Source: a gamma proteobacterium symbiont of Ctena orbiculata (GTDB lineage: Bacteria; Pseudomonadota; Gammaproteobacteria; Chromatiales; Chromatiaceae). From it: a DNA stretch of 64,000 nucleotides. Below the pieces are notes generated by a model. It was not told the DNA's origin, did not search any database, and saw nothing but the letters and a program-made list of their open reading frames with translations. How positions within the stretch are numbered: the first letter of the stretch is position 1; every line of letters starts with the position of its first letter. Positions 1-64,000 of the stretch are shown here, piece by piece. The stretch lies in contig QBVC01000031.1 in the NCBI GenBank assembly GCA_003058495.1, positions 1 through 64,000 of the forward strand, read 5' to 3'. The position numbers and the translations under genes are program-made.

Positions 1-36
1 GGCCTGGCAATTCGTCTTCCCTTCAACGGTGGTTCG

Positions 37-178
37 GCCCTGGCAAAATACCCCTCAGATGGCGCGATGGCATGCGTCTCCCAGTACGCTTCGTAGAGCC
101 TTTAAACGAGCCGTGCAGCAAGCGAAGATCCACAAGCATGTTTGCAGTCCGTTTGATCAGTTAAAGGGCCTTCGATAA
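37..178 (+). pseudogene. remnant of an integron-type tyrosine recombinase
   Basis: Two short stretches in different frames resemble consecutive parts of an integron integrase. From 37 the frame reads ALAKYPSDGA, like the ALARKYP segment of IntI proteins. After a frame change the stretch from about 77 reads TLRRAFKRAVQQAKIHKHVC, like the segment just before the catalytic HxLRH box, and it stops at 176-178. The catalytic box itself is lost. No attC site or cassette is visible. The piece is short and broken, so the family call is tentative. The rest of 179-378 holds nothing I can support. Confidence 0.4.
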
Positions 179-378
179 CGGGTCCATTGATCCATCGGTC
201 CAATTGGGATCGACCGACCAACTCGCCGCTCATATGTCCGCTATGAAGAAATCTGGATTGATGTTACCTGAACCTACAAGGGTCAGCTCTTGGCCGATAC
301 TAGCTATCGTGGATGCAATAGTATTATCACCTCAAATATCCGGGAGAGACCATCAAGCGATATTCCTGTACCGTCTCT

Positions 379-1980
379 CTATTGCTTGACGTTTCCAGCA
401 ACTTGCTCAGGCCAAGCGATAATGAACCGTGCACCGCCCAAGGCGGAGTTCTCGACCCATACCCTGCCGTCGTGCCAACGCGCGATCTGATTGACAATGG
501 CGAGTCCAAGACCGACACCCCCCGACTCCCGATCGCGGGCGCTGTCAAGGCGGGCGAAGGGTTCGAAGATGCGCTTCCTCTCCTCTTCTGGCACCCCCGT
601 CCCATCATCCTCCACGACAATGGTCGCTTCCCCATTACCACAATCCCCGCGCAACACGATCTTTGAAGCGGCATGCCGGTGAGCATTCCGCAACAGATTC
701 TTCACCGCCCGCCCCATCAATCGGCTATCCAGGTTCACAACAGTATCAACGGTGTCGACTGAACATTCGCAGACGATGCGTTGCGTCGGCAGTGACTCCT
801 CCAGATCGATCAACAGCTCGTTTAACCAATCATTGAGATTGACCGGCTCCAGCACCAGCTCGGGCCGCTCCCGGTCGAGCCGGGAGTAGCTTAAGGATTC
901 ACTGACCAGCTCTTCCAGCTCCTGGATATCCTTGCGCATGGCGCTGATGTGGCGCTCCCGGTCACCCTCGCGCAGGGGCTCTTCCAACATATCCACCCTG
1001 AAGCGCAACCGCGCGATGGGGGTTCGCAGTTCATGGGAGACGGCGCCGGTGAGTTCCCGGTGGGAGTGGATCAGGCGCTGCAGGCGATCGGCCATGGTAT
1101 TGAAGGCGTCTGCCAGCGGTTTCAGGGCCGAGCGGCGCCTGACCAGCAGGCGGGTGTCCAGGTCACCGGCGCCCAATTCCCGCACACCCCGATCGATGCG
1201 GGTGAGATCCCGCCACACCGGGCGTACCCAGACATAGACCGCAAGGGCGATCAACAGCGCCAGCAGGAAATAGAGTATGGGATTGAAGTAGCGTATCAGG
1301 GGCGGCAGGGGAAAGGGACCGGCGCGGAACACCTGGTCGGAATCTCCCAGACGTTTGTAGTAGGTCTCCTTCATCTCCTCCAGACCCAGGATGACGGTCT
1401 TCCCCGCCTCGATGTCGGTCAATCGATCCTGGGGCAGCGCCGGATCATCAATGCTGAACAACGACAAGGGCATATCGAATATCTTGTCCAGCTCCATCAG
1501 CACAGTGGGCCAATCCGCGGGTTCCCTGGCCAGGAACTTTGACTCGATCAGGTAGACGATACCCGCCACCTGATCCCGCTCCTCCTGCTCCGGGTTGGGG
1601 CCCAGCACCATCATCAGATACTGGTCGGAGTCGAATACGCGTCTGAAGAACCGGGTCTGCTCCACCTCTTCGAGGAAGATCAGCTCTCCCGTCTGCACAA
1701 TGCGCTTCTGCTTTTCGGAGGCCTCGATCCGATCCAGGGTGTAGAGTCCCAATCCATAGTGAAAGTGGGGTTCCAGATCGCGGATCACCTCCTCCCAGCT
1801 GGATGGGGGTTTGCCCTGCAAGCGATTCTCCACAAGCTCATAGGCGCCGAGCATGGCCCGTTCATAGTAGCGTTTCACGGTACCGTGCAGAACCAGGTCG
1901 GGAAACCAGTTCAGGCTGGCGAAAAAGAAGGCGATGGTGATGAAGAGTACCCCATACAGGGTGATGTAGAGTCGGGCCAT
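379..1980 (-). CDS. RstB-like sensor histidine kinase
   Basis: Inner-membrane histidine kinase of 533 residues, partner of the response regulator that ends 5 bp upstream. It has an N-terminal membrane helix (about 5-25), a long periplasmic sensor region (about 30-230), a second helix (about 233-252), a HAMP linker, and a HisKA domain with SHELRTPIARL whose histidine is H316. The HATPase_c part has an N box (KNLLRNAHRHA), a D-x-G-x-G motif and GVGLGLAIVNQIA. Length and order fit the RstB group. The stimulus cannot be read from sequence. Confidence 0.9.
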   Translation of the reverse strand: MARLYITLYGVLFITIAFFFASLNWFPDLVLHGTVKRYYERAMLGAYELVENRLQGKPPSSWEEVIRDLEPHFHYGLGLYTLDRIEASEKQKRIVQTGELIFLEEVEQTRFFRRVFDSDQYLMMVLGPNPEQEERDQVAGIVYLIESKFLAREPADWPTVLMELDKIFDMPLSLFSIDDPALPQDRLTDIEAGKTVILGLEEMKETYYKRLGDSDQVFRAGPFPLPPLIRYFNPILYFLLALLIALAVYVWVRPVWRDLTRIDRGVRELGAGDLDTRLLVRRRSALKPLADAFNTMADRLQRLIHSHRELTGAVSHELRTPIARLRFRVDMLEEPLREGDRERHISAMRKDIQELEELVSESLSYSRLDRERPELVLEPVNLNDWLNELLIDLEESLPTQRIVCECSVDTVDTVVNLDSRLMGRAVKNLLRNAHRHAASKIVLRGDCGNGEATIVVEDDGTGVPEEERKRIFEPFARLDSARDRESGGVGLGLAIVNQIARWHDGRVWVENSALGGARFIIAWPEQVAGNVKQ

Positions 1981-1985
1981 GGCGA

Positions 1986-2708
1986 TCAGTCCCAGGCATC
2001 CGGTACGAACAGATAACCCCGGCCACGTACGGTCTTGATGCGGTAGGGGTGGTTGGCATCGTCGCCGAGTTTGCGCCGCAGCCTGGAGATGCCGATATCC
2101 ACCGAGCGGTCGAGGCCGTCGTAACCGAAACCGCGCAGGGTCTTCAAGGCACTGTCCCGATTCACCACCTTGCCGGCCTTTGTGGCCAGGAGCCAGAGCA
2201 GATCGAACTCCCCGGTGGAGAGTTCCACCTCCTCCTCCTTGATCAACACCGCCCGCGCGCTGGCATCGATCCGCAGCTCGCCGAAATGGAGATGATCATC
2301 CGCATCGGCGCTGCTCTCGGTCTGTCGAAAGCGCCGCAACAGGGAACGCAGCCTGGCGAGCAGGACCCTCGGTTCCACCGGCTTGGTCAGATAGTCGTCG
2401 GCGCCCAGTTCGAGGCCGACGATCTCGTCCACATCCTCGTCCCTGGCGGTGAACATCACGATCGGGCCCTGAAACTCCAGGCGCAGATCCCGACAGATAT
2501 CGAGACCGTCACGGCCGGGGAGATTGAGGTCGAGCACCAGGATATCGGGATTCGACTGGCGCACCCGGTCCGGGGCCGTATCGCCCCGATGCTCCAGGCT
2601 CACTTCGAACTCATAGCGCTGGAGATACTCCTGCACCAGTTCGGCCAGCTCCACATCATCCTCGACCAGCAGGACCCTGGCGGGTCCTATCTCGGCATTG
2701 CTCTGCAT
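1986..2708 (-). CDS. OmpR/RstA-family response regulator
   Basis: DNA-binding response regulator of 240 residues with an N-terminal receiver (acidic DD near 17-18, phospho-acceptor D60 in VLDLNLPG, conserved lysine in TKPVEP) and a C-terminal OmpR-type winged helix ending GRGYLFVPDAWD. I chose the ATG at 2708, preceded by AGGAG, over a TTG at 2741 that would add 11 unconserved residues. It is followed by its cognate kinase with a 5-bp gap, so the pair is one operon. It is probably an RstA relative; target genes are unknown. Confidence 0.9.
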   Translation of the reverse strand: MQSNAEIGPARVLLVEDDVELAELVQEYLQRYEFEVSLEHRGDTAPDRVRQSNPDILVLDLNLPGRDGLDICRDLRLEFQGPIVMFTARDEDVDEIVGLELGADDYLTKPVEPRVLLARLRSLLRRFRQTESSADADDHLHFGELRIDASARAVLIKEEEVELSTGEFDLLWLLATKAGKVVNRDSALKTLRGFGYDGLDRSVDIGISRLRRKLGDDANHPYRIKTVRGRGYLFVPDAWD

Positions 2709-3009
2709 TGCACGCCTCACTCCTGAAATGTCCCATCCCAACTCATCGCTGCGCGATCCCTGGCTGCATGCCTCTTCAATACGGCAAGAGTGCCGCGACA
2801 GCGTCCCGCCATCTCAACATTAGCACGCGCAAGGCGTTCTGCCTGTTACCGCGGGTATTGCTCTGTAACAGAATGTAGAAACAGATACCCTCATCGTCCA
2901 ACATTCGGCACGACGATCCTGTATCAGCCAGGTGGCGATGATTGATATGATTGCCATCCTGGTAGAAACGACCGCTATACATATAAGTGGAAATAACGAC
3001 AGCTAGACC

Positions 3010-4230
3010 ATGGAACCTGTAGTCGACCTCTATGCCATTGTCCTGCTGCTGGGCGCGGCACACGGGCTCTTTCTTACCCTTCTCCTGCTCAATGCAAGGC
3101 ATGGCGATGCGCCGGGCTATCTTTTTCTCGCGCTGCTGACCCTGGTCTTCACCATCGACCTGGGTCTCGAGTTTCTCGAACACTCCCGCTATCTCATCCA
3201 TGCCCCCCTGCTGCTGGCCCTGGATCTGAATATCGATTATCTCTTTGGTCCCCTGACCTACCTCTATGTTCGCGCCCTGAGCGACCGGGATGGATACCGT
3301 TTCAGGCACAACCAGTGGCTCCATTTCCTGCCGTTCGCGCTTGGCTTTTTGCTCCTTGCCCCATTCTACGGATTGGATCGGGAGCAGCTCGTCACGCTCA
3401 TCTACCGGGATGCCGAGCCACTGCAGAGCGCCCAACTCTGGGCCGGGATCTCCAGCTTCGTTGTCGGCATCACCTCCATCCTGCAGATGGCTATCTACCT
3501 CTTCATCGCCATCCGCAGACTGATCCGCCATCGGCGCAGGATCCAGGAGCAGTTCTCTTTCCTGGAGCGCATCAGTCTCACCTGGCTGAGAAATCTGCTG
3601 ATCGCGCTGGCACTGCTCTACCTGTTCTATATTCTGGATATCTTCCTGGTTGGAATCTTCGAGGTCTATGAGGGGATGGTCGGCATTCACTACCCCATGA
3701 TTGTCCTCGTGATCTATATCATGGGATATTTGGGTCTGCGGCAACCTGTGATCTTCTCCAATAGACCGCGCCCTGACACGGAACCGGCGGAGCCGCGAGA
3801 CAGCGCCGGCGACACCCCACCCGATCCGACCCGGGATCAGGAGAAGCGAAAGTACGAGAAATCGGCGCTGGACAAGGAGACAGGCTCCCTGCTGTTCGCG
3901 GACCTGCAGCGCCACATGGCAAAGGAAAAGCCCTATCTCGACAGCAGGCTGAATCTCGCCCAACTTGCCGCTCAGCTCAGGATCTCCTCCAACTATCTCT
4001 CCCAGGTGATCAACGAACGGGCCGGGCAACACTTTTTTGATTTCGTCAATCGCTATCGGGTGGAGGAGGCAAAGCTGGCCCTGGCGGGATCGACAGGGCG
4101 CGGCAATATCCTCGCCATCGCACTCGACGCCGGATTCAACTCGAAATCCGCCTTCTACACCGCCTTCAAACGCCATACCGGACAGACCCCCACGCAATAC
4201 CGGCGCACCGGCGATATTTCAGTCAGCTGA
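3010..4230 (+). CDS. membrane-anchored AraC-family regulator
   Basis: Protein of 406 residues combining about seven hydrophobic N-terminal helices (residues 1-245) with a charged linker (about 250-295) and a C-terminal AraC double helix-turn-helix (about 300-400, with SSNYLSQVINE and AGFNSKSAFYTAFKRHTG). This architecture is found in membrane-bound AraC regulators thought to sense envelope or external signals. It is transcribed away from the two-component genes and lies 145 bp upstream of the serine hydrolase gene, which it may control. That last point is inferred from position only. Confidence 0.85.
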   Translation: MEPVVDLYAIVLLLGAAHGLFLTLLLLNARHGDAPGYLFLALLTLVFTIDLGLEFLEHSRYLIHAPLLLALDLNIDYLFGPLTYLYVRALSDRDGYRFRHNQWLHFLPFALGFLLLAPFYGLDREQLVTLIYRDAEPLQSAQLWAGISSFVVGITSILQMAIYLFIAIRRLIRHRRRIQEQFSFLERISLTWLRNLLIALALLYLFYILDIFLVGIFEVYEGMVGIHYPMIVLVIYIMGYLGLRQPVIFSNRPRPDTEPAEPRDSAGDTPPDPTRDQEKRKYEKSALDKETGSLLFADLQRHMAKEKPYLDSRLNLAQLAAQLRISSNYLSQVINERAGQHFFDFVNRYRVEEAKLALAGSTGRGNILAIALDAGFNSKSAFYTAFKRHTGQTPTQYRRTGDISVS

Positions 4231-4375
4231 AAATAACCTGTTGATCTGAAAAGAAAACAAATAAGTCCAACCTTACAGGGAAGGACGAAACATCCATTGA
4301 ATTGCCACAAACTTCTCCCAACAGCAGCTGCTGTCCGAAAAAACCTTTCAAGACACAACAGATGGGAGATTCACC

Positions 4376-5539
4376 ATGTATCAACAGCTACCGACCCTCA
4401 CCAGACAGCTGGCACAAACCGTCTGCATGACGGGCCTCGCCCTCACCATGCTGAGCGGTTGCAACTCGTCCAACATCCAGCCGGCCACCCCTGACGAACA
4501 GTTCCAGGCGGTTCTCGAGGAGGCCGTCGAGCGGGGCCTGCCGGCGGTATCCGTCACCATCGAGGGTCGCAACATCGACTTCTCAGGGGTTGCCGGCGTT
4601 ACCGAGCTGGCCGGCGGGGAAGCGCTACGACAGGAGAGCCGCTTCTACATTGCCAGCAGCGGCAAGACCCTGCTCGCCGCCACCCTGGTGCAGATGGCGG
4701 GAGACGGCCTGCTCGGCCTGGATGACCCGATCAACCGCTGGCTGCCCCGGGAGATCACCGACCGCATCCCGTCTAGCGCCGGGATGAGCGTGCGCATGCT
4801 GCTCAACCACACCACCGGGATCTACGACTTTCAGAACGATGGGGATGCGTGGGACAATGACTTCTTCCTGGTCTCAGGCCCCGATCGCCAGTGGACCCAG
4901 ACGGATGCCCTCCCCTTCTTCCTCGACAAGCCGTTGCACTTCGAACCCGGCAGCGACTACAGCTATTCGAACTCCAACTACATCCTCGCGGCCCTGATCA
5001 TCGAGGCGGTAAGCGGACAGCCCGTACAGCATGCCATCCGCCAGCGCATCATCGATCCCCTCGGCCTGGCGCATACCCTGCAGGGCGACGAGGCGATCGG
5101 CCGGGCCGGGCTCGTCCATGGCTACTTCGAGGACGAGGGCGAGCGCTACGACTCCCATCCCTGGTACAGCCACTACGGCCTGGCGGACGGCGGCATCCAG
5201 AGCAACAGCAGGGATCTGGCCCGATTCATTCGCGGCCTGTTGACGAGCGATCTCATCCTCGACGACGCGATGCGTGCGGAGATGCTGCAACCCTCGCTGC
5301 TCGGCACCCCGCCCTCGAGCTACGGCCTGGGCATCAATATCAGAAGGATCGAACAGAACGGCGAGACCGTCTACTCCCACAGCGGCAAGGATCCCGGTTA
5401 CCAGACGAAGATGCTCTTCGTTGAAAGCAGGGACACGGTCATCACCCTCTGCGCCAGCGGCAGCTTCGGTGAATACGATGAGATCGTGGAGCAGTTGCTG
5501 CTGGAGATCTTCACCCTGCTGGAGGAGCTGCAGACTTAG
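4376..5539 (+). CDS. serine hydrolase lipoprotein, class C beta-lactamase/DD-peptidase fold
   Basis: Exported lipoprotein of 387 residues. The signal peptide ends in a lipobox (LSGC, near residue 25). The body is a beta-lactamase-family (PF00144) domain: the nucleophile motif S-x-x-K appears as SSGK in FYIASSGKTLLA, the Y-x-N motif as YSNSNY, and a late HSGKDPGY segment takes the place of the KTG/HxG box. The family includes esterases, D-aminopeptidases and penicillin-binding-protein-like enzymes, so substrate is open. The start has a GGGAG ribosome site. A hairpin terminator follows the stop. Confidence 0.85.
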   Translation: MYQQLPTLTRQLAQTVCMTGLALTMLSGCNSSNIQPATPDEQFQAVLEEAVERGLPAVSVTIEGRNIDFSGVAGVTELAGGEALRQESRFYIASSGKTLLAATLVQMAGDGLLGLDDPINRWLPREITDRIPSSAGMSVRMLLNHTTGIYDFQNDGDAWDNDFFLVSGPDRQWTQTDALPFFLDKPLHFEPGSDYSYSNSNYILAALIIEAVSGQPVQHAIRQRIIDPLGLAHTLQGDEAIGRAGLVHGYFEDEGERYDSHPWYSHYGLADGGIQSNSRDLARFIRGLLTSDLILDDAMRAEMLQPSLLGTPPSSYGLGINIRRIEQNGETVYSHSGKDPGYQTKMLFVESRDTVITLCASGSFGEYDEIVEQLLLEIFTLLEELQT

Positions 5540-5554
5540 CATCGGAAACCTGGG

Positions 5555-5578
5555 AAATACGGGTTAACGCCCGTATTT
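5555..5578 (+). terminator. hairpin terminator after the serine hydrolase gene
   Basis: Stem AAATACGGG / CCCGTATTT with a six-base loop, followed by TCTCTC. It lies 15 bp after the stop codon at 5539. The U-tract is short, so efficiency is uncertain. Confidence 0.6.
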
Positions 5579-5739
5579 CTCTCACTGCCTATTCCAGTAT
5601 CCGCCAGGCCCCTCCATAAAGTCGCAGCATGGCCGATAAACGAATAGGGTTGTATCCGGATCAGTAACAGTGGGGAAAAATCAGCATCCTATACTCAATA
5701 CGACGCAATAGGCGCTGGCTTTCCGGTTCAGATAGAGTG

Positions 5740-7455
5740 ATGAGAAAAGAAAGACGTATACGAAGCTGGTTTCTGGCAATCTTCGGCCTGCCCTTTTTTG
5801 CCGTTGGACTTTTTTTTATTTATCAAACCGCGGTCTCTGTTGTTGACGTAATGCAGATGGCCTCCTGGCAACAAACCCCGGGTACGCTGATCTCGGCGGA
5901 GTTGAGCCACCATCATTCCGACGACTCCACCACTTACAAAGCCGAAGCCCAGTACCGCTATCGGGTCAATGGTATCGAATACTCCGGGGACCGGGTGGCG
6001 ATACACGGCGGCAGTGACAACATTGGCGACTTTCAGCAGCAGCTTGGCCGACGGCTGCAACGCCTCTACCGCAACCAAAAACCGGTGACGGTCTACTACA
6101 ATCCCTCAGATCCCAACCAGGCGGTGATCAACCGCGACCTACGCTGGGGCATGATCGGATTCAACGCCATCTTCATCATCGTGTTTGGCGGTGCCGGTCT
6201 GGGCCTTATCATCTTCGGTCTGCGCGGCAAACGTGTTATCGATACGCCGGAGGCTGTGGACAAACCCTGGCTGGCACGCCCCGAGTGGGCCGACAACCGC
6301 ATCCTTTCCGGCGCGCGTCTTGGGATGTATCTGTTCTGGGGTTTCACCATCTTCTGGAATGCGTTAAGTATCCCTGCCGCCATTGCCGTACCGGAGGTTT
6401 GGCGCAAGGAGGGGGCCCTGGCGCTATTGATCCTGCTCTTCCCCCTGATCGGTATGGGCCTCTTCTACTGGACAGTGAAGCAGACCCTGGAATGGCGCCG
6501 GTTTGGCTATACCCCGCTGACCATGGATCCCTTTCCCGGGGCTATCGGCGGTGACGTGGGTGGCGAAATCCAGGTCGATGTGCCTTATGAATCAGGCCTG
6601 GTCTGCGAGGTGACCCTGAGTTCCATCTACAGCTATGTCACCGGCAGCGGCAAGAACCGCTCCCGCAGCGAATCGGTGAAGTGGCAGGACAGCGGCTATG
6701 CCCAGGTGGAGCCGGCAGCCCGGGGAATGCGCCTGGGTTTTCGCTTCAGCGTACCGGAGGGTCTAAACCCCAGCGAGGAGGAGACGGGCGACTACTATTT
6801 TTGGCGCTTGAACATCAAGGCGGAACAGCCGGGGATCGATCTGGATCGTTCTTACACCATACCGGTCTATGCCACCGCAGAGAAGTCCCGTTTCCAGCAT
6901 CTGGACTCGGGGAGGGAGACGCCACAGGGCATGCCCGAATTGACAGCCGAAATGCTGCTGCCTCTGCGCCGCAATGGCATGGTGCAGGAGCTCTACTACC
7001 CGATGCTCCGCCAACCGCTACTGTCCACTCTATTCACAGTGATTGGTGGGATCATTGCCATAGCCGGTGTGATGCTTTGGGGCAAGGCGGCGCAAGAGGG
7101 TATGCCACTCTACTTCATGGGCGGCCTATTCACCTTTTTGGGCAGCATGGTGGCGCTGGCTGGTCTCTACACAGCCTTCAACAGCCTTTATGTGGCCTGG
7201 GATGGCAGGCAAGTGGTGACTATCCGGCGCCTGCTGGGCATCACTGTGCGCTGGAAAAACGTCCGCTACCATGAACTGCGTGAAATCGAGCTTAAGAAGG
7301 GTTCGACATCGACCCAGACGGGTAACACACATAAGATCAGTTATCACGTCATAGCGCAGACCCAACAAGGGAAGATAGTGTTGGCGGAGAATCTGGACTC
7401 GCACACGAAGGCGAAGCTGGTAACGGAGTTTTTTCGCAAGCAGTTTAAAACCTAA
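5740..7455 (+). CDS. DUF3592-containing membrane protein
   Basis: Unrecognised membrane protein of 571 residues with an N-terminal DUF3592-like unit: a helix at about 10-30, a beta-rich segment with QQTPGTLISAEL, YRYRVNGIEYSGD and VTVYYNPSDPNQAVI, then a second helix near 150. Two further membrane pairs occur near residues 190-250 and 425-480, with a soluble domain between them, and a soluble tail follows. A GTG at 5737 immediately precedes the ATG used here. DUF3592 proteins have no settled function. It is longer than a single DUF3592 protein and may be a duplication or a fusion. Confidence 0.75.
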   Translation: MRKERRIRSWFLAIFGLPFFAVGLFFIYQTAVSVVDVMQMASWQQTPGTLISAELSHHHSDDSTTYKAEAQYRYRVNGIEYSGDRVAIHGGSDNIGDFQQQLGRRLQRLYRNQKPVTVYYNPSDPNQAVINRDLRWGMIGFNAIFIIVFGGAGLGLIIFGLRGKRVIDTPEAVDKPWLARPEWADNRILSGARLGMYLFWGFTIFWNALSIPAAIAVPEVWRKEGALALLILLFPLIGMGLFYWTVKQTLEWRRFGYTPLTMDPFPGAIGGDVGGEIQVDVPYESGLVCEVTLSSIYSYVTGSGKNRSRSESVKWQDSGYAQVEPAARGMRLGFRFSVPEGLNPSEEETGDYYFWRLNIKAEQPGIDLDRSYTIPVYATAEKSRFQHLDSGRETPQGMPELTAEMLLPLRRNGMVQELYYPMLRQPLLSTLFTVIGGIIAIAGVMLWGKAAQEGMPLYFMGGLFTFLGSMVALAGLYTAFNSLYVAWDGRQVVTIRRLLGITVRWKNVRYHELREIELKKGSTSTQTGNTHKISYHVIAQTQQGKIVLAENLDSHTKAKLVTEFFRKQFKT

Positions 7456-7597
7456 CACCAGGCAAGGCATCGTTCACAGCGATCCCAACCAAGGCAGTAA
7501 ACTCAGCAGACAGAGGGAAGACTTCCGGCAAAAAACGCGTATCATGCTATAAACCCTATAACATGCCCCCGAGGCCTCCACCTGCCGGGAGAATGCG

Positions 7598-8608
7598 ATG
7601 GACCTGACAACCCAATACCTGGGCATGCAGCTGAAGAATCCACTGGTGCCCTCCGCGTCCCCCCTCAGCCGCAGCATCGACGACGCCCGCCGCATGGAAG
7701 ACGCCGGCGCTTCCGCCATTATCATGTATTCCCTGTTCGAGGAGTCGGTCACCGCCGAAGAGGAGACCATGGTGCGCTTTCTCCACCACCAGGAGACGGG
7801 ATTCGCCGAGGCGGACAGCTTCCTGCCGCACCATTTCGACTTCTCCAACGGCCAGGAGCGCTATCTGGAGAATCTGCGGGCATTGAAGGAGAGACTGGGG
7901 ATCCCGGTCATCGCCAGCCTCAACGGCACCACCCCGGGTGGATGGATCGCCCACGCCCGGGAGATGGAGCAGGCAGGCGCCGATGCCCTCGAGCTGAATG
8001 TCTACCATGTCGCCGCCGACATCGAGGTCAGCGGCAGCGAGGTCGAACAGCGCTATGTGGAGCTGCTCAGCCAGTTGAAACAGCAGATCTCCATCCCGAT
8101 CAACATGAAACTCTCCCCCGCCTTCAGTTCACTGGCCAACATGGTGAAACAGCTGGAACTGGCGGGTGCCAGCGGGGTATCGCTCTTCAATCGCTTCTAC
8201 CAGCCCGATATCAATATCGACAGTCTTCGTCTCACCTCCAGCCTGCAGACATCCACATCGGCCGAGGCCCTGTTGGCGATGCGCTGGATCGCCATCCTGC
8301 ACGGCCGGACCGAGCTCTCGCTGGGTGCCACGGGGGGTGTCCACACCCCGGAGGATGCCGTCAAGCTGCTGCTCGCGGGCACCGATGTGGTCCACCTCTG
8401 CAGTCTCCTGCTCGAGCAGGGGCCCGGGGCGATCAAGCCCATGATTTCGGGAATCGAGTCTTGGATGGAGGAGCAGGGGTTCGAGTCGATCGAGGAGTTC
8501 CGCGGCCGTGTCAGCCAGATCAGCGTTGCCGATCCCAGCGCCTTTGAACGTGTCAATTATGTCAATATCATCGACAGCTTCTCGATCAGTCCCGGTGTGC
8601 GCGGATAA
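7598..8608 (+). CDS. dihydroorotate dehydrogenase-like FMN protein
   Basis: Protein of 336 residues with a TIM-barrel resembling dihydroorotate dehydrogenase: LKNPLVPSASPLS at the N terminus, PVIASLNGTTPGGW, ALELNVY, IPINMKLSP, and a C-terminal phosphate-binding ATGGVHTPEDAVKLLLAGTDVV. The set of DHODH-like proteins to which this belongs is often seen beside pyruvate:ferredoxin oxidoreductase, but no such gene is next to it here. Orotate synthesis is not assured; another flavin oxidoreduction is possible. The ATG has GGGAGAA upstream. Confidence 0.8.
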   Translation: MDLTTQYLGMQLKNPLVPSASPLSRSIDDARRMEDAGASAIIMYSLFEESVTAEEETMVRFLHHQETGFAEADSFLPHHFDFSNGQERYLENLRALKERLGIPVIASLNGTTPGGWIAHAREMEQAGADALELNVYHVAADIEVSGSEVEQRYVELLSQLKQQISIPINMKLSPAFSSLANMVKQLELAGASGVSLFNRFYQPDINIDSLRLTSSLQTSTSAEALLAMRWIAILHGRTELSLGATGGVHTPEDAVKLLLAGTDVVHLCSLLLEQGPGAIKPMISGIESWMEEQGFESIEEFRGRVSQISVADPSAFERVNYVNIIDSFSISPGVRG

Positions 8609-8777
8609 AGAACAGTGAGTTGCAAACCCGATAACAAAAGCGCCAATTACTCCGTTCGAAGTTCGCAGTAATCAACAAGCCCTGACATAATAATTGGAGG
8701 AGGGACCCCATGGTTGCGACCGATGCGCGGCCGGACCAGGGCCTGCCCCGGGATATTCGCTTAACTATCAACAGCTA

Positions 8778-9563
8778 ATGGAAAACCGATCTCTCGTGAC
8801 CGATTTGATTCACTTTGAGCATCCGTTGAACGAAAGGATTCGTACCTTTCTCCGTCTCGAACACCTCTTTCTCCAGGTGGATCATTTTCGCCCGCTGGCA
8901 GACATCTGGAGCAACCGGGCCGCGATAGACGGCCTGCTCAGTATTATCACCATCTTCGGTCGCTCCGATCTGAAGACCGAGATACTCAAGGAGTTGGAGC
9001 GCCATACCACCAACCTGGAACGGGTACGCCAGCAGCCCGGGGTGGACATGCAGGCGCTGGGGCAGGTATTGGACGATCTCGAACAGGCGATCCACCAGGT
9101 CTATCGCATGGACGGCCAGATCGCGCGCAAGCTGCGCAGCAATGAATTTCTCACCACCATACTGCAGCGCAGCAGCATCCCGGGCGGCGGCTGCAACTTC
9201 GATCTGCCCCAATACCACTTCTGGCTGAATCAGCCCCACGAGATCCGCCAGAACCAGATGAGCGAGTGGATGTATGAGCTGCACCCGGTGCGCGAGGCGG
9301 TTGTACTGCTGCTGAACCTGGTCCGCGGCAGCAATCTGCCTTCGCGGGAGAAGGCCCTTCAGGGCTTCTTTCAGAAGACCCTCGACAGCTCGTCGCCGGC
9401 CCAGCTGATCCGCGTCGGGCTGCCCCGCAGCAAGCCCGTCTTCACCGAGATAAGCGGTAACAAGCACCGTTTCAGCATCCGTTTCCTGGAAGTCATGGAC
9501 AGCGGCAAGCCAACACAGACCACCCAGGATGTGGATTTCCAGCTCACCGCCTGCATCTTCTGA
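8778..9563 (+). CDS. zapD: cell division protein ZapD
   Basis: ZapD (DUF1342) cross-links FtsZ filaments at the division ring. The protein has 261 residues, near the 247 of E. coli, with the typical opening [19 protein letters not shown] and a late [10 protein letters not shown] start at the ATG at 8778, because an upstream in-frame start at 8694 adds 28 residues with no family likeness. No clear Shine-Dalgarno is visible. yacG follows after two bases, the usual zapD-yacG pairing. Confidence 0.92.
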
Positions 9564-9565
9564 AC

Positions 9566-9757
9566 ATGGCCGGCAAGGGAGAAAGAACACTGCCTTGTCC
9601 AACCTGCGGTAAGCCGGTGACCTGGTCGGCGGACGCCGTCTGGCGCCCGTTCTGCAGCGAGCGCTGCCGTCTTATCGACCTCGGTGACTGGCTGGATGAG
9701 AACCACCGGATCTCCGAACCCCGGGATGGCCACTCGGAGGATGAGAGCAGCGGTTGA
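9566..9757 (+). CDS. yacG: DNA gyrase inhibitor YacG
   Basis: Small zinc protein of 63 residues that in E. coli binds GyrB and inhibits gyrase. Zinc ligands are CPTC near residues 11-14 and the pair in FCSERC near 29-33, followed by the family motif [11 protein letters not shown]. It begins two bases after the zapD stop and is surely cotranscribed with it. Confidence 0.92.
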
Positions 9758-9793
9758 GCGCGGGCATTACGGCCGGGGCGGAGGGCCCCCGGT

Positions 9794-10462
9794 TCAGTCG
9801 CCGGAGAGGCGTTTTGCGACCTGCCCGTGCAGGTGATCGGCCTCCCGGTACCAGGCCTCGAACTGTTCGTTCGCCAAACCCCGGTTCTGCAATATCGATT
9901 TGATCTGCTCGCTATGCCAGAGGGCCTGGTGGAGCTGGTTGCTCTTGAGCAGCCGCTTCGCCTCGCCCGTATGATAACGATAGAGGGTTTCGCTGTGCCG
10001 CATGACGAGCATTCCCAGCAGGTTCTCCTTCTCCTCCTCGTCAATCTCCACCAGCAGCCTGTTCTCCTTCACCAGCCACTCGAGTTCGGCCATCAGGCGC
10101 GAAAAGCGCTCGATTTTCTGCTCACTCATAGCGGCGGACGCCGCCCTAGGCGCAGCCTGCTCCAGCGCCTGCTGCGCCGTTGAGATCATCCCGTCGATGC
10201 CCGGATAGCGCGCATGGACCCCCTTCGCCGCCTGCAGGCGGGCCAGCATGTCGCGCCGCAGGATGCGCTCCATCTCAACCGGCACCGGCAGACCGACGGT
10301 GCGCTTGGCCAGCCCCTCGATCTCATCCACCCGTTTCAGGATACGCAGCACATGCTGCCGCCGCTCCTCCACATAGGCATGGTACCGGTGGGCGATACTT
10401 GCCAGTATCAGGGCGAGGATCAGCAGCCCCCCCACGGCGAAGAATATTGACATCTGGTCCAT
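9794..10462 (-). CDS. hypothetical single-pass membrane protein with helical cytoplasmic domain
   Basis: Unrecognised protein of 222 residues. One membrane helix (about 6-24) is followed by a highly charged, mostly helical body likely to form coiled coils (for example MAELEWLVKENRLLVEIDEEEKENLL). It converges with yacG and diverges from the thioredoxin gene. Nothing shows a catalytic site; a scaffolding role is only a guess. Confidence 0.65.
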   Translation of the reverse strand: MDQMSIFFAVGGLLILALILASIAHRYHAYVEERRQHVLRILKRVDEIEGLAKRTVGLPVPVEMERILRRDMLARLQAAKGVHARYPGIDGMISTAQQALEQAAPRAASAAMSEQKIERFSRLMAELEWLVKENRLLVEIDEEEKENLLGMLVMRHSETLYRYHTGEAKRLLKSNQLHQALWHSEQIKSILQNRGLANEQFEAWYREADHLHGQVAKRLSGD

Positions 10463-10582
10463 CTACCAACCCATTGATCAAAACAGATAACCTTATGCTG
10501 TATATCTGGTTAAAATTAGGGTGTCAATGCGGCCTGCCGGCCTCCATCAACGGCACCGGCATTCGCGGAATAGAGAGAGACT

Positions 10583-10966
10583 ATGTCCTGGATAATGATC
10601 CTGTTACTGTTGGCTGCAAGTTTTCTTATACTTGTACCGCTGTTCAGCTACCTTTCAGCGAGACGTCTGGTCGGTAAAAAAATCGAGGGCGATCCCGGCG
10701 ACGATATGAGCGGCAGCCGAATGATCTACTTCTATAGCCAGAACTGCTCGCCCTGCCGCAGGATGACACCGATCATCGATCGCCTGGCGGAGAAGCACCA
10801 AGGCATAGTCAAAGTCGACGTCCGCGCGGATCCGGAGAGGACCAGGCGCTTCAACATCCGGGCCACGCCCACCCTGGTGCTGATCAGGGAGAGTGTGGTG
10901 ATAGATATCGCCCTCGGCGCGAAGAGCGAATCCCAACTGGAGTCACTGCTACAGAAGCTTGCCTGA
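10583..10966 (+). CDS. membrane-anchored thioredoxin-like protein
   Basis: Protein of 127 residues with an N-terminal membrane helix (about 3-25) and a thioredoxin fold: redox motif CSPC in FYSQNCSPCRRMTPII, a cis-proline in ATPTLVL, and length close to a minimal thioredoxin. N-terminal anchoring suggests it works at the membrane; which side it faces is not certain. Its stop overlaps the start of the next gene (TGATG), so the two are translationally coupled. Confidence 0.85.
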   Translation: MSWIMILLLLAASFLILVPLFSYLSARRLVGKKIEGDPGDDMSGSRMIYFYSQNCSPCRRMTPIIDRLAEKHQGIVKVDVRADPERTRRFNIRATPTLVLIRESVVIDIALGAKSESQLESLLQKLA

Positions 10967-11604
10967 TGCACTACAAGATCATCCCCGTCACCCCCTTCCA
11001 GCAGAACTGCACCCTCTTCTGGTGCGACAAGAGCCGGCAAGCCGCTATCATCGACCCGGGCGGCGATACCCGGCAGCTGGTGAACCAGATCACCGACCTG
11101 GAGCTGCTGCCTCGTCAGATCCTGCTCACCCACGGCCATATCGACCATGCCGGCGGCGCCAATGAACTGGCGCAGATGCTCGAGATACCGATTGTCGGGC
11201 CCCACCGGGAGGATGCCTTTCTCCTGGATAACATGGATCAACAGGCGGCCATGTTCGGGTTTGGCAAGGGCACAGCCTGCAAACCCGACCAATGGCTCGA
11301 ACAGGGTGACGAGGTCGTCGTCGGGGAGGAGCGCCTGGAGGTCTACCACTGCCCCGGCCACACACCGGGACACCTGGTCTTCTTTCACCGCGCCTCCCAG
11401 CTTGCCCAGGTCGGCGATGTGCTGTTCAACGGCTCCATCGGCCGCACCGACTTTCCCCGCGGGGACTACGCCACCCTCATCCACTCCATCCGCAACCGGC
11501 TCTGGCCGCTGGGCGACGAGGTGAGGTTCATCCCGGGTCACGGCCCGGAATCCACATTTGGCGAAGAGCGCCGCAGCAATCCCTTTGTCTGCGACGGCTG
11601 CTAG
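10966..11604 (+). CDS. MBL-fold metallo-hydrolase, YcbL/glyoxalase II-like
   Basis: Metallo-beta-lactamase-fold protein of 212 residues with the metal-binding T-H-G-H-I-D-H-A-G motif, a second histidine in CPGHTPGH, an aspartate region GDVLFNGSIGRTDFP and a final IPGHGPES. These fit the YcbL type II glyoxalase-like group. The exact thioester substrate cannot be stated. It overlaps the membrane thioredoxin by one base. Confidence 0.85.
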   Translation: MHYKIIPVTPFQQNCTLFWCDKSRQAAIIDPGGDTRQLVNQITDLELLPRQILLTHGHIDHAGGANELAQMLEIPIVGPHREDAFLLDNMDQQAAMFGFGKGTACKPDQWLEQGDEVVVGEERLEVYHCPGHTPGHLVFFHRASQLAQVGDVLFNGSIGRTDFPRGDYATLIHSIRNRLWPLGDEVRFIPGHGPESTFGEERRSNPFVCDGC

Positions 11605-11730
11605 CCTCAACGGCTCTCGTCAGCGCTTCACCTCGGTTGTGCGGATACAACTTAGGGTGTTTTATCAACACTCCAGCCTAACCCCCTGAATCTAAATACC
11701 GCCCTCGGAAGAGCAAGATTTGAAGGGCAA

Positions 11731-11744
11731 TTGACCTTGATCAA
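11731..11744 (+). promoter_or_regulatory. FNR/Anr box of nrdD
   Basis: TTGACCTTGATCAA matches the FNR consensus TTGAT-N4-ATCAA with one difference. Its centre (11737.5) lies about 42 bp upstream of a start predicted from the TATAGT -10 at 11768-11773, the standard class II activator position. This fits oxygen-controlled expression of an anaerobic reductase. Confidence 0.8.
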
Positions 11745-11759
11745 ATAATTGCCTTGAAA

Positions 11760-11807
11760 ACACAAGATATAGTGTTTTACTTCATATACACCGCTACATA
11801 TTGTAGT
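11760..11807 (+). promoter_or_regulatory. pair of NrdR boxes over the nrdD promoter
   Basis: ACACAAGATATAGTGT (11760-11775) closely fits the NrdR box. A second, weaker dyad, CTACATATTGTAG (11794-11806), is centred about 32 bp downstream, close to the usual three-turn spacing of paired NrdR boxes. The first box covers the probable -10, so binding should repress. Confidence 0.75.
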
Positions 11808-11836
11808 TAACACTGATACCTGGAGGATCACAGGTG

Positions 11837-13882
11837 ATGCATGCTCACGCCCTTCCGAGAGAGTCCTGGCTACCCGTCAAGGTCGCCAAGCGCGACGGTA
11901 CCCAGGTCGACTTCAATGCCGCCAAGATCGAAAACGCCATCCTCAAGGCGGGGCAGGCCAGCGGCGAATTCAGCGCAGACGAGGCCCTCCTGCTCACCGC
12001 CCAGGTGATCAAGGTGCTGAGCCATACCGGTTATCGCGGAGAGACCCCGGGAATCGAACGCATCCAGGACATCGTCGAGCAGGTCTTGATCAGCGCCAAC
12101 CACCTGAAGACCGCCCGTGCCTATATCGTCTATCGCGAACAGCACAAGAAGCTGCGGCAGGATCGCCGCACCCTGCTCGATGTCAGCGCCTCGGTCAGCG
12201 AATACCTGCAGCGTACCGACTGGCGGGTATCCGCGAACGCCAACCAGGGCTACTCCCTGGGCGGACTGATACTCAACGCCTCGGGAAAGATGATCGCCAA
12301 CTACTGGCTAAACCATGTCTACCCCCCCGAGATCGGCGAGGCCCACCGCGCGGGGGACATCCACATTCACGACCTCGACATGCTCGCCGGCTACTGTGCC
12401 GGCTGGTCCCTGCGCACCCTGCTCCACGAGGGGCTCAACGGGGTGCCCGGCAAGATTGAGTCGGGTCCGCCCAGACATATCACCAGCGCCGTCGGCCAGA
12501 TCGTCAATTTTCTCGGCACCCTGCAGAACGAGTGGGCCGGCGCCCAGGCCTTCAGCTCCTTCGATACCTATCTCGCCCCCTTCGTGCGCAAGGACAACCT
12601 CGGCTACGACCAGGTCTATCAGGCGATACAGGAGTTGATCTTCAACCTCAACGTGCCCTCGCGCTGGGGGACCCAGACCCCGTTCACCAACCTCACCTTC
12701 GACTGGGTCTGCCCCGAGGACCTGCGCCGGCAGGTCCCGCTCATCGGCGGTGAGGAGATGCCCTTCTGCTACGGCGATCTGCAGCATGAGATGGACCTCA
12801 TCAACCGCGCCTACATCGAGGTGATGACCGCCGGGGACGCGAAGGGCCGGATCTTCACCTTCCCCATACCGACCTACAACATCACCCCCGATTTTCCCTG
12901 GGAGAGTGAAAACGCCAGGCTGCTGTTCAGGATGACGGCCAAGTACGGTCTGCCCTATTTCCAGAATTTTCTCAATTCCGAATTGAGTCCCAACATGGTC
13001 CGTTCCATGTGCTGCCGCCTGCAGCTCGATCTGCGCGAACTGCTGAAACGGGGCAACGGGCTCTTCGGCTCGGCGGAGCAGACAGGTTCGCTGGGGGTGG
13101 TGACCCTCAACTGCGCCCGCCTGGGCTATCTCCACCGCGGCGACGAGGCGGCCCTGATGGCGCGGCTCGATGAGCTCCTGAGACTGGCCCGCAACAGCCT
13201 TGAGATCAAGCGCAAGGTGATCCAGCGCCATATGGATGCCGGTCTCTTCCCCTATACCAAGCGCTATCTCGGCACCTTGAGAAACCACTTCTCCACCATC
13301 GGCGTCAACGGCATCAATGAGATGATTCGAAATTTCACCCATGGGCAGGAGGACATAACCGGCGCCTGGGGAGTGGCCTTCGCCACCCGTTTTCTCGACC
13401 ATATTCGGGACAGCATGGTGGCGTTCCAGGAGCAGACCGGCAACCTCTACAACCTGGAGGCAACCCCGGCGGAGGGCACCACCTACCGCTTCGCCAAGGA
13501 GGACCGAAAGCGCTTTCCGGAGATCCTCCAGGCGGGGAGCCTGGAAAAGCCCTACTACACCAATTCGTCCCAGCTCCCGGTCGGCCATACCGACGATCCC
13601 TTCACCGCCCTGCAGCACCAGGAGCCGCTGCAGCGTAAATATACCGGCGGTACCGTGCTCCATCTCTACATGGGCGAACGGATCAGCAGCGAAAAGGCCT
13701 GCATGAAGCTGGTCAGGCGCGCCCTGGAGAATTTCCGCATCCCCTACCTGACCGTCACGCCCACCTTCTCCATCTGCCCGCTGCACGGCTATCTCAGCGG
13801 CGAGCACGAATTCTGCCCGAAGTGCGATCAGGAAATCATCCAACGCAAACAACAGGAGCTCGGCCATGCAACAGACCATTGA
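11837..13882 (+). CDS. nrdD: anaerobic ribonucleoside-triphosphate reductase, catalytic part without the glycyl-radical segment
   Basis: Class III ribonucleotide reductase large chain of 681 residues. It has an N-terminal ATP-cone (KVAKRDGTQVDFNAAKIENAIL), the barrel with GDIHIHDLDML and the active-site region, and a zinc site near the C terminus in which one expected cysteine is histidine (CPLH ... CPKC). A normal NrdD continues into a glycyl-radical motif; this one stops at CDQEIIQRKQQ plus a short tail. The missing motif is encoded by the next, overlapping ORF in another frame. A GTG at 11834 is an alternative start with good spacing to TGGAGG. Control by FNR and NrdR is likely. Confidence 0.93.
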   Translation: MHAHALPRESWLPVKVAKRDGTQVDFNAAKIENAILKAGQASGEFSADEALLLTAQVIKVLSHTGYRGETPGIERIQDIVEQVLISANHLKTARAYIVYREQHKKLRQDRRTLLDVSASVSEYLQRTDWRVSANANQGYSLGGLILNASGKMIANYWLNHVYPPEIGEAHRAGDIHIHDLDMLAGYCAGWSLRTLLHEGLNGVPGKIESGPPRHITSAVGQIVNFLGTLQNEWAGAQAFSSFDTYLAPFVRKDNLGYDQVYQAIQELIFNLNVPSRWGTQTPFTNLTFDWVCPEDLRRQVPLIGGEEMPFCYGDLQHEMDLINRAYIEVMTAGDAKGRIFTFPIPTYNITPDFPWESENARLLFRMTAKYGLPYFQNFLNSELSPNMVRSMCCRLQLDLRELLKRGNGLFGSAEQTGSLGVVTLNCARLGYLHRGDEAALMARLDELLRLARNSLEIKRKVIQRHMDAGLFPYTKRYLGTLRNHFSTIGVNGINEMIRNFTHGQEDITGAWGVAFATRFLDHIRDSMVAFQEQTGNLYNLEATPAEGTTYRFAKEDRKRFPEILQAGSLEKPYYTNSSQLPVGHTDDPFTALQHQEPLQRKYTGGTVLHLYMGERISSEKACMKLVRRALENFRIPYLTVTPTFSICPLHGYLSGEHEFCPKCDQEIIQRKQQELGHATDH

Positions 13883-14069
13883 ACTGCTACCCGAAGAGCG
13901 CACCCGCTGCGAGATCTGGACCAGGGTGATGGGTTACCACCGCCCCATCTCCGCCTTCAACCCGGGGAAGCAGGCGGAACAGGCGGAACGCCGCTACTTC
14001 AAGCAGAGCGACGGTTCCGCCTCGCACCAATCCGGTGCAGGGCCTTGCGCAAACCCTGTCGACGGCTGA
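13866..14069 (+). CDS. separate glycyl-radical domain of NrdD
   Basis: ORF of 67 residues that contains the NrdD C-terminal signature TRVMGYHRP followed by SAFNPGKQAEQAERRYF; the glycine in RVMGY is the expected radical site. It overlaps the 3' end of nrdD by 17 bp in the +1 frame and has its own AGGAG seven bases before its ATG, so independent translation is plausible. Alternatives are a programmed shift or a genuine frameshift error that split one gene. If separate, it must dock on the main chain and be activated by NrdG, much as the free glycyl-radical protein GrcA repairs pyruvate formate-lyase. Confidence 0.8.
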   Translation: MQQTIELLPEERTRCEIWTRVMGYHRPISAFNPGKQAEQAERRYFKQSDGSASHQSGAGPCANPVDG

Positions 14070-14072
14070 GAG

Positions 14073-14720
14073 ATGGCGACGCAGGCGCTCCGGGTGGGTG
14101 GCTTTACCCGGATGACCACCATCGACTATCCCGACCATCTTGCGGCCGTGGTTTTCTGCCAGGGATGCCCGCTGCGCTGCCACTACTGCCACAATCCCGA
14201 ACTCCTGCCGCGGCGGAGCGATGAACCCCTCGCCTGGAGCGGGATTCTCGATTTTCTCGCCGCCCGCAGGGGCCTGCTGGATGCGGTGGTGTTCAGTGGC
14301 GGCGAACCCACCCTGCAGCGGTCGCTGGCGCAGGCGGTCACCGAGGTCAAGGCGATGGGCTATCTGATCGGCCTCCATACGGCGGGAATCTACCCCGAGC
14401 GCCTGCAGCGACTGCTGCCCCTGGTCGACTGGGTGGGATTGGATATCAAGGCCCTGGCGCAGGACTATCCGCCCCTGACCGGGGTGCCCTGTGGCGGGGA
14501 GTCGGCCTGGCGGTCGGCCCGACTGCTGGTTGCCAGTGGTGTTCCCCATGAAATCCGCACCACCCTCTATCCCGCCATCGACAACGAGGACTACCGGAAC
14601 CGCCTGCGGGGAGCACTGGCGGCCCTGGGTGAGCACATCCACAACTGGCAGCCCTGCCGGGAACCGCCTGGGAACCAGCCCGATCACGGCAGGTCAAAGA
14701 ATCAGATTAGTTTCTACTAA
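14073..14720 (+). CDS. nrdG: anaerobic ribonucleotide reductase activase, radical SAM
   Basis: Radical-SAM activase of 215 residues that installs the glycyl radical on NrdD. The 4Fe-4S motif is C-x3-C-x2-C in CPLRCHYCHNPE near residues 29-36, and the SAM-binding FSGGEPTLQ is present. It starts three bases after the glycyl-radical ORF. Its last 25 residues (from NWQPCREPP) look unlike family ends, so a late frameshift or natural drift is possible. Confidence 0.9.
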   Translation: MATQALRVGGFTRMTTIDYPDHLAAVVFCQGCPLRCHYCHNPELLPRRSDEPLAWSGILDFLAARRGLLDAVVFSGGEPTLQRSLAQAVTEVKAMGYLIGLHTAGIYPERLQRLLPLVDWVGLDIKALAQDYPPLTGVPCGGESAWRSARLLVASGVPHEIRTTLYPAIDNEDYRNRLRGALAALGEHIHNWQPCREPPGNQPDHGRSKNQISFY

Positions 14721-14889
14721 TAATTTCACATGCAATTGTTTACAGTGTATTTTTTGCATTGATATTCGACTTGACGTAACATCCCACGGTCAAGAAAAAA
14801 TAATCCGCTCTAAACGGAGGTAGGCGGAAGAGCGACAAACGACTCAGGGAAGGCAGATTGCTTTTCCTGCTTGATTTTGAGGGTGGAGT

Positions 14890-15456
14890 ATGTTCAGACA
14901 GCGTGCTGGCTACAGGTCCGCGGGTAAAATATCAATAATCCTTGCGGCAATCATATTCATTGGTGGTATCGTCTTTTCAGGCCTGTTCTCGATGGGCCTC
15001 GCATACACCAACGAGATGGAGTTCTGTACCTCATGCCACTCCATGAAAGTGAATCTCGAAGAGTTTAAAGAGACCGTTCACTACAAGAATGCTTCGGGTG
15101 TCCAGGCCACTTGTGCGGACTGCCATGTACCAAAGCCCTTCATCCCAAAGATGATCGCCAAGGTCGTGGCCGCAAAGGATGTCTATCACGAGATCATGGG
15201 CACCATCGACACCAAGGAGAAATATGAGGCCCACCGTTGGGATATGGCCAGCAGAGTATGGGAGAAGATGCGCGCATCCGATTCCCGTGAATGCCGCTCC
15301 TGCCACGAATTCACCAACATGGACCTGAGTGAGCAGGATCGCAGCGCCCGCAAGCGCCATCCCAAGGCAATGGATGAGGGCAAGGCCTGTATCGACTGCC
15401 ACAAGGGCGTGGCCCATGAGGAACCTGACGAGCCCGACGAGCCCGAGGAACCTTAA
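14890..15456 (+). CDS. NapC/NirT-type tetraheme cytochrome c
   Basis: Membrane-anchored cytochrome of 188 residues. One N-terminal helix (about 13-38) is followed by four heme-binding motifs: CTSCH, CADCH, CRSCH and CIDCH. This is the NapC/NirT pattern, which passes electrons from quinol to periplasmic redox proteins. The C terminus ends in a repeated acidic-proline run (EEPDEPDEPEEP). No terminal reductase gene follows, so its partner is not evident. The neighbouring genes encode sulfide-oxidising components. Confidence 0.88.
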   Translation: MFRQRAGYRSAGKISIILAAIIFIGGIVFSGLFSMGLAYTNEMEFCTSCHSMKVNLEEFKETVHYKNASGVQATCADCHVPKPFIPKMIAKVVAAKDVYHEIMGTIDTKEKYEAHRWDMASRVWEKMRASDSRECRSCHEFTNMDLSEQDRSARKRHPKAMDEGKACIDCHKGVAHEEPDEPDEPEEP

Positions 15457-15534
15457 ACATACCGAGAGTGGTTTTGTTATAATTCGCCGACTCAGTATAA
15501 GAGAAGTGAAGTTCAGCCTGCTGACAGGAATGCA

Positions 15535-16467
15535 ATGAAATCAACCAGACAGCTTTTAGCGATCATTCTGATACTCGTGACATCACCGTTGCTGGGCGGT
15601 GATTCGCAAGACGAGAAAGATCTGCGCTTGGCTGCCAGTGTCGGTGACGTAGAGACCATCGAGGCGCTGCTGGACAAGGGCGTATCCGTCAACACCGCGA
15701 ACAAATTCGGCAAAAACGCGCTGATGATGGCGGTGGAGAACGATAATTTCGAAACCGTCGTTCTGCTCCTGAATCGCGGTGCCGAGGTCAATGCCCGCAC
15801 CGTCGCCGGCTGTACCGCGTTGACCTTCGCCGCGGAAAACGGACATCCCGCGTTGACGGCGATGCTGCTTGAGCGCGGCGCCTACCTCCACGACCGCACC
15901 CGCGCGGGATGGGACGCGCTGATGATCGCGGCCCGCTATGGCATCACCGACATGGTGGAGCAGCTGCTCTTCAAAGGCGCCGATCCGAAGGCAGCCGACA
16001 AGCATGGACGCAACGCATTGATGATGGCCACTGAAAAAGGCCATGCCGCAACCAGCGCCATGCTGCTTAAACACGGCGCTGAAATCGACAGTCGCGACAA
16101 GGGCGGAGCCACGGCACTGATAATCGCCGCCGACATCGGCGACACGGAGGTCGTGAAGACCCTCATCGACCACTATGCCGATGTCAACGCCCAGGACAGC
16201 GACGGCGCCACCGCCCTGATTTGGGCTGTAGGCGAAGACAGGATAGAGACAGCCCGGCTGCTGCTCGAAGCAGGCGCCGATGTCAATCTGGCGGATATCG
16301 ACGGTATCACACCGTTGATGGAGGCCGCCCGCAGAGGTTCAGAGGCGATGGTGAAGCTGCTGCTTCAGCATGGCGCCGATAAGATGAATAAAGATAAAGA
16401 GGGCCATACCGCCCTCGACATAGCAAACAAGAAAAAGCATGTCGAGGTTGCGGGCCTTCTTAAATAA
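15535..16467 (+). CDS. exported ankyrin-repeat protein
   Basis: Protein of 310 residues with a probable signal peptide (residues 1-20) and about eight ankyrin repeats from residue 28 to the end, each with the G-x-T-A-L-x-x-A or N-A-L-M-x-A pattern and a GA-D/E-V-N turn. Ankyrin repeats bind other proteins. An exported one lying between a membrane tetraheme cytochrome and fccAB may bind a cytochrome or help assembly, which is inference. The ATG has AGGA upstream and a TATAAT element lies at about 15476. Confidence 0.85.
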   Translation: MKSTRQLLAIILILVTSPLLGGDSQDEKDLRLAASVGDVETIEALLDKGVSVNTANKFGKNALMMAVENDNFETVVLLLNRGAEVNARTVAGCTALTFAAENGHPALTAMLLERGAYLHDRTRAGWDALMIAARYGITDMVEQLLFKGADPKAADKHGRNALMMATEKGHAATSAMLLKHGAEIDSRDKGGATALIIAADIGDTEVVKTLIDHYADVNAQDSDGATALIWAVGEDRIETARLLLEAGADVNLADIDGITPLMEAARRGSEAMVKLLLQHGADKMNKDKEGHTALDIANKKKHVEVAGLLK

Positions 16468-16655
16468 AAAGGGCATTGCCCAGGTGGGGGAATAAGAATC
16501 CCAATTGTTGCTTCGCAACAACTCTACAGGATACCCATCTGAGTCTATTGCAACAGGAACAGTCCCAATTTAACTGCTCCGGTTCGTAATGAGCAGGGCG
16601 TACTTTGCACCCTGTTCTAATAATGTAAGCCTGTTTTAATTCCAAAGGAGGTAAC

Positions 16656-17273
16656 ATGGCGTACAAAAAACTAAAGAGAGGCCTGATCGGCGCACTCGTT
16701 ATCGGTGCCTCATCTGCGGCCTTCGCTGCTGACAAGCCTAAGACAATGACGGGCGCCAGTGCTGAAATGCTGGCGGTTACCTGTGCCGGCTGCCATGGTA
16801 CTAACGGCGCAAGCGCAGGCCCGGCTACCCCGAGTATCGGCGGTATCTCTGCCATCTATTTCGAGGAAGTGATGGTGGGATTCAAAGACGGTTCCGTCAA
16901 GAACACCATCATGGGCCGTATCGCCAAAGGCTATTCCGATGATGAGATCAAGGCCATGGGCGAATACTTCAGCAAAAAGCCCTTCGTAGCCGCAAAGCAG
17001 GATTTCGATGCGGGCCTGGCCAAAAAGGGCGCCAAACTGCATGACAAATATTGCGAGAAGTGTCATGCCGAAGGCGGCACCTCGGCCGAGGACGATTCCG
17101 GCATCCTGATGGGTCAGCTGATTCCCTATCTTCACTATACCTTGGGCGATTACAAAGCGGGTGATCGCGAGATGACCAAGAAGATGAAGAAAAAGGTCAA
17201 TCAGATGATCAAGAAAGAGGGCGATGCCGGCTTCGAGGCGCTCTTCAACTATTACGCCCAAGGCAAGAAATAA
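16656..17273 (+). CDS. fccA: flavocytochrome c sulfide dehydrogenase, diheme cytochrome subunit
   Basis: Periplasmic cytochrome of 205 residues with a signal peptide ending near AFA-AD (residue 24) and two heme motifs, CAGCH and CEKCH, one in each half. It takes electrons from the FccB flavin during sulfide oxidation. AAAGGAGG precedes the ATG. The body has a lysine-rich stretch near the C terminus. fccB begins 17 bp downstream. Confidence 0.88.
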
Positions 17274-17289
17274 GAGGGGAATAAGAGAT

Positions 17290-18588
17290 ATGAAGATTAC
17301 TCGAAGAGGATTTGTTAAAGGCGCGGGCGCGGCTACAGCCATCGGCATGGTAGGCACACCCTATATCGCCCTGGGCGCATCCAAGAAGGTTGTCGTCGTC
17401 GGCGGCGGTACCGGCGGCGCCACGGCAGCCAAGTATCTGCGGATGGCCGATCCAACCATCGAAGTCACCCTGATCGAGGCCAACAAGCACTACTACACCT
17501 GCTACATGTCCAATGAAGTACTGGGCGGCAATCGCAGCATCGACTCCATCAAATTCGGTTATGCCGGTCTTGGCAAACACGGCGTCACGGTGGTTCACGA
17601 TGTGGTCACCGAGATCGACGCCAAGGGACAGACCGTGAAGACCGCCGGCGGCAAGAGCTTCGCCTACGACCGCTGCATCGTTGCCCCGGGCATCGACTTC
17701 AAGTGGGAAGGCATCGAGGGCTACGACGCCAAGGTCGCCGAGAATATCCCCCACGCCTGGAAGGCCGGATCCCAGACCGTCACTCTGCGCAAGCAGCTCG
17801 AGGCGATGAAGGATGGCGGCACCGTGGTCATCGCCCCCCCCGGCAATCCGTTCCGTTGTCCTCCGGGACCCTATGAGCGTGCCTCCCAGATCGCCCACTA
17901 CCTGAAGAGCAAAAAGCCCAAGTCGAAGATCATCATCCTCGATCCCAAGCCGAAGTTCTCCAAGATGGGCCTCTTTACCCAGGGCTGGAAGGCGCTCTAC
18001 GGCTATGAGACCGACAACTCCATGATCGAGTGGCGCGGCAGTGCCCAGGGTTCCAACGACAACGCGGTGGTCAAGGTTGATGCCGGCTCCATGTCTGTCA
18101 CCACCGGTTTCGACGACACCGTCAAGGCCGATGTCCTCAATGTCATCCCCAACCAGAAGGCCGGCAAGATCGCCTTCGCCGCGGGTCTGACCAACGACAG
18201 CGGCTGGTGCCCGATCAACCTGCATACCTTCGAATCCACCATTCACAAGAATATCCATGTGATCGGTGACGCTTCAATCGCCAAGGGCATGCCGAAGTCG
18301 GGCTATGCCGCCAACTCCGAAGCGAAGGTCTGCGCCGCGAGCGTGGCAGCCCTGTTGAACGGCCAGGAGCCCGGTACTCCCGCCTATGTCAACACCTGCT
18401 ACTCCATCGTGGGCAAGGATTGGGGTATCTCCGTGGCGGCTGTCTACCAGCTGGCCGAGGACGGCTCCAAGATCACCAAGGTATCCGGTGGTCTGACCCC
18501 GACCGATGCAAGCCCGGAGATGCGTGCGCGCGAGGTAAAGTACGCCCACAGCTGGTTTACCAATATCACCAACGATATCTTCATGTAA
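17290..18588 (+). CDS. fccB: flavocytochrome c sulfide dehydrogenase, FAD subunit
   Basis: Sulfide:cytochrome c reductase flavoprotein of 432 residues. It has a Tat signal ([10 protein letters not shown]), an FAD-binding [13 protein letters not shown] near residue 40, and redox cysteines in the C-Y-M-S and [10 protein letters not shown] regions, as in Allochromatium FccB. I use the ATG at 17290, because the longer in-frame start at 17224 lies inside fccA and would hide the Tat signal. The pair oxidises sulfide in the periplasm and may also take up sulfide released by methanethiol oxidase. Confidence 0.92.
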
Positions 18589-18616
18589 ACCAACCACCGG
18601 CCAGGGATTGGCCGAT

Positions 18617-18647
18617 AAAAAAAGCGGGGCTTGGCCCCGCTTTTTTT
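18617..18647. terminator. strong bidirectional terminator after fccAB
   Basis: AGCGGGGC / GCCCCGCT stem with a very short loop, flanked by A7 and T7 runs. It closes fccAB and can also serve the converging cytochrome gene. Confidence 0.9.
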
Positions 18648-18710
18648 ATGCCTGGAGATACTCAATTACCAATCGGCAGCACCTACCGAAAGCGTTTCCC
18701 TGAATTTTTG

Positions 18711-18738
18711 TTTGCGTTTATTCGCGTTCATTTGCGGA
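18711..18738 (+). repeat. dispersed GCG-TTATTCGCG-type repeat, copy 1
   Basis: TTTGCGTTTATTCGCGTTCA followed by TTTGCGG. Related copies occur at 21211-21230 (inverted, CACCGCAAATGGACGCGAAT) and 21421-21455. The copies bracket the cytochrome/DUF302 block. This looks like a genome-wide short repeat family rather than a gene feature. Confidence 0.6.
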
Positions 18739-18748
18739 CCACTGCCTA

Positions 18749-19528
18749 TTACGGCCGCCTGGGCCTGCTGGGCCGCTGATCGATGGTATACCCGGCACCT
18801 GAATGGAGGCTGTGCGGCCTGGCGAAATTGGGAAAGTCGGGATTCCGCCAACCCTCCTTCGCCAGCTTCTCCGAGGGTGGTTTGATGCGCGAGACATAGT
18901 CGAGCACCGCGCGAATGTCGCGGTGGCTGAAATTGTGGATCTGTTTCACCATCTTCTCGTCGGCGTTTCGACGCCGCTCCATCTTGATCCACTCGAACTG
19001 GCGCAAAAGATAGCGATAGTGTTGGCCGAAGATGGCCGGTGTATGATCCTCCAGATTGCCCTCACCCAGTTCGCCATGACACTCGGTGCAGTTATCCTTA
19101 TAGAGCCTTTCACCCCATACAAGATCGTTGCCGGGACCGACCCCGTTGCGGGGGGTCATCGGCAGCTGCGATATGTAGGCCGCCACGTCGGCGATCTCCT
19201 GCGCGCCGCCAAGCAGGCTTGGCGAGGTGAATGGCAGCATGGTGGGATTGTCCCTGTTGCGCGCCCTGATATCAGCCAGCTGCTTGATCAGCACGGTGGA
19301 AAGCTGACCCGCCACCTGGGGATAGGCGCCGCTCTCGAGCCCCCAACCCTCCGGGGTATGGCAGACCGCACAGATGCGATAGACCTTCCTGCCGTTCTCA
19401 AGATTCGGCGTCAGTTCCAGCGCCTGCTCATATTCACGCATTGCCTCGGGCGACTCTCTCGCAACGGCATGCCCCGACAAGACGATACAGATTAAAGAGG
19501 CTGTCCAGATAGACTTTCTCATTGACAC
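18749..19528 (-). CDS. diheme cytochrome c, c4/c553 type
   Basis: Periplasmic cytochrome of 259 residues with a signal peptide (about 1-23) and two class I heme motifs, CAVCH and CTECH, each followed by the usual distal methionine regions (TMLPFTS and EKMVKQIHNFS). The duplicated layout resembles cytochrome c4/c553 electron carriers. The proline-rich tail (about 240-259) is unusual. It converges on fccAB and diverges, across 0.5 kb, from another diheme cytochrome of the same kind. Confidence 0.85.
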   Translation of the reverse strand: MSMRKSIWTASLICIVLSGHAVARESPEAMREYEQALELTPNLENGRKVYRICAVCHTPEGWGLESGAYPQVAGQLSTVLIKQLADIRARNRDNPTMLPFTSPSLLGGAQEIADVAAYISQLPMTPRNGVGPGNDLVWGERLYKDNCTECHGELGEGNLEDHTPAIFGQHYRYLLRQFEWIKMERRRNADEKMVKQIHNFSHRDIRAVLDYVSRIKPPSEKLAKEGWRNPDFPNFARPHSLHSGAGYTIDQRPSRPRRP

Positions 19529-19726
19529 TCCACTCGTTATTTATCATACGTGCGCTGACCACCCGGAGCGGCCAACCACTCGGTATTTCGCGGAAGAGAC
19601 CGAGCTGGCCGGTGGAGGAGAAGCGCACTGGTGCGGTTGGTTAAAACCAGCGCAGTACTTTTCTTTCTATATAACAATGTAATATAGCGAGGGTATTGCG
19701 AGGAGACAATAACAATAGACCGATTC

Positions 19727-19765
19727 GCTCCAATTCCATTATTTTATTCATGGTTGAATTGGAGC
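19727..19765. other. 10-bp perfect inverted repeat in a 512-bp divergent intergenic region
   Basis: GCTCCAATTC and GAATTGGAGC separated by 19 bp. The region 19529-20046 between two divergently transcribed cytochrome genes is AT-rich, contains this dyad, and holds no ORF I would call. The dyad may be an operator or a transcript hairpin. Confidence 0.55.
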
Positions 19766-20046
19766 CGAGAAATTGAAAGCGGATATCAGTTTTGCAAGAA
19801 TGGCAAACGATAACAAATGATCGTGATGCGATCGCCTGTTCATGATGAACTGGAATAATAAGCCTATAAAAAAATCATCCAACAGCTGTGGGGGCGACGT
19901 GAACAGACTCAACTTCATCTAATCCCAATCCTGTAAGAAAAAAAGCCGAATTGGTTTCAGCTTCTTAGCCAAGCTGTTGGTTTTGTATACCGACTAAATC
20001 CCTTATCCAACAACGACCATCCTGATCAAGAAGGAGCCGTTTGACA

Positions 20047-20655
20047 ATGAACAGGCTATTAGTAACGCTTCTGCTCTCACTCCCAATCCTTGCCCACGCC
20101 GTCGACCTGGAAAACGGCAAGAAACAGGCGCGGAGTTGCGCCCTCTGCCATGGCCACTATGGCCAGGGAACCCCGGGGCCCGCCTCTCCCAGGCTTGCCG
20201 GCACGCCGGCCGGCTACATGATCAAGCAGATCGAGGCCTATATCAAAGGCGAACGCATCAACCCGCGCATGGTTGTCACATCCTCACTCCACTCCATCAG
20301 CGAGGATGATATCGATGATGTCGCCGCCTATTACGAAAGCGTCAACCTGGACAGAATCAATCCGGTGTTGAACAACATCCCACTCTGGCCTGGCGATGCC
20401 GCCCTCGGCAAGGAGCTCTACGGCGAGTGCAAAAGCTGCCACCGCAAGAGTGGCATGGGCAAATCGCGCAAGGGGATCCCCGCATTGGCGCTGCAGTATC
20501 CGCGCTATCTTTTCCGTCAGATCAAGATGTTTCAATGGGACAAACGGGTCCACGACGACGATCCCGAAGATGAAATCTTCGATGAGCTGTCGGACAATGA
20601 CATAGAGGCGCTGCTCGCCCACATCTCATCGCTGGCACCGAACAACAAAAAGTAG
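20047..20655 (+). CDS. diheme cytochrome c, c4/c553 type
   Basis: Periplasmic diheme cytochrome of 202 residues with a signal peptide ending LAHA-VD (about residue 18) and heme motifs CALCH and CKSCH. Candidate distal ligands are in the NPRMVV and KMFQWD segments. I use the ATG at 20047, ten bases after AAGGAG; a TTG at 20041 is closer but less likely. The DUF302 gene follows after 43 bp, so the two are probably one operon. Confidence 0.87.
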   Translation: MNRLLVTLLLSLPILAHAVDLENGKKQARSCALCHGHYGQGTPGPASPRLAGTPAGYMIKQIEAYIKGERINPRMVVTSSLHSISEDDIDDVAAYYESVNLDRINPVLNNIPLWPGDAALGKELYGECKSCHRKSGMGKSRKGIPALALQYPRYLFRQIKMFQWDKRVHDDDPEDEIFDELSDNDIEALLAHISSLAPNNKK

Positions 20656-20698
20656 ACGGAAAAAAAATCCTATAAACCGAAACACTCGGGAGAATGCT

Positions 20699-21208
20699 AT
20701 GAAATCGATACAAGCACTGGGAATCGCTTTGGTGCTGACCCTGGTCACGACTGCAGCCGTGATCGCCGCGGAACAACCCGAAATCAATATCACCGACATC
20801 AAGCAGACGGTGGTGCAGATGAGCGTCAAGGATGGGGTCACCAAGGATGACGCCATCCAGGCCCTGATGTCCCGCGCCGCGGAAATCAATCTGAAATATG
20901 TCGCCAGGCAACAGGTCTCGAAAGAGCTGGAGGCCCGGGGACTCAAGACCCCCTACCTCGACATCTTCCAGTTCTGCAACCCGGAGGATGCGCGCAAGAT
21001 GATCCTGCACGATCCGATCTATGCCGCCTACATGCCCTGCCGCATCGCCATGGTGGAGGACAAGAAGGGGAAACTCTGGCTGATGATGCTGAACCTGGAT
21101 ATGCTGATCAACAGCGAGCTGCTGCCCCCCGAACTGACCGAGATCGCGATCAGGGTCAACCAGGCGATGCTCGACGTCATGGTTGCCGGGGCGACCGGAG
21201 AGTTCTGA
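20699..21208 (+). CDS. exported DUF302 protein
   Basis: Protein of 169 residues with a signal peptide ending VIAA-EQ. The C-terminal part fits DUF302: FQFCNPEDARKMILHD, then YMPCRIAMVEDKKGKLWLMM. DUF302 proteins are common in sulfur oxidisers and their function is not established. Pairing with a diheme cytochrome suggests a periplasmic redox or sulfur-handling role, which is inference. Confidence 0.8.
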   Translation: MKSIQALGIALVLTLVTTAAVIAAEQPEINITDIKQTVVQMSVKDGVTKDDAIQALMSRAAEINLKYVARQQVSKELEARGLKTPYLDIFQFCNPEDARKMILHDPIYAAYMPCRIAMVEDKKGKLWLMMLNLDMLINSELLPPELTEIAIRVNQAMLDVMVAGATGEF

Positions 21209-21263
21209 TTCACCGCAAATGGACGCGAATCGTTTTTAAGGAACCTCTGATCAACTCTCTTTT

Positions 21264-21332
21264 CGTCATCCCGGCATATGCCGGGATCCAGGAAAATCAA
21301 GCATATAGATTCCGGCTTTCGCCGGAATGACG
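21264..21332. repeat. REP-like double hairpin
   Basis: Two adjacent imperfect palindromes, GTCATCCCGGCATATGCCGGGAT and a stem of ATTCCGGC with GCCGGAAT, form a classic extragenic REP/MITE-like pair between the DUF302 gene and the converging CBS gene. A broken REP-type transposase lies at 28.7 kb, the sort of enzyme that mobilises such elements. Confidence 0.75.
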
Positions 21333-21420
21333 GATTAATCAGACCTTCCTTAATTCATTCGCAATAAATTGCAGCAATGATAAGGATTGGCATCCAAGCA
21401 ACCCTTTCGCTTTAGATATT

Positions 21421-21455
21421 TGCGAGTATTCGCGGTGATTTGCGTTAATTCGCGG
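21421..21455 (+). repeat. dispersed repeat, copies 2-3
   Basis: TGCGAGTATTCGCGG followed by TGATTTGCGTTAATTCGCGG, related to the copy at 18711-18738. An inverted partner occurs at 21211-21230. Confidence 0.5.
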
Positions 21456-21481
21456 CTTGAATCTCTTAAAGACTTGAATTC

Positions 21482-21934
21482 TTAACTGATACTCTCGGCC
21501 AGGTTGGCCTGAAAGATCGCCTTGTGGATATCGCCCAGGCTGAGCATTCCCACCAGCTTTCCTCCGTCGCCGACCGGGATGCGGCGGAATTTGTGCCGAA
21601 CCATGATGGTGGCGGCGCGCAGGATATGCATATCCGGGCTGACGGTTATGACGCCCGGTGTCATGAGGTCGGCGACCTTGAGGTTCACCACATCCCTGTA
21701 CTGCAGCATCATGCTGTCGTAGTCCGGTGCCGAGATACCGTCCATGACCTCCTCCAGGGTGGGGAACATGCGATGCAGCACATCCTTCTCTGCAATAATC
21801 CCGACCAATTTATCATTTTCCAATACCGGGAGACCGCTGTAACGAAACAGGCACATTAGGGAGACAACCTCCAGAAGCTTGGTCTCCGGAGTCACCGTTT
21901 TCGGTGTTCTTGTCATGATTTCGCTTACCAGCAT
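21482..21934 (-). CDS. CBS-domain pair protein
   Basis: Protein of 150 residues made of two CBS motifs: the first opens MLVSEIMTRTPKTVTPETKL with PVLENDKLVGIIAEKDVL, and the second VADLMTPGVITVSPDMHIL with RIPVGDGGKLVGMLSLGDI. CBS pairs bind adenosyl ligands and usually regulate a partner; here the protein stands alone, so the partner is unknown. It lacks a signal peptide and is cytoplasmic. Confidence 0.85.
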   Translation of the reverse strand: MLVSEIMTRTPKTVTPETKLLEVVSLMCLFRYSGLPVLENDKLVGIIAEKDVLHRMFPTLEEVMDGISAPDYDSMMLQYRDVVNLKVADLMTPGVITVSPDMHILRAATIMVRHKFRRIPVGDGGKLVGMLSLGDIHKAIFQANLAESIS

Positions 21935-22379
21935 GTATCACTCCTCATCAGTTCGATTGTTCTTGAATTTTATAGTTTTACGGGAGTACAACGATACGCA
22001 TTCTCGATTTGGTTGCCAACCCTTTTCCATCCCTGCAGATCGATCACCATCAACCCTTCATGGCGGCAGACATCAGCGCCCGACAGCGCACCGGAGCAGT
22101 GCAGGAAACGGCGCGCGCTCCATTGCACCTTTATCCGTGAATCAACCCCGCAGCCATCCGGGCGGCCCCTGCCCGCCAGCCTGCACTTTTAACCGGATAG
22201 AGTGTCCAAACAAACCCGCCGGCGAACAAATTAGGGAATCCGTTTCCCATGCCTCAGGGTGTGGAGAGCGTCGCCATCAGGGCACACAACTTTGCAGCTT
22301 CAGGCAGGGACAGGGGGAGAAAAAGGGAGCGTGTTGTAAGCCAATGATTTGTTGAGAAAAGACGCGATAAATCCATAAC
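21935..22379. other. 445-bp region without a supported gene
   Basis: Upstream of the CBS gene and of the nrdA control region. It contains only short overlapping ORFs of unconvincing composition. I see no RNA gene or repeat here. Confidence 0.5.
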
Positions 22380-22420
22380 TTATCCACAATTCACGCACAG
22401 ACAGGATCCCCTTTTCCACA
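22380..22420. promoter_or_regulatory. two DnaA boxes upstream of nrdAB
   Basis: TTATCCACA (22380-22388) is a perfect DnaA box and TTTTCCACA (22412-22420) has one difference. In E. coli, DnaA boxes upstream of nrdAB tie its expression to replication initiation; the position here suggests the same logic. Confidence 0.75.
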
Positions 22421-22427
22421 ACTTCAT

Positions 22428-22475
22428 ACACAATATATTGTGGTTGACATCGGCCAAATAGGATATATATTGTGT
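22428..22475 (+). promoter_or_regulatory. nrdAB promoter with paired NrdR boxes
   Basis: ACACAATATATTGTGG (22428-22443) and AGGATATATATTGTGT (22460-22475) are NrdR boxes 32 bp apart. Between and across them lies a sigma70-type promoter: TTGACA (22444-22449), 16-bp spacer, TATATT (22466-22471). NrdR binding would occlude it. Confidence 0.85.
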
Positions 22476-22530
22476 TTACCGGTTTTGAAAAGTTCGAACC
22501 AGGGTTTCGGCGAATAAATCGGGTGAACAG

Positions 22531-22650
22531 GGCCGGAGAGATAACCGGCCCGGCAGAGAAAAGCCGGTCTCAAGGGCATACCAACCACAACAGGAGACCG
22601 GATGCGGACAGGGCATGCAACGACCCGCATAGATAGGCCAGCCTGTCGGC
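22531..22650 (+). promoter_or_regulatory. structured nrdA leader RNA
   Basis: The leader from the promoter to the nrdA start is about 280 nt. It contains hairpins GGCCGG/CCGGCC (22531-22550), CCGGTCTC/GAGACCGG (22564-22601) and ATGCGG/CCGCAT (22602-22630). GACAGG (about 22606-22611) could instead pair with CCTGTC near 22645, and the CCGGC/GCCGG segments near 22550-22567 offer a further competing stem. Mutually exclusive stems suggest an attenuator or riboswitch, but I could not match it to a known class, including cobalamin. Confidence 0.45.
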
Positions 22651-22762
22651 ACACATATTAAAGTTTAAGAGCAACCACCAGACAGACAATCGATAGCCAG
22701 GGCAGTCTCTTCAATGGTCCGGCGCAGCGACGGCTACGATGTAAAGATATTCAGGAGATAAG

Positions 22763-25648
22763 ATGGCCACACAAGCAGCCAACAGCGACGCTTCCACTCC
22801 AGTTAACCAGCCCCCCTTGATGCAGGAGCCCCAGGCGCAGGCCCGCTCAAGCAGCAACAGTGGCATCCAGGTCATCCGCCGCAACGGCAAGGTCACCCAC
22901 TTCGATCCCGGCAAGATCTCGGTGGCCATGACCAAGGCGTTCCTCGCCGTCGAGGGGGGTAGCGCCGCCGCCTCCAGTCGCATCCATGATACGGTGAAGA
23001 TGCTCACCGACCAGGTGGTCAGCGCCCTGACCCGCCGCCTGCCCGACAACGCCCGGGTGCATATCGAGGATATCCAGGACCAGGTGGAGCTGTCGCTGAT
23101 GCGCTCCGGCGAACACAAGGCGGCCCGCTCCTATGTCCTCTATCGTGAACGCCAGAGCCAGAAGCGCCTGGAGGAAGAGGCCAAGCGCGCCGAGGTTGAA
23201 GGCATCCCCGAGGAGCATATCGTCAATGTCACCCTCGACGACGGCTCCACCCGCCCCCTCGACGTGGAGCGCATGCAGGCCCTGGTGAGCGAGGCCTGCA
23301 ACGGCCTGGACGAGGTGGACGCCGGTCGCATCCTGCAGGAGGCCTGCCGCAACCTCTTCGACGGGGTCAAGGAGAGCGACGTCTCCCAGACCCTGGTGAT
23401 GAGCGCCCGCACCCTGATCGACCAGGAGCCCAACTACTCCCAGGTCGCCGCCCGCCTGCTGCTCGACATCCTGCGCCGGGAGGCCCTCGGCTTTCTCGGC
23501 CTCGACACCCCGGTCAACACCCAGGCGGAGATGGCGGAGAGCTACTGCAGCTACTTCAAGCGCTACATCCAGCAGGCCGCCGAGCTCGACCTGCTCGACA
23601 GCCGCCTCGGCCAGTACGACCTGGACCGCCTGATCGCCGCGATCAAGCCGGAGCGGGATCTGGGCTTCACCTACCTGGGGCTGCAGACCCTCTACGACCG
23701 CTACTTCATCCACAGCGAGGACGGCGTGCGCTTCGAGCTGCCCCAGGCCTTCTTCATGCGCGTCGCCATGGGCCTGGCGATCAACGAGATCGACCGCGAG
23801 AACCGGGCCATCGAGTTCTATAACCTGCTCTCCTCCTTCGACTTCATGAGCTCCACCCCGACCCTGTTCAACTCCGGCACCCTGCGTCCCCAGCTCTCCA
23901 GCTGCTACCTGACCACCGTGCCCGACGACCTGGACGGCATCTACAGCAGCATCAAGGACAACGCCCTGCTCTCCAAGTTCGCCGGCGGCCTGGGCAACGA
24001 CTGGACCCGGGTGCGCGGCCTCGGCGCCCACATCAAGGGCACCAACGGCAAGTCCCAGGGCGTGGTCCCCTTCCTCAAGGTGGCCAACGACACCGCGGTG
24101 GCGGTGAACCAGGGGGGCAAGCGCAAGGGGGCGGTCTGCGCCTACCTGGAGACCTGGCATATCGATATCGAGGAGTTCCTCGAGCTGCGCAAGAACACCG
24201 GCGACGAGCGCCGCCGCACCCACGACATGAACACCGCCAACTGGATCCCCGACCTCTTCATGAAGCGGGTCGCCGAGGAGGGCAACTGGACCCTGTTCTC
24301 CCCCAACGACACCCCCGACCTCCACGACCTCACCGGCAAGGCCTTCGAGAAGGCCTACCTCGCCTACGAGGAGAAGGCGGCCAAGGGGCTGCTGGATGTG
24401 AGCAAGCGCGTCAAGGCGGTGGAACTCTGGCGCAAGATGCTCGGCCTGCTGTTCGAGACCGGCCACCCCTGGATCACCTTCAAGGATCCCTGCAACCTTC
24501 GCTACAGCAACCAGCATATGGGGGTGGTGCACAGCTCCAACCTCTGTACCGAGATCACCCTCCACACCAACGATCATGAGATCGCGGTCTGCAACCTGGG
24601 CTCGGTCAACCTCACCGCCCATGTCAACGACAAGGGCCTCGACCTGGAGAAGCTGGAGAAGACGGTGACCACCGCGATGCGCATGCTCGACAACGTCATC
24701 GACTACAACTACTACAGCGTGCCCCAGGCGCGCCACTCCAACCTGCGCCACCGCCCGGTGGGCCTCGGCATCATGGGCTTCCAGGACGCCTTGTATAAAC
24801 AGCGCCTCGCCTATACCTCGGAAGAGGCCCTGGCCTTCGCCGACCGCGCCATGGAGGCGGTGAGCTACTACGCCATCCAGGCCTCCTCCGACATGGCGGC
24901 GGAGCGCGGCCGCTACTCCAGCTACGAGGGCTCCCTGTGGAGCCAGGGCATCCTGCCCATCGACTCGCTGCAGCTGCTGAAAGAGCAGCGCGGCGACTAC
25001 CTGCAGGTGGACGAGAGCCAGAGCCTCGACTGGGACGCCCTGCGCGCCAAGATCAAGCGCCAGGGGATGCGCAACTCCAACACCATGGCGATCGCCCCCA
25101 CCGCCACCATCTCCAACATCTGCGGGGTCAGCCAGTCCATCGAGCCGACCTACCAGAACCTGTTCGTCAAATCGAACCTCTCCGGCGAATTCACCGTGGT
25201 CAATCCCTACATGGTCCACGACCTGAAGAAGCTGGGGCTGTGGGACGAGGTGATGATCAACGATCTGAAATACTACGACGGCTCCCTGCAGCCCATCGAC
25301 CGCATCCCGGCGGAGCTCAAGGCGGTCTACGCCACCGCCTTCGAGATCGATCCCCGCTGGCTGGTGGAGGCCGCCTCCCGGCGCCAGAAGTGGATCGACC
25401 AGGGCCAGTCCCTCAACCTCTACATGGCCGAGCCCTCGGGCAAGAAGCTGGACAACCTCTACAAGCTGGCCTGGGTGCGCGGTCTCAAGACCACCTACTA
25501 CCTGCGCTCCATGGGCGCCACCGGCGCGGAGAAGACCTCGGTCAAGCAGGGTGATGAAGGCGGCGGCGTCGACCTCATCGGCGCCAGCGGCAGCGAGGCC
25601 CCCCAGGCCTGCTCCATTCTCGATCCGGATTGCGAGGCCTGCCAATAG
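22763..25648 (+). CDS. nrdA: class Ia ribonucleoside-diphosphate reductase, alpha subunit
   Basis: Large subunit of 961 residues that reduces ribonucleotides to deoxyribonucleotides. The N-terminal quarter carries two successive ATP-cones (one near 33-125 with VIRRNGKVTHFDPGKI, one near 148-240), as in Pseudomonas NrdA of similar length. The catalytic barrel follows with SSCYLTTVPDD, FAGGLGNDWTRVRG, NLCTEI, and a C-terminal redox pair CEAC. GGAG precedes the ATG. Base composition is unusually rich in GC third positions, as for a highly expressed gene. nrdB follows after 57 bp. Confidence 0.96.
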   Translation: MATQAANSDASTPVNQPPLMQEPQAQARSSSNSGIQVIRRNGKVTHFDPGKISVAMTKAFLAVEGGSAAASSRIHDTVKMLTDQVVSALTRRLPDNARVHIEDIQDQVELSLMRSGEHKAARSYVLYRERQSQKRLEEEAKRAEVEGIPEEHIVNVTLDDGSTRPLDVERMQALVSEACNGLDEVDAGRILQEACRNLFDGVKESDVSQTLVMSARTLIDQEPNYSQVAARLLLDILRREALGFLGLDTPVNTQAEMAESYCSYFKRYIQQAAELDLLDSRLGQYDLDRLIAAIKPERDLGFTYLGLQTLYDRYFIHSEDGVRFELPQAFFMRVAMGLAINEIDRENRAIEFYNLLSSFDFMSSTPTLFNSGTLRPQLSSCYLTTVPDDLDGIYSSIKDNALLSKFAGGLGNDWTRVRGLGAHIKGTNGKSQGVVPFLKVANDTAVAVNQGGKRKGAVCAYLETWHIDIEEFLELRKNTGDERRRTHDMNTANWIPDLFMKRVAEEGNWTLFSPNDTPDLHDLTGKAFEKAYLAYEEKAAKGLLDVSKRVKAVELWRKMLGLLFETGHPWITFKDPCNLRYSNQHMGVVHSSNLCTEITLHTNDHEIAVCNLGSVNLTAHVNDKGLDLEKLEKTVTTAMRMLDNVIDYNYYSVPQARHSNLRHRPVGLGIMGFQDALYKQRLAYTSEEALAFADRAMEAVSYYAIQASSDMAAERGRYSSYEGSLWSQGILPIDSLQLLKEQRGDYLQVDESQSLDWDALRAKIKRQGMRNSNTMAIAPTATISNICGVSQSIEPTYQNLFVKSNLSGEFTVVNPYMVHDLKKLGLWDEVMINDLKYYDGSLQPIDRIPAELKAVYATAFEIDPRWLVEAASRRQKWIDQGQSLNLYMAEPSGKKLDNLYKLAWVRGLKTTYYLRSMGATGAEKTSVKQGDEGGGVDLIGASGSEAPQACSILDPDCEACQ

Positions 25649-25705
25649 GCGATGCAAAAAGAAGCCACCATAAAAAGCGATAGAACAATTAAGAGGATAT
25701 AGACG

Positions 25706-26875
25706 ATGCTGAACTGGGACGATCCACTCGCCAAGCCCGCACTCCAGGAAGTTACCCCGGCGCCCGCGTCAACAGAGACAAATCCGGCCCATCCCCATGT
25801 GATGGAAGAGGCTGCCCGCGCCCTGCAGATAGAGGAACAGGCCGAGGTCGAGACCGAGGCCCAATCCTCCATGGAGCCGGTCAACCCGGACGACAAGCGG
25901 GTCATCAACGGCATGACCGACATCAACCAGCTGGCCCCCTTCAAGTATCCCTGGGCCTGGGAGTACTTCCTCAACGCCAACAAGAACCACTGGACCCCCC
26001 TGGACATCAACATGGCCCAGGACGTCCACGACTACCAGCACAAACTGACCCTGGAGGAGCGCCACGTCTACGAGAACGTGCTCTCCTACCTCACCACCTC
26101 CGACATCCTGGCGATGCGCAACATCGGCCTCGCGGTGATGGAGAAGATGTCGGCCCCCGAGCTGCAGATCTACCAGGCGCGCCAGGTCTACGAGGAGTCG
26201 CTGCACACCTGGACCTACCAGCACTGCATCGAGACCATCGGCCTCGACCAGGGCGAGATCTACAACCGCTACCGGGTGGTGCCCCAGATCAACAAGAAGA
26301 TCCAGATCACCAACCGCCGCCTCGCCTCCATCCTCCGCGCCGACATCGACCTGCGCGACCCGGATGAGCTGCAGAACTTCGTCATGGCCTACATCTTCTT
26401 CGCCGCCATCTTCGAAGGCTGCTGGTTCTACAACGGCTTCAGCCCCATCTTCGCCCTGCAACGCCGCGGCCTGATGAAGGGGACCGCGGAACAGCTGCAA
26501 TACATCATGCGCGACGAGGTGCTCCACGCCTCCTTCGGCATCCGGGTGGTAAAGCAGATCATCCAGGAAGAGAACATCACCCTCGACAAGAAGACAATGC
26601 AGGAGATGTGGGACGAGACCGAGGCCGCCGAAATCGGCTACGCCGACTACATTCTGCGGGATCCGATTCTTGGCTACTCCAAGGAGGATCATGTGGGGCA
26701 GTTCCGGTTTATCGCCAATCGGCGTGCGCGGCAGCTTGGTATAGAGGAACCCTTTCCTGGGGCCGAGGCTACTTTGCCCTGGTTGGATGAGCAGGCGCAT
26801 TTGCGGAAGGAGAAGAACTTTTTTGAGACTCGGGTTACTGAGTATCAGACTGGTGGAGCGCTGAAATGGGATTGA
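25706..26875 (+). CDS. nrdB: class Ia ribonucleoside-diphosphate reductase, beta subunit
   Basis: Diiron radical subunit of 389 residues. Metal ligands appear in the helices with EESLHTWTYQHCIE, FFAAIFEGCWFYNG and MRDEVLHASFG, the standard E-x2-H and E-x2-H sets. The N terminus (about 1-60) is an extended acidic and proline-containing region before KRVINGMTDINQ. The last 40 residues come from DNA of more even base use than the rest. It forms the active enzyme with NrdA. Confidence 0.95.
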   Translation: MLNWDDPLAKPALQEVTPAPASTETNPAHPHVMEEAARALQIEEQAEVETEAQSSMEPVNPDDKRVINGMTDINQLAPFKYPWAWEYFLNANKNHWTPLDINMAQDVHDYQHKLTLEERHVYENVLSYLTTSDILAMRNIGLAVMEKMSAPELQIYQARQVYEESLHTWTYQHCIETIGLDQGEIYNRYRVVPQINKKIQITNRRLASILRADIDLRDPDELQNFVMAYIFFAAIFEGCWFYNGFSPIFALQRRGLMKGTAEQLQYIMRDEVLHASFGIRVVKQIIQEENITLDKKTMQEMWDETEAAEIGYADYILRDPILGYSKEDHVGQFRFIANRRARQLGIEEPFPGAEATLPWLDEQAHLRKEKNFFETRVTEYQTGGALKWD

Positions 26876-27185
26876 TAGTTAGTTCGTTGGCTCTTTGCAT
26901 TCTAGCATAGTGTTAACTTACTGGATCAACCAAACCTGCTTCGCTCATGAACATCTAAAACGAGCAAAGTAGGCACTCCAAACACTCATCGGTCCGATGT
27001 AAATGACATGCACATCTACCACCGAAAAAACCGAGTTTATGAACAAATGTTTATATATTTAGTATTTATATCACACTGACTCTATTTCTATACTTTTTTT
27101 ATTATTTTTTCTATTGTTCTCCAACCTCTCTCTTAAAATATATGACTCATTATGTTTTTGAGGTAATTATGAGGCATTGAAACTT
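26876..27185. other. 310-bp AT-rich intergenic region
   Basis: Composition drops sharply from the GC-rich nrdB to mostly AT. I see no gene. It marks the left edge of a likely acquired stretch. Confidence 0.5.
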
Positions 27186-28031
27186 ATGAAGTGGTTTAAG
27201 TTTGATCCAAATAAAAGTTTAGTAGAACTACCTATTTTTTGGTTAACTGTTATTCTTTTATTTTCACTATCCTCTGTCATTGCTTTCATAATTTGCATAA
27301 GAAGTGATTTGATTATAGATCTAACATATGAAGGTTTTAATAATTTTTTCGTATATTATAGATTTCCATTGACTACACTCGCACTGATAATACCAATAAT
27401 TGCTCTAATTGCATCCAACCATAGATCTGTGCAAACAAAAGCACAGATTTCTTTAAATAACAATCAAAATTTATTTTCCAATTATTACAAACATATCGAA
27501 GAGTTTGAAAAATTCACAAGCAATCATTTACCAGACAAGAGGTTAAGTATTAATAACAAAAGATACTGTTATCACATATTATTCCCAAAGGCAGTAACAG
27601 GCGAATACAGGGTTTCCAATGAAATCTATAACTTATTCTCAGAAACATGTAGTAAGTTAATTACAAAATTCAATTATTTTGGTGGAGGTCACCCAAAAAC
27701 TCAATCCGATACTCTTATTGAAATTGAAATAAGCCTTCGCACACTAGAAGAGAAATTTCAATTGACATGGGATATGGGGAATGGGAAAAAATTCGTACAC
27801 AACAGAATTCAGATTAATGTAATTAATGGTCAGCTAAGAGCGTATATTAATGACGTAATAAAAAGACTCACTGTAGTTAATACTTTAATGTCATTTGACG
27901 TGAATCACCAATCACCACAATCCTTCAATAGTATAACAAGCGTGAGTCTTAACAAAATTCCAAGCTACGACATTACGGATAGCAAAGAAAATGTCATCAA
28001 TTTCAATTTATTTGAAGAAGTAAAAGTTTAG
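27186..28031 (+). CDS. hypothetical two-helix membrane protein, AT-rich
   Basis: Protein of 281 residues with two N-terminal membrane helices (about 18-40 and 58-80) and a cytoplasmic body of about 200 residues that starts with HRSVQTKAQISLNNNQNLFSN. The arrangement, two helices then a helical soluble domain, resembles some phage-defence or accessory-island proteins, but I recognise no family. Its codon use is strikingly AT-rich compared with all neighbours, so it is probably horizontally acquired. I prefer the ATG at 27186; a TTG lies at 27177. Confidence 0.65.
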   Translation: MKWFKFDPNKSLVELPIFWLTVILLFSLSSVIAFIICIRSDLIIDLTYEGFNNFFVYYRFPLTTLALIIPIIALIASNHRSVQTKAQISLNNNQNLFSNYYKHIEEFEKFTSNHLPDKRLSINNKRYCYHILFPKAVTGEYRVSNEIYNLFSETCSKLITKFNYFGGGHPKTQSDTLIEIEISLRTLEEKFQLTWDMGNGKKFVHNRIQINVINGQLRAYINDVIKRLTVVNTLMSFDVNHQSPQSFNSITSVSLNKIPSYDITDSKENVINFNLFEEVKV

Positions 28032-28265
28032 GCGGACAACAAGTAATCAGGACAGGCACCATTTGAAGGAAGAAAATAGACTCCCAGCTTCCATTTGTTT
28101 CTGTTGGAATAAAATTAAGACCGTCTTCGACTAATCCAGGAGGTTTAGCCGATTTTCATCTTCTAATTGAGTAACCTAGAGGTGGATTTTTCGAACAAGG
28201 CGCAAGAAGCTTCCTGCCAATACGCGTTGATTGGCATAAATGACCCCGGCTGGTTTTGAAAGATA

Positions 28266-28580
28266 TCAGACTGGCGAGGTCTGATAGATCTGTAACGAAA
28301 ACCCACTCGCGCAGAACCACTTTCTACCTCTACCTATGGCTTGCGTGAACTGCTTAATCCCTTCCCTTGTTCCAATGACTGTGTTGTAGTTCTTGCCATA
28401 ATTTTTGACGCTATCCAGCCAGGCTTCCGGGTCGATATTCAACCGCTCCAGGATTGGCGCCAGTTCTGTGGGGATGGCGCCGGATTTATCCTCTCTGATG
28501 GCTCGCCCTGCCCAGTCGGTCAATGCTAGGTAGTCTGGCAGGCTAAAGTTTAAGCCTGTGAAAACGGGGTCAGAGAACAA
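28266..28580 (-). pseudogene. C-terminal remnant of a large Y1-type transposase
   Basis: The translated piece (FSDPVFTGLNFSLPDYLALTD ... GAIPTELAPILERLNIDPEAW) matches in my memory the C-terminal third of IS200-like/Y1 transposases of about 300 residues common in gammaproteobacteria. The HUH and tyrosine catalytic domain that should precede it is absent. The end is close to a plausible natural stop. Confidence 0.65.
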
Positions 28581-28663
28581 TTTCTTCTAATATTCGTTCA
28601 TGTTAAACTGCCTTTATCTAGAATATTTGGTATTTGTGATTAAAAGCATAAGGACATGCAAAC

Positions 28664-29043
28664 ATGCCACGCAAACCGCGATTCAATCTCAACGCTATTC
28701 CGCAACACGCTATTCAACGCGGCAATAACAGAGAGCCCTGCTTTTTTTGCTGAACAGGATTATTATCGGCATCTTGTTGATTTAATCACCTCTTCAAATA
28801 AATATGGCGTCCAAGTACTTGCCTATGTACTGATGACAAACCATGTCCACCTCCTGCTCACCCCAACACAAGGACATGGTATATACAACTGCATGCAAGC
28901 CTTGGGCAGGAGATACGTGCGCTTCGTCAATCCAAAAGAGGATAGCTTTATGCTTTTTTTTCATTGGTATAATAGAAGCCTGTCTCAATAACAGCATTCG
29001 TAAAAACATAATTTTCAGTCGTTTAGCTGGAATGCAACCTTGA
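28664..29043 (+). pseudogene. frameshifted REP-associated tyrosine transposase (RAYT-like)
   Basis: The frame from ATG 28664 opens MPRKPRFNLNAIPQHAIQRG, typical of RAYTs, and then stops at a run of seven T near 28745. The next frame continues with FAEQDYYRHLVDLI and the catalytic TNHVHLLLTP and GRRYVRFVN, ending early at 28991. A further frame change would give the segment near EACLNN. The enzyme is inactive as it stands. RAYTs act on REP elements such as the one at 21.3 kb. Confidence 0.75.
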
Positions 29044-29119
29044 CTGTAGTACACAAACATATCCAGAAATTAAAATACGATGAATGGGATCCTTGTTTGA
29101 ATCTATTCGGAGAGATGTC

Positions 29120-29425
29120 ATGAAGAATCTTATTTACAAATTATGTATACCACTACTAACTATTCTCATGATACAAACCGAGAGCTTTGCAAGTTCTTGG
29201 ACTTGCCACTTTGCTGAACTAACAAGGAACGTGGTCATCTTCTATCCAAACGAACCCGCCACACTACCCTGCAAAGTCTATTACACAAAGCCCAAGGAAA
29301 ACGTCATGCCGCGTACATTGTGGAATGCTGAACATGACAATACTTATTGCGATCGAAAGGCCGTTGAGTTGCTCAATACGCTGGAATCAAAGGGCTGGCA
29401 GTGTTCCAGGGACAATGATCAATAA
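29120..29425 (+). CDS. small exported cysteine-containing protein
   Basis: Unrecognised protein of 101 residues with a signal peptide (about 1-25, ending SFA-SS). The mature part of about 76 residues has four cysteines that could form two disulfides. I chose the ATG at 29120, which follows GGAGAG; an upstream in-frame start at 29084 would disrupt the signal peptide. It lies between transposase remnants and the sco gene and its role is unknown. Confidence 0.6.
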   Translation: MKNLIYKLCIPLLTILMIQTESFASSWTCHFAELTRNVVIFYPNEPATLPCKVYYTKPKENVMPRTLWNAEHDNTYCDRKAVELLNTLESKGWQCSRDNDQ

Positions 29426-29515
29426 TCCGGTTGATTACTTTAATATCTGACGATCAATCAATAGGCTAACGACAGACTCAAACGCATCTATATCCCAAGT
29501 TCGCAAATCCCGCCC

Positions 29516-30085
29516 TCAGTGCAAATTATGGGCCTGCCGTTGTTTTGCTGAAGAGAGTACAGAACGAAGGCTCTCATATAAGGCCTTGGGTGGCAGGCCA
29601 TGGGGTAATATCCGGCTGAGCTTGCCTTCGCTATCGATGAGATAGAGGCTCGCGCTGTGATCCATGGTGTAGTGCACTTTTTCTCCCTTACCAAAAAAGC
29701 TGTAGCGTACTTGGTATCTGTCCGCGACTTGCTTCAGAACTTCAGCGGTTCCAGTCAGCCCGAGCAGGCGCGGGTGAAAATGTTTGGTGTATTCGGCCAG
29801 TAATTCAGCTGAATCCCGGTCGGGATCTAGGGAGACAAACAAGGCATCGACACGCTTCGAATCATCACCGAGGCTGTCAAGTACGCTACTGATAGTGGCG
29901 AGAGCCGTTGGGCAGACATCCGGACAATAGGTGTATCCGAACACCAGGACCACCACTTTGCCGCGAGAATCCCGTAACGAGTAGCTTGAGCCGTCATCGG
30001 CGGTCAGCGTGAAATCCCCGCCCACACCGAAGATTGTACCTGTCAGGGACAACAGTGAAAAGAACAGAAATACTCGATATAACAT
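29516..30085 (-). CDS. SCO1/SenC-family copper chaperone
   Basis: Periplasmic thioredoxin-fold protein of 189 residues. The copper site is CPDVC in GYTYCPDVCPTALAT plus the distal histidine in YTMDHSASLYLID. Sco proteins deliver copper to cytochrome oxidase CuA and to other cupro-enzymes. Divergent position next to the methanethiol oxidase gene agrees with the Hyphomicrobium mtoX locus, where a SCO1/senC gene accompanies mtoX, so it may metallate MtoX. A GTG at 30088 precedes the ATG used. Confidence 0.88.
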   Translation of the reverse strand: MLYRVFLFFSLLSLTGTIFGVGGDFTLTADDGSSYSLRDSRGKVVVLVFGYTYCPDVCPTALATISSVLDSLGDDSKRVDALFVSLDPDRDSAELLAEYTKHFHPRLLGLTGTAEVLKQVADRYQVRYSFFGKGEKVHYTMDHSASLYLIDSEGKLSRILPHGLPPKALYESLRSVLSSAKQRQAHNLH

Positions 30086-30396
30086 CACTCTTTACCTTGC
30101 TGCGGTACAAACAACTTACGAAGCATAGATAGTGACAATCAGCAAAGACTCGCATTACGTTTATGTTTTGATTTGCGTGCACTTCGCACAGTGCAAGTCG
30201 TGTTGTCACTGTTACTGACTTGGCACACTATAGGACAAAGCAGCAGGGAATATGAAGTTATATTATCCACGGTTTATCCATGTACAACTTTGACTCATTC
30301 ACTGTTCTGAACTGTCAGTGCCGTAGGCAGTTTTACCCGTAAGGCTTGAATTAAAACTCACCTGCATAATGGCACAATTTGCTGCGGGCCATATAC

Positions 30397-30440
30397 ACGT
30401 GTTTCTACGTATTTACCCTATTCACGGTCAGTTCTAACGT
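30397..30440 (+). promoter_or_regulatory. shared palindrome promoter A (mtoX)
   Basis: Core ACGTGTTTCTACGT (30397-30410), then ATTTACC, a 17-bp spacer and -10 TAACGT (30435-30440). The same arrangement, and most of the sequence to TCTAACGTTT, recurs at 43177-43220. The site sits where a class II activator would contact RNA polymerase. The mtoX leader would be about 105 nt. Confidence 0.8.
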
Positions 30441-30466
30441 TTACTTTAAAGCCCAGGTTATTAGAG

Positions 30467-30480
30467 ATTAAGCGCTTAAT
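30467..30480. promoter_or_regulatory. 14-bp perfect palindrome in the mtoX leader
   Basis: ATTAAGCGCTTAAT lies about 20 bp after the predicted start of transcription. Its symmetry and position suit a repressor operator. No binding protein can be named. Confidence 0.45.
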
Positions 30481-30552
30481 GTTGGGTGAGGGCAATAATC
30501 AGTAAGTCCTTCACTCTATCAATATGTTCACAGTATCCGTGAGGAATAAAAT

Positions 30553-31932
30553 ATGCATTTTCCACTTTTCAAAAAATTCACCAGAACCAAAATGGTGGCA
30601 TCGCTCGCGACCATGGTCTACACGGCTCTCCTGTCAACGCCGGCGATAGCTGACGAGACCTGCATGTCACCCTACATGGCCAAGATCGTGGGACAGGAGG
30701 ATTTTGTCTACGTCTGGACCCTGGGAGTCGAGGGTGTGGGCGACGGTCAGGACAAGCTGGTTACCGTGGATGTCAACCCGAAGTCCAAGCACTACGGCAG
30801 GGTAATCGACAGCCTTTCGGTCGGCGGACGCAACGAGGCCCACCATTCCGGTTTCACCGATGACCGGCGCTATTTGTGGGCCGGCGGATTGGATACCAAC
30901 AAGCTGTTCATCTTCGATGTGCACAGCGATCCCGCCAAGCCCAAGCTGCACAAGGTGATCACCGACTTCGTTGCCAAGAGCGGCGGCGTGGTCGGACCCC
31001 ATACCACCTATGCGCTGCCGGGGCGGATGATGATCACCGGTCTCTCCAACAACAAGGACCACGGCGGCCGCACCGCATTGGTCGAATATACCAATGAGGG
31101 CGAGTACATCGCCACCCATTGGATGCCGACCGATGCAAATCTGCAAGGCGCCAAGAAAGGCGGCAAGCTCGCGGACGGTTACGGCTACGATGTGCGCGCC
31201 CTGCCGCGGCGGAATGTCATGGTCACCTCGTCCTTTACGGGCTGGTCCAACTATATGATGGACTTCGGCAAGATGCTGCAGGACAAGGAGGCGATGAAGC
31301 GCTTCGGTAACACGGTGGTGGTCTGGGACCTGCACACCCGCAAGCCCAAGAAGGTGCTGGATGTTCCCGGAGCCCCTCTTGAAATCCGCTGTGCCTGGCA
31401 GCCCAACCACAACTGGTGCCTGACCACCACCGCCCTGACCTCCAAGGTCTGGATGATCTACGAGGACGAATCGGGCGAGTGGCATGCCAAGACCGTCGCG
31501 GATATCGGCGATCCGTCCAAGGTACCGCTCCCCGTGGACTTCTCCATCATGTCCGACGACTCAGGCTTTTTCGTCAATACCTTCATGGACGGCAAATCCC
31601 GCTACTTCGACCTGAGCGATCCGCATAACCCGAAACAGGTCTACGAGACCGTGATTGGCGCCCAGGTGAACATGGTCTCCGGCAGTTGGGACGGCAAGCG
31701 CCAATACTACACCAGCTCTTTGCTCGCCAACTGGGACAAGAAGGGCAAAGATGACGAGCAGTTCTTCCGGGCCTACCACTGGGACGGCAAGAAGCTGGTG
31801 AAACAGTTCGAGATCGACTTTTACAAGGAGAAACTGGGGCGTTCCCATCAGATGCGCTTTGGCGCCTACTCGCTCTATGCCAAGAGCAGGGACAGGCAGA
31901 TAGAAGGGAGTGCCGTGGCTGCCACGGAGTAA
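30553..31932 (+). CDS. mtoX: methanethiol oxidase, selenium-binding-protein 56 family
   Basis: Protein of 459 residues of the SBP56 family. The signal peptide ends AIA-DE (about residue 33), so the enzyme is periplasmic. Family landmarks include NEAHHSGFTDDRRYLWAGG, GPHTTYALPGRMMITGLSN, VDFSIMSDDSGFFV and GRSHQMRFG near the end; the several histidines are candidate copper ligands. Bacterial MtoX oxidises methanethiol to formaldehyde, sulfide and hydrogen peroxide. Sco is divergent, a strong terminator follows, and the promoter carries the shared palindrome. Confidence 0.87.
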   Translation: MHFPLFKKFTRTKMVASLATMVYTALLSTPAIADETCMSPYMAKIVGQEDFVYVWTLGVEGVGDGQDKLVTVDVNPKSKHYGRVIDSLSVGGRNEAHHSGFTDDRRYLWAGGLDTNKLFIFDVHSDPAKPKLHKVITDFVAKSGGVVGPHTTYALPGRMMITGLSNNKDHGGRTALVEYTNEGEYIATHWMPTDANLQGAKKGGKLADGYGYDVRALPRRNVMVTSSFTGWSNYMMDFGKMLQDKEAMKRFGNTVVVWDLHTRKPKKVLDVPGAPLEIRCAWQPNHNWCLTTTALTSKVWMIYEDESGEWHAKTVADIGDPSKVPLPVDFSIMSDDSGFFVNTFMDGKSRYFDLSDPHNPKQVYETVIGAQVNMVSGSWDGKRQYYTSSLLANWDKKGKDDEQFFRAYHWDGKKLVKQFEIDFYKEKLGRSHQMRFGAYSLYAKSRDRQIEGSAVAATE

Positions 31933-31991
31933 GCCAGCCTTCCTGTCCGGGTTCTCCCGGACCATGAGCACTCAACCATCTCCTCTCTTAT

Positions 31992-32020
31992 CCCCCGGGA
32001 TATTTCCCGGGGGTCTTTGT
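31992..32020 (+). terminator. terminator after mtoX
   Basis: CCCCCGGGA / TCCCGGGGG stem with a four-base loop, followed by TCTTTGTTT, 60 bp after the mtoX stop. Confidence 0.9.
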
Positions 32021-32117
32021 TTCAAGCTTCCCTATCCATTCGGGAGTGAAGGCACGAAACAACTCACGCTGCCCCTGTTGCTGTTCAGTGGATCAGTCAT
32101 CTCCAGCAATGCCTTGA

Positions 32118-32351
32118 CAGAGACGGAACCAGCAGCGCATCATCGCCGATAATCCGGGCCTGGGTTTTCCAATCCCGGACGATGCCGACAGGGCCCTCGC
32201 CGATTGGCAGGTGAGCGGTCTGCCCAGTGCATTCCCTCTCGACCCCATCGGCTGGATCATTGCCGACGCGGTGGGGGAGCGGGAGTGGGACGATCCGGTC
32301 GTGTTGGAACAGACGAATGCGTACCTGCCGAAGGAATCCAGCAGGGCGTGA
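32118..32351 (+). pseudogene. C-terminal remnant of a TlpA/AhpC-type redoxin
   Basis: The open frame after a stop at 32115 reads GFPIPDDADRALADWQVSG, then LPSAFPLDPIGW and VGEREWDDPVVLEQ, a good likeness to the final third of TlpA-like redoxins, including the cis-proline in GLPSAF. The CxxC half and any start codon are missing. It lies between mtoX and the converging activator gene. Confidence 0.65.
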
Positions 32352-33548
32352 TCAGCGTTGCAGCCGGATATCCAACAGCCTCATTTTTCGGTAGAGGGTA
32401 TTGCGGCTCATATCCAATCTTGAGGCAACACGAGTGACGTTCCAGCGGGCGGACTTCAACTCGCGCAGCAACGCGTCGCGCTGGGCAATGTCCAGGGAAT
32501 TGTGGGAACTGGGATTCTGTGCCGGCATGACACTCGTACTGACCGCACTGAAGACCTCATCCGGCAGATCATCAAGATCAATCACCGCCTTGTCGGATAG
32601 ACCGATCAGGGCCCGCAGTACATTGCGCAATTGGCGGATGTTGCCAGGCCAGTTGTAGCCGTCGAGCGCATCCAGGGCCGTCTTGTTGATGCTGATCCTA
32701 TCGGGGCCCCCGGCCTCCTCCTCCAAAAGGTGCAGAATCAGCGCTCTGCGGTCCTCTCGATCACGGAGCGGGGGCATTTGCAGACTGATACCATTGAGAC
32801 GATAGTAGAGATCCTCGCGGAATCTACCCTCCTCCACCAGAAACCTCAGCTCCTCGTGCGTTGCGCTCATCAGGCGGATGTCCACTTCAACCGGGGTTTC
32901 TCCCCCCAGGGGTATGACCTCCCGCTCCTCCAGTACGCGCAACAGCCGGGCCTGCAGGTGTAGGGGCATATCGCCGATTTCGTCCAGAAACAGGGTGCCG
33001 CCGTTCGCCTGCACGATCTTTCCGCGGCAGCCGTCCTTGCAGGCGCCGGTAAAGGCGCCTGATCGATAGCCGAACAGTTCACTTTCGATCAGGCTTTCCG
33101 GCAGCGCAGCGCAGTTGACCGCAATCAGCGGCTTATCCGCACGGCTGCTGGAGAGGTGCGCCGCCTTGGCGAACAGGTCCTTGCCGGTGCCGGTCTCACC
33201 TTGCAGGATGAAGGGTATATCGCGTTCCAGCAGCTTCTTGGCGCGCTCCACGTTGAGTCTCATGCGGGTATCGCCAAATTCCAGTTGGTCCAACACCTGG
33301 CGTCCGTTCAATGCCCTATCGAGAACCCTTGGCTGGCGACAGGTCTTCAAGGGGTAGCCATTGTTCGGGTTAGGCAGCTTGAAATCGGCGGAAGAGCGCC
33401 TGCCTCGATCCACATCGCACCGCGCGGTCGCAAACCCGACCCGGCTTTGCATGGGACTCAGATCATCAATGGTCAGCGGGTAATCGCCGCTGTCAATCTT
33501 GACCGTTGCCATCCTGCTGAGCTGTTTCCCGCCTCTGCTGCTATCCAT
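32352..33548 (-). CDS. sigma54-dependent activator, AcoR-like but without GAF domain
   Basis: Transcriptional activator of about 398 residues. It has an AAA+ domain with Walker A GETGTGKD, the sigma54-contact loop GAFTGA, Walker B GTLFLDEIGD, and a C-terminal Fis-type HTH (WNVTRVASRLDMSRNTLYRK). The AAA+ part resembles AcoR-type regulators, but the usual GAF-containing N terminus is replaced by about 90 residues with no sensor I recognise. GTG at 33557 is an alternative start. I found no convincing -24/-12 promoter nearby, so its target is open. Confidence 0.87.
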   Translation of the reverse strand: MDSSRGGKQLSRMATVKIDSGDYPLTIDDLSPMQSRVGFATARCDVDRGRRSSADFKLPNPNNGYPLKTCRQPRVLDRALNGRQVLDQLEFGDTRMRLNVERAKKLLERDIPFILQGETGTGKDLFAKAAHLSSSRADKPLIAVNCAALPESLIESELFGYRSGAFTGACKDGCRGKIVQANGGTLFLDEIGDMPLHLQARLLRVLEEREVIPLGGETPVEVDIRLMSATHEELRFLVEEGRFREDLYYRLNGISLQMPPLRDREDRRALILHLLEEEAGGPDRISINKTALDALDGYNWPGNIRQLRNVLRALIGLSDKAVIDLDDLPDEVFSAVSTSVMPAQNPSSHNSLDIAQRDALLRELKSARWNVTRVASRLDMSRNTLYRKMRLLDIRLQR

Positions 33549-33754
33549 CCTACTCACACCTCTTCAGTGCCACTGTGCTTGGACAATATGGCGTCGGTAG
33601 TTATATTCTTCAATTGCCCGCAAGCCAACAATCACCATTTTTGAGTCTCGAAGCCAAGTCAAGTGAGATCGCTATTGGGATCTCCCTGTTTGGATTCCAC
33701 CTTGACGGGCTACTGAAACCCGGTTCCACTCCAGCCCGCCGGTAGAACCGGTCC

Positions 33755-35014
33755 TTAGTTGAAATTCCAGGTCAATGCGAATCCCGCATGCCAGGAGTAG
33801 GTCTCGGCATTGGTGTGGCCGCCGCCGGACAGACTGCCCGTACCGTAATCACGATCTTCGGCGAGCTGCCAGCCCACATGGGCGTCGAGATCCAGCCCGG
33901 GCGCGAGAAAATCCGTATAACCGATCCCGGCAGTCAGTCGGTGTTCGTAGATGACCTCCGCCTGGGTGGCCTGGATATACTGGGTGACCGCTTGATTCAG
34001 GGGAATAGGACCGATGTTGCTGAAGACTTGTTGAATTCCACCGATTGGACCGGTGGTACCCGTGTCCGTTGGATCCTCACCATAGCCGTAGCCAAGGCGG
34101 TATTTCCACTTTCCCCGGGTCAATTGGGCGCCCAGGGAGAACACGGTCTGATCATCATAGACGTCTTCCCAAAATTCCGCGGAGTCCCAGAACTTAAGGA
34201 TCAGATCCGCGGCCAACAACAGGTCTCCGCCCATCAGGCTGTTGTTTGCAATGCCGATGCCGATGTTGGCCGGTTGTTCAATGGTCGGACTCGCGTAGCT
34301 CGTCGCTGTAGTCTGCACCTGATTATCGAATGTGTGTTTAAGCTTCGTCTGATAGTAGGCGCCGATAGTGGTGGCGGGTCCCATGTCGTAGGTCGCGCCC
34401 AAGGTGGCCCGCAGACCGATATCATGGGTTGCCGCGGAAGTCGAAGACAGCCCAAGGTCCAGTTCCGCGAAACTGATGGTGGCCGCCGCTCCCAGGGATA
34501 GATCATTGCTGAGTTCATATCCAAGACCGGCGTTCACTCCCAGGATGATGAACTCGGCACCCGCTCCGAGGCTTCCGGGATCGGCCCGAAACTCGGCGCC
34601 GATACCGGATACCGCCGTCAATCCAAGTCCCAATGTAGCCGGCAGCCCCAGTCCACGCAGGTCCTGGGTGACACCAACATTGGGTACTGCAAAGATATCG
34701 GTGCCTGAGCTCTCGCTGAATGCCGTGCCGGTGACGCTGCCGTCGTGGGTCAGGTCCACTTCCGGCATATAGAAGGTCGCCCCGAAACTGAATTTCGTGC
34801 CCTTGAATTTGGACATGGTCGCCGGATTACCGAACACGGCCGAGGTAACATCTTGAGGCCGGGCCAGACTGGTACCTGCCATGCCCCCCGATGCGGGTGC
34901 CAGCGTATTGTGTAAATCGTAGCCGTGGGGACCCGCCACTGTGGTGGCGGAATAGATAACCCCCGCCACTAGAACAACCGATGTCAGCCGTTTCGCGCAA
35001 ATTGCTTTATTCAT
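33755..35014 (-). CDS. OmpP1/FadL-family outer-membrane transporter
   Basis: Outer-membrane barrel of 419 residues with a signal peptide ending TVA-GP, the FadL-type N-terminal hatch (ASGGMAGTSLARPQDVTSAVFGNPATM), alternating beta strands and a final aromatic-Asn end (LTWNFN). FadL proteins admit hydrophobic compounds such as fatty acids and aromatic hydrocarbons. The gene lies downstream of a 44-residue ORF and of palindrome promoter B. Uptake of the monooxygenase substrate is the natural inference. An ATG at 35026 is an alternative start. Confidence 0.87.
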   Translation of the reverse strand: MNKAICAKRLTSVVLVAGVIYSATTVAGPHGYDLHNTLAPASGGMAGTSLARPQDVTSAVFGNPATMSKFKGTKFSFGATFYMPEVDLTHDGSVTGTAFSESSGTDIFAVPNVGVTQDLRGLGLPATLGLGLTAVSGIGAEFRADPGSLGAGAEFIILGVNAGLGYELSNDLSLGAAATISFAELDLGLSSTSAATHDIGLRATLGATYDMGPATTIGAYYQTKLKHTFDNQVQTTATSYASPTIEQPANIGIGIANNSLMGGDLLLAADLILKFWDSAEFWEDVYDDQTVFSLGAQLTRGKWKYRLGYGYGEDPTDTGTTGPIGGIQQVFSNIGPIPLNQAVTQYIQATQAEVIYEHRLTAGIGYTDFLAPGLDLDAHVGWQLAEDRDYGTGSLSGGGHTNAETYSWHAGFALTWNFN

Positions 35015-35094
35015 TATTCTACCCATTTAGTTGATGAAAGGTCGTTCGGGTTAAGCCGTTTGTGCGTCTGCGGCCGGGTTGATCCGGCCTGGTG

Positions 35095-35229
35095 TCATTT
35101 GCAATCCACTCTACTCGGCTCCCGGGGGTTGATAGCCAAGACCGCGCAATGTGACTCGATGATATCGGTTAAACGATTCAGTTGATCATCAGTGCTTGTA
35201 TGGGCATATTTGACAGACTTACGAAACAT
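35095..35229 (-). CDS. 44-residue small protein upstream of fadL-like gene
   Basis: Short ORF beginning MFRKSVKYAHTSTDDQLNRL and ending SRVDCK, with a near-perfect GGAGGAGG eight bases before the ATG. It is charged, has two cysteines and no membrane segment. It is the first ORF after palindrome promoter B and precedes the FadL-like gene by 80 bp; a GGCCGG-type hairpin lies between them. It might be a leader peptide or a true small protein. I recognise no family. Confidence 0.55.
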   Translation of the reverse strand: MFRKSVKYAHTSTDDQLNRLTDIIESHCAVLAINPREPSRVDCK

Positions 35230-35319
35230 CGGTTATGCCTCCTCCAGAAACTGGAATGCATCGCATTGTCGACATTCCAGATAGATTGGATAACGGTCTT
35301 GAACTACCGCTACTTAGAT

Positions 35320-35363
35320 ACTCTAGGAGTTCCGATCTAAAGCCGGAATACGCATAACTACGT
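35320..35363 (-). promoter_or_regulatory. shared palindrome promoter B (small ORF-fadL)
   Basis: On the minus strand the core is ACGTAGTTATGCGT (35350-35363), followed by 24 nt and a TAGAGT -10 (35320-35325). Geometry equals that of promoters A, E and F. Confidence 0.7.
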
Positions 35364-35478
35364 GGATTTTAACCGTTGAAATGGTTAATCTGCCTGCCAT
35401 TGAAAAGTGGTATGTTTTACCGGCAGTCTGATTGTCAAATGGCAAGCCTTTGTCAGTCAGGCTGCCGGCCTGACAACG

Positions 35479-36441
35479 CTATCTTGTGATGGAACTGGAT
35501 ATACCGTCTGTTTTCATATCAACGGTGCCCAGTCGAGATTTAGCTTTGGCTATCCGCTCATCCTCGTCTGGCTCTTCTGCCCTATCATGATCCTTACCGG
35601 TATCGATCGGTACTTCGATCACGGATGTATCCGTTGTTTCTCCCTGCTTGTCATGAAGCTCAGCACTACCGGTTAGACCAAGAACGGTGTCCTTGTCGCG
35701 TTGATCCTTGATTTGCTCGAAGAAAGAGTATTCCCCGCCAGTCACGACCAGCGAGGTTTCGTTCAGTTCGTTGGCGAGCTGTTGCACGCTGCGCACCACA
35801 CTTACAAGCCTCTCACCAGACCTGGTGATTGAATAGATATTACTTGCCTTCGATTCTTTCATGCTGCTGCGTAACTCCGCCACCGTGCCGTCCAACTCGG
35901 CAATCCTGTCCTTGAGTCCTTCACGTTCAGTATTCAGTTTGGACAAGCGGTTTTGCATATGCATTAGTTCATCGGCATGTAATACCTTGATTTCATCAAT
36001 CCTTCGATCCTGTTCCGCCTTCAATTCGTCAATGTTGGATCTGTTGATGGAAGCAAATTCATTGATCAGCGTACTGTGTTCCTGTTGCAGCCGCTTGATT
36101 TCACCAGCATGATGCCCATTCATGGCGTCTATCAACAACTTGTGATCCTGCTTGAGCTGATCGATCTGAGATACATTTGTTTTACGAAGATTTTCTATTT
36201 CGTCAATACACGCTTTTTTTATTGACTGTATTTCTTTCTCTTGTATTGAACGCAAGCTTTCAAGCTCTGTCTTTGCTGTCTGGTCTGCCTTCACCAGCGC
36301 CGACACCTTGCGCCTGTACTCTTTGGATTTGCCAATGGCGTGGCCTATCCAAAGGCAGACCAAGGTCAATACCGCACCGATCGTCATGACGGGTCCAGTC
36401 ATCAATTGTGAAAAATCGGCAAACAAGGTTGAAATATCCAT
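35479..36441 (-). CDS. membrane-anchored coiled-coil protein
   Basis: Protein of 320 residues: one membrane helix near 15-38, then about 150 residues of nearly continuous charged coiled coil with alternating K/E/Q (for example residues 50-200) and an acidic, low-complexity C-terminal tail. I use the ATG at 36441, which has AGAGGA nine bases upstream; a longer frame to 36573 has no support. It has its own palindrome promoter, so it belongs to the shared regulon. Scaffolding or membrane organisation is possible; I recognise no family. Confidence 0.7.
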   Translation of the reverse strand: MDISTLFADFSQLMTGPVMTIGAVLTLVCLWIGHAIGKSKEYRRKVSALVKADQTAKTELESLRSIQEKEIQSIKKACIDEIENLRKTNVSQIDQLKQDHKLLIDAMNGHHAGEIKRLQQEHSTLINEFASINRSNIDELKAEQDRRIDEIKVLHADELMHMQNRLSKLNTEREGLKDRIAELDGTVAELRSSMKESKASNIYSITRSGERLVSVVRSVQQLANELNETSLVVTGGEYSFFEQIKDQRDKDTVLGLTGSAELHDKQGETTDTSVIEVPIDTGKDHDRAEEPDEDERIAKAKSRLGTVDMKTDGISSSITR

Positions 36442-36588
36442 TCCGCATATCCTCTGATGATGAAACTGCTGTTTGATCCTCAAGGAGGCTTTCGGCACAC
36501 CCACTGGCAACTGCCTATATCTGATCTTGATGCGGATGATATTCCGCCGGCTGGATCTGATTTCGACTGTCACTATCGGGTCTCTTTT

Positions 36589-36633
36589 AATCTATCGCTC
36601 TCCCGGCTCAGGGATCCATACGTAGAACTACGC
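36589..36633 (-). promoter_or_regulatory. shared palindrome promoter C (coiled-coil gene)
   Basis: Minus-strand core GCGTAGTTCTACGT (36620-36633), 25 nt, then TAGATT (36589-36594). It sits in the 220-bp gap between the NorD-like gene and the coiled-coil gene. Confidence 0.7.
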
Positions 36634-36661
36634 GTATCCTTGTCAATAAGAGCCACGAATT

Positions 36662-38785
36662 TCATGTGGTGAGAACACGATAGATATCCGCTATGCGGGT
36701 TGGAAGTTTGTTGACCCGGTCTATGACCGTGAAGTTGGATCCACCGTACATATGCGGCAGATAATCGCGTGCTGTGCTATCGATGGTGATGCAATAGGGG
36801 TGTATCCCCAGACCTTTTATCTCGTTAAGCGCTTTGCGGGTGTCTTCAATACCATAAGCCCCTCGATAGCCATCGATGTCGTCGGGTCGACCGTCGGACA
36901 GGGTGATCAGCAGGCGGGTGCGTGCCTCGACCCTGCCAAGCCTTGTACCAAGATGACGGATAGCCGTACCTAAACGAGTGTAATCCTGGGGCTGGATACC
37001 CTGGATGCGATTCCGGACTCCGTCACCATAGCACTCGTCAAAGTCCTTTATATGATACGAACGGCAGCACCGGTTCCCCCTCCCAGAAAAGCCATAGATA
37101 GCGTATCGGTCACCGAGCAGCTCCAACACTTCACACAACAGGATCAGTGCTTCACGCTCGACCTGGTTGATCCAACCCGCGGTTGAAGCGCTCATGTCGA
37201 TCATGAACATGACTGCCACGTTACGCTCCCGCAACTGGCGGCGGACGAAGAGTCGGTCGCTGCCCTGATGGCCGGCATGGGTATCGGCCCATGCCTCGAC
37301 GGCGGCATCGATATCGATGTCATCCCCATAGGGTTCGCGTCTCAACACCTGGCTTTCCTGGCGCATGGCCTCGAAACTGCGCCTGAGCTGTTTAAGCAAT
37401 CCACGATACTTTTGTTGGGTTTGCGCCACCAGCGCACCCGCTACCGGCTTGACGGTCGATTCCCGCATAAGGCACCAGTCCCTGCGGTATCGTCGTCGCG
37501 ACTGGTCCCATTCATCATAGCTGAAGCATGGTTCACCGGTTTTTATGGGGGATTCAGCATCTTCGCCTGCATCCGCCAGCTCCCCTGACCGATCGGTATA
37601 TTCGTTGGCGGGGTCGTAATCAGGCAGCTCTCCCTGCTCCGCCGGGAGGGAATTAAATTCTGCGGATATCTCCGCCTCCACAACATCAGCTGGTCGTGCC
37701 GCCCGGTTTTCGAGCTGTTCGCTATCGAAGTAACGGTTTGACTTTGATGCCAATCCGCTCACTCCAGGATCGCCACGAGTCTCTTCCGTCCCCGTCTCCC
37801 GGTTCTTGCGCAGGCCCTTCCCGGTGACACCGGTCACCCGATCCAGACACAGTTGACCCTGATAGATCGCCGCCTGCGGAATCATGCCAAGCGGATAGAT
37901 TTGCCGCAAACAAGCAAGGCTAGTTCCAACATCGGATTCCGGGCGTTGTAATATCTCGCCCGCATCCTGCCACCGATAATCGGTATCACCGCTTGCGGAC
38001 TTCAGTTTCCCCATTTCCCGTGCCAGACCAGGCAGTTCACGACTGATGCAGGCGTCGAGACGCATGGTTTCAAGACCATGAAACAAGTTGATCGCGCGCT
38101 CAGTATCGGGGAAACGCTGCAGCGCTTTGGCAATATCAATATCCCAGGTGCCATAGGTGATCTGGGCCCATTGATGGATCATCAGTGCCTTGTAGAGCTG
38201 GAAGTTCTCTTCTCGTGTAGCAAAGTGGTCGATGCGCCCAGGCAGAAAAAACGACCGGGTATCGGTATAGGGCCGATCCGCAGACAGGAGCTTGTATGCC
38301 TTCCCACTCAGCCCATGGAGTAAGCCATTGAGCAACCGTTCTATTTCAGGCAAAGTGACACAACCGCTCTGATCGGCGGGCTGCAGACCACTGAATGACT
38401 TCAGGTAAGCCAGGGCAGTGTCGAGGTCAGCATCGGCATAAGCATCCATGAGGCCATCGACCCAGGATGGCCAGACAGCGTCATCCAGCTTGGCAAGTTT
38501 CGGTGTCGCTAGATGGCAGAATTGATAGGCCAGCTCCGCAGAACTGAGTGATATCCTTTCGACACTGCCGATGAATCTTTCCTGTTCGACCAAGGGGAAG
38601 CCGGCGAGCGCCCTTGCCGGTTGCAACAGGCTGCGCCGGCGATTCATCACGTCTTCGAGAATAAGCTCCAGACGCAACTGCAATTCGCGTTCCTGCATGC
38701 CGCCGAATCGGGGAGTGGTTCGAGGCCTGGTTGGGATCACCTGTCGCGATTTTCGCGGTTTTTTTTTCAGCAAACCGAGAACCAT
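36662..38785 (-). CDS. NorD/CbbO-like VWA-domain protein
   Basis: Protein of 707 residues with a long helical N-terminal region (about 30-480) and a C-terminal von Willebrand A domain (about 515-700) with MIDAS motif D-M-S-A-S in FMIDMSASTAGW, then LGTAIRHLG and TLSDGRPDD. This is the NorD/CbbO type, which acts with a MoxR-family AAA+ ATPase (NorQ/CbbQ) to activate or insert metal in an enzyme. No MoxR gene is in the window. The palindrome promoter D and its neighbours suggest the client is the membrane monooxygenase, which is inference. Confidence 0.85.
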   Translation of the reverse strand: MVLGLLKKKPRKSRQVIPTRPRTTPRFGGMQERELQLRLELILEDVMNRRRSLLQPARALAGFPLVEQERFIGSVERISLSSAELAYQFCHLATPKLAKLDDAVWPSWVDGLMDAYADADLDTALAYLKSFSGLQPADQSGCVTLPEIERLLNGLLHGLSGKAYKLLSADRPYTDTRSFFLPGRIDHFATREENFQLYKALMIHQWAQITYGTWDIDIAKALQRFPDTERAINLFHGLETMRLDACISRELPGLAREMGKLKSASGDTDYRWQDAGEILQRPESDVGTSLACLRQIYPLGMIPQAAIYQGQLCLDRVTGVTGKGLRKNRETGTEETRGDPGVSGLASKSNRYFDSEQLENRAARPADVVEAEISAEFNSLPAEQGELPDYDPANEYTDRSGELADAGEDAESPIKTGEPCFSYDEWDQSRRRYRRDWCLMRESTVKPVAGALVAQTQQKYRGLLKQLRRSFEAMRQESQVLRREPYGDDIDIDAAVEAWADTHAGHQGSDRLFVRRQLRERNVAVMFMIDMSASTAGWINQVEREALILLCEVLELLGDRYAIYGFSGRGNRCCRSYHIKDFDECYGDGVRNRIQGIQPQDYTRLGTAIRHLGTRLGRVEARTRLLITLSDGRPDDIDGYRGAYGIEDTRKALNEIKGLGIHPYCITIDSTARDYLPHMYGGSNFTVIDRVNKLPTRIADIYRVLTT

Positions 38786-38816
38786 GAAATGCCCAGTATC
38801 CGCAGCAGATACCCCG

Positions 38817-38901
38817 ATTCTAGCAACCGGCAGCGACTGGTAGCTATACGTGTTAATACGTACTGTGCGTTACGCCTGCATGACATACAGTATTAACATG
38901 T
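38817..38901. promoter_or_regulatory. shared palindrome promoter D, apparently divergent
   Basis: Core ACGTGTTAATACGT (38848-38861). Towards the NorD-like gene it is followed by 25 nt and TAGAAT (38817-38822). Towards the flavoprotein-kinase operon it is followed by 24 nt and TACAGT (38886-38891), the same geometry in the other direction. A weaker second palindrome, CAGTATTAACATGT (38888-38901), lies 40 bp away over that second -10. From 38902 to 39163 I see nothing else. Confidence 0.7.
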
Positions 38902-39163
38902 GACAATAGCGACGCAAGCGTTGGTTGATGGGGAGCACGAGTAGTCAGACAAAAAACTCCAACTGCTTAGGTGCGACAGCTTTGTTCAGCCAGTAGTCAA
39001 CCTAAGAGGCATTAAGCTGAACATTGTAGAAAAGGGCCAAAACCAGCAAAATTGGCATATCAGGTCAATGGTGTAAAATTTGCTACAAAAAATAACCGCT
39101 GGTTGGACTATCGCTGTCTGAGAACAGACAAAATCAATCCGTACAATTTAGATCTATCAACCA

Positions 39164-40327
39164 ATGATTGCCCGTGACCTAGAATCCATTTTGGAGCAAG
39201 TACAAAATATCGCCAAAGGCGTCGTGGCCGATAACGCCAACGATGTTGATCGGCAAGCCCGTTGGCCGGAGGAAGCGATCCGGATGTTACAGAAAGCAGG
39301 CATTGCCGGATTGACAGTGCCCGCTGAATACGGCGGGCTCGGTCACGGGTCTTTCGCTGTCGCTCAGGTGTGTGAACTACTCGGTCAAGAATGTGGCTCC
39401 ACCGCCATGTGCTTCGGTATGCACTGCGTGGGTTCCGCGGTGCTTTCCGCCAAGGCGACATCCGATCAACAGGAGCGATTTTTGCATCCCATTGTGGCAG
39501 GAGAGCACCTAACGACCTTGTCTCTGAGCGAAGCCGGAACCGGTTCCCATTTTTATATACCCAGTACCCAGCTGGATGCGATTTCACCTCAGGCCTATCG
39601 GATAAACGGTACCAAGACATTTGTCACAAATGGTAACTACGCGGATTCCTATGTCGTTTCGACCGTGGCAGCGGGGCCTGACGGACCCTTGGGTGAATTC
39701 TCCTGCATCGTTGTCCCTGCCACGTCGGAAGGTCTGGAGTGGGGGCCTCCCTGGTCCGGCATGGGGATGCGGGGCAATTCGTCCAGAAGCCTGACGCTGG
39801 ACAATGTGGAAATCGAGCGAAATAATCTGCTCGGTGAGGAAGGGGATCAAATCTGGTACGTTTTTCAAGTCGTTGCGCCGATTTTCCTCATGGCCATGAC
39901 GGGCACCTACCTGGGCATAGCCAGTGCGGCGCTGGAAGAAGCAAGGGTCCACTTGCTCAAACGACAGTACAAGGAGAGCGGATCGGGTCTTTCCCAGGTA
40001 CCCGTGGTACAGCATCGACTGGGATGTTTGTGGGGAATGCTGGAGCGCACCCGGCGTCTCTGCTACCACGCGGCGGCCAGTTTCGATGCGGGAGAACCCG
40101 ATGCCCTCCCTGCCGTGTTCACCGCCAAGGCCGAAGTGGCCGATTGTGCCGTGGCCATAGTTAATGAAGTCATGACCCTGAGCGGCGGCCAGGCCTACCG
40201 CGACGAGTCGAGACTGCACAGGCTTTTGCGAGATGCAAGAGCGGCTCATGTAATGGCGCCCACGACAGATGTGCTGCGCACCTGGACCGGCCGGGTGCTC
40301 CTTGGGCTTCCGATCCTGGGAGAATAG
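39164..40327 (+). CDS. acyl-CoA dehydrogenase-superfamily flavoprotein
   Basis: FAD protein of 387 residues with the acyl-CoA dehydrogenase fold: helical N-terminal domain, TTLSLSEAGTGSHF and KTFVTNGNYAD in the middle, and a helical C-terminal domain. Where true dehydrogenases have a catalytic glutamate (Y-E-G-T type), this one reads HVMAPTTDVLRTW, so the base appears missing. It may therefore be a group D-type flavin monooxygenase, an altered dehydrogenase, or a sensor partner. Only three bases separate it from the kinase gene, so they are one operon. Confidence 0.75.
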   Translation: MIARDLESILEQVQNIAKGVVADNANDVDRQARWPEEAIRMLQKAGIAGLTVPAEYGGLGHGSFAVAQVCELLGQECGSTAMCFGMHCVGSAVLSAKATSDQQERFLHPIVAGEHLTTLSLSEAGTGSHFYIPSTQLDAISPQAYRINGTKTFVTNGNYADSYVVSTVAAGPDGPLGEFSCIVVPATSEGLEWGPPWSGMGMRGNSSRSLTLDNVEIERNNLLGEEGDQIWYVFQVVAPIFLMAMTGTYLGIASAALEEARVHLLKRQYKESGSGLSQVPVVQHRLGCLWGMLERTRRLCYHAAASFDAGEPDALPAVFTAKAEVADCAVAIVNEVMTLSGGQAYRDESRLHRLLRDARAAHVMAPTTDVLRTWTGRVLLGLPILGE

Positions 40328-40330
40328 GCT

Positions 40331-42391
40331 GTGCGCGGCTTGCACGAAACGCAAATTTCTGAAGATAAACCAGGCGGTGAAGCGCGCCCGGCGGACAACC
40401 GTCGAATTCCTGAAGATGCAAACACGACCGAGTCCGCACAGCGTCAAATCGGCTCCAGGTACCAAGGCAGCGCGGTTCTACTGGGTGTCACCGCCGACAT
40501 CTGCCAATTGATTCGCGACAACTCTGACTCGAGCCTCAACCTGGTGGAGTTGGGTGGTTTGGAACAGCTCTACATCGGGCTGGAACAGGGCCGTATCCAC
40601 GTCGATATTCTGGTGATCGGCATCAGTCTGGATGAGCCGGTGCGCATTGCTCAACGGATACACTCCATGGGCGTGGACATATCCGTTGTGATACTCACTG
40701 AACCTGCATACTACAGTCAGCTCGAGAAGGCACTCAAGTTTGCCCCCTTTGTTGGACGCGATGTGACGCCTTATTCAACTGCCGAGGCCGACGCCCTGCC
40801 CGGCATCCTGTTGAATACGGCGATCAAAGTCCGAAAACGCAGGCAACACAGGGGGTCCATGGAGGCGGCGCAAGCCAGCCTGGGCAAGATATCGGACCAG
40901 CAGCCGAGGATTTCACACTACTTCGAGCGCCTGCTGGATCGCGCGCCCATCGGTGTCTTGAACCTCAACGTTATCGGCGCCATTCTCAGTCTGAACCGCC
41001 ATGCCTGCCAGGTGCTCGACGTCAGCGAAAGAGATGCGCTGGGAGTGCCCTTCACCGACTTCTTTGCGGAACACGAGAGGGACCGCTTGAAGGCCACAAT
41101 CGCCTGCTGTGTCGCACCGCTCGGTCGGACGCTGGCGGAGACATTTCGCATCGACAATATCGCAACCCGCTATGTTGAAGTGATCGCCTCATCCCTGGTG
41201 GACCGGTCCGGACAACTCGGATCCACTATCATCATGCAGGATGTAACCGCCCGTGTCTGCGCCGAGAATGAACGTAAGAAGGCGGTCGATGAGCTGCGAG
41301 CCAGCGAGCACCGCTATCGGGAGCTGGTTGAGACAATGAATGAGGCGCTGGCGCTTATGGATACGGAGTATCGTATCACTTTCGTCAACCGGCGGTTTTG
41401 CGACCTGTTCGGCTATCAGGAGGAAGAGATTATCGGTCGTCCATTGATTGACCTGGTCCACCAGGACACCAAGGAGTTGATGTGCCAACATATGGCCATG
41501 CCCGCCCAGGAGACTATAGACAGTTTCGAAATGGTCTGGTCCACCAGTGACGCGCGCACAATCTATACCTTGACGTCACCAAAAATGATCTTCGATGACC
41601 AAGGTCAATACACGGGTTGCCTCGGTGTCTTTACCGACATTACGGAGCGAAAAGAGGTCGAACAGCGGGAGAAACAGCACATGCTGGAGCTGGCCCAGGC
41701 CTCCCGGGTCAGTACGATCGGCGAGATGAGCAGTCAGATCGCCCATGAACTGGCCCAGCCGTTGAGCGCGATTGGCGGTCTGAGTACCGCCTTGCTGAAG
41801 CTCTTGAATGCAGGGACTGAGACCCGGGAAGATATCATCGATGTTCTCTCGGATATCTTAACCCAATCGGGTCGTGCCCGAGAGATCGTCATCGGTTTAC
41901 GGGACTTTGTCCGCAACAATGAACTCCGATTTGACAGAATCGAGTTGAATGAACTGGTCAACACGGTGATTCGGCTTGCGAATGTGGGCGCGCGCTGGGA
42001 CGGCATCGAAGTCAATCTCGCACTGGATGACTCACTGCCAAGGGCAGTCGGTGACAGAATTCTGATCGAACAAGCCATGCTTAACCTGATACGCAATGCC
42101 TGTGAGGCCATGCAAACAACGGCGGAGAGGCGGGTGCTGAGCATCACCACCCGCAGTCTGGCTGGCGGATATGTAGAAGTGTCGGTGGGCGACACAGGAC
42201 CTGGCCTGGATGGCGAGATGATGAAGAATGCCTGCACGCCTTTCATCACAACCAAGTCGGACGGCATGGGTATGGGGCTTGCCATCGTCCGCTCCATACT
42301 GGAAGCACACAAGGGCAGACTTTCCATTGTCAACAATCCTCAGGGAGGCGCCGTTTTCAGCTTTACTCTACCGGTATCGAAAGATGAGTGA
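40331..42391 (+). CDS. cytosolic PAS sensor histidine kinase, FixL-like
   Basis: Kinase of 686 residues with no membrane helix. An N-terminal pseudo-receiver-like region (about 45-170; VDILVIGIS and VVILTEP strands) is followed by two PAS domains (about 195-310 and 325-435), a HisKA domain with AHELAQPLSAIGGL (H472), and an HATPase domain with LIRNACEAM, GDTGPGL and GMGMGLAIVRSI. It starts with GTG three bases after the flavoprotein gene and overlaps the next by eight. It is a good candidate sensor for the palindrome regulon. Confidence 0.88.
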   Translation: MRGLHETQISEDKPGGEARPADNRRIPEDANTTESAQRQIGSRYQGSAVLLGVTADICQLIRDNSDSSLNLVELGGLEQLYIGLEQGRIHVDILVIGISLDEPVRIAQRIHSMGVDISVVILTEPAYYSQLEKALKFAPFVGRDVTPYSTAEADALPGILLNTAIKVRKRRQHRGSMEAAQASLGKISDQQPRISHYFERLLDRAPIGVLNLNVIGAILSLNRHACQVLDVSERDALGVPFTDFFAEHERDRLKATIACCVAPLGRTLAETFRIDNIATRYVEVIASSLVDRSGQLGSTIIMQDVTARVCAENERKKAVDELRASEHRYRELVETMNEALALMDTEYRITFVNRRFCDLFGYQEEEIIGRPLIDLVHQDTKELMCQHMAMPAQETIDSFEMVWSTSDARTIYTLTSPKMIFDDQGQYTGCLGVFTDITERKEVEQREKQHMLELAQASRVSTIGEMSSQIAHELAQPLSAIGGLSTALLKLLNAGTETREDIIDVLSDILTQSGRAREIVIGLRDFVRNNELRFDRIELNELVNTVIRLANVGARWDGIEVNLALDDSLPRAVGDRILIEQAMLNLIRNACEAMQTTAERRVLSITTRSLAGGYVEVSVGDTGPGLDGEMMKNACTPFITTKSDGMGMGLAIVRSILEAHKGRLSIVNNPQGGAVFSFTLPVSKDE

Positions 42392-42995
42392 AATTCAGAC
42401 TCTATACATAGTTGATGATGAAGAACCAGTACGCCGCGCATTGATCATGTTGGCCAGAGCTGAAGGTCTTCAATCAAAGCCCTATGCCTCTGCGCGGGCC
42501 TTTCTCGATGCAATGGAAAAGGCAGGTCCGGGATGTCTGCTGCTTGATATCTGTATGCCTGACATGTCAGGACTTGAACTTCAAGAGGAATTGAAAAAAC
42601 GCGCTTGTCCGTTGCCTGTCATTATATTGACTGGTCATGGTGACGTACCCACCGCTGTGCGCGCGATGCAGGCCGGTGCACAGGACTTTATCGAAAAACC
42701 CTTCGACAGTGAAGACCTGATGGAGCGGGTGCACAGATGCCTGGACAATGAAGCTCGAGGCAGGCGGTTGGATCAACTGCGCCAGGAGGCATCCAACCGA
42801 ATCACCCGCTTGACGCCCAGAGAATCCCAGATCATGGAACTTCTGGTCGCCGGCCGTCGGAACAAAGAGATTGCGCAGGAACTCTTCATAAGCTTCAGGA
42901 CCGTCGAACTGCATCGGGCAAAGATCATGGAAAAGCTCGAGACAAAATCCTTTTCAGATGTGGTTCGAATGTCCCTGTTACACAATATGGGTTAG
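42384..42995 (+). CDS. FixJ/NarL-type response regulator
   Basis: Response regulator of 203 residues with receiver (phospho-acceptor D55 in CLLLDICMPD, ILTGHGD, IEKPFD) and a C-terminal LuxR-type HTH (LTPRESQIMELLVAGRRNKE, VELHRAKIMEKL). Its ATG overlaps the kinase stop. Relatives such as FixJ, TodT and StyR bind palindromes just upstream of sigma70-type promoters, which is the geometry seen at the six shared sites. I infer that it binds them. Confidence 0.9.
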   Translation: MSEIQTLYIVDDEEPVRRALIMLARAEGLQSKPYASARAFLDAMEKAGPGCLLLDICMPDMSGLELQEELKKRACPLPVIILTGHGDVPTAVRAMQAGAQDFIEKPFDSEDLMERVHRCLDNEARGRRLDQLRQEASNRITRLTPRESQIMELLVAGRRNKEIAQELFISFRTVELHRAKIMEKLETKSFSDVVRMSLLHNMG

Positions 42996-43176
42996 CTATC
43001 GATTTTTTTATGGGTTGCAGAGAGCTGCTCGCCTGTACGACACCCGCTCCGTATAGCGAAATATAAGCATACAGTTAGTTGTTACGAACCAAATCCCCGG
43101 ATCCTCCACAGCATTGCCTGTAATCCCATTTTTCACATCCAACCATGATTATTTAGCTGCGCGCCAAGCCGCATTC

Positions 43177-43220
43177 ACGTGTTAATACGTATTTACCGTA
43201 TAGAGGGTCGGATCTAACGT
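43177..43220 (+). promoter_or_regulatory. shared palindrome promoter E (hemoglobin-ferredoxin-GST-reductase operon)
   Basis: Core ACGTGTTAATACGT (43177-43190), ATTTACC, 17 bp, and TAACGT (43215-43220). It is the closest match to promoter A of mtoX; likeness extends across about 50 bp. The leader to the first ATG is about 135 nt. Confidence 0.8.
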
Positions 43221-43363
43221 TTTAATTAACGCCCGCACCTTATTCTCAGTCGGTTCCGGGTAGGATTATGACAAGCGTTCACGACATTGATTCGCGGCTC
43301 TCGCGTGTATCGGTTTCCTGGGCGCGCTTACTTCAACATTTCTTAAACTCGGAGGCAACAACA

Positions 43364-43732
43364 ATGAGCGAAGCTGAAGCCACGCTTTATACTCGTTTGG
43401 GAGGTAAGGATGGTATAGCTGCCATCGTGGATGATATCTGGGACAACCATGTCAGCAATCCCGCTATCAAACAACGCTATGCGGCAAGCGATCCGGAAAA
43501 TGTAAAGCGGCTTGTCCGGGAATTTTTTGGCGCTGGAATCGGCGGGCCGGAAACCTACACCGGCCAGGACATGCTGACCGCTCACAAGGGAATGAACATC
43601 AGCGACAAGGAGTTTGTGGCCGTCGTCGACGATGTGTTGGCCGCTCTGGACAAGAATGCAGTGGGGCAGCGGGAAAGGGACGAGGTACTCTGTATCCTCT
43701 ACTCGATGAAGGGCGACATTGTCCACGTCTAG
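43364..43732 (+). CDS. group 1 truncated hemoglobin
   Basis: Heme protein of 122 residues: TLYTRLGGKDGIAAIVDDIW at the start, then GGPETYTGQDMLTAHKGMNIS, where the histidine in AHKGM is the proximal ligand. TrHbN-type globins bind oxygen or detoxify nitric oxide. I start at 43364, after CGGAGG; the longer frame to 43268 is untranslated leader. As first gene of a monooxygenase electron-transfer operon it may supply oxygen or protect the enzyme, which is inference. Confidence 0.88.
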   Translation: MSEAEATLYTRLGGKDGIAAIVDDIWDNHVSNPAIKQRYAASDPENVKRLVREFFGAGIGGPETYTGQDMLTAHKGMNISDKEFVAVVDDVLAALDKNAVGQRERDEVLCILYSMKGDIVHV

Positions 43733-43791
43733 CGATGATCTGTTTCACCTCATCTCACTACCCATAGAACAAATATATACGGAGTCGATCC

Positions 43792-43974
43792 ATGAGCAAA
43801 ATCAGTTGGGACGAGAAGATATGTCAGCACGCAGGAAACTGCGTCAACGGCCTTCCCCAGGTGTTCAAAGTCGAGAACAACCAATTCGTTATCAAAGAGA
43901 ATGCCGCTGGGGTGGAGGAGATCAAAGCAGTGATTAAGAGCTGCCCTTCGGGGGCACTCAAATACAACGATTGA
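43792..43974 (+). CDS. divergent mono-cluster ferredoxin (Fer4_19-like)
   Basis: Protein of 60 residues with three cysteines: C11 and C17 in CQHAGNC, and one in SCPSGAL; H13 may be a fourth ligand. The pattern resembles the PF06902 single-cluster ferredoxins, not rubredoxin. It could carry electrons from the reductase two genes downstream to the membrane monooxygenase. Confidence 0.75.
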   Translation: MSKISWDEKICQHAGNCVNGLPQVFKVENNQFVIKENAAGVEEIKAVIKSCPSGALKYND

Positions 43975-44021
43975 GGCAGCGTTCACGAACGCTGCCCAAC
44001 CTACAAGGAGACGAGAATACC

Positions 44022-44708
44022 ATGTTAGGCGACCACCTGAACACGAAAATGCAACTGTTCGGCATAGCAGGAGATCCGGACACCCTGAAGTGCCTGATGA
44101 CGGCCGGCGAGAAAGGCGTGGATATCGAGAGTCGTGCCATCGGCGAATCCGCGCTGTCAGCCGATTCTCAGGAGTTCCGTTCCATGTCCCCATTCGGCAC
44201 CACCCCCTGCCTCAAGGACGTGGATTTCATCCTTTGCGGAACCCTGACCATCATGTCCTATCTCAACGACAAGGGGTTTGGACCGTCCCTGATCCCGCGT
44301 AACGGCGTGGCCCGGGCATTACATTACCAGTGGTCGGAAATGGCCTCACAACATATGGCACCCCAAGTGGCAAAGCTTGCATCGGGCGAAGCGGATGACA
44401 GCACGACAGCAACGTTGGCAGCCCTGTTCGATGCCCTGGACAAGCAATTGCAGAACAAGCGCCACCGTGGCGAGTTTATAGTAGGTGAGTTTTCACTTGC
44501 CGATATCCACTGGGCACCCTATATACATTGTTGTGAACTTGTCGACATGGGCGACCTGATTACAAACCGCAGTGCGATCAGTGACTGGTGGGAAAAGGTC
44601 AAGACGCATAAGAGCACAAGCAAGGAAAACTACCTGGCGTACAACGTTCTGCCCACATTGGCGGAAATCAAATCCAACAAGATCCGTTCTGTCACGATCA
44701 ACACCTAG
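44022..44708 (+). CDS. GST-like protein 1
   Basis: Protein of 228 residues with a thioredoxin-like N-terminal half (FGIAGDPDTLKCLMTAGEKG, SPFGTTPCL) and a helical GST C-terminal half (VGEFSLADIHWAPYIH). The usual glutathione-binding E/D-S pair after the cis-proline region is CGT here. It is related to two other GST-like genes at 46-48 kb. Starts at ATG 44022, 12 bases after AAGGAG. Conjugation of a reactive oxidation product, as by the isoprene-pathway GSTs, is one possibility. Confidence 0.75.
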   Translation: MLGDHLNTKMQLFGIAGDPDTLKCLMTAGEKGVDIESRAIGESALSADSQEFRSMSPFGTTPCLKDVDFILCGTLTIMSYLNDKGFGPSLIPRNGVARALHYQWSEMASQHMAPQVAKLASGEADDSTTATLAALFDALDKQLQNKRHRGEFIVGEFSLADIHWAPYIHCCELVDMGDLITNRSAISDWWEKVKTHKSTSKENYLAYNVLPTLAEIKSNKIRSVTINT

Positions 44709-44791
44709 CAAGATCCAGCCTTCCTTCAATATGCCAGGGATGGTTATTGAAGAGACGAAAATCCACAACTCATTGTAAGCGAGACGCCACT

Positions 44792-45877
44792 ATGTTCGGT
44801 CTCTTCGGCAAAGGCAAAAAAGACAACCAGGCCTTAATCCAACCATCTGGTGACAGAATGACGGTAAAGGCAGGTGATAACCTGTTGAAGGCTGGATTGT
44901 CCGCAGGATTGAGCTGGCCCCATGATTGCAGAGTCGGCAGTTGCGGCAGTTGCAAGTGTCGGCTAATCAAGGGCAAGGTTAAGGAGCTTTCGGATTTCGC
45001 CTATGTCCTCGACGGCGAAGAACTCCAGAGCGGGATGATCCTTGCCTGTCAATCGCTGCTTAAAAGCGATGTCGAGGTTGAGGTGCAATTGAATCCCTCC
45101 GATCATGACGCCGCGGTAGTCAGCACTACACCAGGCGTGCTCGAGTCGACCCGCATGCTCACCCATGACATCATGGAACTGAAGGTATCGCTCGACAAGC
45201 CACTACGGGAGCAGGGAGACCACTATATGGCCGGGCAGTATGCCGATATCAGCTTTCCTGGCATCAGTCATCCCAGAGCCTATTCCTTCGCAACCGCTCC
45301 GGAGAATGATAAAAGGAACGAGCTCACTTTTTTTATCCGCAAGGTCCCCAACGGGGAATTGACCGGGTGGCTTTTCGAACAAGACCGCACCGGCAGTCCG
45401 GTAACCGTCAGCGGTCCCTATGGTTCCTTCTGGTTGCGTGAGGGCGATGGCCCCGTGGTGTGCATAGCCGGCGGCAGCGGAATGAGCTCCATCAAGGCGC
45501 TGCTGGAACATGCCGCCAATGTGGGTTGCGAGCGGGACGTAATCTACCTGTTCGGCGCCCGAACCCAGGCCGACCTCTACTGTCTCGATGAGATGCACGC
45601 ACTGGAATCCCGATGGAATTCGGGACGCAGCCTGCGGTTTGTACCGGTACTCTCAGAAGAGCCTGATGGGAGCGATTGGCCAGGACTGAGGGGCATGGTG
45701 ACCGAGCACATTGTCAACCAGCTGAAAGACTGGACAAGCGCCCAGGCATACTTATGCGGCCCGCCACCGATGATCGATGCAGCGATGGATGTTCTGCGAA
45801 AACAGGGAATCTCCGACCAAGACATCCACTTCGACAAATTCCTTGACGCCAGCACCATACCGGGTGGAAGACATTAG
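44792..45877 (+). CDS. 2Fe-2S/FAD/NAD(P)H oxidoreductase, XylA/MmoC-like
   Basis: Reductase of 361 residues with an N-terminal plant-type ferredoxin (CRVGSCGSCKC plus a later cysteine in ILACQS), an FAD-binding domain (RAYSFATAP) and a nucleotide-binding domain (GGSGMSSIKALLEH, LCGPPPMIDAAM). This is the XylA/MmoC layout that takes electrons from NAD(P)H to an oxygenase. No rubredoxin is present, so the monooxygenase here may be served in the XylM-XylA way. Last gene of its operon. Confidence 0.9.
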   Translation: MFGLFGKGKKDNQALIQPSGDRMTVKAGDNLLKAGLSAGLSWPHDCRVGSCGSCKCRLIKGKVKELSDFAYVLDGEELQSGMILACQSLLKSDVEVEVQLNPSDHDAAVVSTTPGVLESTRMLTHDIMELKVSLDKPLREQGDHYMAGQYADISFPGISHPRAYSFATAPENDKRNELTFFIRKVPNGELTGWLFEQDRTGSPVTVSGPYGSFWLREGDGPVVCIAGGSGMSSIKALLEHAANVGCERDVIYLFGARTQADLYCLDEMHALESRWNSGRSLRFVPVLSEEPDGSDWPGLRGMVTEHIVNQLKDWTSAQAYLCGPPPMIDAAMDVLRKQGISDQDIHFDKFLDASTIPGGRH

Positions 45878-45912
45878 AGGCGCAAGAAAGACATGACGCA
45901 GTGGATGTATGA

Positions 45913-46125
45913 TCAGAACAAATGGGTTAGGTTGTTTTCGGTCATTAAACTGTACTGTAGGAGCCTAAGCTCGACCTCGGACATCTGTTGGTAGTTCTCG
46001 CTTTCCGGCGGGGCAATCCATCCTTCTACCAGTTGCAACGGCAAACCCAGCGCCTTGGCAACATCGGCACAACTTAGATCGAAGTTCTCCATAATCCTGA
46101 GCAACTCTCTGTTAGTCTGATTCAT
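45913..46125 (-). CDS. small helix-turn-helix protein
   Basis: Protein of 70 residues with one HTH (LSCADVAKALGLPLQLVEGW) and a following IAPPESENYQQMSE segment, as in small Cro-like proteins. GAGGG lies just upstream of the ATG. It is the last gene of the monooxygenase operon and might modulate it. Confidence 0.7.
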   Translation of the reverse strand: MNQTNRELLRIMENFDLSCADVAKALGLPLQLVEGWIAPPESENYQQMSEVELRLLQYSLMTENNLTHLF

Positions 46126-46183
46126 CGCGCCCTCGGGAAACTGGCGGCGAGCCCCGGCAGAGCCGGGGGAGGCCCGTTTGTAT

Positions 46184-46975
46184 TTAGAAGTCGTCTATCA
46201 CAACATCTTGCATTCGCTTGGCTTTGATATCATCCAAACTGGGCAGTAGATCGTAAGCAACAAGATTTTGACCGGAAAAGCTCTTCCGACTCTTGATCCG
46301 CTCCCACCACTGACTCATATTGGCGCGCTGCTGAACCAGATTCTGTTCGCCGGCCACGCATAACAGGTGAATATAAGAAGTCCAGTGGACATCGGCATAG
46401 GAATATTCGCCAACGATATACTCCTTGGTTGCCAACTGGGCATCAAGGGCATCCAAAGGCACGACCAGGGCCATCTTCGCAGCTTCAACCGCGACACTAT
46501 CCTCTTCAGTATCAGGATCGCTCATGGCATTCAGGACCCTTTGCGCCATTATGGTCTGTACATACGGCGCCACATTATCCCGGGCGATATCAATCCAGTA
46601 GTTCTGATGAGCCAGCACCTCGGCATTTCTTGGTGTCATGCGATTCCCAAGGCCTCTGCCTTCAATGAAACTGATGATTGCGAGATCGCCGGCCACTTTG
46701 TAGTGGGCCTCTTTCAACGCTGGCATGATTCCCATCGGGGAGATCTCATGGTAATCCTCTGAATTGTTTGCCCCTCGCGTTACATCCAATATACCTGACT
46801 CGACCTCAATGCCCTTCTCACCCGCAATAACCAGGGCTTTCAGCGTGTCAGCATCGCCGGGAAATCCCAACAACTGCATGACATACTGGGTTTTCTTGAG
46901 GTCGCCGGCGTTACCGTACCGCGAATCGGCATCCAAATTCCCAGCGCCGCTGCCAAATGCAAACAAATCTGCCAT
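46184..46975 (-). CDS. GST-like protein 2
   Basis: Protein of 263 residues of the same family as the other two: about 35 extra N-terminal residues, SPMGIMPAL, a GDLAI turn where glutathione binding normally needs an acid-serine pair, and GEYSYADVHWTSYIH in the C-terminal half. It lies 28 bp downstream of GST-like 3 in the same operon. Confidence 0.75.
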   Translation of the reverse strand: MADLFAFGSGAGNLDADSRYGNAGDLKKTQYVMQLLGFPGDADTLKALVIAGEKGIEVESGILDVTRGANNSEDYHEISPMGIMPALKEAHYKVAGDLAIISFIEGRGLGNRMTPRNAEVLAHQNYWIDIARDNVAPYVQTIMAQRVLNAMSDPDTEEDSVAVEAAKMALVVPLDALDAQLATKEYIVGEYSYADVHWTSYIHLLCVAGEQNLVQQRANMSQWWERIKSRKSFSGQNLVAYDLLPSLDDIKAKRMQDVVIDDF

Positions 46976-47003
46976 CTCTTATCCCTCCCGTCCGCTGTCT
47001 TCT

Positions 47004-47726
47004 TTAAGCAACGGATTTTAAGCGTTTATTACGAATTTCATCCAACGACGCCAAGTAGTCAAACGTGCGCTTACCGCCAACCTTGCTGATGCGGTGCTGC
47101 ACCCGATCGAACCAAGCCTTCACAGACCCTTTTCCGTCCAGTAAATCCTGGTGCCCGGCCATAACGCATAGATGGATACAGGCAGTCCAATGGATGTCGG
47201 CGAAAGAGTATTCGCCCACCAGGAACCGTCTACCGTCAGCCAGTGCCGCCTCTGCACAATCCAGGGCGCTGCTTATCTCGCCTCTGGCCGCCTCAACGGT
47301 ATTCTCGTTGGACTTGCTGGATGAAGCTTGACCCTGAGGAAGAAACGACTGTATGAGCAGATCCACATTGTTGTCGAGAAAGCGTCGTGCCAGATCGATC
47401 AGATAATTCTGCTCACCAAGAATCGATGCCTTTTTAGGATTAAGTGATCCACCCTGACCACGGATATCCAAATAGGCCAAAATGGCGGGGGCTCCACTGG
47501 TCAAAAAGCCACCTTCTCTCAGGCAGGGCAGTTTGCCAAAAGGCGATAGTTGACGATACTCGGGACCGTCGCAGGCACCTTCAGTGATATCCAGCAATTC
47601 AGACTCCAATCGGATATCCTTCTCGGCCGCCATCAGCAGGCATTTGTTGGTACTGAGGTCTGCGGGAAACCCCTTCAGCCTCATAGTGACATTTTCCTTT
47701 GATTTCTTGCTGCCGAAAATCCCCAT
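47004..47726 (-). CDS. GST-like protein 3
   Basis: Protein of 240 residues with a basic N-terminal start (GSKKSKEN), SPFGKLPCL, a GAPAI turn, and VGEYSFADIHWTACIH. It is clearly homologous to GST-like 1 and 2. The three share the FADIHW-type C-terminal motif and lack the canonical acid-serine. Confidence 0.75.
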   Translation of the reverse strand: MGIFGSKKSKENVTMRLKGFPADLSTNKCLLMAAEKDIRLESELLDITEGACDGPEYRQLSPFGKLPCLREGGFLTSGAPAILAYLDIRGQGGSLNPKKASILGEQNYLIDLARRFLDNNVDLLIQSFLPQGQASSSKSNENTVEAARGEISSALDCAEAALADGRRFLVGEYSFADIHWTACIHLCVMAGHQDLLDGKGSVKAWFDRVQHRISKVGGKRTFDYLASLDEIRNKRLKSVA

Positions 47727-47833
47727 TAGGCTCCTCCTCTCGTTTCATAGCTATCGGTTTTATGCATCCCGACCGGTGAGATTGCCATCATGACTCGATC
47801 GCAATCCGCACCGGCCGGACCAGCGCTTGCGTG

Positions 47834-48034
47834 TCACTCCCAGCGGAAAGGTTCTTCCTTCGCGATGGCGAAAAACATCCAAACGTCAACCAGGAGGATT
47901 GTGATCAAGGCGATAGAGGTTCCAAGCGCCCACAGCGGATCTGAGTGATGCTCACCTACGCCCAGTCGCAACAAACCCCACCCTGATGCGGCGGTAAACA
48001 GGAATACGGCCATTAATGCTTTATATGTTGCCAT
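47834..48034 (-). CDS. small two-helix membrane protein of the monooxygenase operon
   Basis: Protein of 66 residues with two membrane helices (about 4-22 and 34-54) joined by a short loop GVGEHHSDPLWA, which holds two histidines. GAGGATAAAGAA precedes the ATG at 48034; the in-frame start at 48055 would place the ribosome site inside the gene. Cotranscribed with the monooxygenase, so it may be an accessory subunit. I recognise no family. Confidence 0.7.
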   Translation of the reverse strand: MATYKALMAVFLFTAASGWGLLRLGVGEHHSDPLWALGTSIALITILLVDVWMFFAIAKEEPFRWE

Positions 48035-48100
48035 TTCTTTATCCTCATTAATCATTCAATAGTGGCCTTATGGCGCCGTACTGCAGCGGATCGGCTGACG

Positions 48101-49324
48101 TTAGGCCTGGCTCATATGGCCGCCCAGTTCATCCATGTCGTGCCAACCGGCCTTTGCGTTCATACGTCGAGCAATGCGCCGCTCTCCTTCTGAGGCCATT
48201 TCCGCGTCCCATTTCGCCAGGTGGGGTTTAATGAAACCCTCCCACATGGGTGGTACCAGGAGCAGAGAGAACATGGCGTAGTAACCTAGCCCCGTATCTG
48301 GTGACCCAACCTCCTCCAGCTCCCAGAAATGGGTCTCGCCGCGGTCGTGGTGGTCACCTTGGCGGCCAATTTCAATGAAGCCAAACTGAGTGAAGGGGGA
48401 CTCACCGACATCCCAGGAGTGGCGGTACTCGATGGGTTGGCCTTTTTCGCGAATAAGACCGTAGTGTTCGAGAAAATTGAGCACTTCCAGTTCAAAGCCT
48501 GAGATCACCCAGGTCAACAGCATTATGCCAAGTCCTTCCCAGCCGCCCGCGAACCAGAACAGAAACACAGTCGGCAGACTGATAAAGTAACCGCGAATCC
48601 AGCGGTTTGATGGAGAAAGGAAAGCCTTTCCGAGGCGTTTCAGCCGCTGTTGTTCCATCTTGTACAGAAACCGTGATTGGCCGAAGTGGGAGAGCAGATA
48701 GTGCTTGTAAATATTGCGGCCACGTGGACAGGTTGCCGGGTCATCCTCGTGAGCCAATTCCAGATGATGGTTGTAGACATGAGCATAACAGAAGTGAGCG
48801 ATTCCGCTCAGGCCCATGACCCAGCGTGACAAGGCAAAGGTCCAACCCTTGGTATGTGAAAGTTCGTGGCCAAACATGATACCCAGCCCCATGTACAGCG
48901 CGGCGGAAATGGCAGCGCCGATCAGGTCAACACCGGAAATACCGGTTTGTATGGTCAGGGCGGGCAGGGAAACACCTGCGATCTCTGTTGCGGCCATGAG
49001 CTCCATTGTCCCGATGGGCGCGCCGGAAACGTACTCATAGACGCGCCAAATGAGCGCCAGCTGCAATGCCACGAATACGGGATACTGCATGTACATCATT
49101 CCGTTCAACAGCCAGGGAATGCCGTTGAGTTCACCGTTCCTATCGGTGCCCGCGGGTTTTGCGCTCATGGGTGTCACGCTGGTTATCCAGTCCAGCGCGA
49201 TGGATGCTGCGAACATGGCAATACCAAGCCATACCCATGGACCGCCGACCACGATGCCGACCATTGTGGCGAAGATCAGAACCGGGGTAAGAAAGTATCT
49301 TAAATTGATTATCAATTTGCTCAT
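48101..49324 (-). CDS. divergent AlkB/XylM-type membrane diiron monooxygenase
   Basis: Integral membrane protein of 407 residues in the alkane hydroxylase/xylene monooxygenase superfamily. The histidine boxes are HELSH, a HVYNHHLELAHEDDPATC segment, LNFLEHYGLIR, and, in place of the usual LQRHSDHH, an unusual EIGRQGDHHDRGETHFWELE. The start at 49324 follows GGAGG; predicted transcription starts near 49356. Substrate is unknown; the divergent last box and lack of rubredoxin argue against a standard AlkB. Uptake and electron-transfer partners are under the same promoter type. Confidence 0.85.
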   Translation of the reverse strand: MSKLIINLRYFLTPVLIFATMVGIVVGGPWVWLGIAMFAASIALDWITSVTPMSAKPAGTDRNGELNGIPWLLNGMMYMQYPVFVALQLALIWRVYEYVSGAPIGTMELMAATEIAGVSLPALTIQTGISGVDLIGAAISAALYMGLGIMFGHELSHTKGWTFALSRWVMGLSGIAHFCYAHVYNHHLELAHEDDPATCPRGRNIYKHYLLSHFGQSRFLYKMEQQRLKRLGKAFLSPSNRWIRGYFISLPTVFLFWFAGGWEGLGIMLLTWVISGFELEVLNFLEHYGLIREKGQPIEYRHSWDVGESPFTQFGFIEIGRQGDHHDRGETHFWELEEVGSPDTGLGYYAMFSLLLVPPMWEGFIKPHLAKWDAEMASEGERRIARRMNAKAGWHDMDELGGHMSQA

Positions 49325-49362
49325 CTGCTCTCCTCCAGATTTCAGTTGCTGGTACATTTCTA

Positions 49363-49406
49363 AATTTATTCAGGAGCATGGCCCACTCCAATACGTAGCA
49401 CTACGT
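49363..49406 (-). promoter_or_regulatory. shared palindrome promoter F (monooxygenase operon)
   Basis: Minus-strand core ACGTAGTGCTACGT (49393-49406), 24 nt, then TAAATT (49363-49368). A weaker related sequence, ACGTGTTTATTAAT, lies 70 bp upstream at 49463-49476. Confidence 0.75.
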
Positions 49407-49479
49407 GTTTTTCAGGATTTGAGATGATTTTTTGATGGCAGACGAAATAGGAGTGGCGCTCTACGTGTTTATTAATCAC

Positions 49480-50396
49480 CCTTAAAGCAATCATTTAAAA
49501 AGACAATGATGGGAGAGGTAAAACAGCTCGTATATTTACTAATGATCTAGGTGTTCTGCCTTCATTGATCATACAGTGGTAAAGAAATGATCACTATTAC
49601 CCTACCAAAGCATGGCTGCCAATTCAGCGTACGCCACGGCTACCAACCCGCACATGAAACAATCGTGAAGAACCCCATCCACTACTAGTGACAAGGATAC
49701 GTAGGGAGGGACGCTACAAGTCTAGCCTGATAGACATGACCAATGCCCACCTACCAGATGCGTCATATCGATATAATCCAACAGGAGCTGACGTAGCGAA
49801 CTACACGACAACTACAAGTCACAACGCTATGTTCAACCGCACATGATAAAATATTATTTTTGTTTGCAACTATCCGTCATATATAGCGCTTGTTCCTGTT
49901 CCTGTGCCATGACTATCTGCCTATTTAGAGCCAGTCCTGCGCCGTACGGATAGTAGTCTATTCGATGAAATTCGTGACTCCCTGATCCACGAACTAGCCC
50001 TAGGTCGCTTTTGGCTCCTCATAGGATTGAAGGAATGACAAGACGGCACTCAAAAACAGCGAAACATCCAAGACATAAGATTGCTATAAATCAACAGCTT
50101 AGTGTTTACATGGACTGAATATATTACAACCGATTGTCCTCTGATCCCGTTTTCTATATGCTTAAATCATTGCTCGGAAGTGTCTACCCTAGCCTCTTTA
50201 AGACCAGCCTACTACACGGAGGATCCTTGCAAATAATTAATCTTCAATTAGAACAACTTTTTTACTCAATTAAATGCTAATTAATAACGAATGGACTAAC
50301 TATGTGCTTCCTGTTTTTGGATCAATAATACCGGAATAGAAGAGATATATGGTCGCAGACATGCGTGGTCTGTAAATAACAGTCGAGGTAGGAATT
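49480..50396. other. 917-bp region without a supported gene
   Basis: Rather AT-rich. It includes half-site-like TACGTAG pieces near 49696 and ACGTAGcgaaCTAC near 49794 that do not fit the spacing of the shared palindrome. I see no ORF of convincing quality. Confidence 0.5.
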
Positions 50397-53300
50397 ATGA
50401 GATCGCTTCAAGGGATAACGAGTGTATTTCTTCGTAAAACCACCAGAGTCCTTTTTTTTATTTTCCTGCTGACTGGTGGGACGACTGCCCTGTCTGGCGA
50501 AGGCAACTTAAACTTTGTTTCTATTTCTATTGACGATTTAAACGCTTTCGCAACGCTAAAAAGTTTATATCCAGGAACGCTGCACACACCGAATATCGAC
50601 CGTCTGGCCAACCAGGGTGTTGCCTTTGTAAACGCGTTCGCACCCGTTGCGCTCTGCAATCCATCACGCGCCTCGGTACTCTCCGGACAATATCCGGCAA
50701 CGACCGGCGTCCACGACAACTCTACTCATTGGTACGATGCTCTGGATGCTGCAGCGACACTCCCAGCTGTGTTGAAGAGTTCTGGTTACTATACGTCAGT
50801 TATAGGCAAGGTTTTTCATACCAACATTGAAGCAGCACCCACTACCATTTCAAGCATTATCGCTGACGAGGCTACTTGGAATATTGGCGGTTGGAACGGG
50901 AATGTGACGGATAATCCATTTAGGGTCGGTCCTTTGGCAATGCCAGTGGAAGACCATGGTGATTTCATCAATGCCGAAGCAGCCGTTGACTTCATTTCAA
51001 ACTACGATGGTGGAGACCCTTTCGCGCTATTTGTTGGTTTCTACAAACCGCATATGGATTGGGTTGTCCCACAAGAGTACTTTGATATGTATCCAGTTGA
51101 GGATATTGAATTTCCCATCCATATGACTGACGACCTCGACGACATACCAGATTTTATGGAAAGAATAGTAACTGATTTTTTTCATAACGAAATATTGAGC
51201 CATGATTTTTGGAAGCAGGCACTCCAAGGCTATTTTGCGAGTATATCTTTTGCCGATGCGATGCTTGGCAAGGTACTAGATGCACTTGATGCAAACGGAC
51301 ACACTGCTGATACAGTAATACTTCTTTGGAGCGACCATGGTTATCACCTTGGTGACAAAGAAAACTGGCATAAATTCACATTGTGGGATGAGGCAGGTCG
51401 CGCTCCTCTGATTATCGCTACGCCGAACGCCGTGAACACAGGCGCACGTGTTGAACAGGTAGTTGAGTTGGTCGATATATACCCGACTGTACTAGATATT
51501 CTCGGAATAACCTCGAGCAATTCCCTTGCAGGTAGCAGTCTGATCCCATTTATGCAAAACCCTCAAAGGCAAACGAATGAATCTGCAGTTACCAGCATGT
51601 ATGGCAGTGTTTCACTGCGAACCAATGAGTATCGTTATACACGTTACGAGGACGGATCCGAGGAACTCTATGATGTAAGATCTGATCCCCATCAACATGT
51701 GAACCTTGCCTATGACACAACATTCGCCACGACAAAAGCCGCATTGATCGAGGAACTTCATACTCATCCTGCAGTAAACAAATCCATATTCGGAACTGCC
51801 GGCAGCATTGTCGGCAATACAGACGAAACAAACATTATTGTTGCGGGTCCCTATGTAAGCGATGTTACAGGCGGCAGTCTGGATGACACTTATTTCATTT
51901 CCGACTCCACGTTGCCGATCAATGAGATGCCGGATGGAGGAATCGATACTGTTTTTGCAACAAGCTCGTTTGTACTACCTGATAATATTGAAAATCTTTC
52001 GCTTAAGACTAGCTACGGACAAAACCACACATTAACCGGCAATGATGGCGCAAACTTCATACACGGATCTAACGCCATCCACGGCCGTGCCGGCAACGAT
52101 ATTTTAGCACTCCGTTTCCGCACACCTGGGATTGTCGATGGTGGCGCAGGAAATGATATCTTGCATGGCAGCAATGGGGCGGATACTTTGGTCGGTGGCC
52201 CGGGAGACGATACTGTGTATGCTCATTCGGGAGACGATATTATCATCGGCGGGCTTGGCAGCGATTTCCTCAATGGGCAGAACGGCATTGATATCGTAGA
52301 TTACTCCAACATCCCAGGCCCGGTCCGTATCAATCTCGCAGCGCGACAAGCACACCTCGGCGATGGGAACATCGATCAGCTGACCTCTATAGAAGGAGCG
52401 GTTGGCACACAATCAAGTGACTTGTTCATAGGCAACGCGGCTGACAACACATTTTGGATTGGAGGCGGAGACGATCTGGTGGCAGGTGGTGGTGGCATCG
52501 ATACTGTGGCACTCCCGCTGTTATCCAACGAGTTGATACTAAGCGGCTATGTAACTGACGGTTCGACGACCACTCTTTTTTATCAGGTGGATGAAGTTGA
52601 TAATTCTGTCAGATTTACAGGCATTGAGGGTTTTATATTTGAAGATGGCCAGCATCTATCGTTAGCGGAAATGACCGCACTAGCCGATGGGAATATGGTT
52701 GGTCAAGGGGAACAGCTACTGTTCGATTTTGATGGTGATGACAGTGCTGATCTGCTCTTTCAACATATCGCCACCAATGCCGTAATGGCAATCGATGGTG
52801 ACGGCACTGGTAATCAGGTTGATTTTAACCCCGTGACAGGGATTGATGTGATACCAACCTTGGATCTGAATGGTGACGGCTCCTCTGACCTGCTTTACCG
52901 ACGCCCTGACGGCATGATTTATACCCGCAACGGCGCCGCGGGGGAGATCATCAGTGGATATGGGAACCGGAGTGGACAGACATTGATTGGGATTGCCGAT
53001 TTCGATAACGATGGTGGAAACGACTTGCTGTTCCGACGCGATAACGACAACGCATTGTTCATCATCGATGGGAATGGTGGTTTTCAGACTGGATTGGGTA
53101 TTAACGACGTCGCTGACGTTTATGTACCCGGCGATCTCAACGGAAACGGTACTGCCGATGTATTGCTTCGAGACAGGGATGGCGGAATATTTTCAAGGGA
53201 GGGAGCCTCCGGGGCAGTGATCACCGGCTATGGTGACCGGTCTGGTCAAGTTTTACTGGGCGCTACGGATTTTGATGGTGATGGTGATCTGGATCTGATA

Positions 53301-53885
53301 TTCAAGAGATTGACTGATGAGTCTGTTTTCGTGATTGATGGCGCTGGCAGTGGATTCCAACTGGGTTTCGGCCCAAGGCCCAATACTGCAATCACACTCG
53401 GAGGTGACCTTAATGGAAATGGATCATTTGACCTCATAATCCGAGACTCAAGTGGTAATATGCAAGCACGGGATGGTGTAACCGGTGGAAAGATAACGTC
53501 CTACGGTGACAGGACAGGGCAAGACCTGCTGGCCATAGCTGATTTTGATGGTGACAATGGACAGGACCTGCTCTTTCGGTCAACTGAAGATGATCGCGTC
53601 TTTGTCATCAATGGTGACGGCGGATTTCAATTAGGATTGGGAACTCAGATTGATGTTGACATTCATGTTTTGGGGGATCTCAACGGCAATGGCACCGCAG
53701 ATATACTATACGTTAGGCAAGACGGAACATCCTTTTCTCGAGATGGTGAGAACCTTCTCACGATCGCGAACTATGGCGATCGTACTGGTCAACAATTGAT
53801 CAATACGGCTTACGATCAATACAGGGCTCTTGTTCCAGAAGGTGTATGGACTCCACCGATTTCAGCTGACATGTTTTCTTGGTAG
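50397..53885 (+). CDS. sulfatase fused to RTX-like and FG-GAP-like repeats
   Basis: Protein of 1162 residues. After a signal region (about 1-34) comes an iduronate-2-sulfatase-like domain (about 35-460) with formylglycine motif CNPSRAS (C87), metal ligands in SIDDLN, and SDHGYHLGDKENWHKFTLW. Then calcium-binding RTX-like repeats (about 550-690; GGAGND and GGPGDD) and a C-terminal set of FG-GAP/VCBS-like repeats (about 770-1140; DFDGDGDLDL, GDLNGNGTAD). It is probably secreted to act on sulfated polysaccharide. No sulfatase-maturing enzyme or type I exporter is nearby. Clean GAGG start. Confidence 0.88.
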   Translation: MRSLQGITSVFLRKTTRVLFFIFLLTGGTTALSGEGNLNFVSISIDDLNAFATLKSLYPGTLHTPNIDRLANQGVAFVNAFAPVALCNPSRASVLSGQYPATTGVHDNSTHWYDALDAAATLPAVLKSSGYYTSVIGKVFHTNIEAAPTTISSIIADEATWNIGGWNGNVTDNPFRVGPLAMPVEDHGDFINAEAAVDFISNYDGGDPFALFVGFYKPHMDWVVPQEYFDMYPVEDIEFPIHMTDDLDDIPDFMERIVTDFFHNEILSHDFWKQALQGYFASISFADAMLGKVLDALDANGHTADTVILLWSDHGYHLGDKENWHKFTLWDEAGRAPLIIATPNAVNTGARVEQVVELVDIYPTVLDILGITSSNSLAGSSLIPFMQNPQRQTNESAVTSMYGSVSLRTNEYRYTRYEDGSEELYDVRSDPHQHVNLAYDTTFATTKAALIEELHTHPAVNKSIFGTAGSIVGNTDETNIIVAGPYVSDVTGGSLDDTYFISDSTLPINEMPDGGIDTVFATSSFVLPDNIENLSLKTSYGQNHTLTGNDGANFIHGSNAIHGRAGNDILALRFRTPGIVDGGAGNDILHGSNGADTLVGGPGDDTVYAHSGDDIIIGGLGSDFLNGQNGIDIVDYSNIPGPVRINLAARQAHLGDGNIDQLTSIEGAVGTQSSDLFIGNAADNTFWIGGGDDLVAGGGGIDTVALPLLSNELILSGYVTDGSTTTLFYQVDEVDNSVRFTGIEGFIFEDGQHLSLAEMTALADGNMVGQGEQLLFDFDGDDSADLLFQHIATNAVMAIDGDGTGNQVDFNPVTGIDVIPTLDLNGDGSSDLLYRRPDGMIYTRNGAAGEIISGYGNRSGQTLIGIADFDNDGGNDLLFRRDNDNALFIIDGNGGFQTGLGINDVADVYVPGDLNGNGTADVLLRDRDGGIFSREGASGAVITGYGDRSGQVLLGATDFDGDGDLDLIFKRLTDESVFVIDGAGSGFQLGFGPRPNTAITLGGDLNGNGSFDLIIRDSSGNMQARDGVTGGKITSYGDRTGQDLLAIADFDGDNGQDLLFRSTEDDRVFVINGDGGFQLGLGTQIDVDIHVLGDLNGNGTADILYVRQDGTSFSRDGENLLTIANYGDRTGQQLINTAYDQYRALVPEGVWTPPISADMFSW

Positions 53886-54001
53886 TTATCATCTGTGCGA
53901 TCACCCGCCGTGTACAGCCGGACGGCTACAAACTTTGTCTCCGGATCAACAATAGGTGTCACCGAATCGCCATACATTGAGACCATGCAGTTCGATAAGT
54001 T

Positions 54002-56428
54002 ATGAACCCGATGGGAGCTGCTTCCAACCGCCAGAGCAAGGCATCCTCTTACCCAAAGAACAAGCTGGATCCGCGAATTGCAGGTGCTGCAGGATTATCC
54101 GCTTTGGGATGCACCAACCCCGCATTAACAATCTTTTGTCAACGTGTTGAAAAGCTGATCTCGATTGCTCTCATAGCTCATTTATTGCTGTTGTGTGATG
54201 TTACAGTCGCCAACGCGGAGAGATATGTGGGTGCATCAGTCTGCATTGAATGCCACCAATCAGAAGGCAGGGCCTGGAAGGGCTCTCACCACGATCTGGC
54301 AATGGCTGAGGCGACTGTTGAAACGGTACTCGGCAATTTCGATGATGCGGAATATACAGCGCATGGTGTGACCTCGAGATTCTACCGCAAGGACGGGCTT
54401 TTTTTCGTGCGAACCGACGGTCCCGATGGCGAGCTGCATGACTATCCGATCCGCTACACGTTCGGCTGGTACCCGCTGCAGCAGTATCTTATCGAGTTTC
54501 CACGCGGTCACGTGCAGAGCCTAGGGCTGGCTTGGGACAGCCGTTCGCTTGAGGATGGCGGTCAACGTTGGTTCCATCTTTACCCGAACGAGCCGATGGA
54601 TGCTACGCACCCACTGCATTGGACAGCACGCGACCAGACCTGGAACTACCAGTGCGCCGAGTGTCACTCCACTGGATTGCGCAAAAACTATGACCTGACG
54701 ACGGATAGCTACCAGACCAATTTTACCGAAATCAACGTCGCCTGCGAAGCGTGCCATGGACCGGGTTCAGCCCATGTGGACCGGGCCAGGAAAGATGTAC
54801 CAGGTTCTGCAAAATCCGGCGATGATAACATGGGACTCGTCGTAAATCTGGCAGACTCAGATGGAGGTACATGGGTCATCGATGCCGAAACCCGCAAGCC
54901 TCGACGCACCAAGCCCAGAAACAACGCCAACCTTGTCGAAATGTGTGCACGCTGCCATTCACGGCGTGGACAGATCTGGGCTGACTACGAATATGGCAAA
55001 CCCCTTGGTAATACACACAGGCTGGCGCTGCTGGATGAGCAGCTATATTTTTTTGACGGACAAATCAAGGATGAGGTCTATGTTTATGGCTCTTTCATTC
55101 AAAGCCGAATGTTCCAGCAAGGAGTCATCTGTACCGATTGTCATGAGCCCCACAACCTACAGCTGCGCAATGAGGGAAACACCTTGTGCAGCACCTGTCA
55201 TTTACCAGGACGTTATGATACCCGGGAGCATCACCACCATGAGCCCAACACAGCCGGTGCGGATTGCACTTCCTGCCACATGCCCCAGCGCACCTATATG
55301 GAGGTAGATGAACGCGCAGACCATAGTCTGAGGGTACCCAGACCCGACCTCTCAGTGACATTGGGCACACCGAATGCCTGTAATGGTTGCCATCTTGATA
55401 AAATAGCCGAGTGGGCTGCAGAGATTGTGGCTTCCTGGTTTCCAGACAGTCCCTACCGAGGTCCACATTTTGGAGAGACACTACATGCAGCCTCGATAGG
55501 AGCGCCCGATGCAGCCAAGGATCTGATGGCGCTGGCGGCAAATCACTCACAACCCGCTATCGTGCGCGCGAGTGCACTCGAGCGCTTCCCCGAGGATAGC
55601 GTTGCCCAACAAATGTTTACCATTCAGCGTCTGTTGGCAGATAGCGAACCATTGGTCCGGCGCGCTGCGGTGAGATTACTAGCGGCTACCGACCTGCGTA
55701 CACAAATTGACAAAGGTTGGTCTCTGCTGAATGATCCCGATCGTTCGGTACGCTTGGAAACAACGCAGATGATGGCTCACCTGCTGGGAAGACCCCTGCC
55801 AGAAGAGTACCGGCAGGGACTGAGACAGGCAATCAAGCAGTATCTACTGTCACAGCAGGTCAATTTCGATCGACCTGAAGCACACCTCAACCAGGGAAAT
55901 ATCGCTCGTGCTATCGGAGATAGGCGCGAGGCTGAAAAAGCTTACCGGACTGCGCTCGAACTGGACCCCTCCTTTGTCCCAGGCTACGTAAACCTGTCTG
56001 AAATCTTCCGTGAGCAAGACAAGGATAATCAAGGGGAAGCCATCCTACGTGCAGGGATCGAGGTCGCACCCGAAAATGAACACCTGCTACACGCATTGGG
56101 CCTGCTACTGGTCAGGAACAAACAACTGGAGGCGTCACTACCCTATCTTCGTCAAGCTGCGGAGAATGCAGAAGATCATCCCCACTACTCCTATGTATAT
56201 GCCCTTGCTTTGCAGAATTCGGGCGATACACCGAAAGCGCTGGATGTGCTGGGGAAAGTCAACTCGCAGAATCCCGGCAATCGGGAAATTTTAATCGCCC
56301 TAACCAGCCTGAACAGAGAGGGCGGTTCTCTTGAACAGGCAAAATATTACGCAGGTGAGTTGGTGAAGCGATTCCCACGGGACACGCAGGTACTTAAAAT
56401 CTATCAAGATCTGTTGAAAATTAAGTAA
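54002..56428 (+). CDS. octaheme cytochrome c with HEAT and TPR repeats
   Basis: Protein of 808 residues with eight CxxCH motifs: CIECH, CAECH, CEACH, CARCH, CTDCH, CSTCH, CTSCH and CNGCH. The cytochrome part (about 75-480) resembles the c554/OTR class. After it come HEAT-like repeats (about 510-610) and TPRs (about 640-800). The exporting helix begins only near residue 50, so the true start may lie downstream, but no in-frame ATG precedes the helix. Electron transfer in the periplasm is clear; the substrate is not. Confidence 0.85.
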   Translation: MNPMGAASNRQSKASSYPKNKLDPRIAGAAGLSALGCTNPALTIFCQRVEKLISIALIAHLLLLCDVTVANAERYVGASVCIECHQSEGRAWKGSHHDLAMAEATVETVLGNFDDAEYTAHGVTSRFYRKDGLFFVRTDGPDGELHDYPIRYTFGWYPLQQYLIEFPRGHVQSLGLAWDSRSLEDGGQRWFHLYPNEPMDATHPLHWTARDQTWNYQCAECHSTGLRKNYDLTTDSYQTNFTEINVACEACHGPGSAHVDRARKDVPGSAKSGDDNMGLVVNLADSDGGTWVIDAETRKPRRTKPRNNANLVEMCARCHSRRGQIWADYEYGKPLGNTHRLALLDEQLYFFDGQIKDEVYVYGSFIQSRMFQQGVICTDCHEPHNLQLRNEGNTLCSTCHLPGRYDTREHHHHEPNTAGADCTSCHMPQRTYMEVDERADHSLRVPRPDLSVTLGTPNACNGCHLDKIAEWAAEIVASWFPDSPYRGPHFGETLHAASIGAPDAAKDLMALAANHSQPAIVRASALERFPEDSVAQQMFTIQRLLADSEPLVRRAAVRLLAATDLRTQIDKGWSLLNDPDRSVRLETTQMMAHLLGRPLPEEYRQGLRQAIKQYLLSQQVNFDRPEAHLNQGNIARAIGDRREAEKAYRTALELDPSFVPGYVNLSEIFREQDKDNQGEAILRAGIEVAPENEHLLHALGLLLVRNKQLEASLPYLRQAAENAEDHPHYSYVYALALQNSGDTPKALDVLGKVNSQNPGNREILIALTSLNREGGSLEQAKYYAGELVKRFPRDTQVLKIYQDLLKIK

Positions 56429-56627
56429 TCGGCATCCTGCTTGAGAGGGGTTATATTTTTACATCATATTGGATATTAAAGGCATTTGGGCCTTTTTTTT
56501 TCAGGTAATAATTCACAACTACGCCTTTGAATTTACATCTATACTGAAAGTTCCAGACACCCTGCGGGATCTTTGAGGTCATTTTGTATGTTCCTGATAG
56601 ATACTCATTTCCAGAGGGATTAGACAA

Positions 56628-57266
56628 ATGACAATTTCGAAACATGCCTACACCTTCAACAGCGTCTACCGGACTATCGCCAATCGTCTGCGGAATCGCC
56701 ATAACATCAATATCGGCGATCATATCGACACCATGCTCGAGATCGGCGCTCGCGCCGGTCAGGGTATTACCTTCAGGCCGATTGACAGCAATAAGTTGAA
56801 AAGTCTGCTCAAGATGCCGGCGTTCGCTCATGATGACCGGCGCAATCTCTGCGAGCGAATCGCCGCAGCGGCCACCAAGGGCGAGGGTTACCGGGAGGTC
56901 GGGGCGCCCAGTCTGCATTGTCAGATTGCGGCGAACAGCTGCAACATCCACCTCGACAGCTATGGTTTCGTGGCGATAGCCCCGGATGGCACCAAATACT
57001 ACAACCCTGATCTTGTGCAGCATATCGTGGATGAACTGGGATGGGCCACGGTCGTCGGCTGGCTGGATAAAAAACAACCCGTGTTGGGTGGGTTGGTTGG
57101 ACGCTTCCGCCCGATTCTTCCCAATTCCAGAAACAGATACGCTCCTGCCGTCGGCGGCCGGTTTGTGCTGGCAAAAGGTAAGGGTTGGGGTTTGGGGATC
57201 GATCATACGGTGTCGACCTCCGGCGAGAGGCAGACAAAAGCGAATTTAGAGGTTTTGAACTGGTAA
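56628..57266 (+). CDS. hypothetical protein, 212 residues
   Basis: Unrecognised soluble protein without signal or membrane segment. It opens MTISKHAYTFNSVYRTIANR and has a glycine-rich end (VGGRFVLAKGKGWGLGIDH). Base use is like the surrounding genes. Neighbours give no functional hint. Confidence 0.6.
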   Translation: MTISKHAYTFNSVYRTIANRLRNRHNINIGDHIDTMLEIGARAGQGITFRPIDSNKLKSLLKMPAFAHDDRRNLCERIAAAATKGEGYREVGAPSLHCQIAANSCNIHLDSYGFVAIAPDGTKYYNPDLVQHIVDELGWATVVGWLDKKQPVLGGLVGRFRPILPNSRNRYAPAVGGRFVLAKGKGWGLGIDHTVSTSGERQTKANLEVLNW

Positions 57267-57332
57267 GGGTAACGCTAACCGGGCCGGAGAACAGTACTTT
57301 CTAATATATCCGATTACCCTCTGAGCCTGTTT

Positions 57333-57704
57333 TCATCTGTTTGGCCGGCGTTCCGAGAAGCACCAATGCCAAAGCTCATACAGATAACCGAACTCATTGC
57401 CCTGAGGAAACGACAGGTTAAAGCCGAATTGGTGCGCATGGTCATGTAACCAGGTAAAAGCCGGCGTCAGCTCGAATTCCGCTTCCAGCGGCCCCACCTC
57501 GCCGCTACCGATATCAACCGCCCTTCCGGTATGGTGTTCGCTGCAGCCCGGCGGTGCGAGTACCTCGAGAATGTCCGCGATAGGTGACCGGGCCCATGCA
57601 ATATGGAGCGCCCGGCATATTATGAGAGAAAAATTGTGGAAATTAACTACAGCCACCAAGACGGTCAAACCAAAATGCGAAAAGACGATATCTGAAAACA
57701 ACAC
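57333..57704 (-). pseudogene. VanY-type D,D-carboxypeptidase remnant
   Basis: The C-terminal 80 residues match VanY/DacB-like zinc carboxypeptidases: S-E-H-H-T-G-R-A-V-D-I-G carries the first zinc ligands and YELWHW the last ligand and its glutamate. The N-terminal half expected in this family is replaced by unrelated sequence, so this is probably a truncated gene. Confidence 0.65.
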
Positions 57705-57769
57705 CTGGACCTGACCAAAAAAGAGACATATTCTTCTCTATACGCATGCTCATGGGAGGGCCCTAGCCA

Positions 57770-59329
57770 TTGCGTTTGCGCTTCGACGAATTCGAACTGG
57801 ACACTGAACGCTTCGAACTGTGCCGCAACGGCCAAGCGCTGAACATCGAGCCCAAGGTCTTCGATCTGCTCGCCCTGCTCGTTCAGCATCCTGAGCAGCT
57901 GTTCAGCCGCGAACAGCTGATCGCCCGAGTCTGGCACGGGCGTCTCGTTTCCGACACCACCATATCCACCTGCGTGAAGGGCGCGCGCAAGGCGCTCAAC
58001 GACAGTGGCAGCGCCCAGACCTATATCAGAACGGTCCGCGGTCGCGGCTTCTGCTTTATCGGCAGTGTGCACAGACAGGAAGGGCAGCAGACCTCTGCGG
58101 CCGCTTCGGACACCCCCCCTGAACGCAACAGATCACAAGCGCAATACACGCCCACTTTGGCGGTGCTGCCGTTCAAGTCAATTACCGACGACGCCGATGC
58201 GACAACGCTCGCGGCATCCCTCGGCAGCGATATCAGCGCCATTCTGACGCGACTCCCGCTGCTGCGGGTGCAGAACCGAACCCGACCGGGATCAGAATCG
58301 CTCCATCCGCCGGCGGTGCGGGAACTGCACGAGACACAAGGAATCGATTTTGTCGTCGACGCCGGGATACAGCGGACAGACGATCGATTCCGCATCGTGA
58401 TACAACTCACGGATGCACGCAGCGGCTTCCAATTGTGGAGCGAGCAGTTCACCATTACCGGTCCGTTGTCGACGGCGATCGACGAGGCGATGATCGCAAT
58501 CATCGCCAAGCTCGAGCCCCAGCTGAACCGCTCGATCTACGATCGAGTCACCACCGCCAAGGATTCCCCGCCGAATGCCCGCCAGCTCTTCCTCGAGGCC
58601 AACAGCCTCCTCGCCCTCCGCGGCTGGCATCACGACACCTTCACCGCGGCGGCAGGGCTGCTGCGGCGCAGTCGTTCCCTGGATCCCGGTTTCGCCCTGG
58701 CCTCGGCGAATCTCGCCCTGGTCCTCGGCCTCGGCGACCGGTTCGGCGTTCTCGGCGACAGCCACAACACCCGCAGCGAAGCGATCGACGCGTTGGAGCA
58801 GGCGATCACACTCGACGGCATGGACTCCACCGTACTCGGCTACGCCGGCTGCGCGCTGGCCGATCTCGGCAATCTGGCCCGCGCCCTGCCGATGCTGCAC
58901 AACGCGATCGAGGTCAACAGGGCCAATGCACAGGCCTGGGCGGCGCTCGGTTCCGCCTACCTGGTGGACGGCGATCTCGATGCGGCGGTGCGTCACCTTC
59001 GCCATGGCATCGAGATCAGCCCTCTCGACAGCCGGTTGTCGATCTGGGGGGCCTTCCTGGCGCTGGCGCTGCTCGCCCGCGATGATATCGACGGTGCCCT
59101 GCAGCAGGGCCTGCTGGCCTGCCGTCGCGACGACCGCAGCTACATACCGCGGATCATTCTTGCCACCATCCACCTGGCGCGCAACGAACCCGGTCCGGCC
59201 GGCGAGATGCTGCAGGAGGCGCTGCGCATCAAGCCCGACTTGAACAGCAGACAGATCAACGCGCTGGTCGGCAAGCGGACGGGCAGCGCCCTGAGCCAGC
59301 TCCAAGCCGCGGCATCGAACAGCGGCTGA
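57770..59329 (+). CDS. CadC-like winged-helix regulator with TPR tail
   Basis: Protein of 519 residues. An OmpR-type winged helix (about 1-100; LNIEPKVFDLLALL, TIRTVRGRGFCFIG-like end) is followed by a TolB-like beta region (about 130-260; LAVLPFKSI) and TPRs (about 270-500). There is no membrane helix, so it differs from classical CadC. The start is TTG after GGGAGGG. It precedes a methyltransferase and an OsmC gene, which it may regulate. Confidence 0.85.
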   Translation: MRLRFDEFELDTERFELCRNGQALNIEPKVFDLLALLVQHPEQLFSREQLIARVWHGRLVSDTTISTCVKGARKALNDSGSAQTYIRTVRGRGFCFIGSVHRQEGQQTSAAASDTPPERNRSQAQYTPTLAVLPFKSITDDADATTLAASLGSDISAILTRLPLLRVQNRTRPGSESLHPPAVRELHETQGIDFVVDAGIQRTDDRFRIVIQLTDARSGFQLWSEQFTITGPLSTAIDEAMIAIIAKLEPQLNRSIYDRVTTAKDSPPNARQLFLEANSLLALRGWHHDTFTAAAGLLRRSRSLDPGFALASANLALVLGLGDRFGVLGDSHNTRSEAIDALEQAITLDGMDSTVLGYAGCALADLGNLARALPMLHNAIEVNRANAQAWAALGSAYLVDGDLDAAVRHLRHGIEISPLDSRLSIWGAFLALALLARDDIDGALQQGLLACRRDDRSYIPRIILATIHLARNEPGPAGEMLQEALRIKPDLNSRQINALVGKRTGSALSQLQAAASNSG

Positions 59330-59472
59330 TCGCTCCACCGAATCCCCACACAATCCCCACGTCCTCCTCAAGCTCCGGGCAGCCTTGCTGCCTACCCTTA
59401 CCTGCAACGGTCGCGGCCAACGAGAGCGACCATCGAAGAGAACCTAGCCACCAAACAGCAAGAGGAATCGAA

Positions 59473-60306
59473 ATGTACAATTTAGCCACAACCGAGACGG
59501 CAATCGCACCGGACTATGCGGCCATCAAGAGCAAACAGCAGGCAACCTGGGGGGCCGGCGACTACGGGCGGGTCGGGGTAACCCTGCAGATCACCGGCGA
59601 ACAGCTGTGCGAAGCCATGGATGTCCACTCCGGCCAGTCGCTGCTCGACGTCGCCGGCGGAAACGGCAATGCATCGCTCGCCGCTGCGCGACGCTTCTGC
59701 AAAGTGGTCTCCACCGACTACGTGGGCGAACTGCTGGAACAGTCGCGTATTCGCGCCCAGGCCGAAGGCCTGGCGATCGAATACCGCGAGGCGGATGCCG
59801 AAGCGCTGCCCTTCGAGGAGGGAAGTTTCGACAATGTCACCTCGACCTTCGGCGTCATGTTCTCGCCGAACCAGGCGCAGGCCGTGAACGAGCTGCAGCG
59901 GGTATGTAGAACCGGCGGCACCATCGGTCTCGCCAACTGGACACCCGAGAGCTTCATCGGCCAGCTGTTCAAGACAGTCGGTCGCTACCTGCCGCCTCCT
60001 GCGGGTGTCGAATCGCCGGCCGCATGGGGAACCGAAGCGTTCCTGCAGAGGCACTTCGGCAGCCTCGCCAAAGAGATCCGAATCCAGCGGCGCCATTTCA
60101 ACTTCCGCTATCACTCACCGGATCACTGGCTCGATGTGTTCAGCACCTACTACGGGCCTACCCTGAAGGCCTTCCAGGTCCTCGACGAGACCGAAGCCCA
60201 GTCGCTGCGCGACGATATCCTGCAGCTGATCGGCCGCTACAACCGGGCGGGCAACGGCGCCATGGTCGTGCCGTCCGAGTACCTGGAGGTCGTGATCAAA
60301 CTTTAA
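59473..60306 (+). CDS. SAM-dependent methyltransferase, UbiE-like
   Basis: Class I methyltransferase of 277 residues with SAM motif I LLDVAGGNGNASLAA, motif II-type YREADAEALPFEEGSFD and motif III-like VCRTGGTIGLANW. It is not close enough to a known enzyme to name a substrate. GAGG lies upstream of the ATG. Confidence 0.85.
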   Translation: MYNLATTETAIAPDYAAIKSKQQATWGAGDYGRVGVTLQITGEQLCEAMDVHSGQSLLDVAGGNGNASLAAARRFCKVVSTDYVGELLEQSRIRAQAEGLAIEYREADAEALPFEEGSFDNVTSTFGVMFSPNQAQAVNELQRVCRTGGTIGLANWTPESFIGQLFKTVGRYLPPPAGVESPAAWGTEAFLQRHFGSLAKEIRIQRRHFNFRYHSPDHWLDVFSTYYGPTLKAFQVLDETEAQSLRDDILQLIGRYNRAGNGAMVVPSEYLEVVIKL

Positions 60307-60400
60307 CCCATGTTCGGTCAACAACAAGCAGGCGCTGCCGGCGGCAACCTTGACCGGACTGTCGACCGGCGGCCCGAGCCGTGGCCAGGAGAGAACAGCT

Positions 60401-60931
60401 ATGAATACGAAACAAGTCCGCGAGGCCCAGAGGCCGCTACGCCAACACTACACCACCGAGCCAGGCGCCGCGAAGGTGATCGATCGCGCCCGAACCCGCC
60501 ATGCCGACAAGCAGGATCCGTTTCATACCAGGGTTGAGCCCATGCCGGGCATCGGCGCCACCCTGCCGGTCGGCGTACATCGCGCAATAGGCGGTCCCCA
60601 CGACGCGCCCACGCCAGGGGATATTCTGTGTGCTGCGCTGGCGGCCTGCCAGGACAGTACGGTGCGCATGATCGCCAATCTGCTGGGGGTGGAACTCGAG
60701 CACCTCGAAGTGTCTGTCGATGCGGATGTGGACGTACGCGGCACCATGGTGGTCAAGCGCGATGTTCCGGTCGGATTCCAGGCCATGCGATGCCATGTGG
60801 AGTTGCGCGCCAAGAAAGGCACCCCGGTGGAGCTTGTCGAGCGCTTGTGTCAGGCAGCGGAGTACAGCTGTGTCGTGTTGCAGACCCTGCGTTCGCCGCC
60901 GCCGGTGCATACCCGGTTCTCAACCCAATGA
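60401..60931 (+). CDS. OsmC-family peroxide-protective protein
   Basis: OsmC-type protein of 176 residues with catalytic cysteines in AACQDSTVRM and EYSCVVLQTL, as in hydroperoxide reductases. Start at ATG 60401 after AGGAG. It follows the methyltransferase by 94 bp and may be in its operon. Confidence 0.82.
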   Translation: MNTKQVREAQRPLRQHYTTEPGAAKVIDRARTRHADKQDPFHTRVEPMPGIGATLPVGVHRAIGGPHDAPTPGDILCAALAACQDSTVRMIANLLGVELEHLEVSVDADVDVRGTMVVKRDVPVGFQAMRCHVELRAKKGTPVELVERLCQAAEYSCVVLQTLRSPPPVHTRFSTQ

Positions 60932-61138
60932 ACCCCATGGATCGGCGGCAGTGGGTCCAGCCTGCCGGGTTATCGGGGTCAGTGAACATATGGGGCAGTA
61001 CCTCAACTGCCCCGTATAGATTGGCCAATATGCCTGGTATCATTTGGTATCTCTGACCACTCCGGGTATGCCCAAACCGGATGAAACGCCTGGAACCTTG
61101 ACCCGCTGGTGCATGAGCGGGAATTTGCCAGCGGTAAC

Positions 61139-61453
61139 ATGAATAATCTGCGCGAAGATACCACCATCACATCCCTGATTATCGGAAGCACCGTTTCCCT
61201 TGCGTTGTCATTGATCCTGCCCCGCATCATCGGTTGGTCCGATGACCTGGCAGGTGCCACTGCCGCCGCGCTCACCTTCGCGGCCTTCTATATCCTGTCA
61301 CTCAGCCTCTCGTTCTATCTGCTGGGACTTACCCTGCTGAGACTGAAGCGCCTGATTCACTGGCAGCGGATTCTGGGCATACTGCCGTTTCCGCTGGTGA
61401 TTGCGGTCGGCGCTGTGTTGCTCTTGTTTCTGGGTCAATGGGATCAGCCATAA
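61139..61453 (+). CDS. small membrane protein
   Basis: Protein of 104 residues with about three hydrophobic helices (near 12-32, 38-62 and 78-97). No family recognised. A further in-frame start lies at 61109. Ribosome site is weak. Confidence 0.55.
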   Translation: MNNLREDTTITSLIIGSTVSLALSLILPRIIGWSDDLAGATAAALTFAAFYILSLSLSFYLLGLTLLRLKRLIHWQRILGILPFPLVIAVGAVLLLFLGQWDQP

Positions 61454-61723
61454 TTCTGCCAATTTGTCAGTAAAAAGGGCCAGAGCTGCCATTCTGTCCC
61501 CTATTGAAAATTTGCAGTTTCCTCACAGCAGTTTGACCTCCACCCTCTGCCATCAGTTTTTTACTTTGTAAAACATCAACAAAACAAAGATATAGCGTCT
61601 TTGTCGCTACCCCTTCGCAACCGGGTCCAACCCCTGGTGCGCAAATTGCACGCTGGTTTTAATGATTAAGGTTAGACAAATCAAAAACCTGGAAATTAAA
61701 ACTATTCATTCGGAGATTGGATC

Positions 61724-62314
61724 ATGAAAAAAATAGCCACAGTCATTACTTTTGCCCTGGCCCTCTCAAGTGCACCGGTTGCGTTCGCGGATAAACAATC
61801 AGGCATGTCGGGTATGAGCGGGATGTCGGGAATGGGAGGCATGTCCGGCATGGGCGGCATGTCCGGTATGAGCGGCATGGGCGGCATGTCCGGCATGGGC
61901 GGTATGTCGGGCATGGGCGGCATGTCCGGCATGAGTGGCATGGGCGGTATGTCGGGCATGGGCGGCATGTCCGGCATGAGTGGCATGGGCGGTATGTCGG
62001 GTATGAGTGGAATGTCCGGAATGTATGGCACCTATAAGGTAACCCCCCAAGGTGTTCATCTCTATCCCGTTGGCATGTCGGGTATGAGTGGGATGTCCGG
62101 CATGGGTGGCATGGGCGGTATGTCCGGCATGAGCGGCATGGGCGGTATGTCCGGCATGAGCGGCATGGGCGGTATGTCCGGCATGAGCGGCATGGGCGGT
62201 ATGTCCGGCATGGGCGGTATGTCCGGCATGGGCGGTATGTCCGGCATGGGCGGCATGGGCGGTATGTCCGGCATGAGCGGCATGTCCGGCATGGGCGGCA
62301 TGTCCGGCCAATAG
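61724..62314 (+). CDS. exported methionine-glycine repeat protein
   Basis: Protein of 196 residues with a signal peptide (MKKIATVITFALALSSAPVA-like, ending AFA-DK). The mature chain is about 51 SGM or GGM triplets in two blocks (residues 26-100 and 116-193) around a linker YGTYKVTPQGVHLYP. Close to 30% of it is methionine. A periplasmic methionine-rich protein of this sort could absorb oxidants such as hypochlorite, as MrpX does in Azospira, or bind copper. The converging lipoprotein MsrA supports the first idea. Confidence 0.85.
   Translation: MKKIATVITFALALSSAPVAFADKQSGMSGMSGMSGMGGMSGMGGMSGMSGMGGMSGMGGMSGMGGMSGMSGMGGMSGMGGMSGMSGMGGMSGMSGMSGMYGTYKVTPQGVHLYPVGMSGMSGMSGMGGMGGMSGMSGMGGMSGMSGMGGMSGMSGMGGMSGMGGMSGMGGMSGMGGMGGMSGMSGMSGMGGMSGQ
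61799..62314 (+). repeat. 9-bp tandem repeat (GGCATGTCC/GGCATGGGC type)
   Basis: The coding repeat of SGM and GGM triplets is also a near-perfect 9-bp DNA repeat in two blocks (61799-62023 and 62069-62302). Slippage could change copy number in steps of three residues without loss of frame. Confidence 0.8.
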
Positions 62315-62492
62315 AACGGCTGCTGTCAAACGACAGGATCGGAAGTGTTTCATTGAACAAGCTGGCTAGCGCTTAACGACAGGAGAGAGAGAAAGAGACA
62401 GTGGATATAAATGTCTCTTAACAACAAGAGTAGCTGTGAGTAGATAACTATAAGTTGTACAACAACAACCAAATTAGCCAGTTTGGTATAAT

Positions 62493-62537
62493 CGCATATC
62501 TGCCGACTTCAATAGTCGGCGTTATGCGATTTTTTTT
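62493..62537. terminator. terminator between the Met-rich gene and msrA
   Basis: Nested stem CGCATA...GCCGAC / GTCGGC...TATGCG with a TTCAATA loop, followed by ATTTTTTTT. It lies between converging genes and its T-run faces the + strand; an A-rich side for the minus strand is less clear. Confidence 0.8.
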
Positions 62538-62555
62538 GCCTGGCTTCACGCCCAA

Positions 62556-63233
62556 TCACATCTCCTCGGCGACCTCATCGCGATATTCGGTGTAGTCCAC
62601 ATGTCGCTCTTCCCCCCAGATCTCATCCACGAACTGATAACGACCGGAGTTGAATGTATAGAAGTTGTATCGGACCGGATTTTTCTTATAGTAATTCTGG
62701 TGTTTCTCCTCCGCCTTATAGAATGAGGTATAGGGTACGATCTCGATCGTCACCGGATTCTCATAGCGACCCGAGGCATCCAGTTCTTCGCGCAGGCGTT
62801 GTGCAATCCTCTTCTGATCACTGTTGTGATAAAAGATGGCCGGCCGGTATTGCCTGCCGCGGTCGTAGAACTGTCCGCGGGAATCGGTGGGATCCATCAT
62901 TCGCCACAGACCCTGAATCAAGCCCGTATAGCTGATGATCTCGGGATCGTAATAGACCTGCACCGCCTCGGTATGCCCCGTACCGCCTCGTGCGACTTTT
63001 CGATAGGTCGGGTTTTTGTCCGCTCCGCCGCTGTAACCGGAAACAGCCTCTTTGACGCCAGGCAGCATTTCAAAGCCATTCTCGACGCACCAGAAGCAGC
63101 CGCCGGCAAATGTCGCCACCGACAGCCCCTGCAGTGCCTCTGCGCTTAAATCCGTCTGTTCGGCCAGCGGCTGGGAGCAACCGGAGATAAGCAACGTCAA
63201 CGCCAACAGACCGCCAAATATAGAAAATTTCAT
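62556..63233 (-). CDS. msrA: lipoprotein methionine sulfoxide reductase A
   Basis: MsrA of 225 residues with a signal and lipobox (LLISGC), so it is anchored outside the cytoplasm. The catalytic motif is GGCFWCVEN; GYSGG and GTGHTEAVQVYYDP follow. It reduces S-methionine sulfoxide. Being exported and next to a methionine-repeat protein, it may regenerate that protein. It needs an electron donor; none is adjacent. Confidence 0.93.
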   Translation of the reverse strand: MKFSIFGGLLALTLLISGCSQPLAEQTDLSAEALQGLSVATFAGGCFWCVENGFEMLPGVKEAVSGYSGGADKNPTYRKVARGGTGHTEAVQVYYDPEIISYTGLIQGLWRMMDPTDSRGQFYDRGRQYRPAIFYHNSDQKRIAQRLREELDASGRYENPVTIEIVPYTSFYKAEEKHQNYYKKNPVRYNFYTFNSGRYQFVDEIWGEERHVDYTEYRDEVAEEM

Positions 63234-63581
63234 CGATTAACCCTCAAAACGACCTTCAGATTAGTGCCGATTATCGAGCTTAAAGTTCACCGGCCTGTCA
63301 CGAGAAAATCACAAAAGTATCGTCCCACGGAATCGCTGGAATCCTAGGAATGATTATTGCGAGGCACTTGCCGGGATCAGCTTCATTATCCCCAGGATGA
63401 ATTACAACACTACTCCGGCTTCCAATGATTCAACCGGGCGGATACCTTTGTCAGTTCGCGGTATCCCGCTTCATGTAAATATTCTGTAAATCTTCGTCCC
63501 GCCTTTTTACATCCTCCTGTCTACATACCGGGCCTCTTGCTTCCTACCATGTTGTTGAACATCAATCAAAGGAAGACAAAC
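63234..63581. other. 348-bp intergenic region between msrA and the VWA gene
   Basis: Divergent intergenic region. I see no gene, clear promoter or repeat. Confidence 0.45.
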
Positions 63582-64000
63582 ATGAAACCCACGCTGAAAC
63601 ACAGATATCCCATCACCCGCGGCGTACTTTCCCTGCTGAGTGTATTGACATTCGCCACCGCTCCATTATGTTTGGCCGGCGCCCAGGACAATTCCTCTGC
63701 ACGACATGCCATTGCCGGCGAAACAGGGCAGAACATGGAGCATCCGAAGATACAGCTGGCAATTCTGCTCGACACCAGCAGCAGCATGGATGGCCTTATC
63801 GATCAGGCTCGCAACCAGCTATGGCGAGTGGTCGACGAATTTTCCAAGGCGGAAAGAAACGGCAAACCAGCCGTGCTTGAAGTGGCCGTTTTTGAATATG
63901 GAAACAGCTCGCTAGAGGCCAGTAATGGCTACATCCGCAAGGTAACGGGCCTTACAGGGGACCTCGATCGAGTCTCCGAGGCGCTTTTCTCCCTCACCAC
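63582..64000 (+). CDS. exported VWA-domain protein (cut by window end)
   Basis: The first 139 residues are present. A signal peptide (about 1-33) is followed by a von Willebrand A domain with MIDAS start DTSSSMDG, and EVAVFEYGN and SEALFSLTT further on. GGAAG lies before the ATG. The protein continues past 64000. Function unknown. Confidence 0.8.
   Translation, partial: MKPTLKHRYPITRGVLSLLSVLTFATAPLCLAGAQDNSSARHAIAGETGQNMEHPKIQLAILLDTSSSMDGLIDQARNQLWRVVDEFSKAERNGKPAVLEVAVFEYGNSSLEASNGYIRKVTGLTGDLDRVSEALFSLT

Follow-up and report, generated by a model that had tools for sequence, protein, structure and literature searches.

A palindromic promoter shared by six transcription units points to a probable FixJ-type, methylated-sulfur regulon in a lucinid symbiont

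The window analysed in this study, i.e. the whole stretch of 64,000 nucleotides at positions 1 to 64,000 of contig QBVC01000031.1, stems from a gammaproteobacterial symbiont of Ctena orbiculata that belongs to the genus Candidatus Thiodiazotropha. Its central part carries the following genes:

30553..31932, plus strand: mtoX, methanethiol oxidase (NCBIfam NF052453, 790 bits, cut-off 650)
32352..33557, minus strand: sigma-54 activator-like protein (Pfam PF00158), a locus neighbour and possible regulon member
33755..35026, minus strand: FadL/TodX-like outer-membrane protein (Pfam PF03349)
35095..35229, minus strand: small ORF of 44 amino acids between site B and the FadL-like gene (open frame only)
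35479..36573, minus strand: coiled-coil protein, by eye (no Pfam match)
36662..38785, minus strand: NorD/CbbO-like von Willebrand factor A protein (Pfam VWA_2 below cut-off)
39164..40327, plus strand: acyl-CoA-dehydrogenase-like protein (Pfam PF02771, PF02770, PF00441)
40331..42391, plus strand: FixL-like PAS sensor histidine kinase, cytosolic by eye (Pfam PAS, HisKA, HATPase_c)
42384..42995, plus strand: FixJ-type response regulator, candidate activator (Pfam Response_reg, GerE)
43268..45877, plus strand: globin, 4Fe-4S ferredoxin, GST-like protein and Fer2/FAD/NAD reductase (Pfam)
45913..46125, minus strand: small helix-turn-helix-like protein of 70 amino acids, by eye, at the end of the AlkB row (no Pfam match; conserved in relatives)
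46184..47726, minus strand: two more GST-like proteins (Pfam)
47834..48055, minus strand: small membrane-type protein of 73 amino acids, by eye (no Pfam match; kept beside AlkB)
48101..49357, minus strand: AlkB/XylM-like membrane oxygenase, candidate dimethylsulfide monooxygenase (Pfam PF00487; sequence and fold match FtAlkB)

A first-pass annotation had proposed that six dispersed units share a 14-bp imperfect palindrome, at 30397 (A), 35350 (B), 36620 (C), 38848 (D), 43177 (E) and 49393 (F), followed after 24-25 nt by a TAnnnT -10 box. All six sites are found at these positions with a box at that distance, the gap being 24 nt at sites A, B, E and F and 25 nt at sites C and D:

30397..30440, plus strand: site A, palindrome, spacer and -10 box TAACGT, facing mtoX (full pattern, 0 mismatches)
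35320..35363, minus strand: site B, palindrome and -10 box TAGAGT, facing the small ORF and the FadL-like gene (1 mismatch)
36589..36633, minus strand: site C, palindrome and -10 box TAGATT (25-nt gap), facing the coiled-coil gene (1 mismatch)
38817..38861, minus strand: site D leftward, palindrome and -10 box TAGAAT, facing the NorD-like gene (16-mer with 0 mismatches)
38848..38891, plus strand: site D rightward (D+), -10 box TACAGT, facing the acyl-CoA-dehydrogenase-like, kinase and FixJ genes (full pattern, 1 mismatch)
43177..43220, plus strand: site E, palindrome and -10 box TAACGT, facing the globin operon (0 mismatches)
49363..49406, minus strand: site F, palindrome and -10 box TAAATT, facing the AlkB-like gene row (0 mismatches)

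A 16-mer form of the motif, ACGTRNNNNYACGTAT, is fitted by all six sites with at most one mismatch, and TAnnnT then follows after 22-23 nt. The gene-proximal side reads ACGTAT or GCGTAT at every site, a feature absent from the first-pass annotation, and toward its gene site F reads ACACGTAG-N2-CTACGTAT. By arithmetic from the predicted -10 boxes the palindrome is centred near -43, and FixJ/NarL-type activators are commonly placed near -43. Site D is bidirectional, likewise a point beyond the first-pass annotation, its second -10 box pointing to the regulator's own gene row. Because it thus also faces the genes of the sensor kinase and the FixJ-type regulator, the regulator operon is likely to be autoregulated through this site.

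The genome of 4.53 Mb was scanned for further copies, and an equal density elsewhere was not found; strict matches do not occur outside the locus. All four exact matches to the 16-mer lie inside it, while the simulated mean for 4.53 Mb is 0.5 (order-2 window model) or 2.8 (base composition only; six runs per model). If the 16-mer is combined with N22 and TAnnnT, at no more than one mismatch, five matches are obtained, again all in the locus, against 0.3 or 1 in simulated whole genomes. The 16-mer on its own at up to one mismatch has 17 matches: nine fall on the six sites if both strands are counted, and eight lie elsewhere, the latter being at background level (simulated 18 and 60). None of these eight is followed by TAnnnT at 22 or 23 nt, and one has the box at 21 nt. 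Looser counts (14-mer or 16-mer at two mismatches) were dropped as uninformative. Since the 14-mer at up to two mismatches showed no enrichment (37 found, 45 expected by shuffling), the finding rests on the stricter form. No Rfam family reached its gathering score across the window.

This lack of enrichment of the loose 14-mer would suit palindromes that are chance matches or copies of a repeated DNA element with no regulatory role, and so would the likeness of sites A and E. That likeness had been noted before and is real, but its length of about 50 bp was understated, as the alignment runs over about 80 columns, and site A looks like a copy of site E. We nevertheless regard such a reading as highly improbable, given that the strict matches all lie in the locus, precede genes and keep a fixed distance to TAnnnT, that the half-site and the -10 box are the columns that stay invariant in divergent relatives, and that this geometry is conserved across families.

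Among 21 congeners compared, the promoter occurs in all four that possess the FixJ ortholog, in three copies each, and in none of the 17 that lack it (Fisher 1.7e-4). In a set of 38 genomes, wider than the genus, 10 of the 12 that bear a site match the sensor's N-terminal domain at E 1e-16 or better, G396 and G424 being the exceptions, compared to 0 of 26 others (Fisher 1.4e-7); at E 1e-6 three of the 26 genomes without a site match as well (Fisher 3e-5). The earlier proposal of a single activator for the dispersed genes, with the FixJ-type protein as candidate, gains support from both co-occurrences. Conservation outside the genus and the link of the regulated genes to methylated-sulfur oxidation go further than that proposal.

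Within AlkB-like upstream regions that contain TACGTAT, gaps of 20-24 nt were examined, and TAnnnT stands at 22-23 nt in 12 of 12 regions, two of Methylophaga included, with a chance of about 4.5% per region. The half-site and -10 box of site F are conserved in 12 further loci; in Methylophaga the proximal half-site and the -10 box are kept and the distal half differs, the predicted -10 box upstream of the AlkB-like gene of M. thiooxydans being TAAAGT. A two-mismatch motif precedes AlkB in locus L089, whose genome (G449) has no match to the sensor N-terminus. The same target genes recur in relatives, namely the AlkB-like gene, the globin operon and FadL with the kinase operon: a site-B-like motif precedes FadL in G371, G372, G383, G387 and Thiohalocapsa, and site E is conserved before the globin gene in six loci (L112, L115, L117, L119, L121, L144). 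Site A is not conserved, as mtoX of G383 and G372 has no palindrome (at most one mismatch, two ACGT arms) within 400 bp upstream. Many AlkB-like loci (e.g. L031, L035, L042, L044, L051, L060, L062) carry neither the promoter nor a sensor match; the AlkB-like family is thus not tied to this regulator.

Exact 16-mers number seven in the genomes of nine relatives, and not all of them belong to these genes: one is at another place in G394, and M. sulfidovorans has one some 6 kb away from AlkB, with no -10 box at 22 nt. One-mismatch matches were set aside. Several occur in all nine genomes scanned, a reversed control pattern giving equal or higher numbers, and those in distant genomes are mostly background (one each in G390, G247 and G185, one of three in G391).

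The candidate activator contains both a receiver domain and a LuxR/GerE helix-turn-helix. Its best phmmer match in the PDB, over residues 7-200, is 5xso, FixJ of Bradyrhizobium, and the second, nearly full-length, is 1yio, StyR. With 229.5 bits it stays below the 255-bit cut-off of the NCBIfam FixJ equivalog and is FixJ-like rather than FixJ proper. The motif RTVELHR in its helix-turn-helix is invariant in all eight regulators aligned, and M. thiooxydans and M. sulfidovorans possess orthologous kinase/FixJ operons. The kinase obtained 217.8 bits against NCBIfam FixL, far below the cut-off of 850 bits; a FixL-style role in oxygen sensing was set aside on this score. By eye the N-terminus of the kinase seems receiver-like, with no Pfam match.

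The palindrome resembles the FixJ consensus GTAMGTAG selected in vitro, as quoted in PMC4999443: read on the other strand, the proximal arm of site F is ATACGTAG, which agrees at seven of eight positions. A different protein from the locus, either the sigma-54 activator-like or the 70-amino-acid helix-turn-helix-like one, might instead recognise the sites, while the FixJ-type pair controls something else. The former gene is present in all four congeners having the sites, and the latter in all four AlkB stretches fetched (G371, G383, G372, G391). We consider this unlikely, as the boxes are sigma-70-like TAnnnT at fixed spacing and the sites look like published FixJ sites. Moreover, G391 and Thiohalocapsa retain the sites, yet a tblastn search of the stretches fetched from them gave no sigma-54 activator-like gene, and by tblastn neither gene is found in the two Methylophaga loci, where a 70-amino-acid query can be missed. 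Control of the six sites by the FixJ-type regulator is, on sequence grounds, very probable.

With regard to function, the oxygenase has an AlkB fold (AlphaFold model with pLDDT 80.7 and pTM 0.83; Foldseek E 7e-11 to AlkB-AlkG, TM 0.70-0.76 to 8f6t and 8sbb). Its set of histidine motifs is incomplete, since Gln replaces the first His of HxDHH. RQ[GA]DHH is found in 70 of 70 motif matches (L023-L101), where 8sbb reads RHSDHH, and this residue, Q333, is invariant in 37 of 37 aligned AlkB-like sequences. Activity of the subfamily can therefore not be assumed. The methanethiol oxidase reached 790.3 bits in the MtoX equivalog comparison.

The AlkB-like fold and the accompanying FadL/TodX-type porin, a type found in hydrocarbon operons, would also fit a regulon for short-chain alkanes or another hydrocarbon, MtoX being unrelated and serving e.g. 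sulfide or methanethiol detoxification. We hold this to be possible, yet rather improbable, because SBP56/MtoX is present in 12 of 12 AlkB-like genomes compared to 37 of 357 (Fisher 8e-12), and MtoX adjoins AlkB, ferredoxin, GST, reductase and FadL in eight loci (L075, L079, L080, L083, L085, L091, L094, L095). Furthermore, among 24 genomes of Methylophaga, which are restricted methylotrophs, the AlkB-like gene is found only in the two that carry MtoX. NorD-like relatives adjoin AlkB and a MoxR/CbbQ ATPase there. Plasmid searches returned only distant AlkB/XylM and FixJ-like proteins, with identity to plasmid AlkB/XylM of at most 32.2% among the matches listed (20 of 50).

Growth of M. thiooxydans on dimethylsulfide induces mtoX together with a porin and a 'fatty acid desaturase' (PMC6548844); in the passages of that study consulted, no regulator is named and no link drawn from the desaturase to an attack on dimethylsulfide. 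The orthologous gene set lies nearby, and this desaturase (MDMS009_226) is probably the AlkB-like gene of locus L090 (10004-11182). Papers of 2019 and 2022 describe the first dimethylsulfide-attacking enzyme of Methylophaga as unidentified (PMC6548844, PMC9563715), and a 2026 review lists DmoA, DdhA, DsoB and Tmm for the consumption of dimethylsulfide (PMC13360808). Apart from PMC6548844, literature searches covering titles and the opening lines of abstracts gave no paper that connects an AlkB-like protein or a desaturase with an attack on dimethylsulfide, and the term 'methanethiol' was absent from two papers on Ca. Thiodiazotropha.

Known systems share parts of this arrangement. FixL-FixJ and kindred LuxR/FixJ-type regulons of rhizobia and Rhodopseudomonas likewise use a sensor kinase with a FixJ-type regulator, and the palindrome of our locus resembles their sites, quoted as GTAMGTAG and GTACGTAG (PMC4999443, PMC13327599). 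In contrast to them, the proteins of our locus score below the curated FixJ and FixL cut-offs, the kinase seems, by eye, to start receiver-like, the gene row opens with an acyl-CoA-dehydrogenase-like gene and the targets form a methyl-sulfur gene set. StyS-StyR and TodS-TodT control hydrocarbon oxidation operons, with another site sequence and larger kinases. A FixJ-type regulator driving an oxygenase pathway is common to them and the locus, which differs in having several dispersed units instead of one operon. With AlkB/XylM monooxygenases the enzyme shares the fold, most His motifs and separate ferredoxin and reductase genes, whereas its subfamily has Gln in HxDHH, low identity and an MtoX partner.

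We estimate a probability of roughly 75% that the FixLJ-like pair activates a methylated-sulfur regulon in which the AlkB-like protein is the candidate dimethylsulfide monooxygenase. The six sites would be class-II-type promoters of a single locus-specific regulon, with the centrally encoded pair (kinase 40331-42391, regulator 42384-42995) as its switch. A dimer of the phosphorylated regulator would bind the imperfect inverted repeat, which spans about 18 bp around a centre near -43, and recruit sigma-70 polymerase to the TAnnnT box, standing in for a -35 box; site D would act in both directions and feed the regulator operon. The FadL-type pore may admit a small hydrophobic methylated sulfur compound, of which the AlkB-like oxygenase, together with ferredoxin, reductase and accessory globin and GST-like proteins, would hydroxylate a methyl group. 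Methanethiol and formaldehyde would thereby be released, and MtoX would then oxidise the methanethiol. Binding and activation, the replacement of the -35 box, the operon structure, the inducer and the substrate are what we infer. Dimethylsulfide is the likeliest candidate for the substrate, a choice that we favour slightly. We see about even odds for a wider proposal. Under it, the AlkB-like subfamily with RQxDHHDRGETHF would supply the dimethylsulfide monooxygenase that is missing in Methylophaga and in many marine sulfur-oxidising gammaproteobacteria, and the kinase/FixJ-type pair would at the same time be a switch that senses dimethylsulfide (or methanethiol/formaldehyde), with a cross-family promoter code, TACGTAT-N22/23-TAnnnT, that extends to clam symbionts not known to use this gas.

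Among the biogenic sulfur gases of the ocean, dimethylsulfide is one of the main ones. The regulon proposed here from raw sequence would join MtoX to an AlkB-like oxygenase, electron carriers and a sensor, and its promoter code could be used as a marker in metagenomes. The gene set occurs both in a cultured dimethylsulfide grower and in an animal symbiont, and the finding raises the possibility that methylated sulfur sustains some lucinid symbionts in part.

The shared promoter in the window is real. Six sites stand exactly at the coordinates which the first-pass annotation had claimed for them, as confirmed in the sequence:

Site A, 30397, rightward, before mtoX, -10 box TAACGT
Site B, 35350, leftward, before a small frame and the FadL-like gene, -10 box TAGAGT
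Site C, 36620, leftward, before the coiled-coil gene, -10 box TAGATT
Site D, 38848, leftward, before the NorD-like gene, -10 box TAGAAT
Site E, 43177, rightward, before the globin operon, -10 box TAACGT
Site F, 49393, leftward, before the AlkB-like gene, -10 box TAAATT

In gene direction they share the consensus ACGTR-N4-Y-ACGTAT, from which B and C deviate once each, and the -10 box follows this 16-mer; the gap is 22 nt at A, B, E and F and 23 nt at C and D. Beyond the six directions reported, site D also fits rightward (38848-38891), facing the kinase operon, in which genes for a PAS histidine kinase and a FixJ-type regulator follow an acyl-CoA-dehydrogenase-like gene. Site F lies directly upstream of the AlkB-like gene. 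Downstream of it, a ribosome-site-like GGAGGAG stands before an ATG that lies 11 codons into the frame as listed, at about 49324; this arrangement agrees with a predicted transcription start near 49356. A short IS200-like (Y1_Tnp) transposase frame (28656-28991) lies upstream of the locus.

The exact 16-mer, i.e., palindrome plus gene-proximal AT, has four matches in the genome of 4,527,148 bases, all within the locus (0.5 to 2.8 expected under models of the window's composition). If TAnnnT after 22 nt is required and one mismatch allowed, five matches are found genome-wide for this N22 form, again all within the locus. Without the box, one mismatch yields eight further matches off the locus, which is within background; once fetched, none of the eight had TAnnnT at 22-23 nt and one had it at 21 nt. 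Two mismatches gave no enrichment in either 14-mer or 16-mer counts. The genome scan proposed in the first-pass annotation confined strict matches to the locus, and its reading of a single activator acting on six sites is well supported.

The element extends beyond Candidatus Thiodiazotropha, the genus of lucinid clam symbionts from which the window probably comes. Among 79 AlkB-like loci, of which a few have hardly any upstream sequence or none, TACGTAT occurs upstream of AlkB in 12. Gaps of 20-24 nt were inspected, and TAnnnT follows 22-23 nt on in all 12 (chance about 4.5% per locus, related rows not being independent and L030 and L039 coming from one genome). Four other loci hold ACGTAT in another context, one of them with TAnnnT, at 24 nt. 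When the 12 loci and the window were aligned, TACGTAT and the T, A, T of the -10 box were invariant; the former follows from the selection of loci, whereas the latter does not. In three other gammaproteobacterial MAGs the AlkB cluster itself contains another copy of the element, a short distance ahead of a GST gene (L026 9629, L027 10668, L029 11886).

Of 21 congeners, to which G371 and G387 belong, the four holding the FixJ-type regulator (72-76% identical to the window's) each contain three full promoters (N22, at most one mismatch), while the 17 without it contain none (Fisher 1.7e-4; the four are not independent, all three site sequences being identical between G372 and G387). In the fetched stretches, such sites precede the AlkB-like gene and the globin operon and also occur in the gap separating FadL from the kinase operon; the AlkB site of G387 lies outside these stretches, on contig C77. 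G391, from a different genus of the same family, has sites before AlkB and globin, and a Thiohalocapsa genome before globin, before FadL adjoining the kinase operon and before AlkB. A sigma-54 activator-like gene had no tblastn match in the fetched stretches of either. In G397 and G398 a site precedes the kinase operon, with TAnnnT 22 or 23 nt on. Seven exact 16-mers were found in a set of nine genomes: three in G394 (AlkB, globin operon, one elsewhere), one in G395 (globin operon) and one in G398 (before the kinase operon). The remaining two lie about 4 kb before AlkB in G396 and about 6 kb from it in M. sulfidovorans, the latter by eye with no box at 22 nt.

The sensor follows the site as well. 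Of 12 genomes with the site, 10 gave a match to the kinase N-terminal domain at E 1e-16 or better; none of 26 genomes without it did so, three of these giving weak matches (E 1e-7 to 3e-11). This corresponds to Fisher 1.4e-7, or 3e-5 with weak matches counted, in a chosen set of 38 genomes rather than every genome behind the loci, in which L089, classed as without site, has a two-mismatch match. In M. thiooxydans and M. sulfidovorans the acyl-CoA-dehydrogenase-like, kinase and FixJ genes are followed by two GST genes; the acyl-CoA-dehydrogenase-like gene (39164-40327 in the window) lies upstream of kinase and regulator in all other fetched whole-operon loci, too. RTVELHR in the HTH is invariant across all eight aligned regulators. 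The window's site is similar to GTAMGTAG, the FixJ selection consensus of Ferrieres and Kahn 2002 (as quoted in PMC4999443), and to the sequence GTACGTAG of a fixK promoter (PMC13327599).

As to how the sites arose, an alignment of A with E extends over about 80 columns and takes in sequence outside the motif. In two congeners, the 400 bp upstream of mtoX contain no such palindrome. Judging from these comparisons, site A probably arose by copying of the E promoter, which would have brought mtoX under control in the window. In G372 and G387, mtoX stands after a MetX-like alpha/beta hydrolase gene; a two-mismatch site lies upstream of that gene, and TATTAT follows it at 22 nt. MetX-like genes were seen in congeners with a similar site (L112 18477-19526; L117 5671-6741) and in the M. 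thiooxydans locus L090 (19003-20049), there before the kinase operon; tblastn found none in the window. Sites C and D and the genes they precede (coiled-coil and NorD-like, respectively) separate FadL from the kinase operon in the window but in none of the fetched congeners. In Methylophaga and relatives a NorD-like gene with a MoxR/CbbQ partner adjoins AlkB, and this pair is possibly a metal-insertion chaperone for the oxygenase. NorD/CbbO-like proteins are encoded at 36662-38785 in the window and in the pair region L090 6784-9692; a tblastn search of the window with the Methylophaga partner found none.

As to function, mtoX scores above the curated methanethiol oxidase cut-off. The AlkB-like protein, a candidate dimethylsulfide monooxygenase, matches FtAlkB in sequence and fold (TM 0.70-0.76; model pLDDT 80.7). 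While AlkB has RHSDHH, this subfamily has RQ[GA]DHH in 70 of 70 motif matches, and Q333 is invariant (37/37 aligned). Its signature RQxDHHDRGETHF (48101-49357) replaces canonical HxDHH, one motif His being Gln in all copies found. Across 369 gammaproteobacterial genomes sampled from the class, SBP56/MtoX occurs in 12 of 12 with the AlkB-like gene (E 1e-60 or better; the window's own is one of these 12) versus 37 of 357 others (Fisher 8e-12; genomes not phylogenetically independent, and in G351, another of the 12, SBP56 is incomplete where the contig ends). AlkB, ferredoxin, GST, reductase, FadL and mtoX are clustered in eight loci. A second SBP56-family gene lies elsewhere in the window's genome (G000:C25:10189-11400, L132).

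Within Methylophaga, the same 2 of 24 genomes, M. thiooxydans and M. sulfidovorans, hold both AlkB-like gene and mtoX; PMC6548844 likewise lists mtoX in these two of six. In that paper, mtoX, a porin and a 'fatty acid desaturase' (MDMS009_226) are induced when M. thiooxydans grows on dimethylsulfide. In L090, mtoX encodes 467 aa and lies about 8 kb away from the AlkB-like gene. This length matches MDMS009_211 once the 40-residue extension proposed in the paper is added, and consequently MDMS009_226 is probably the AlkB-like gene. Growth of M. aminisulfidivorans on dimethylsulfide without mtoX, reported in the same paper, indicates that other dimethylsulfide routes exist. PMC9563715 (2022) still calls the first dimethylsulfide gene unidentified and speaks of a methyltransferase.

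Taken together, the shared promoter most likely marks a pathway from dimethylsulfide via methanethiol to formaldehyde and sulfide; from the comparisons described we infer binding at the sites, signal and substrate. Some Ca. Thiodiazotropha lineages have methanol oxidation and formaldehyde pathways, according to PMC12172469, and those could use the released formaldehyde.
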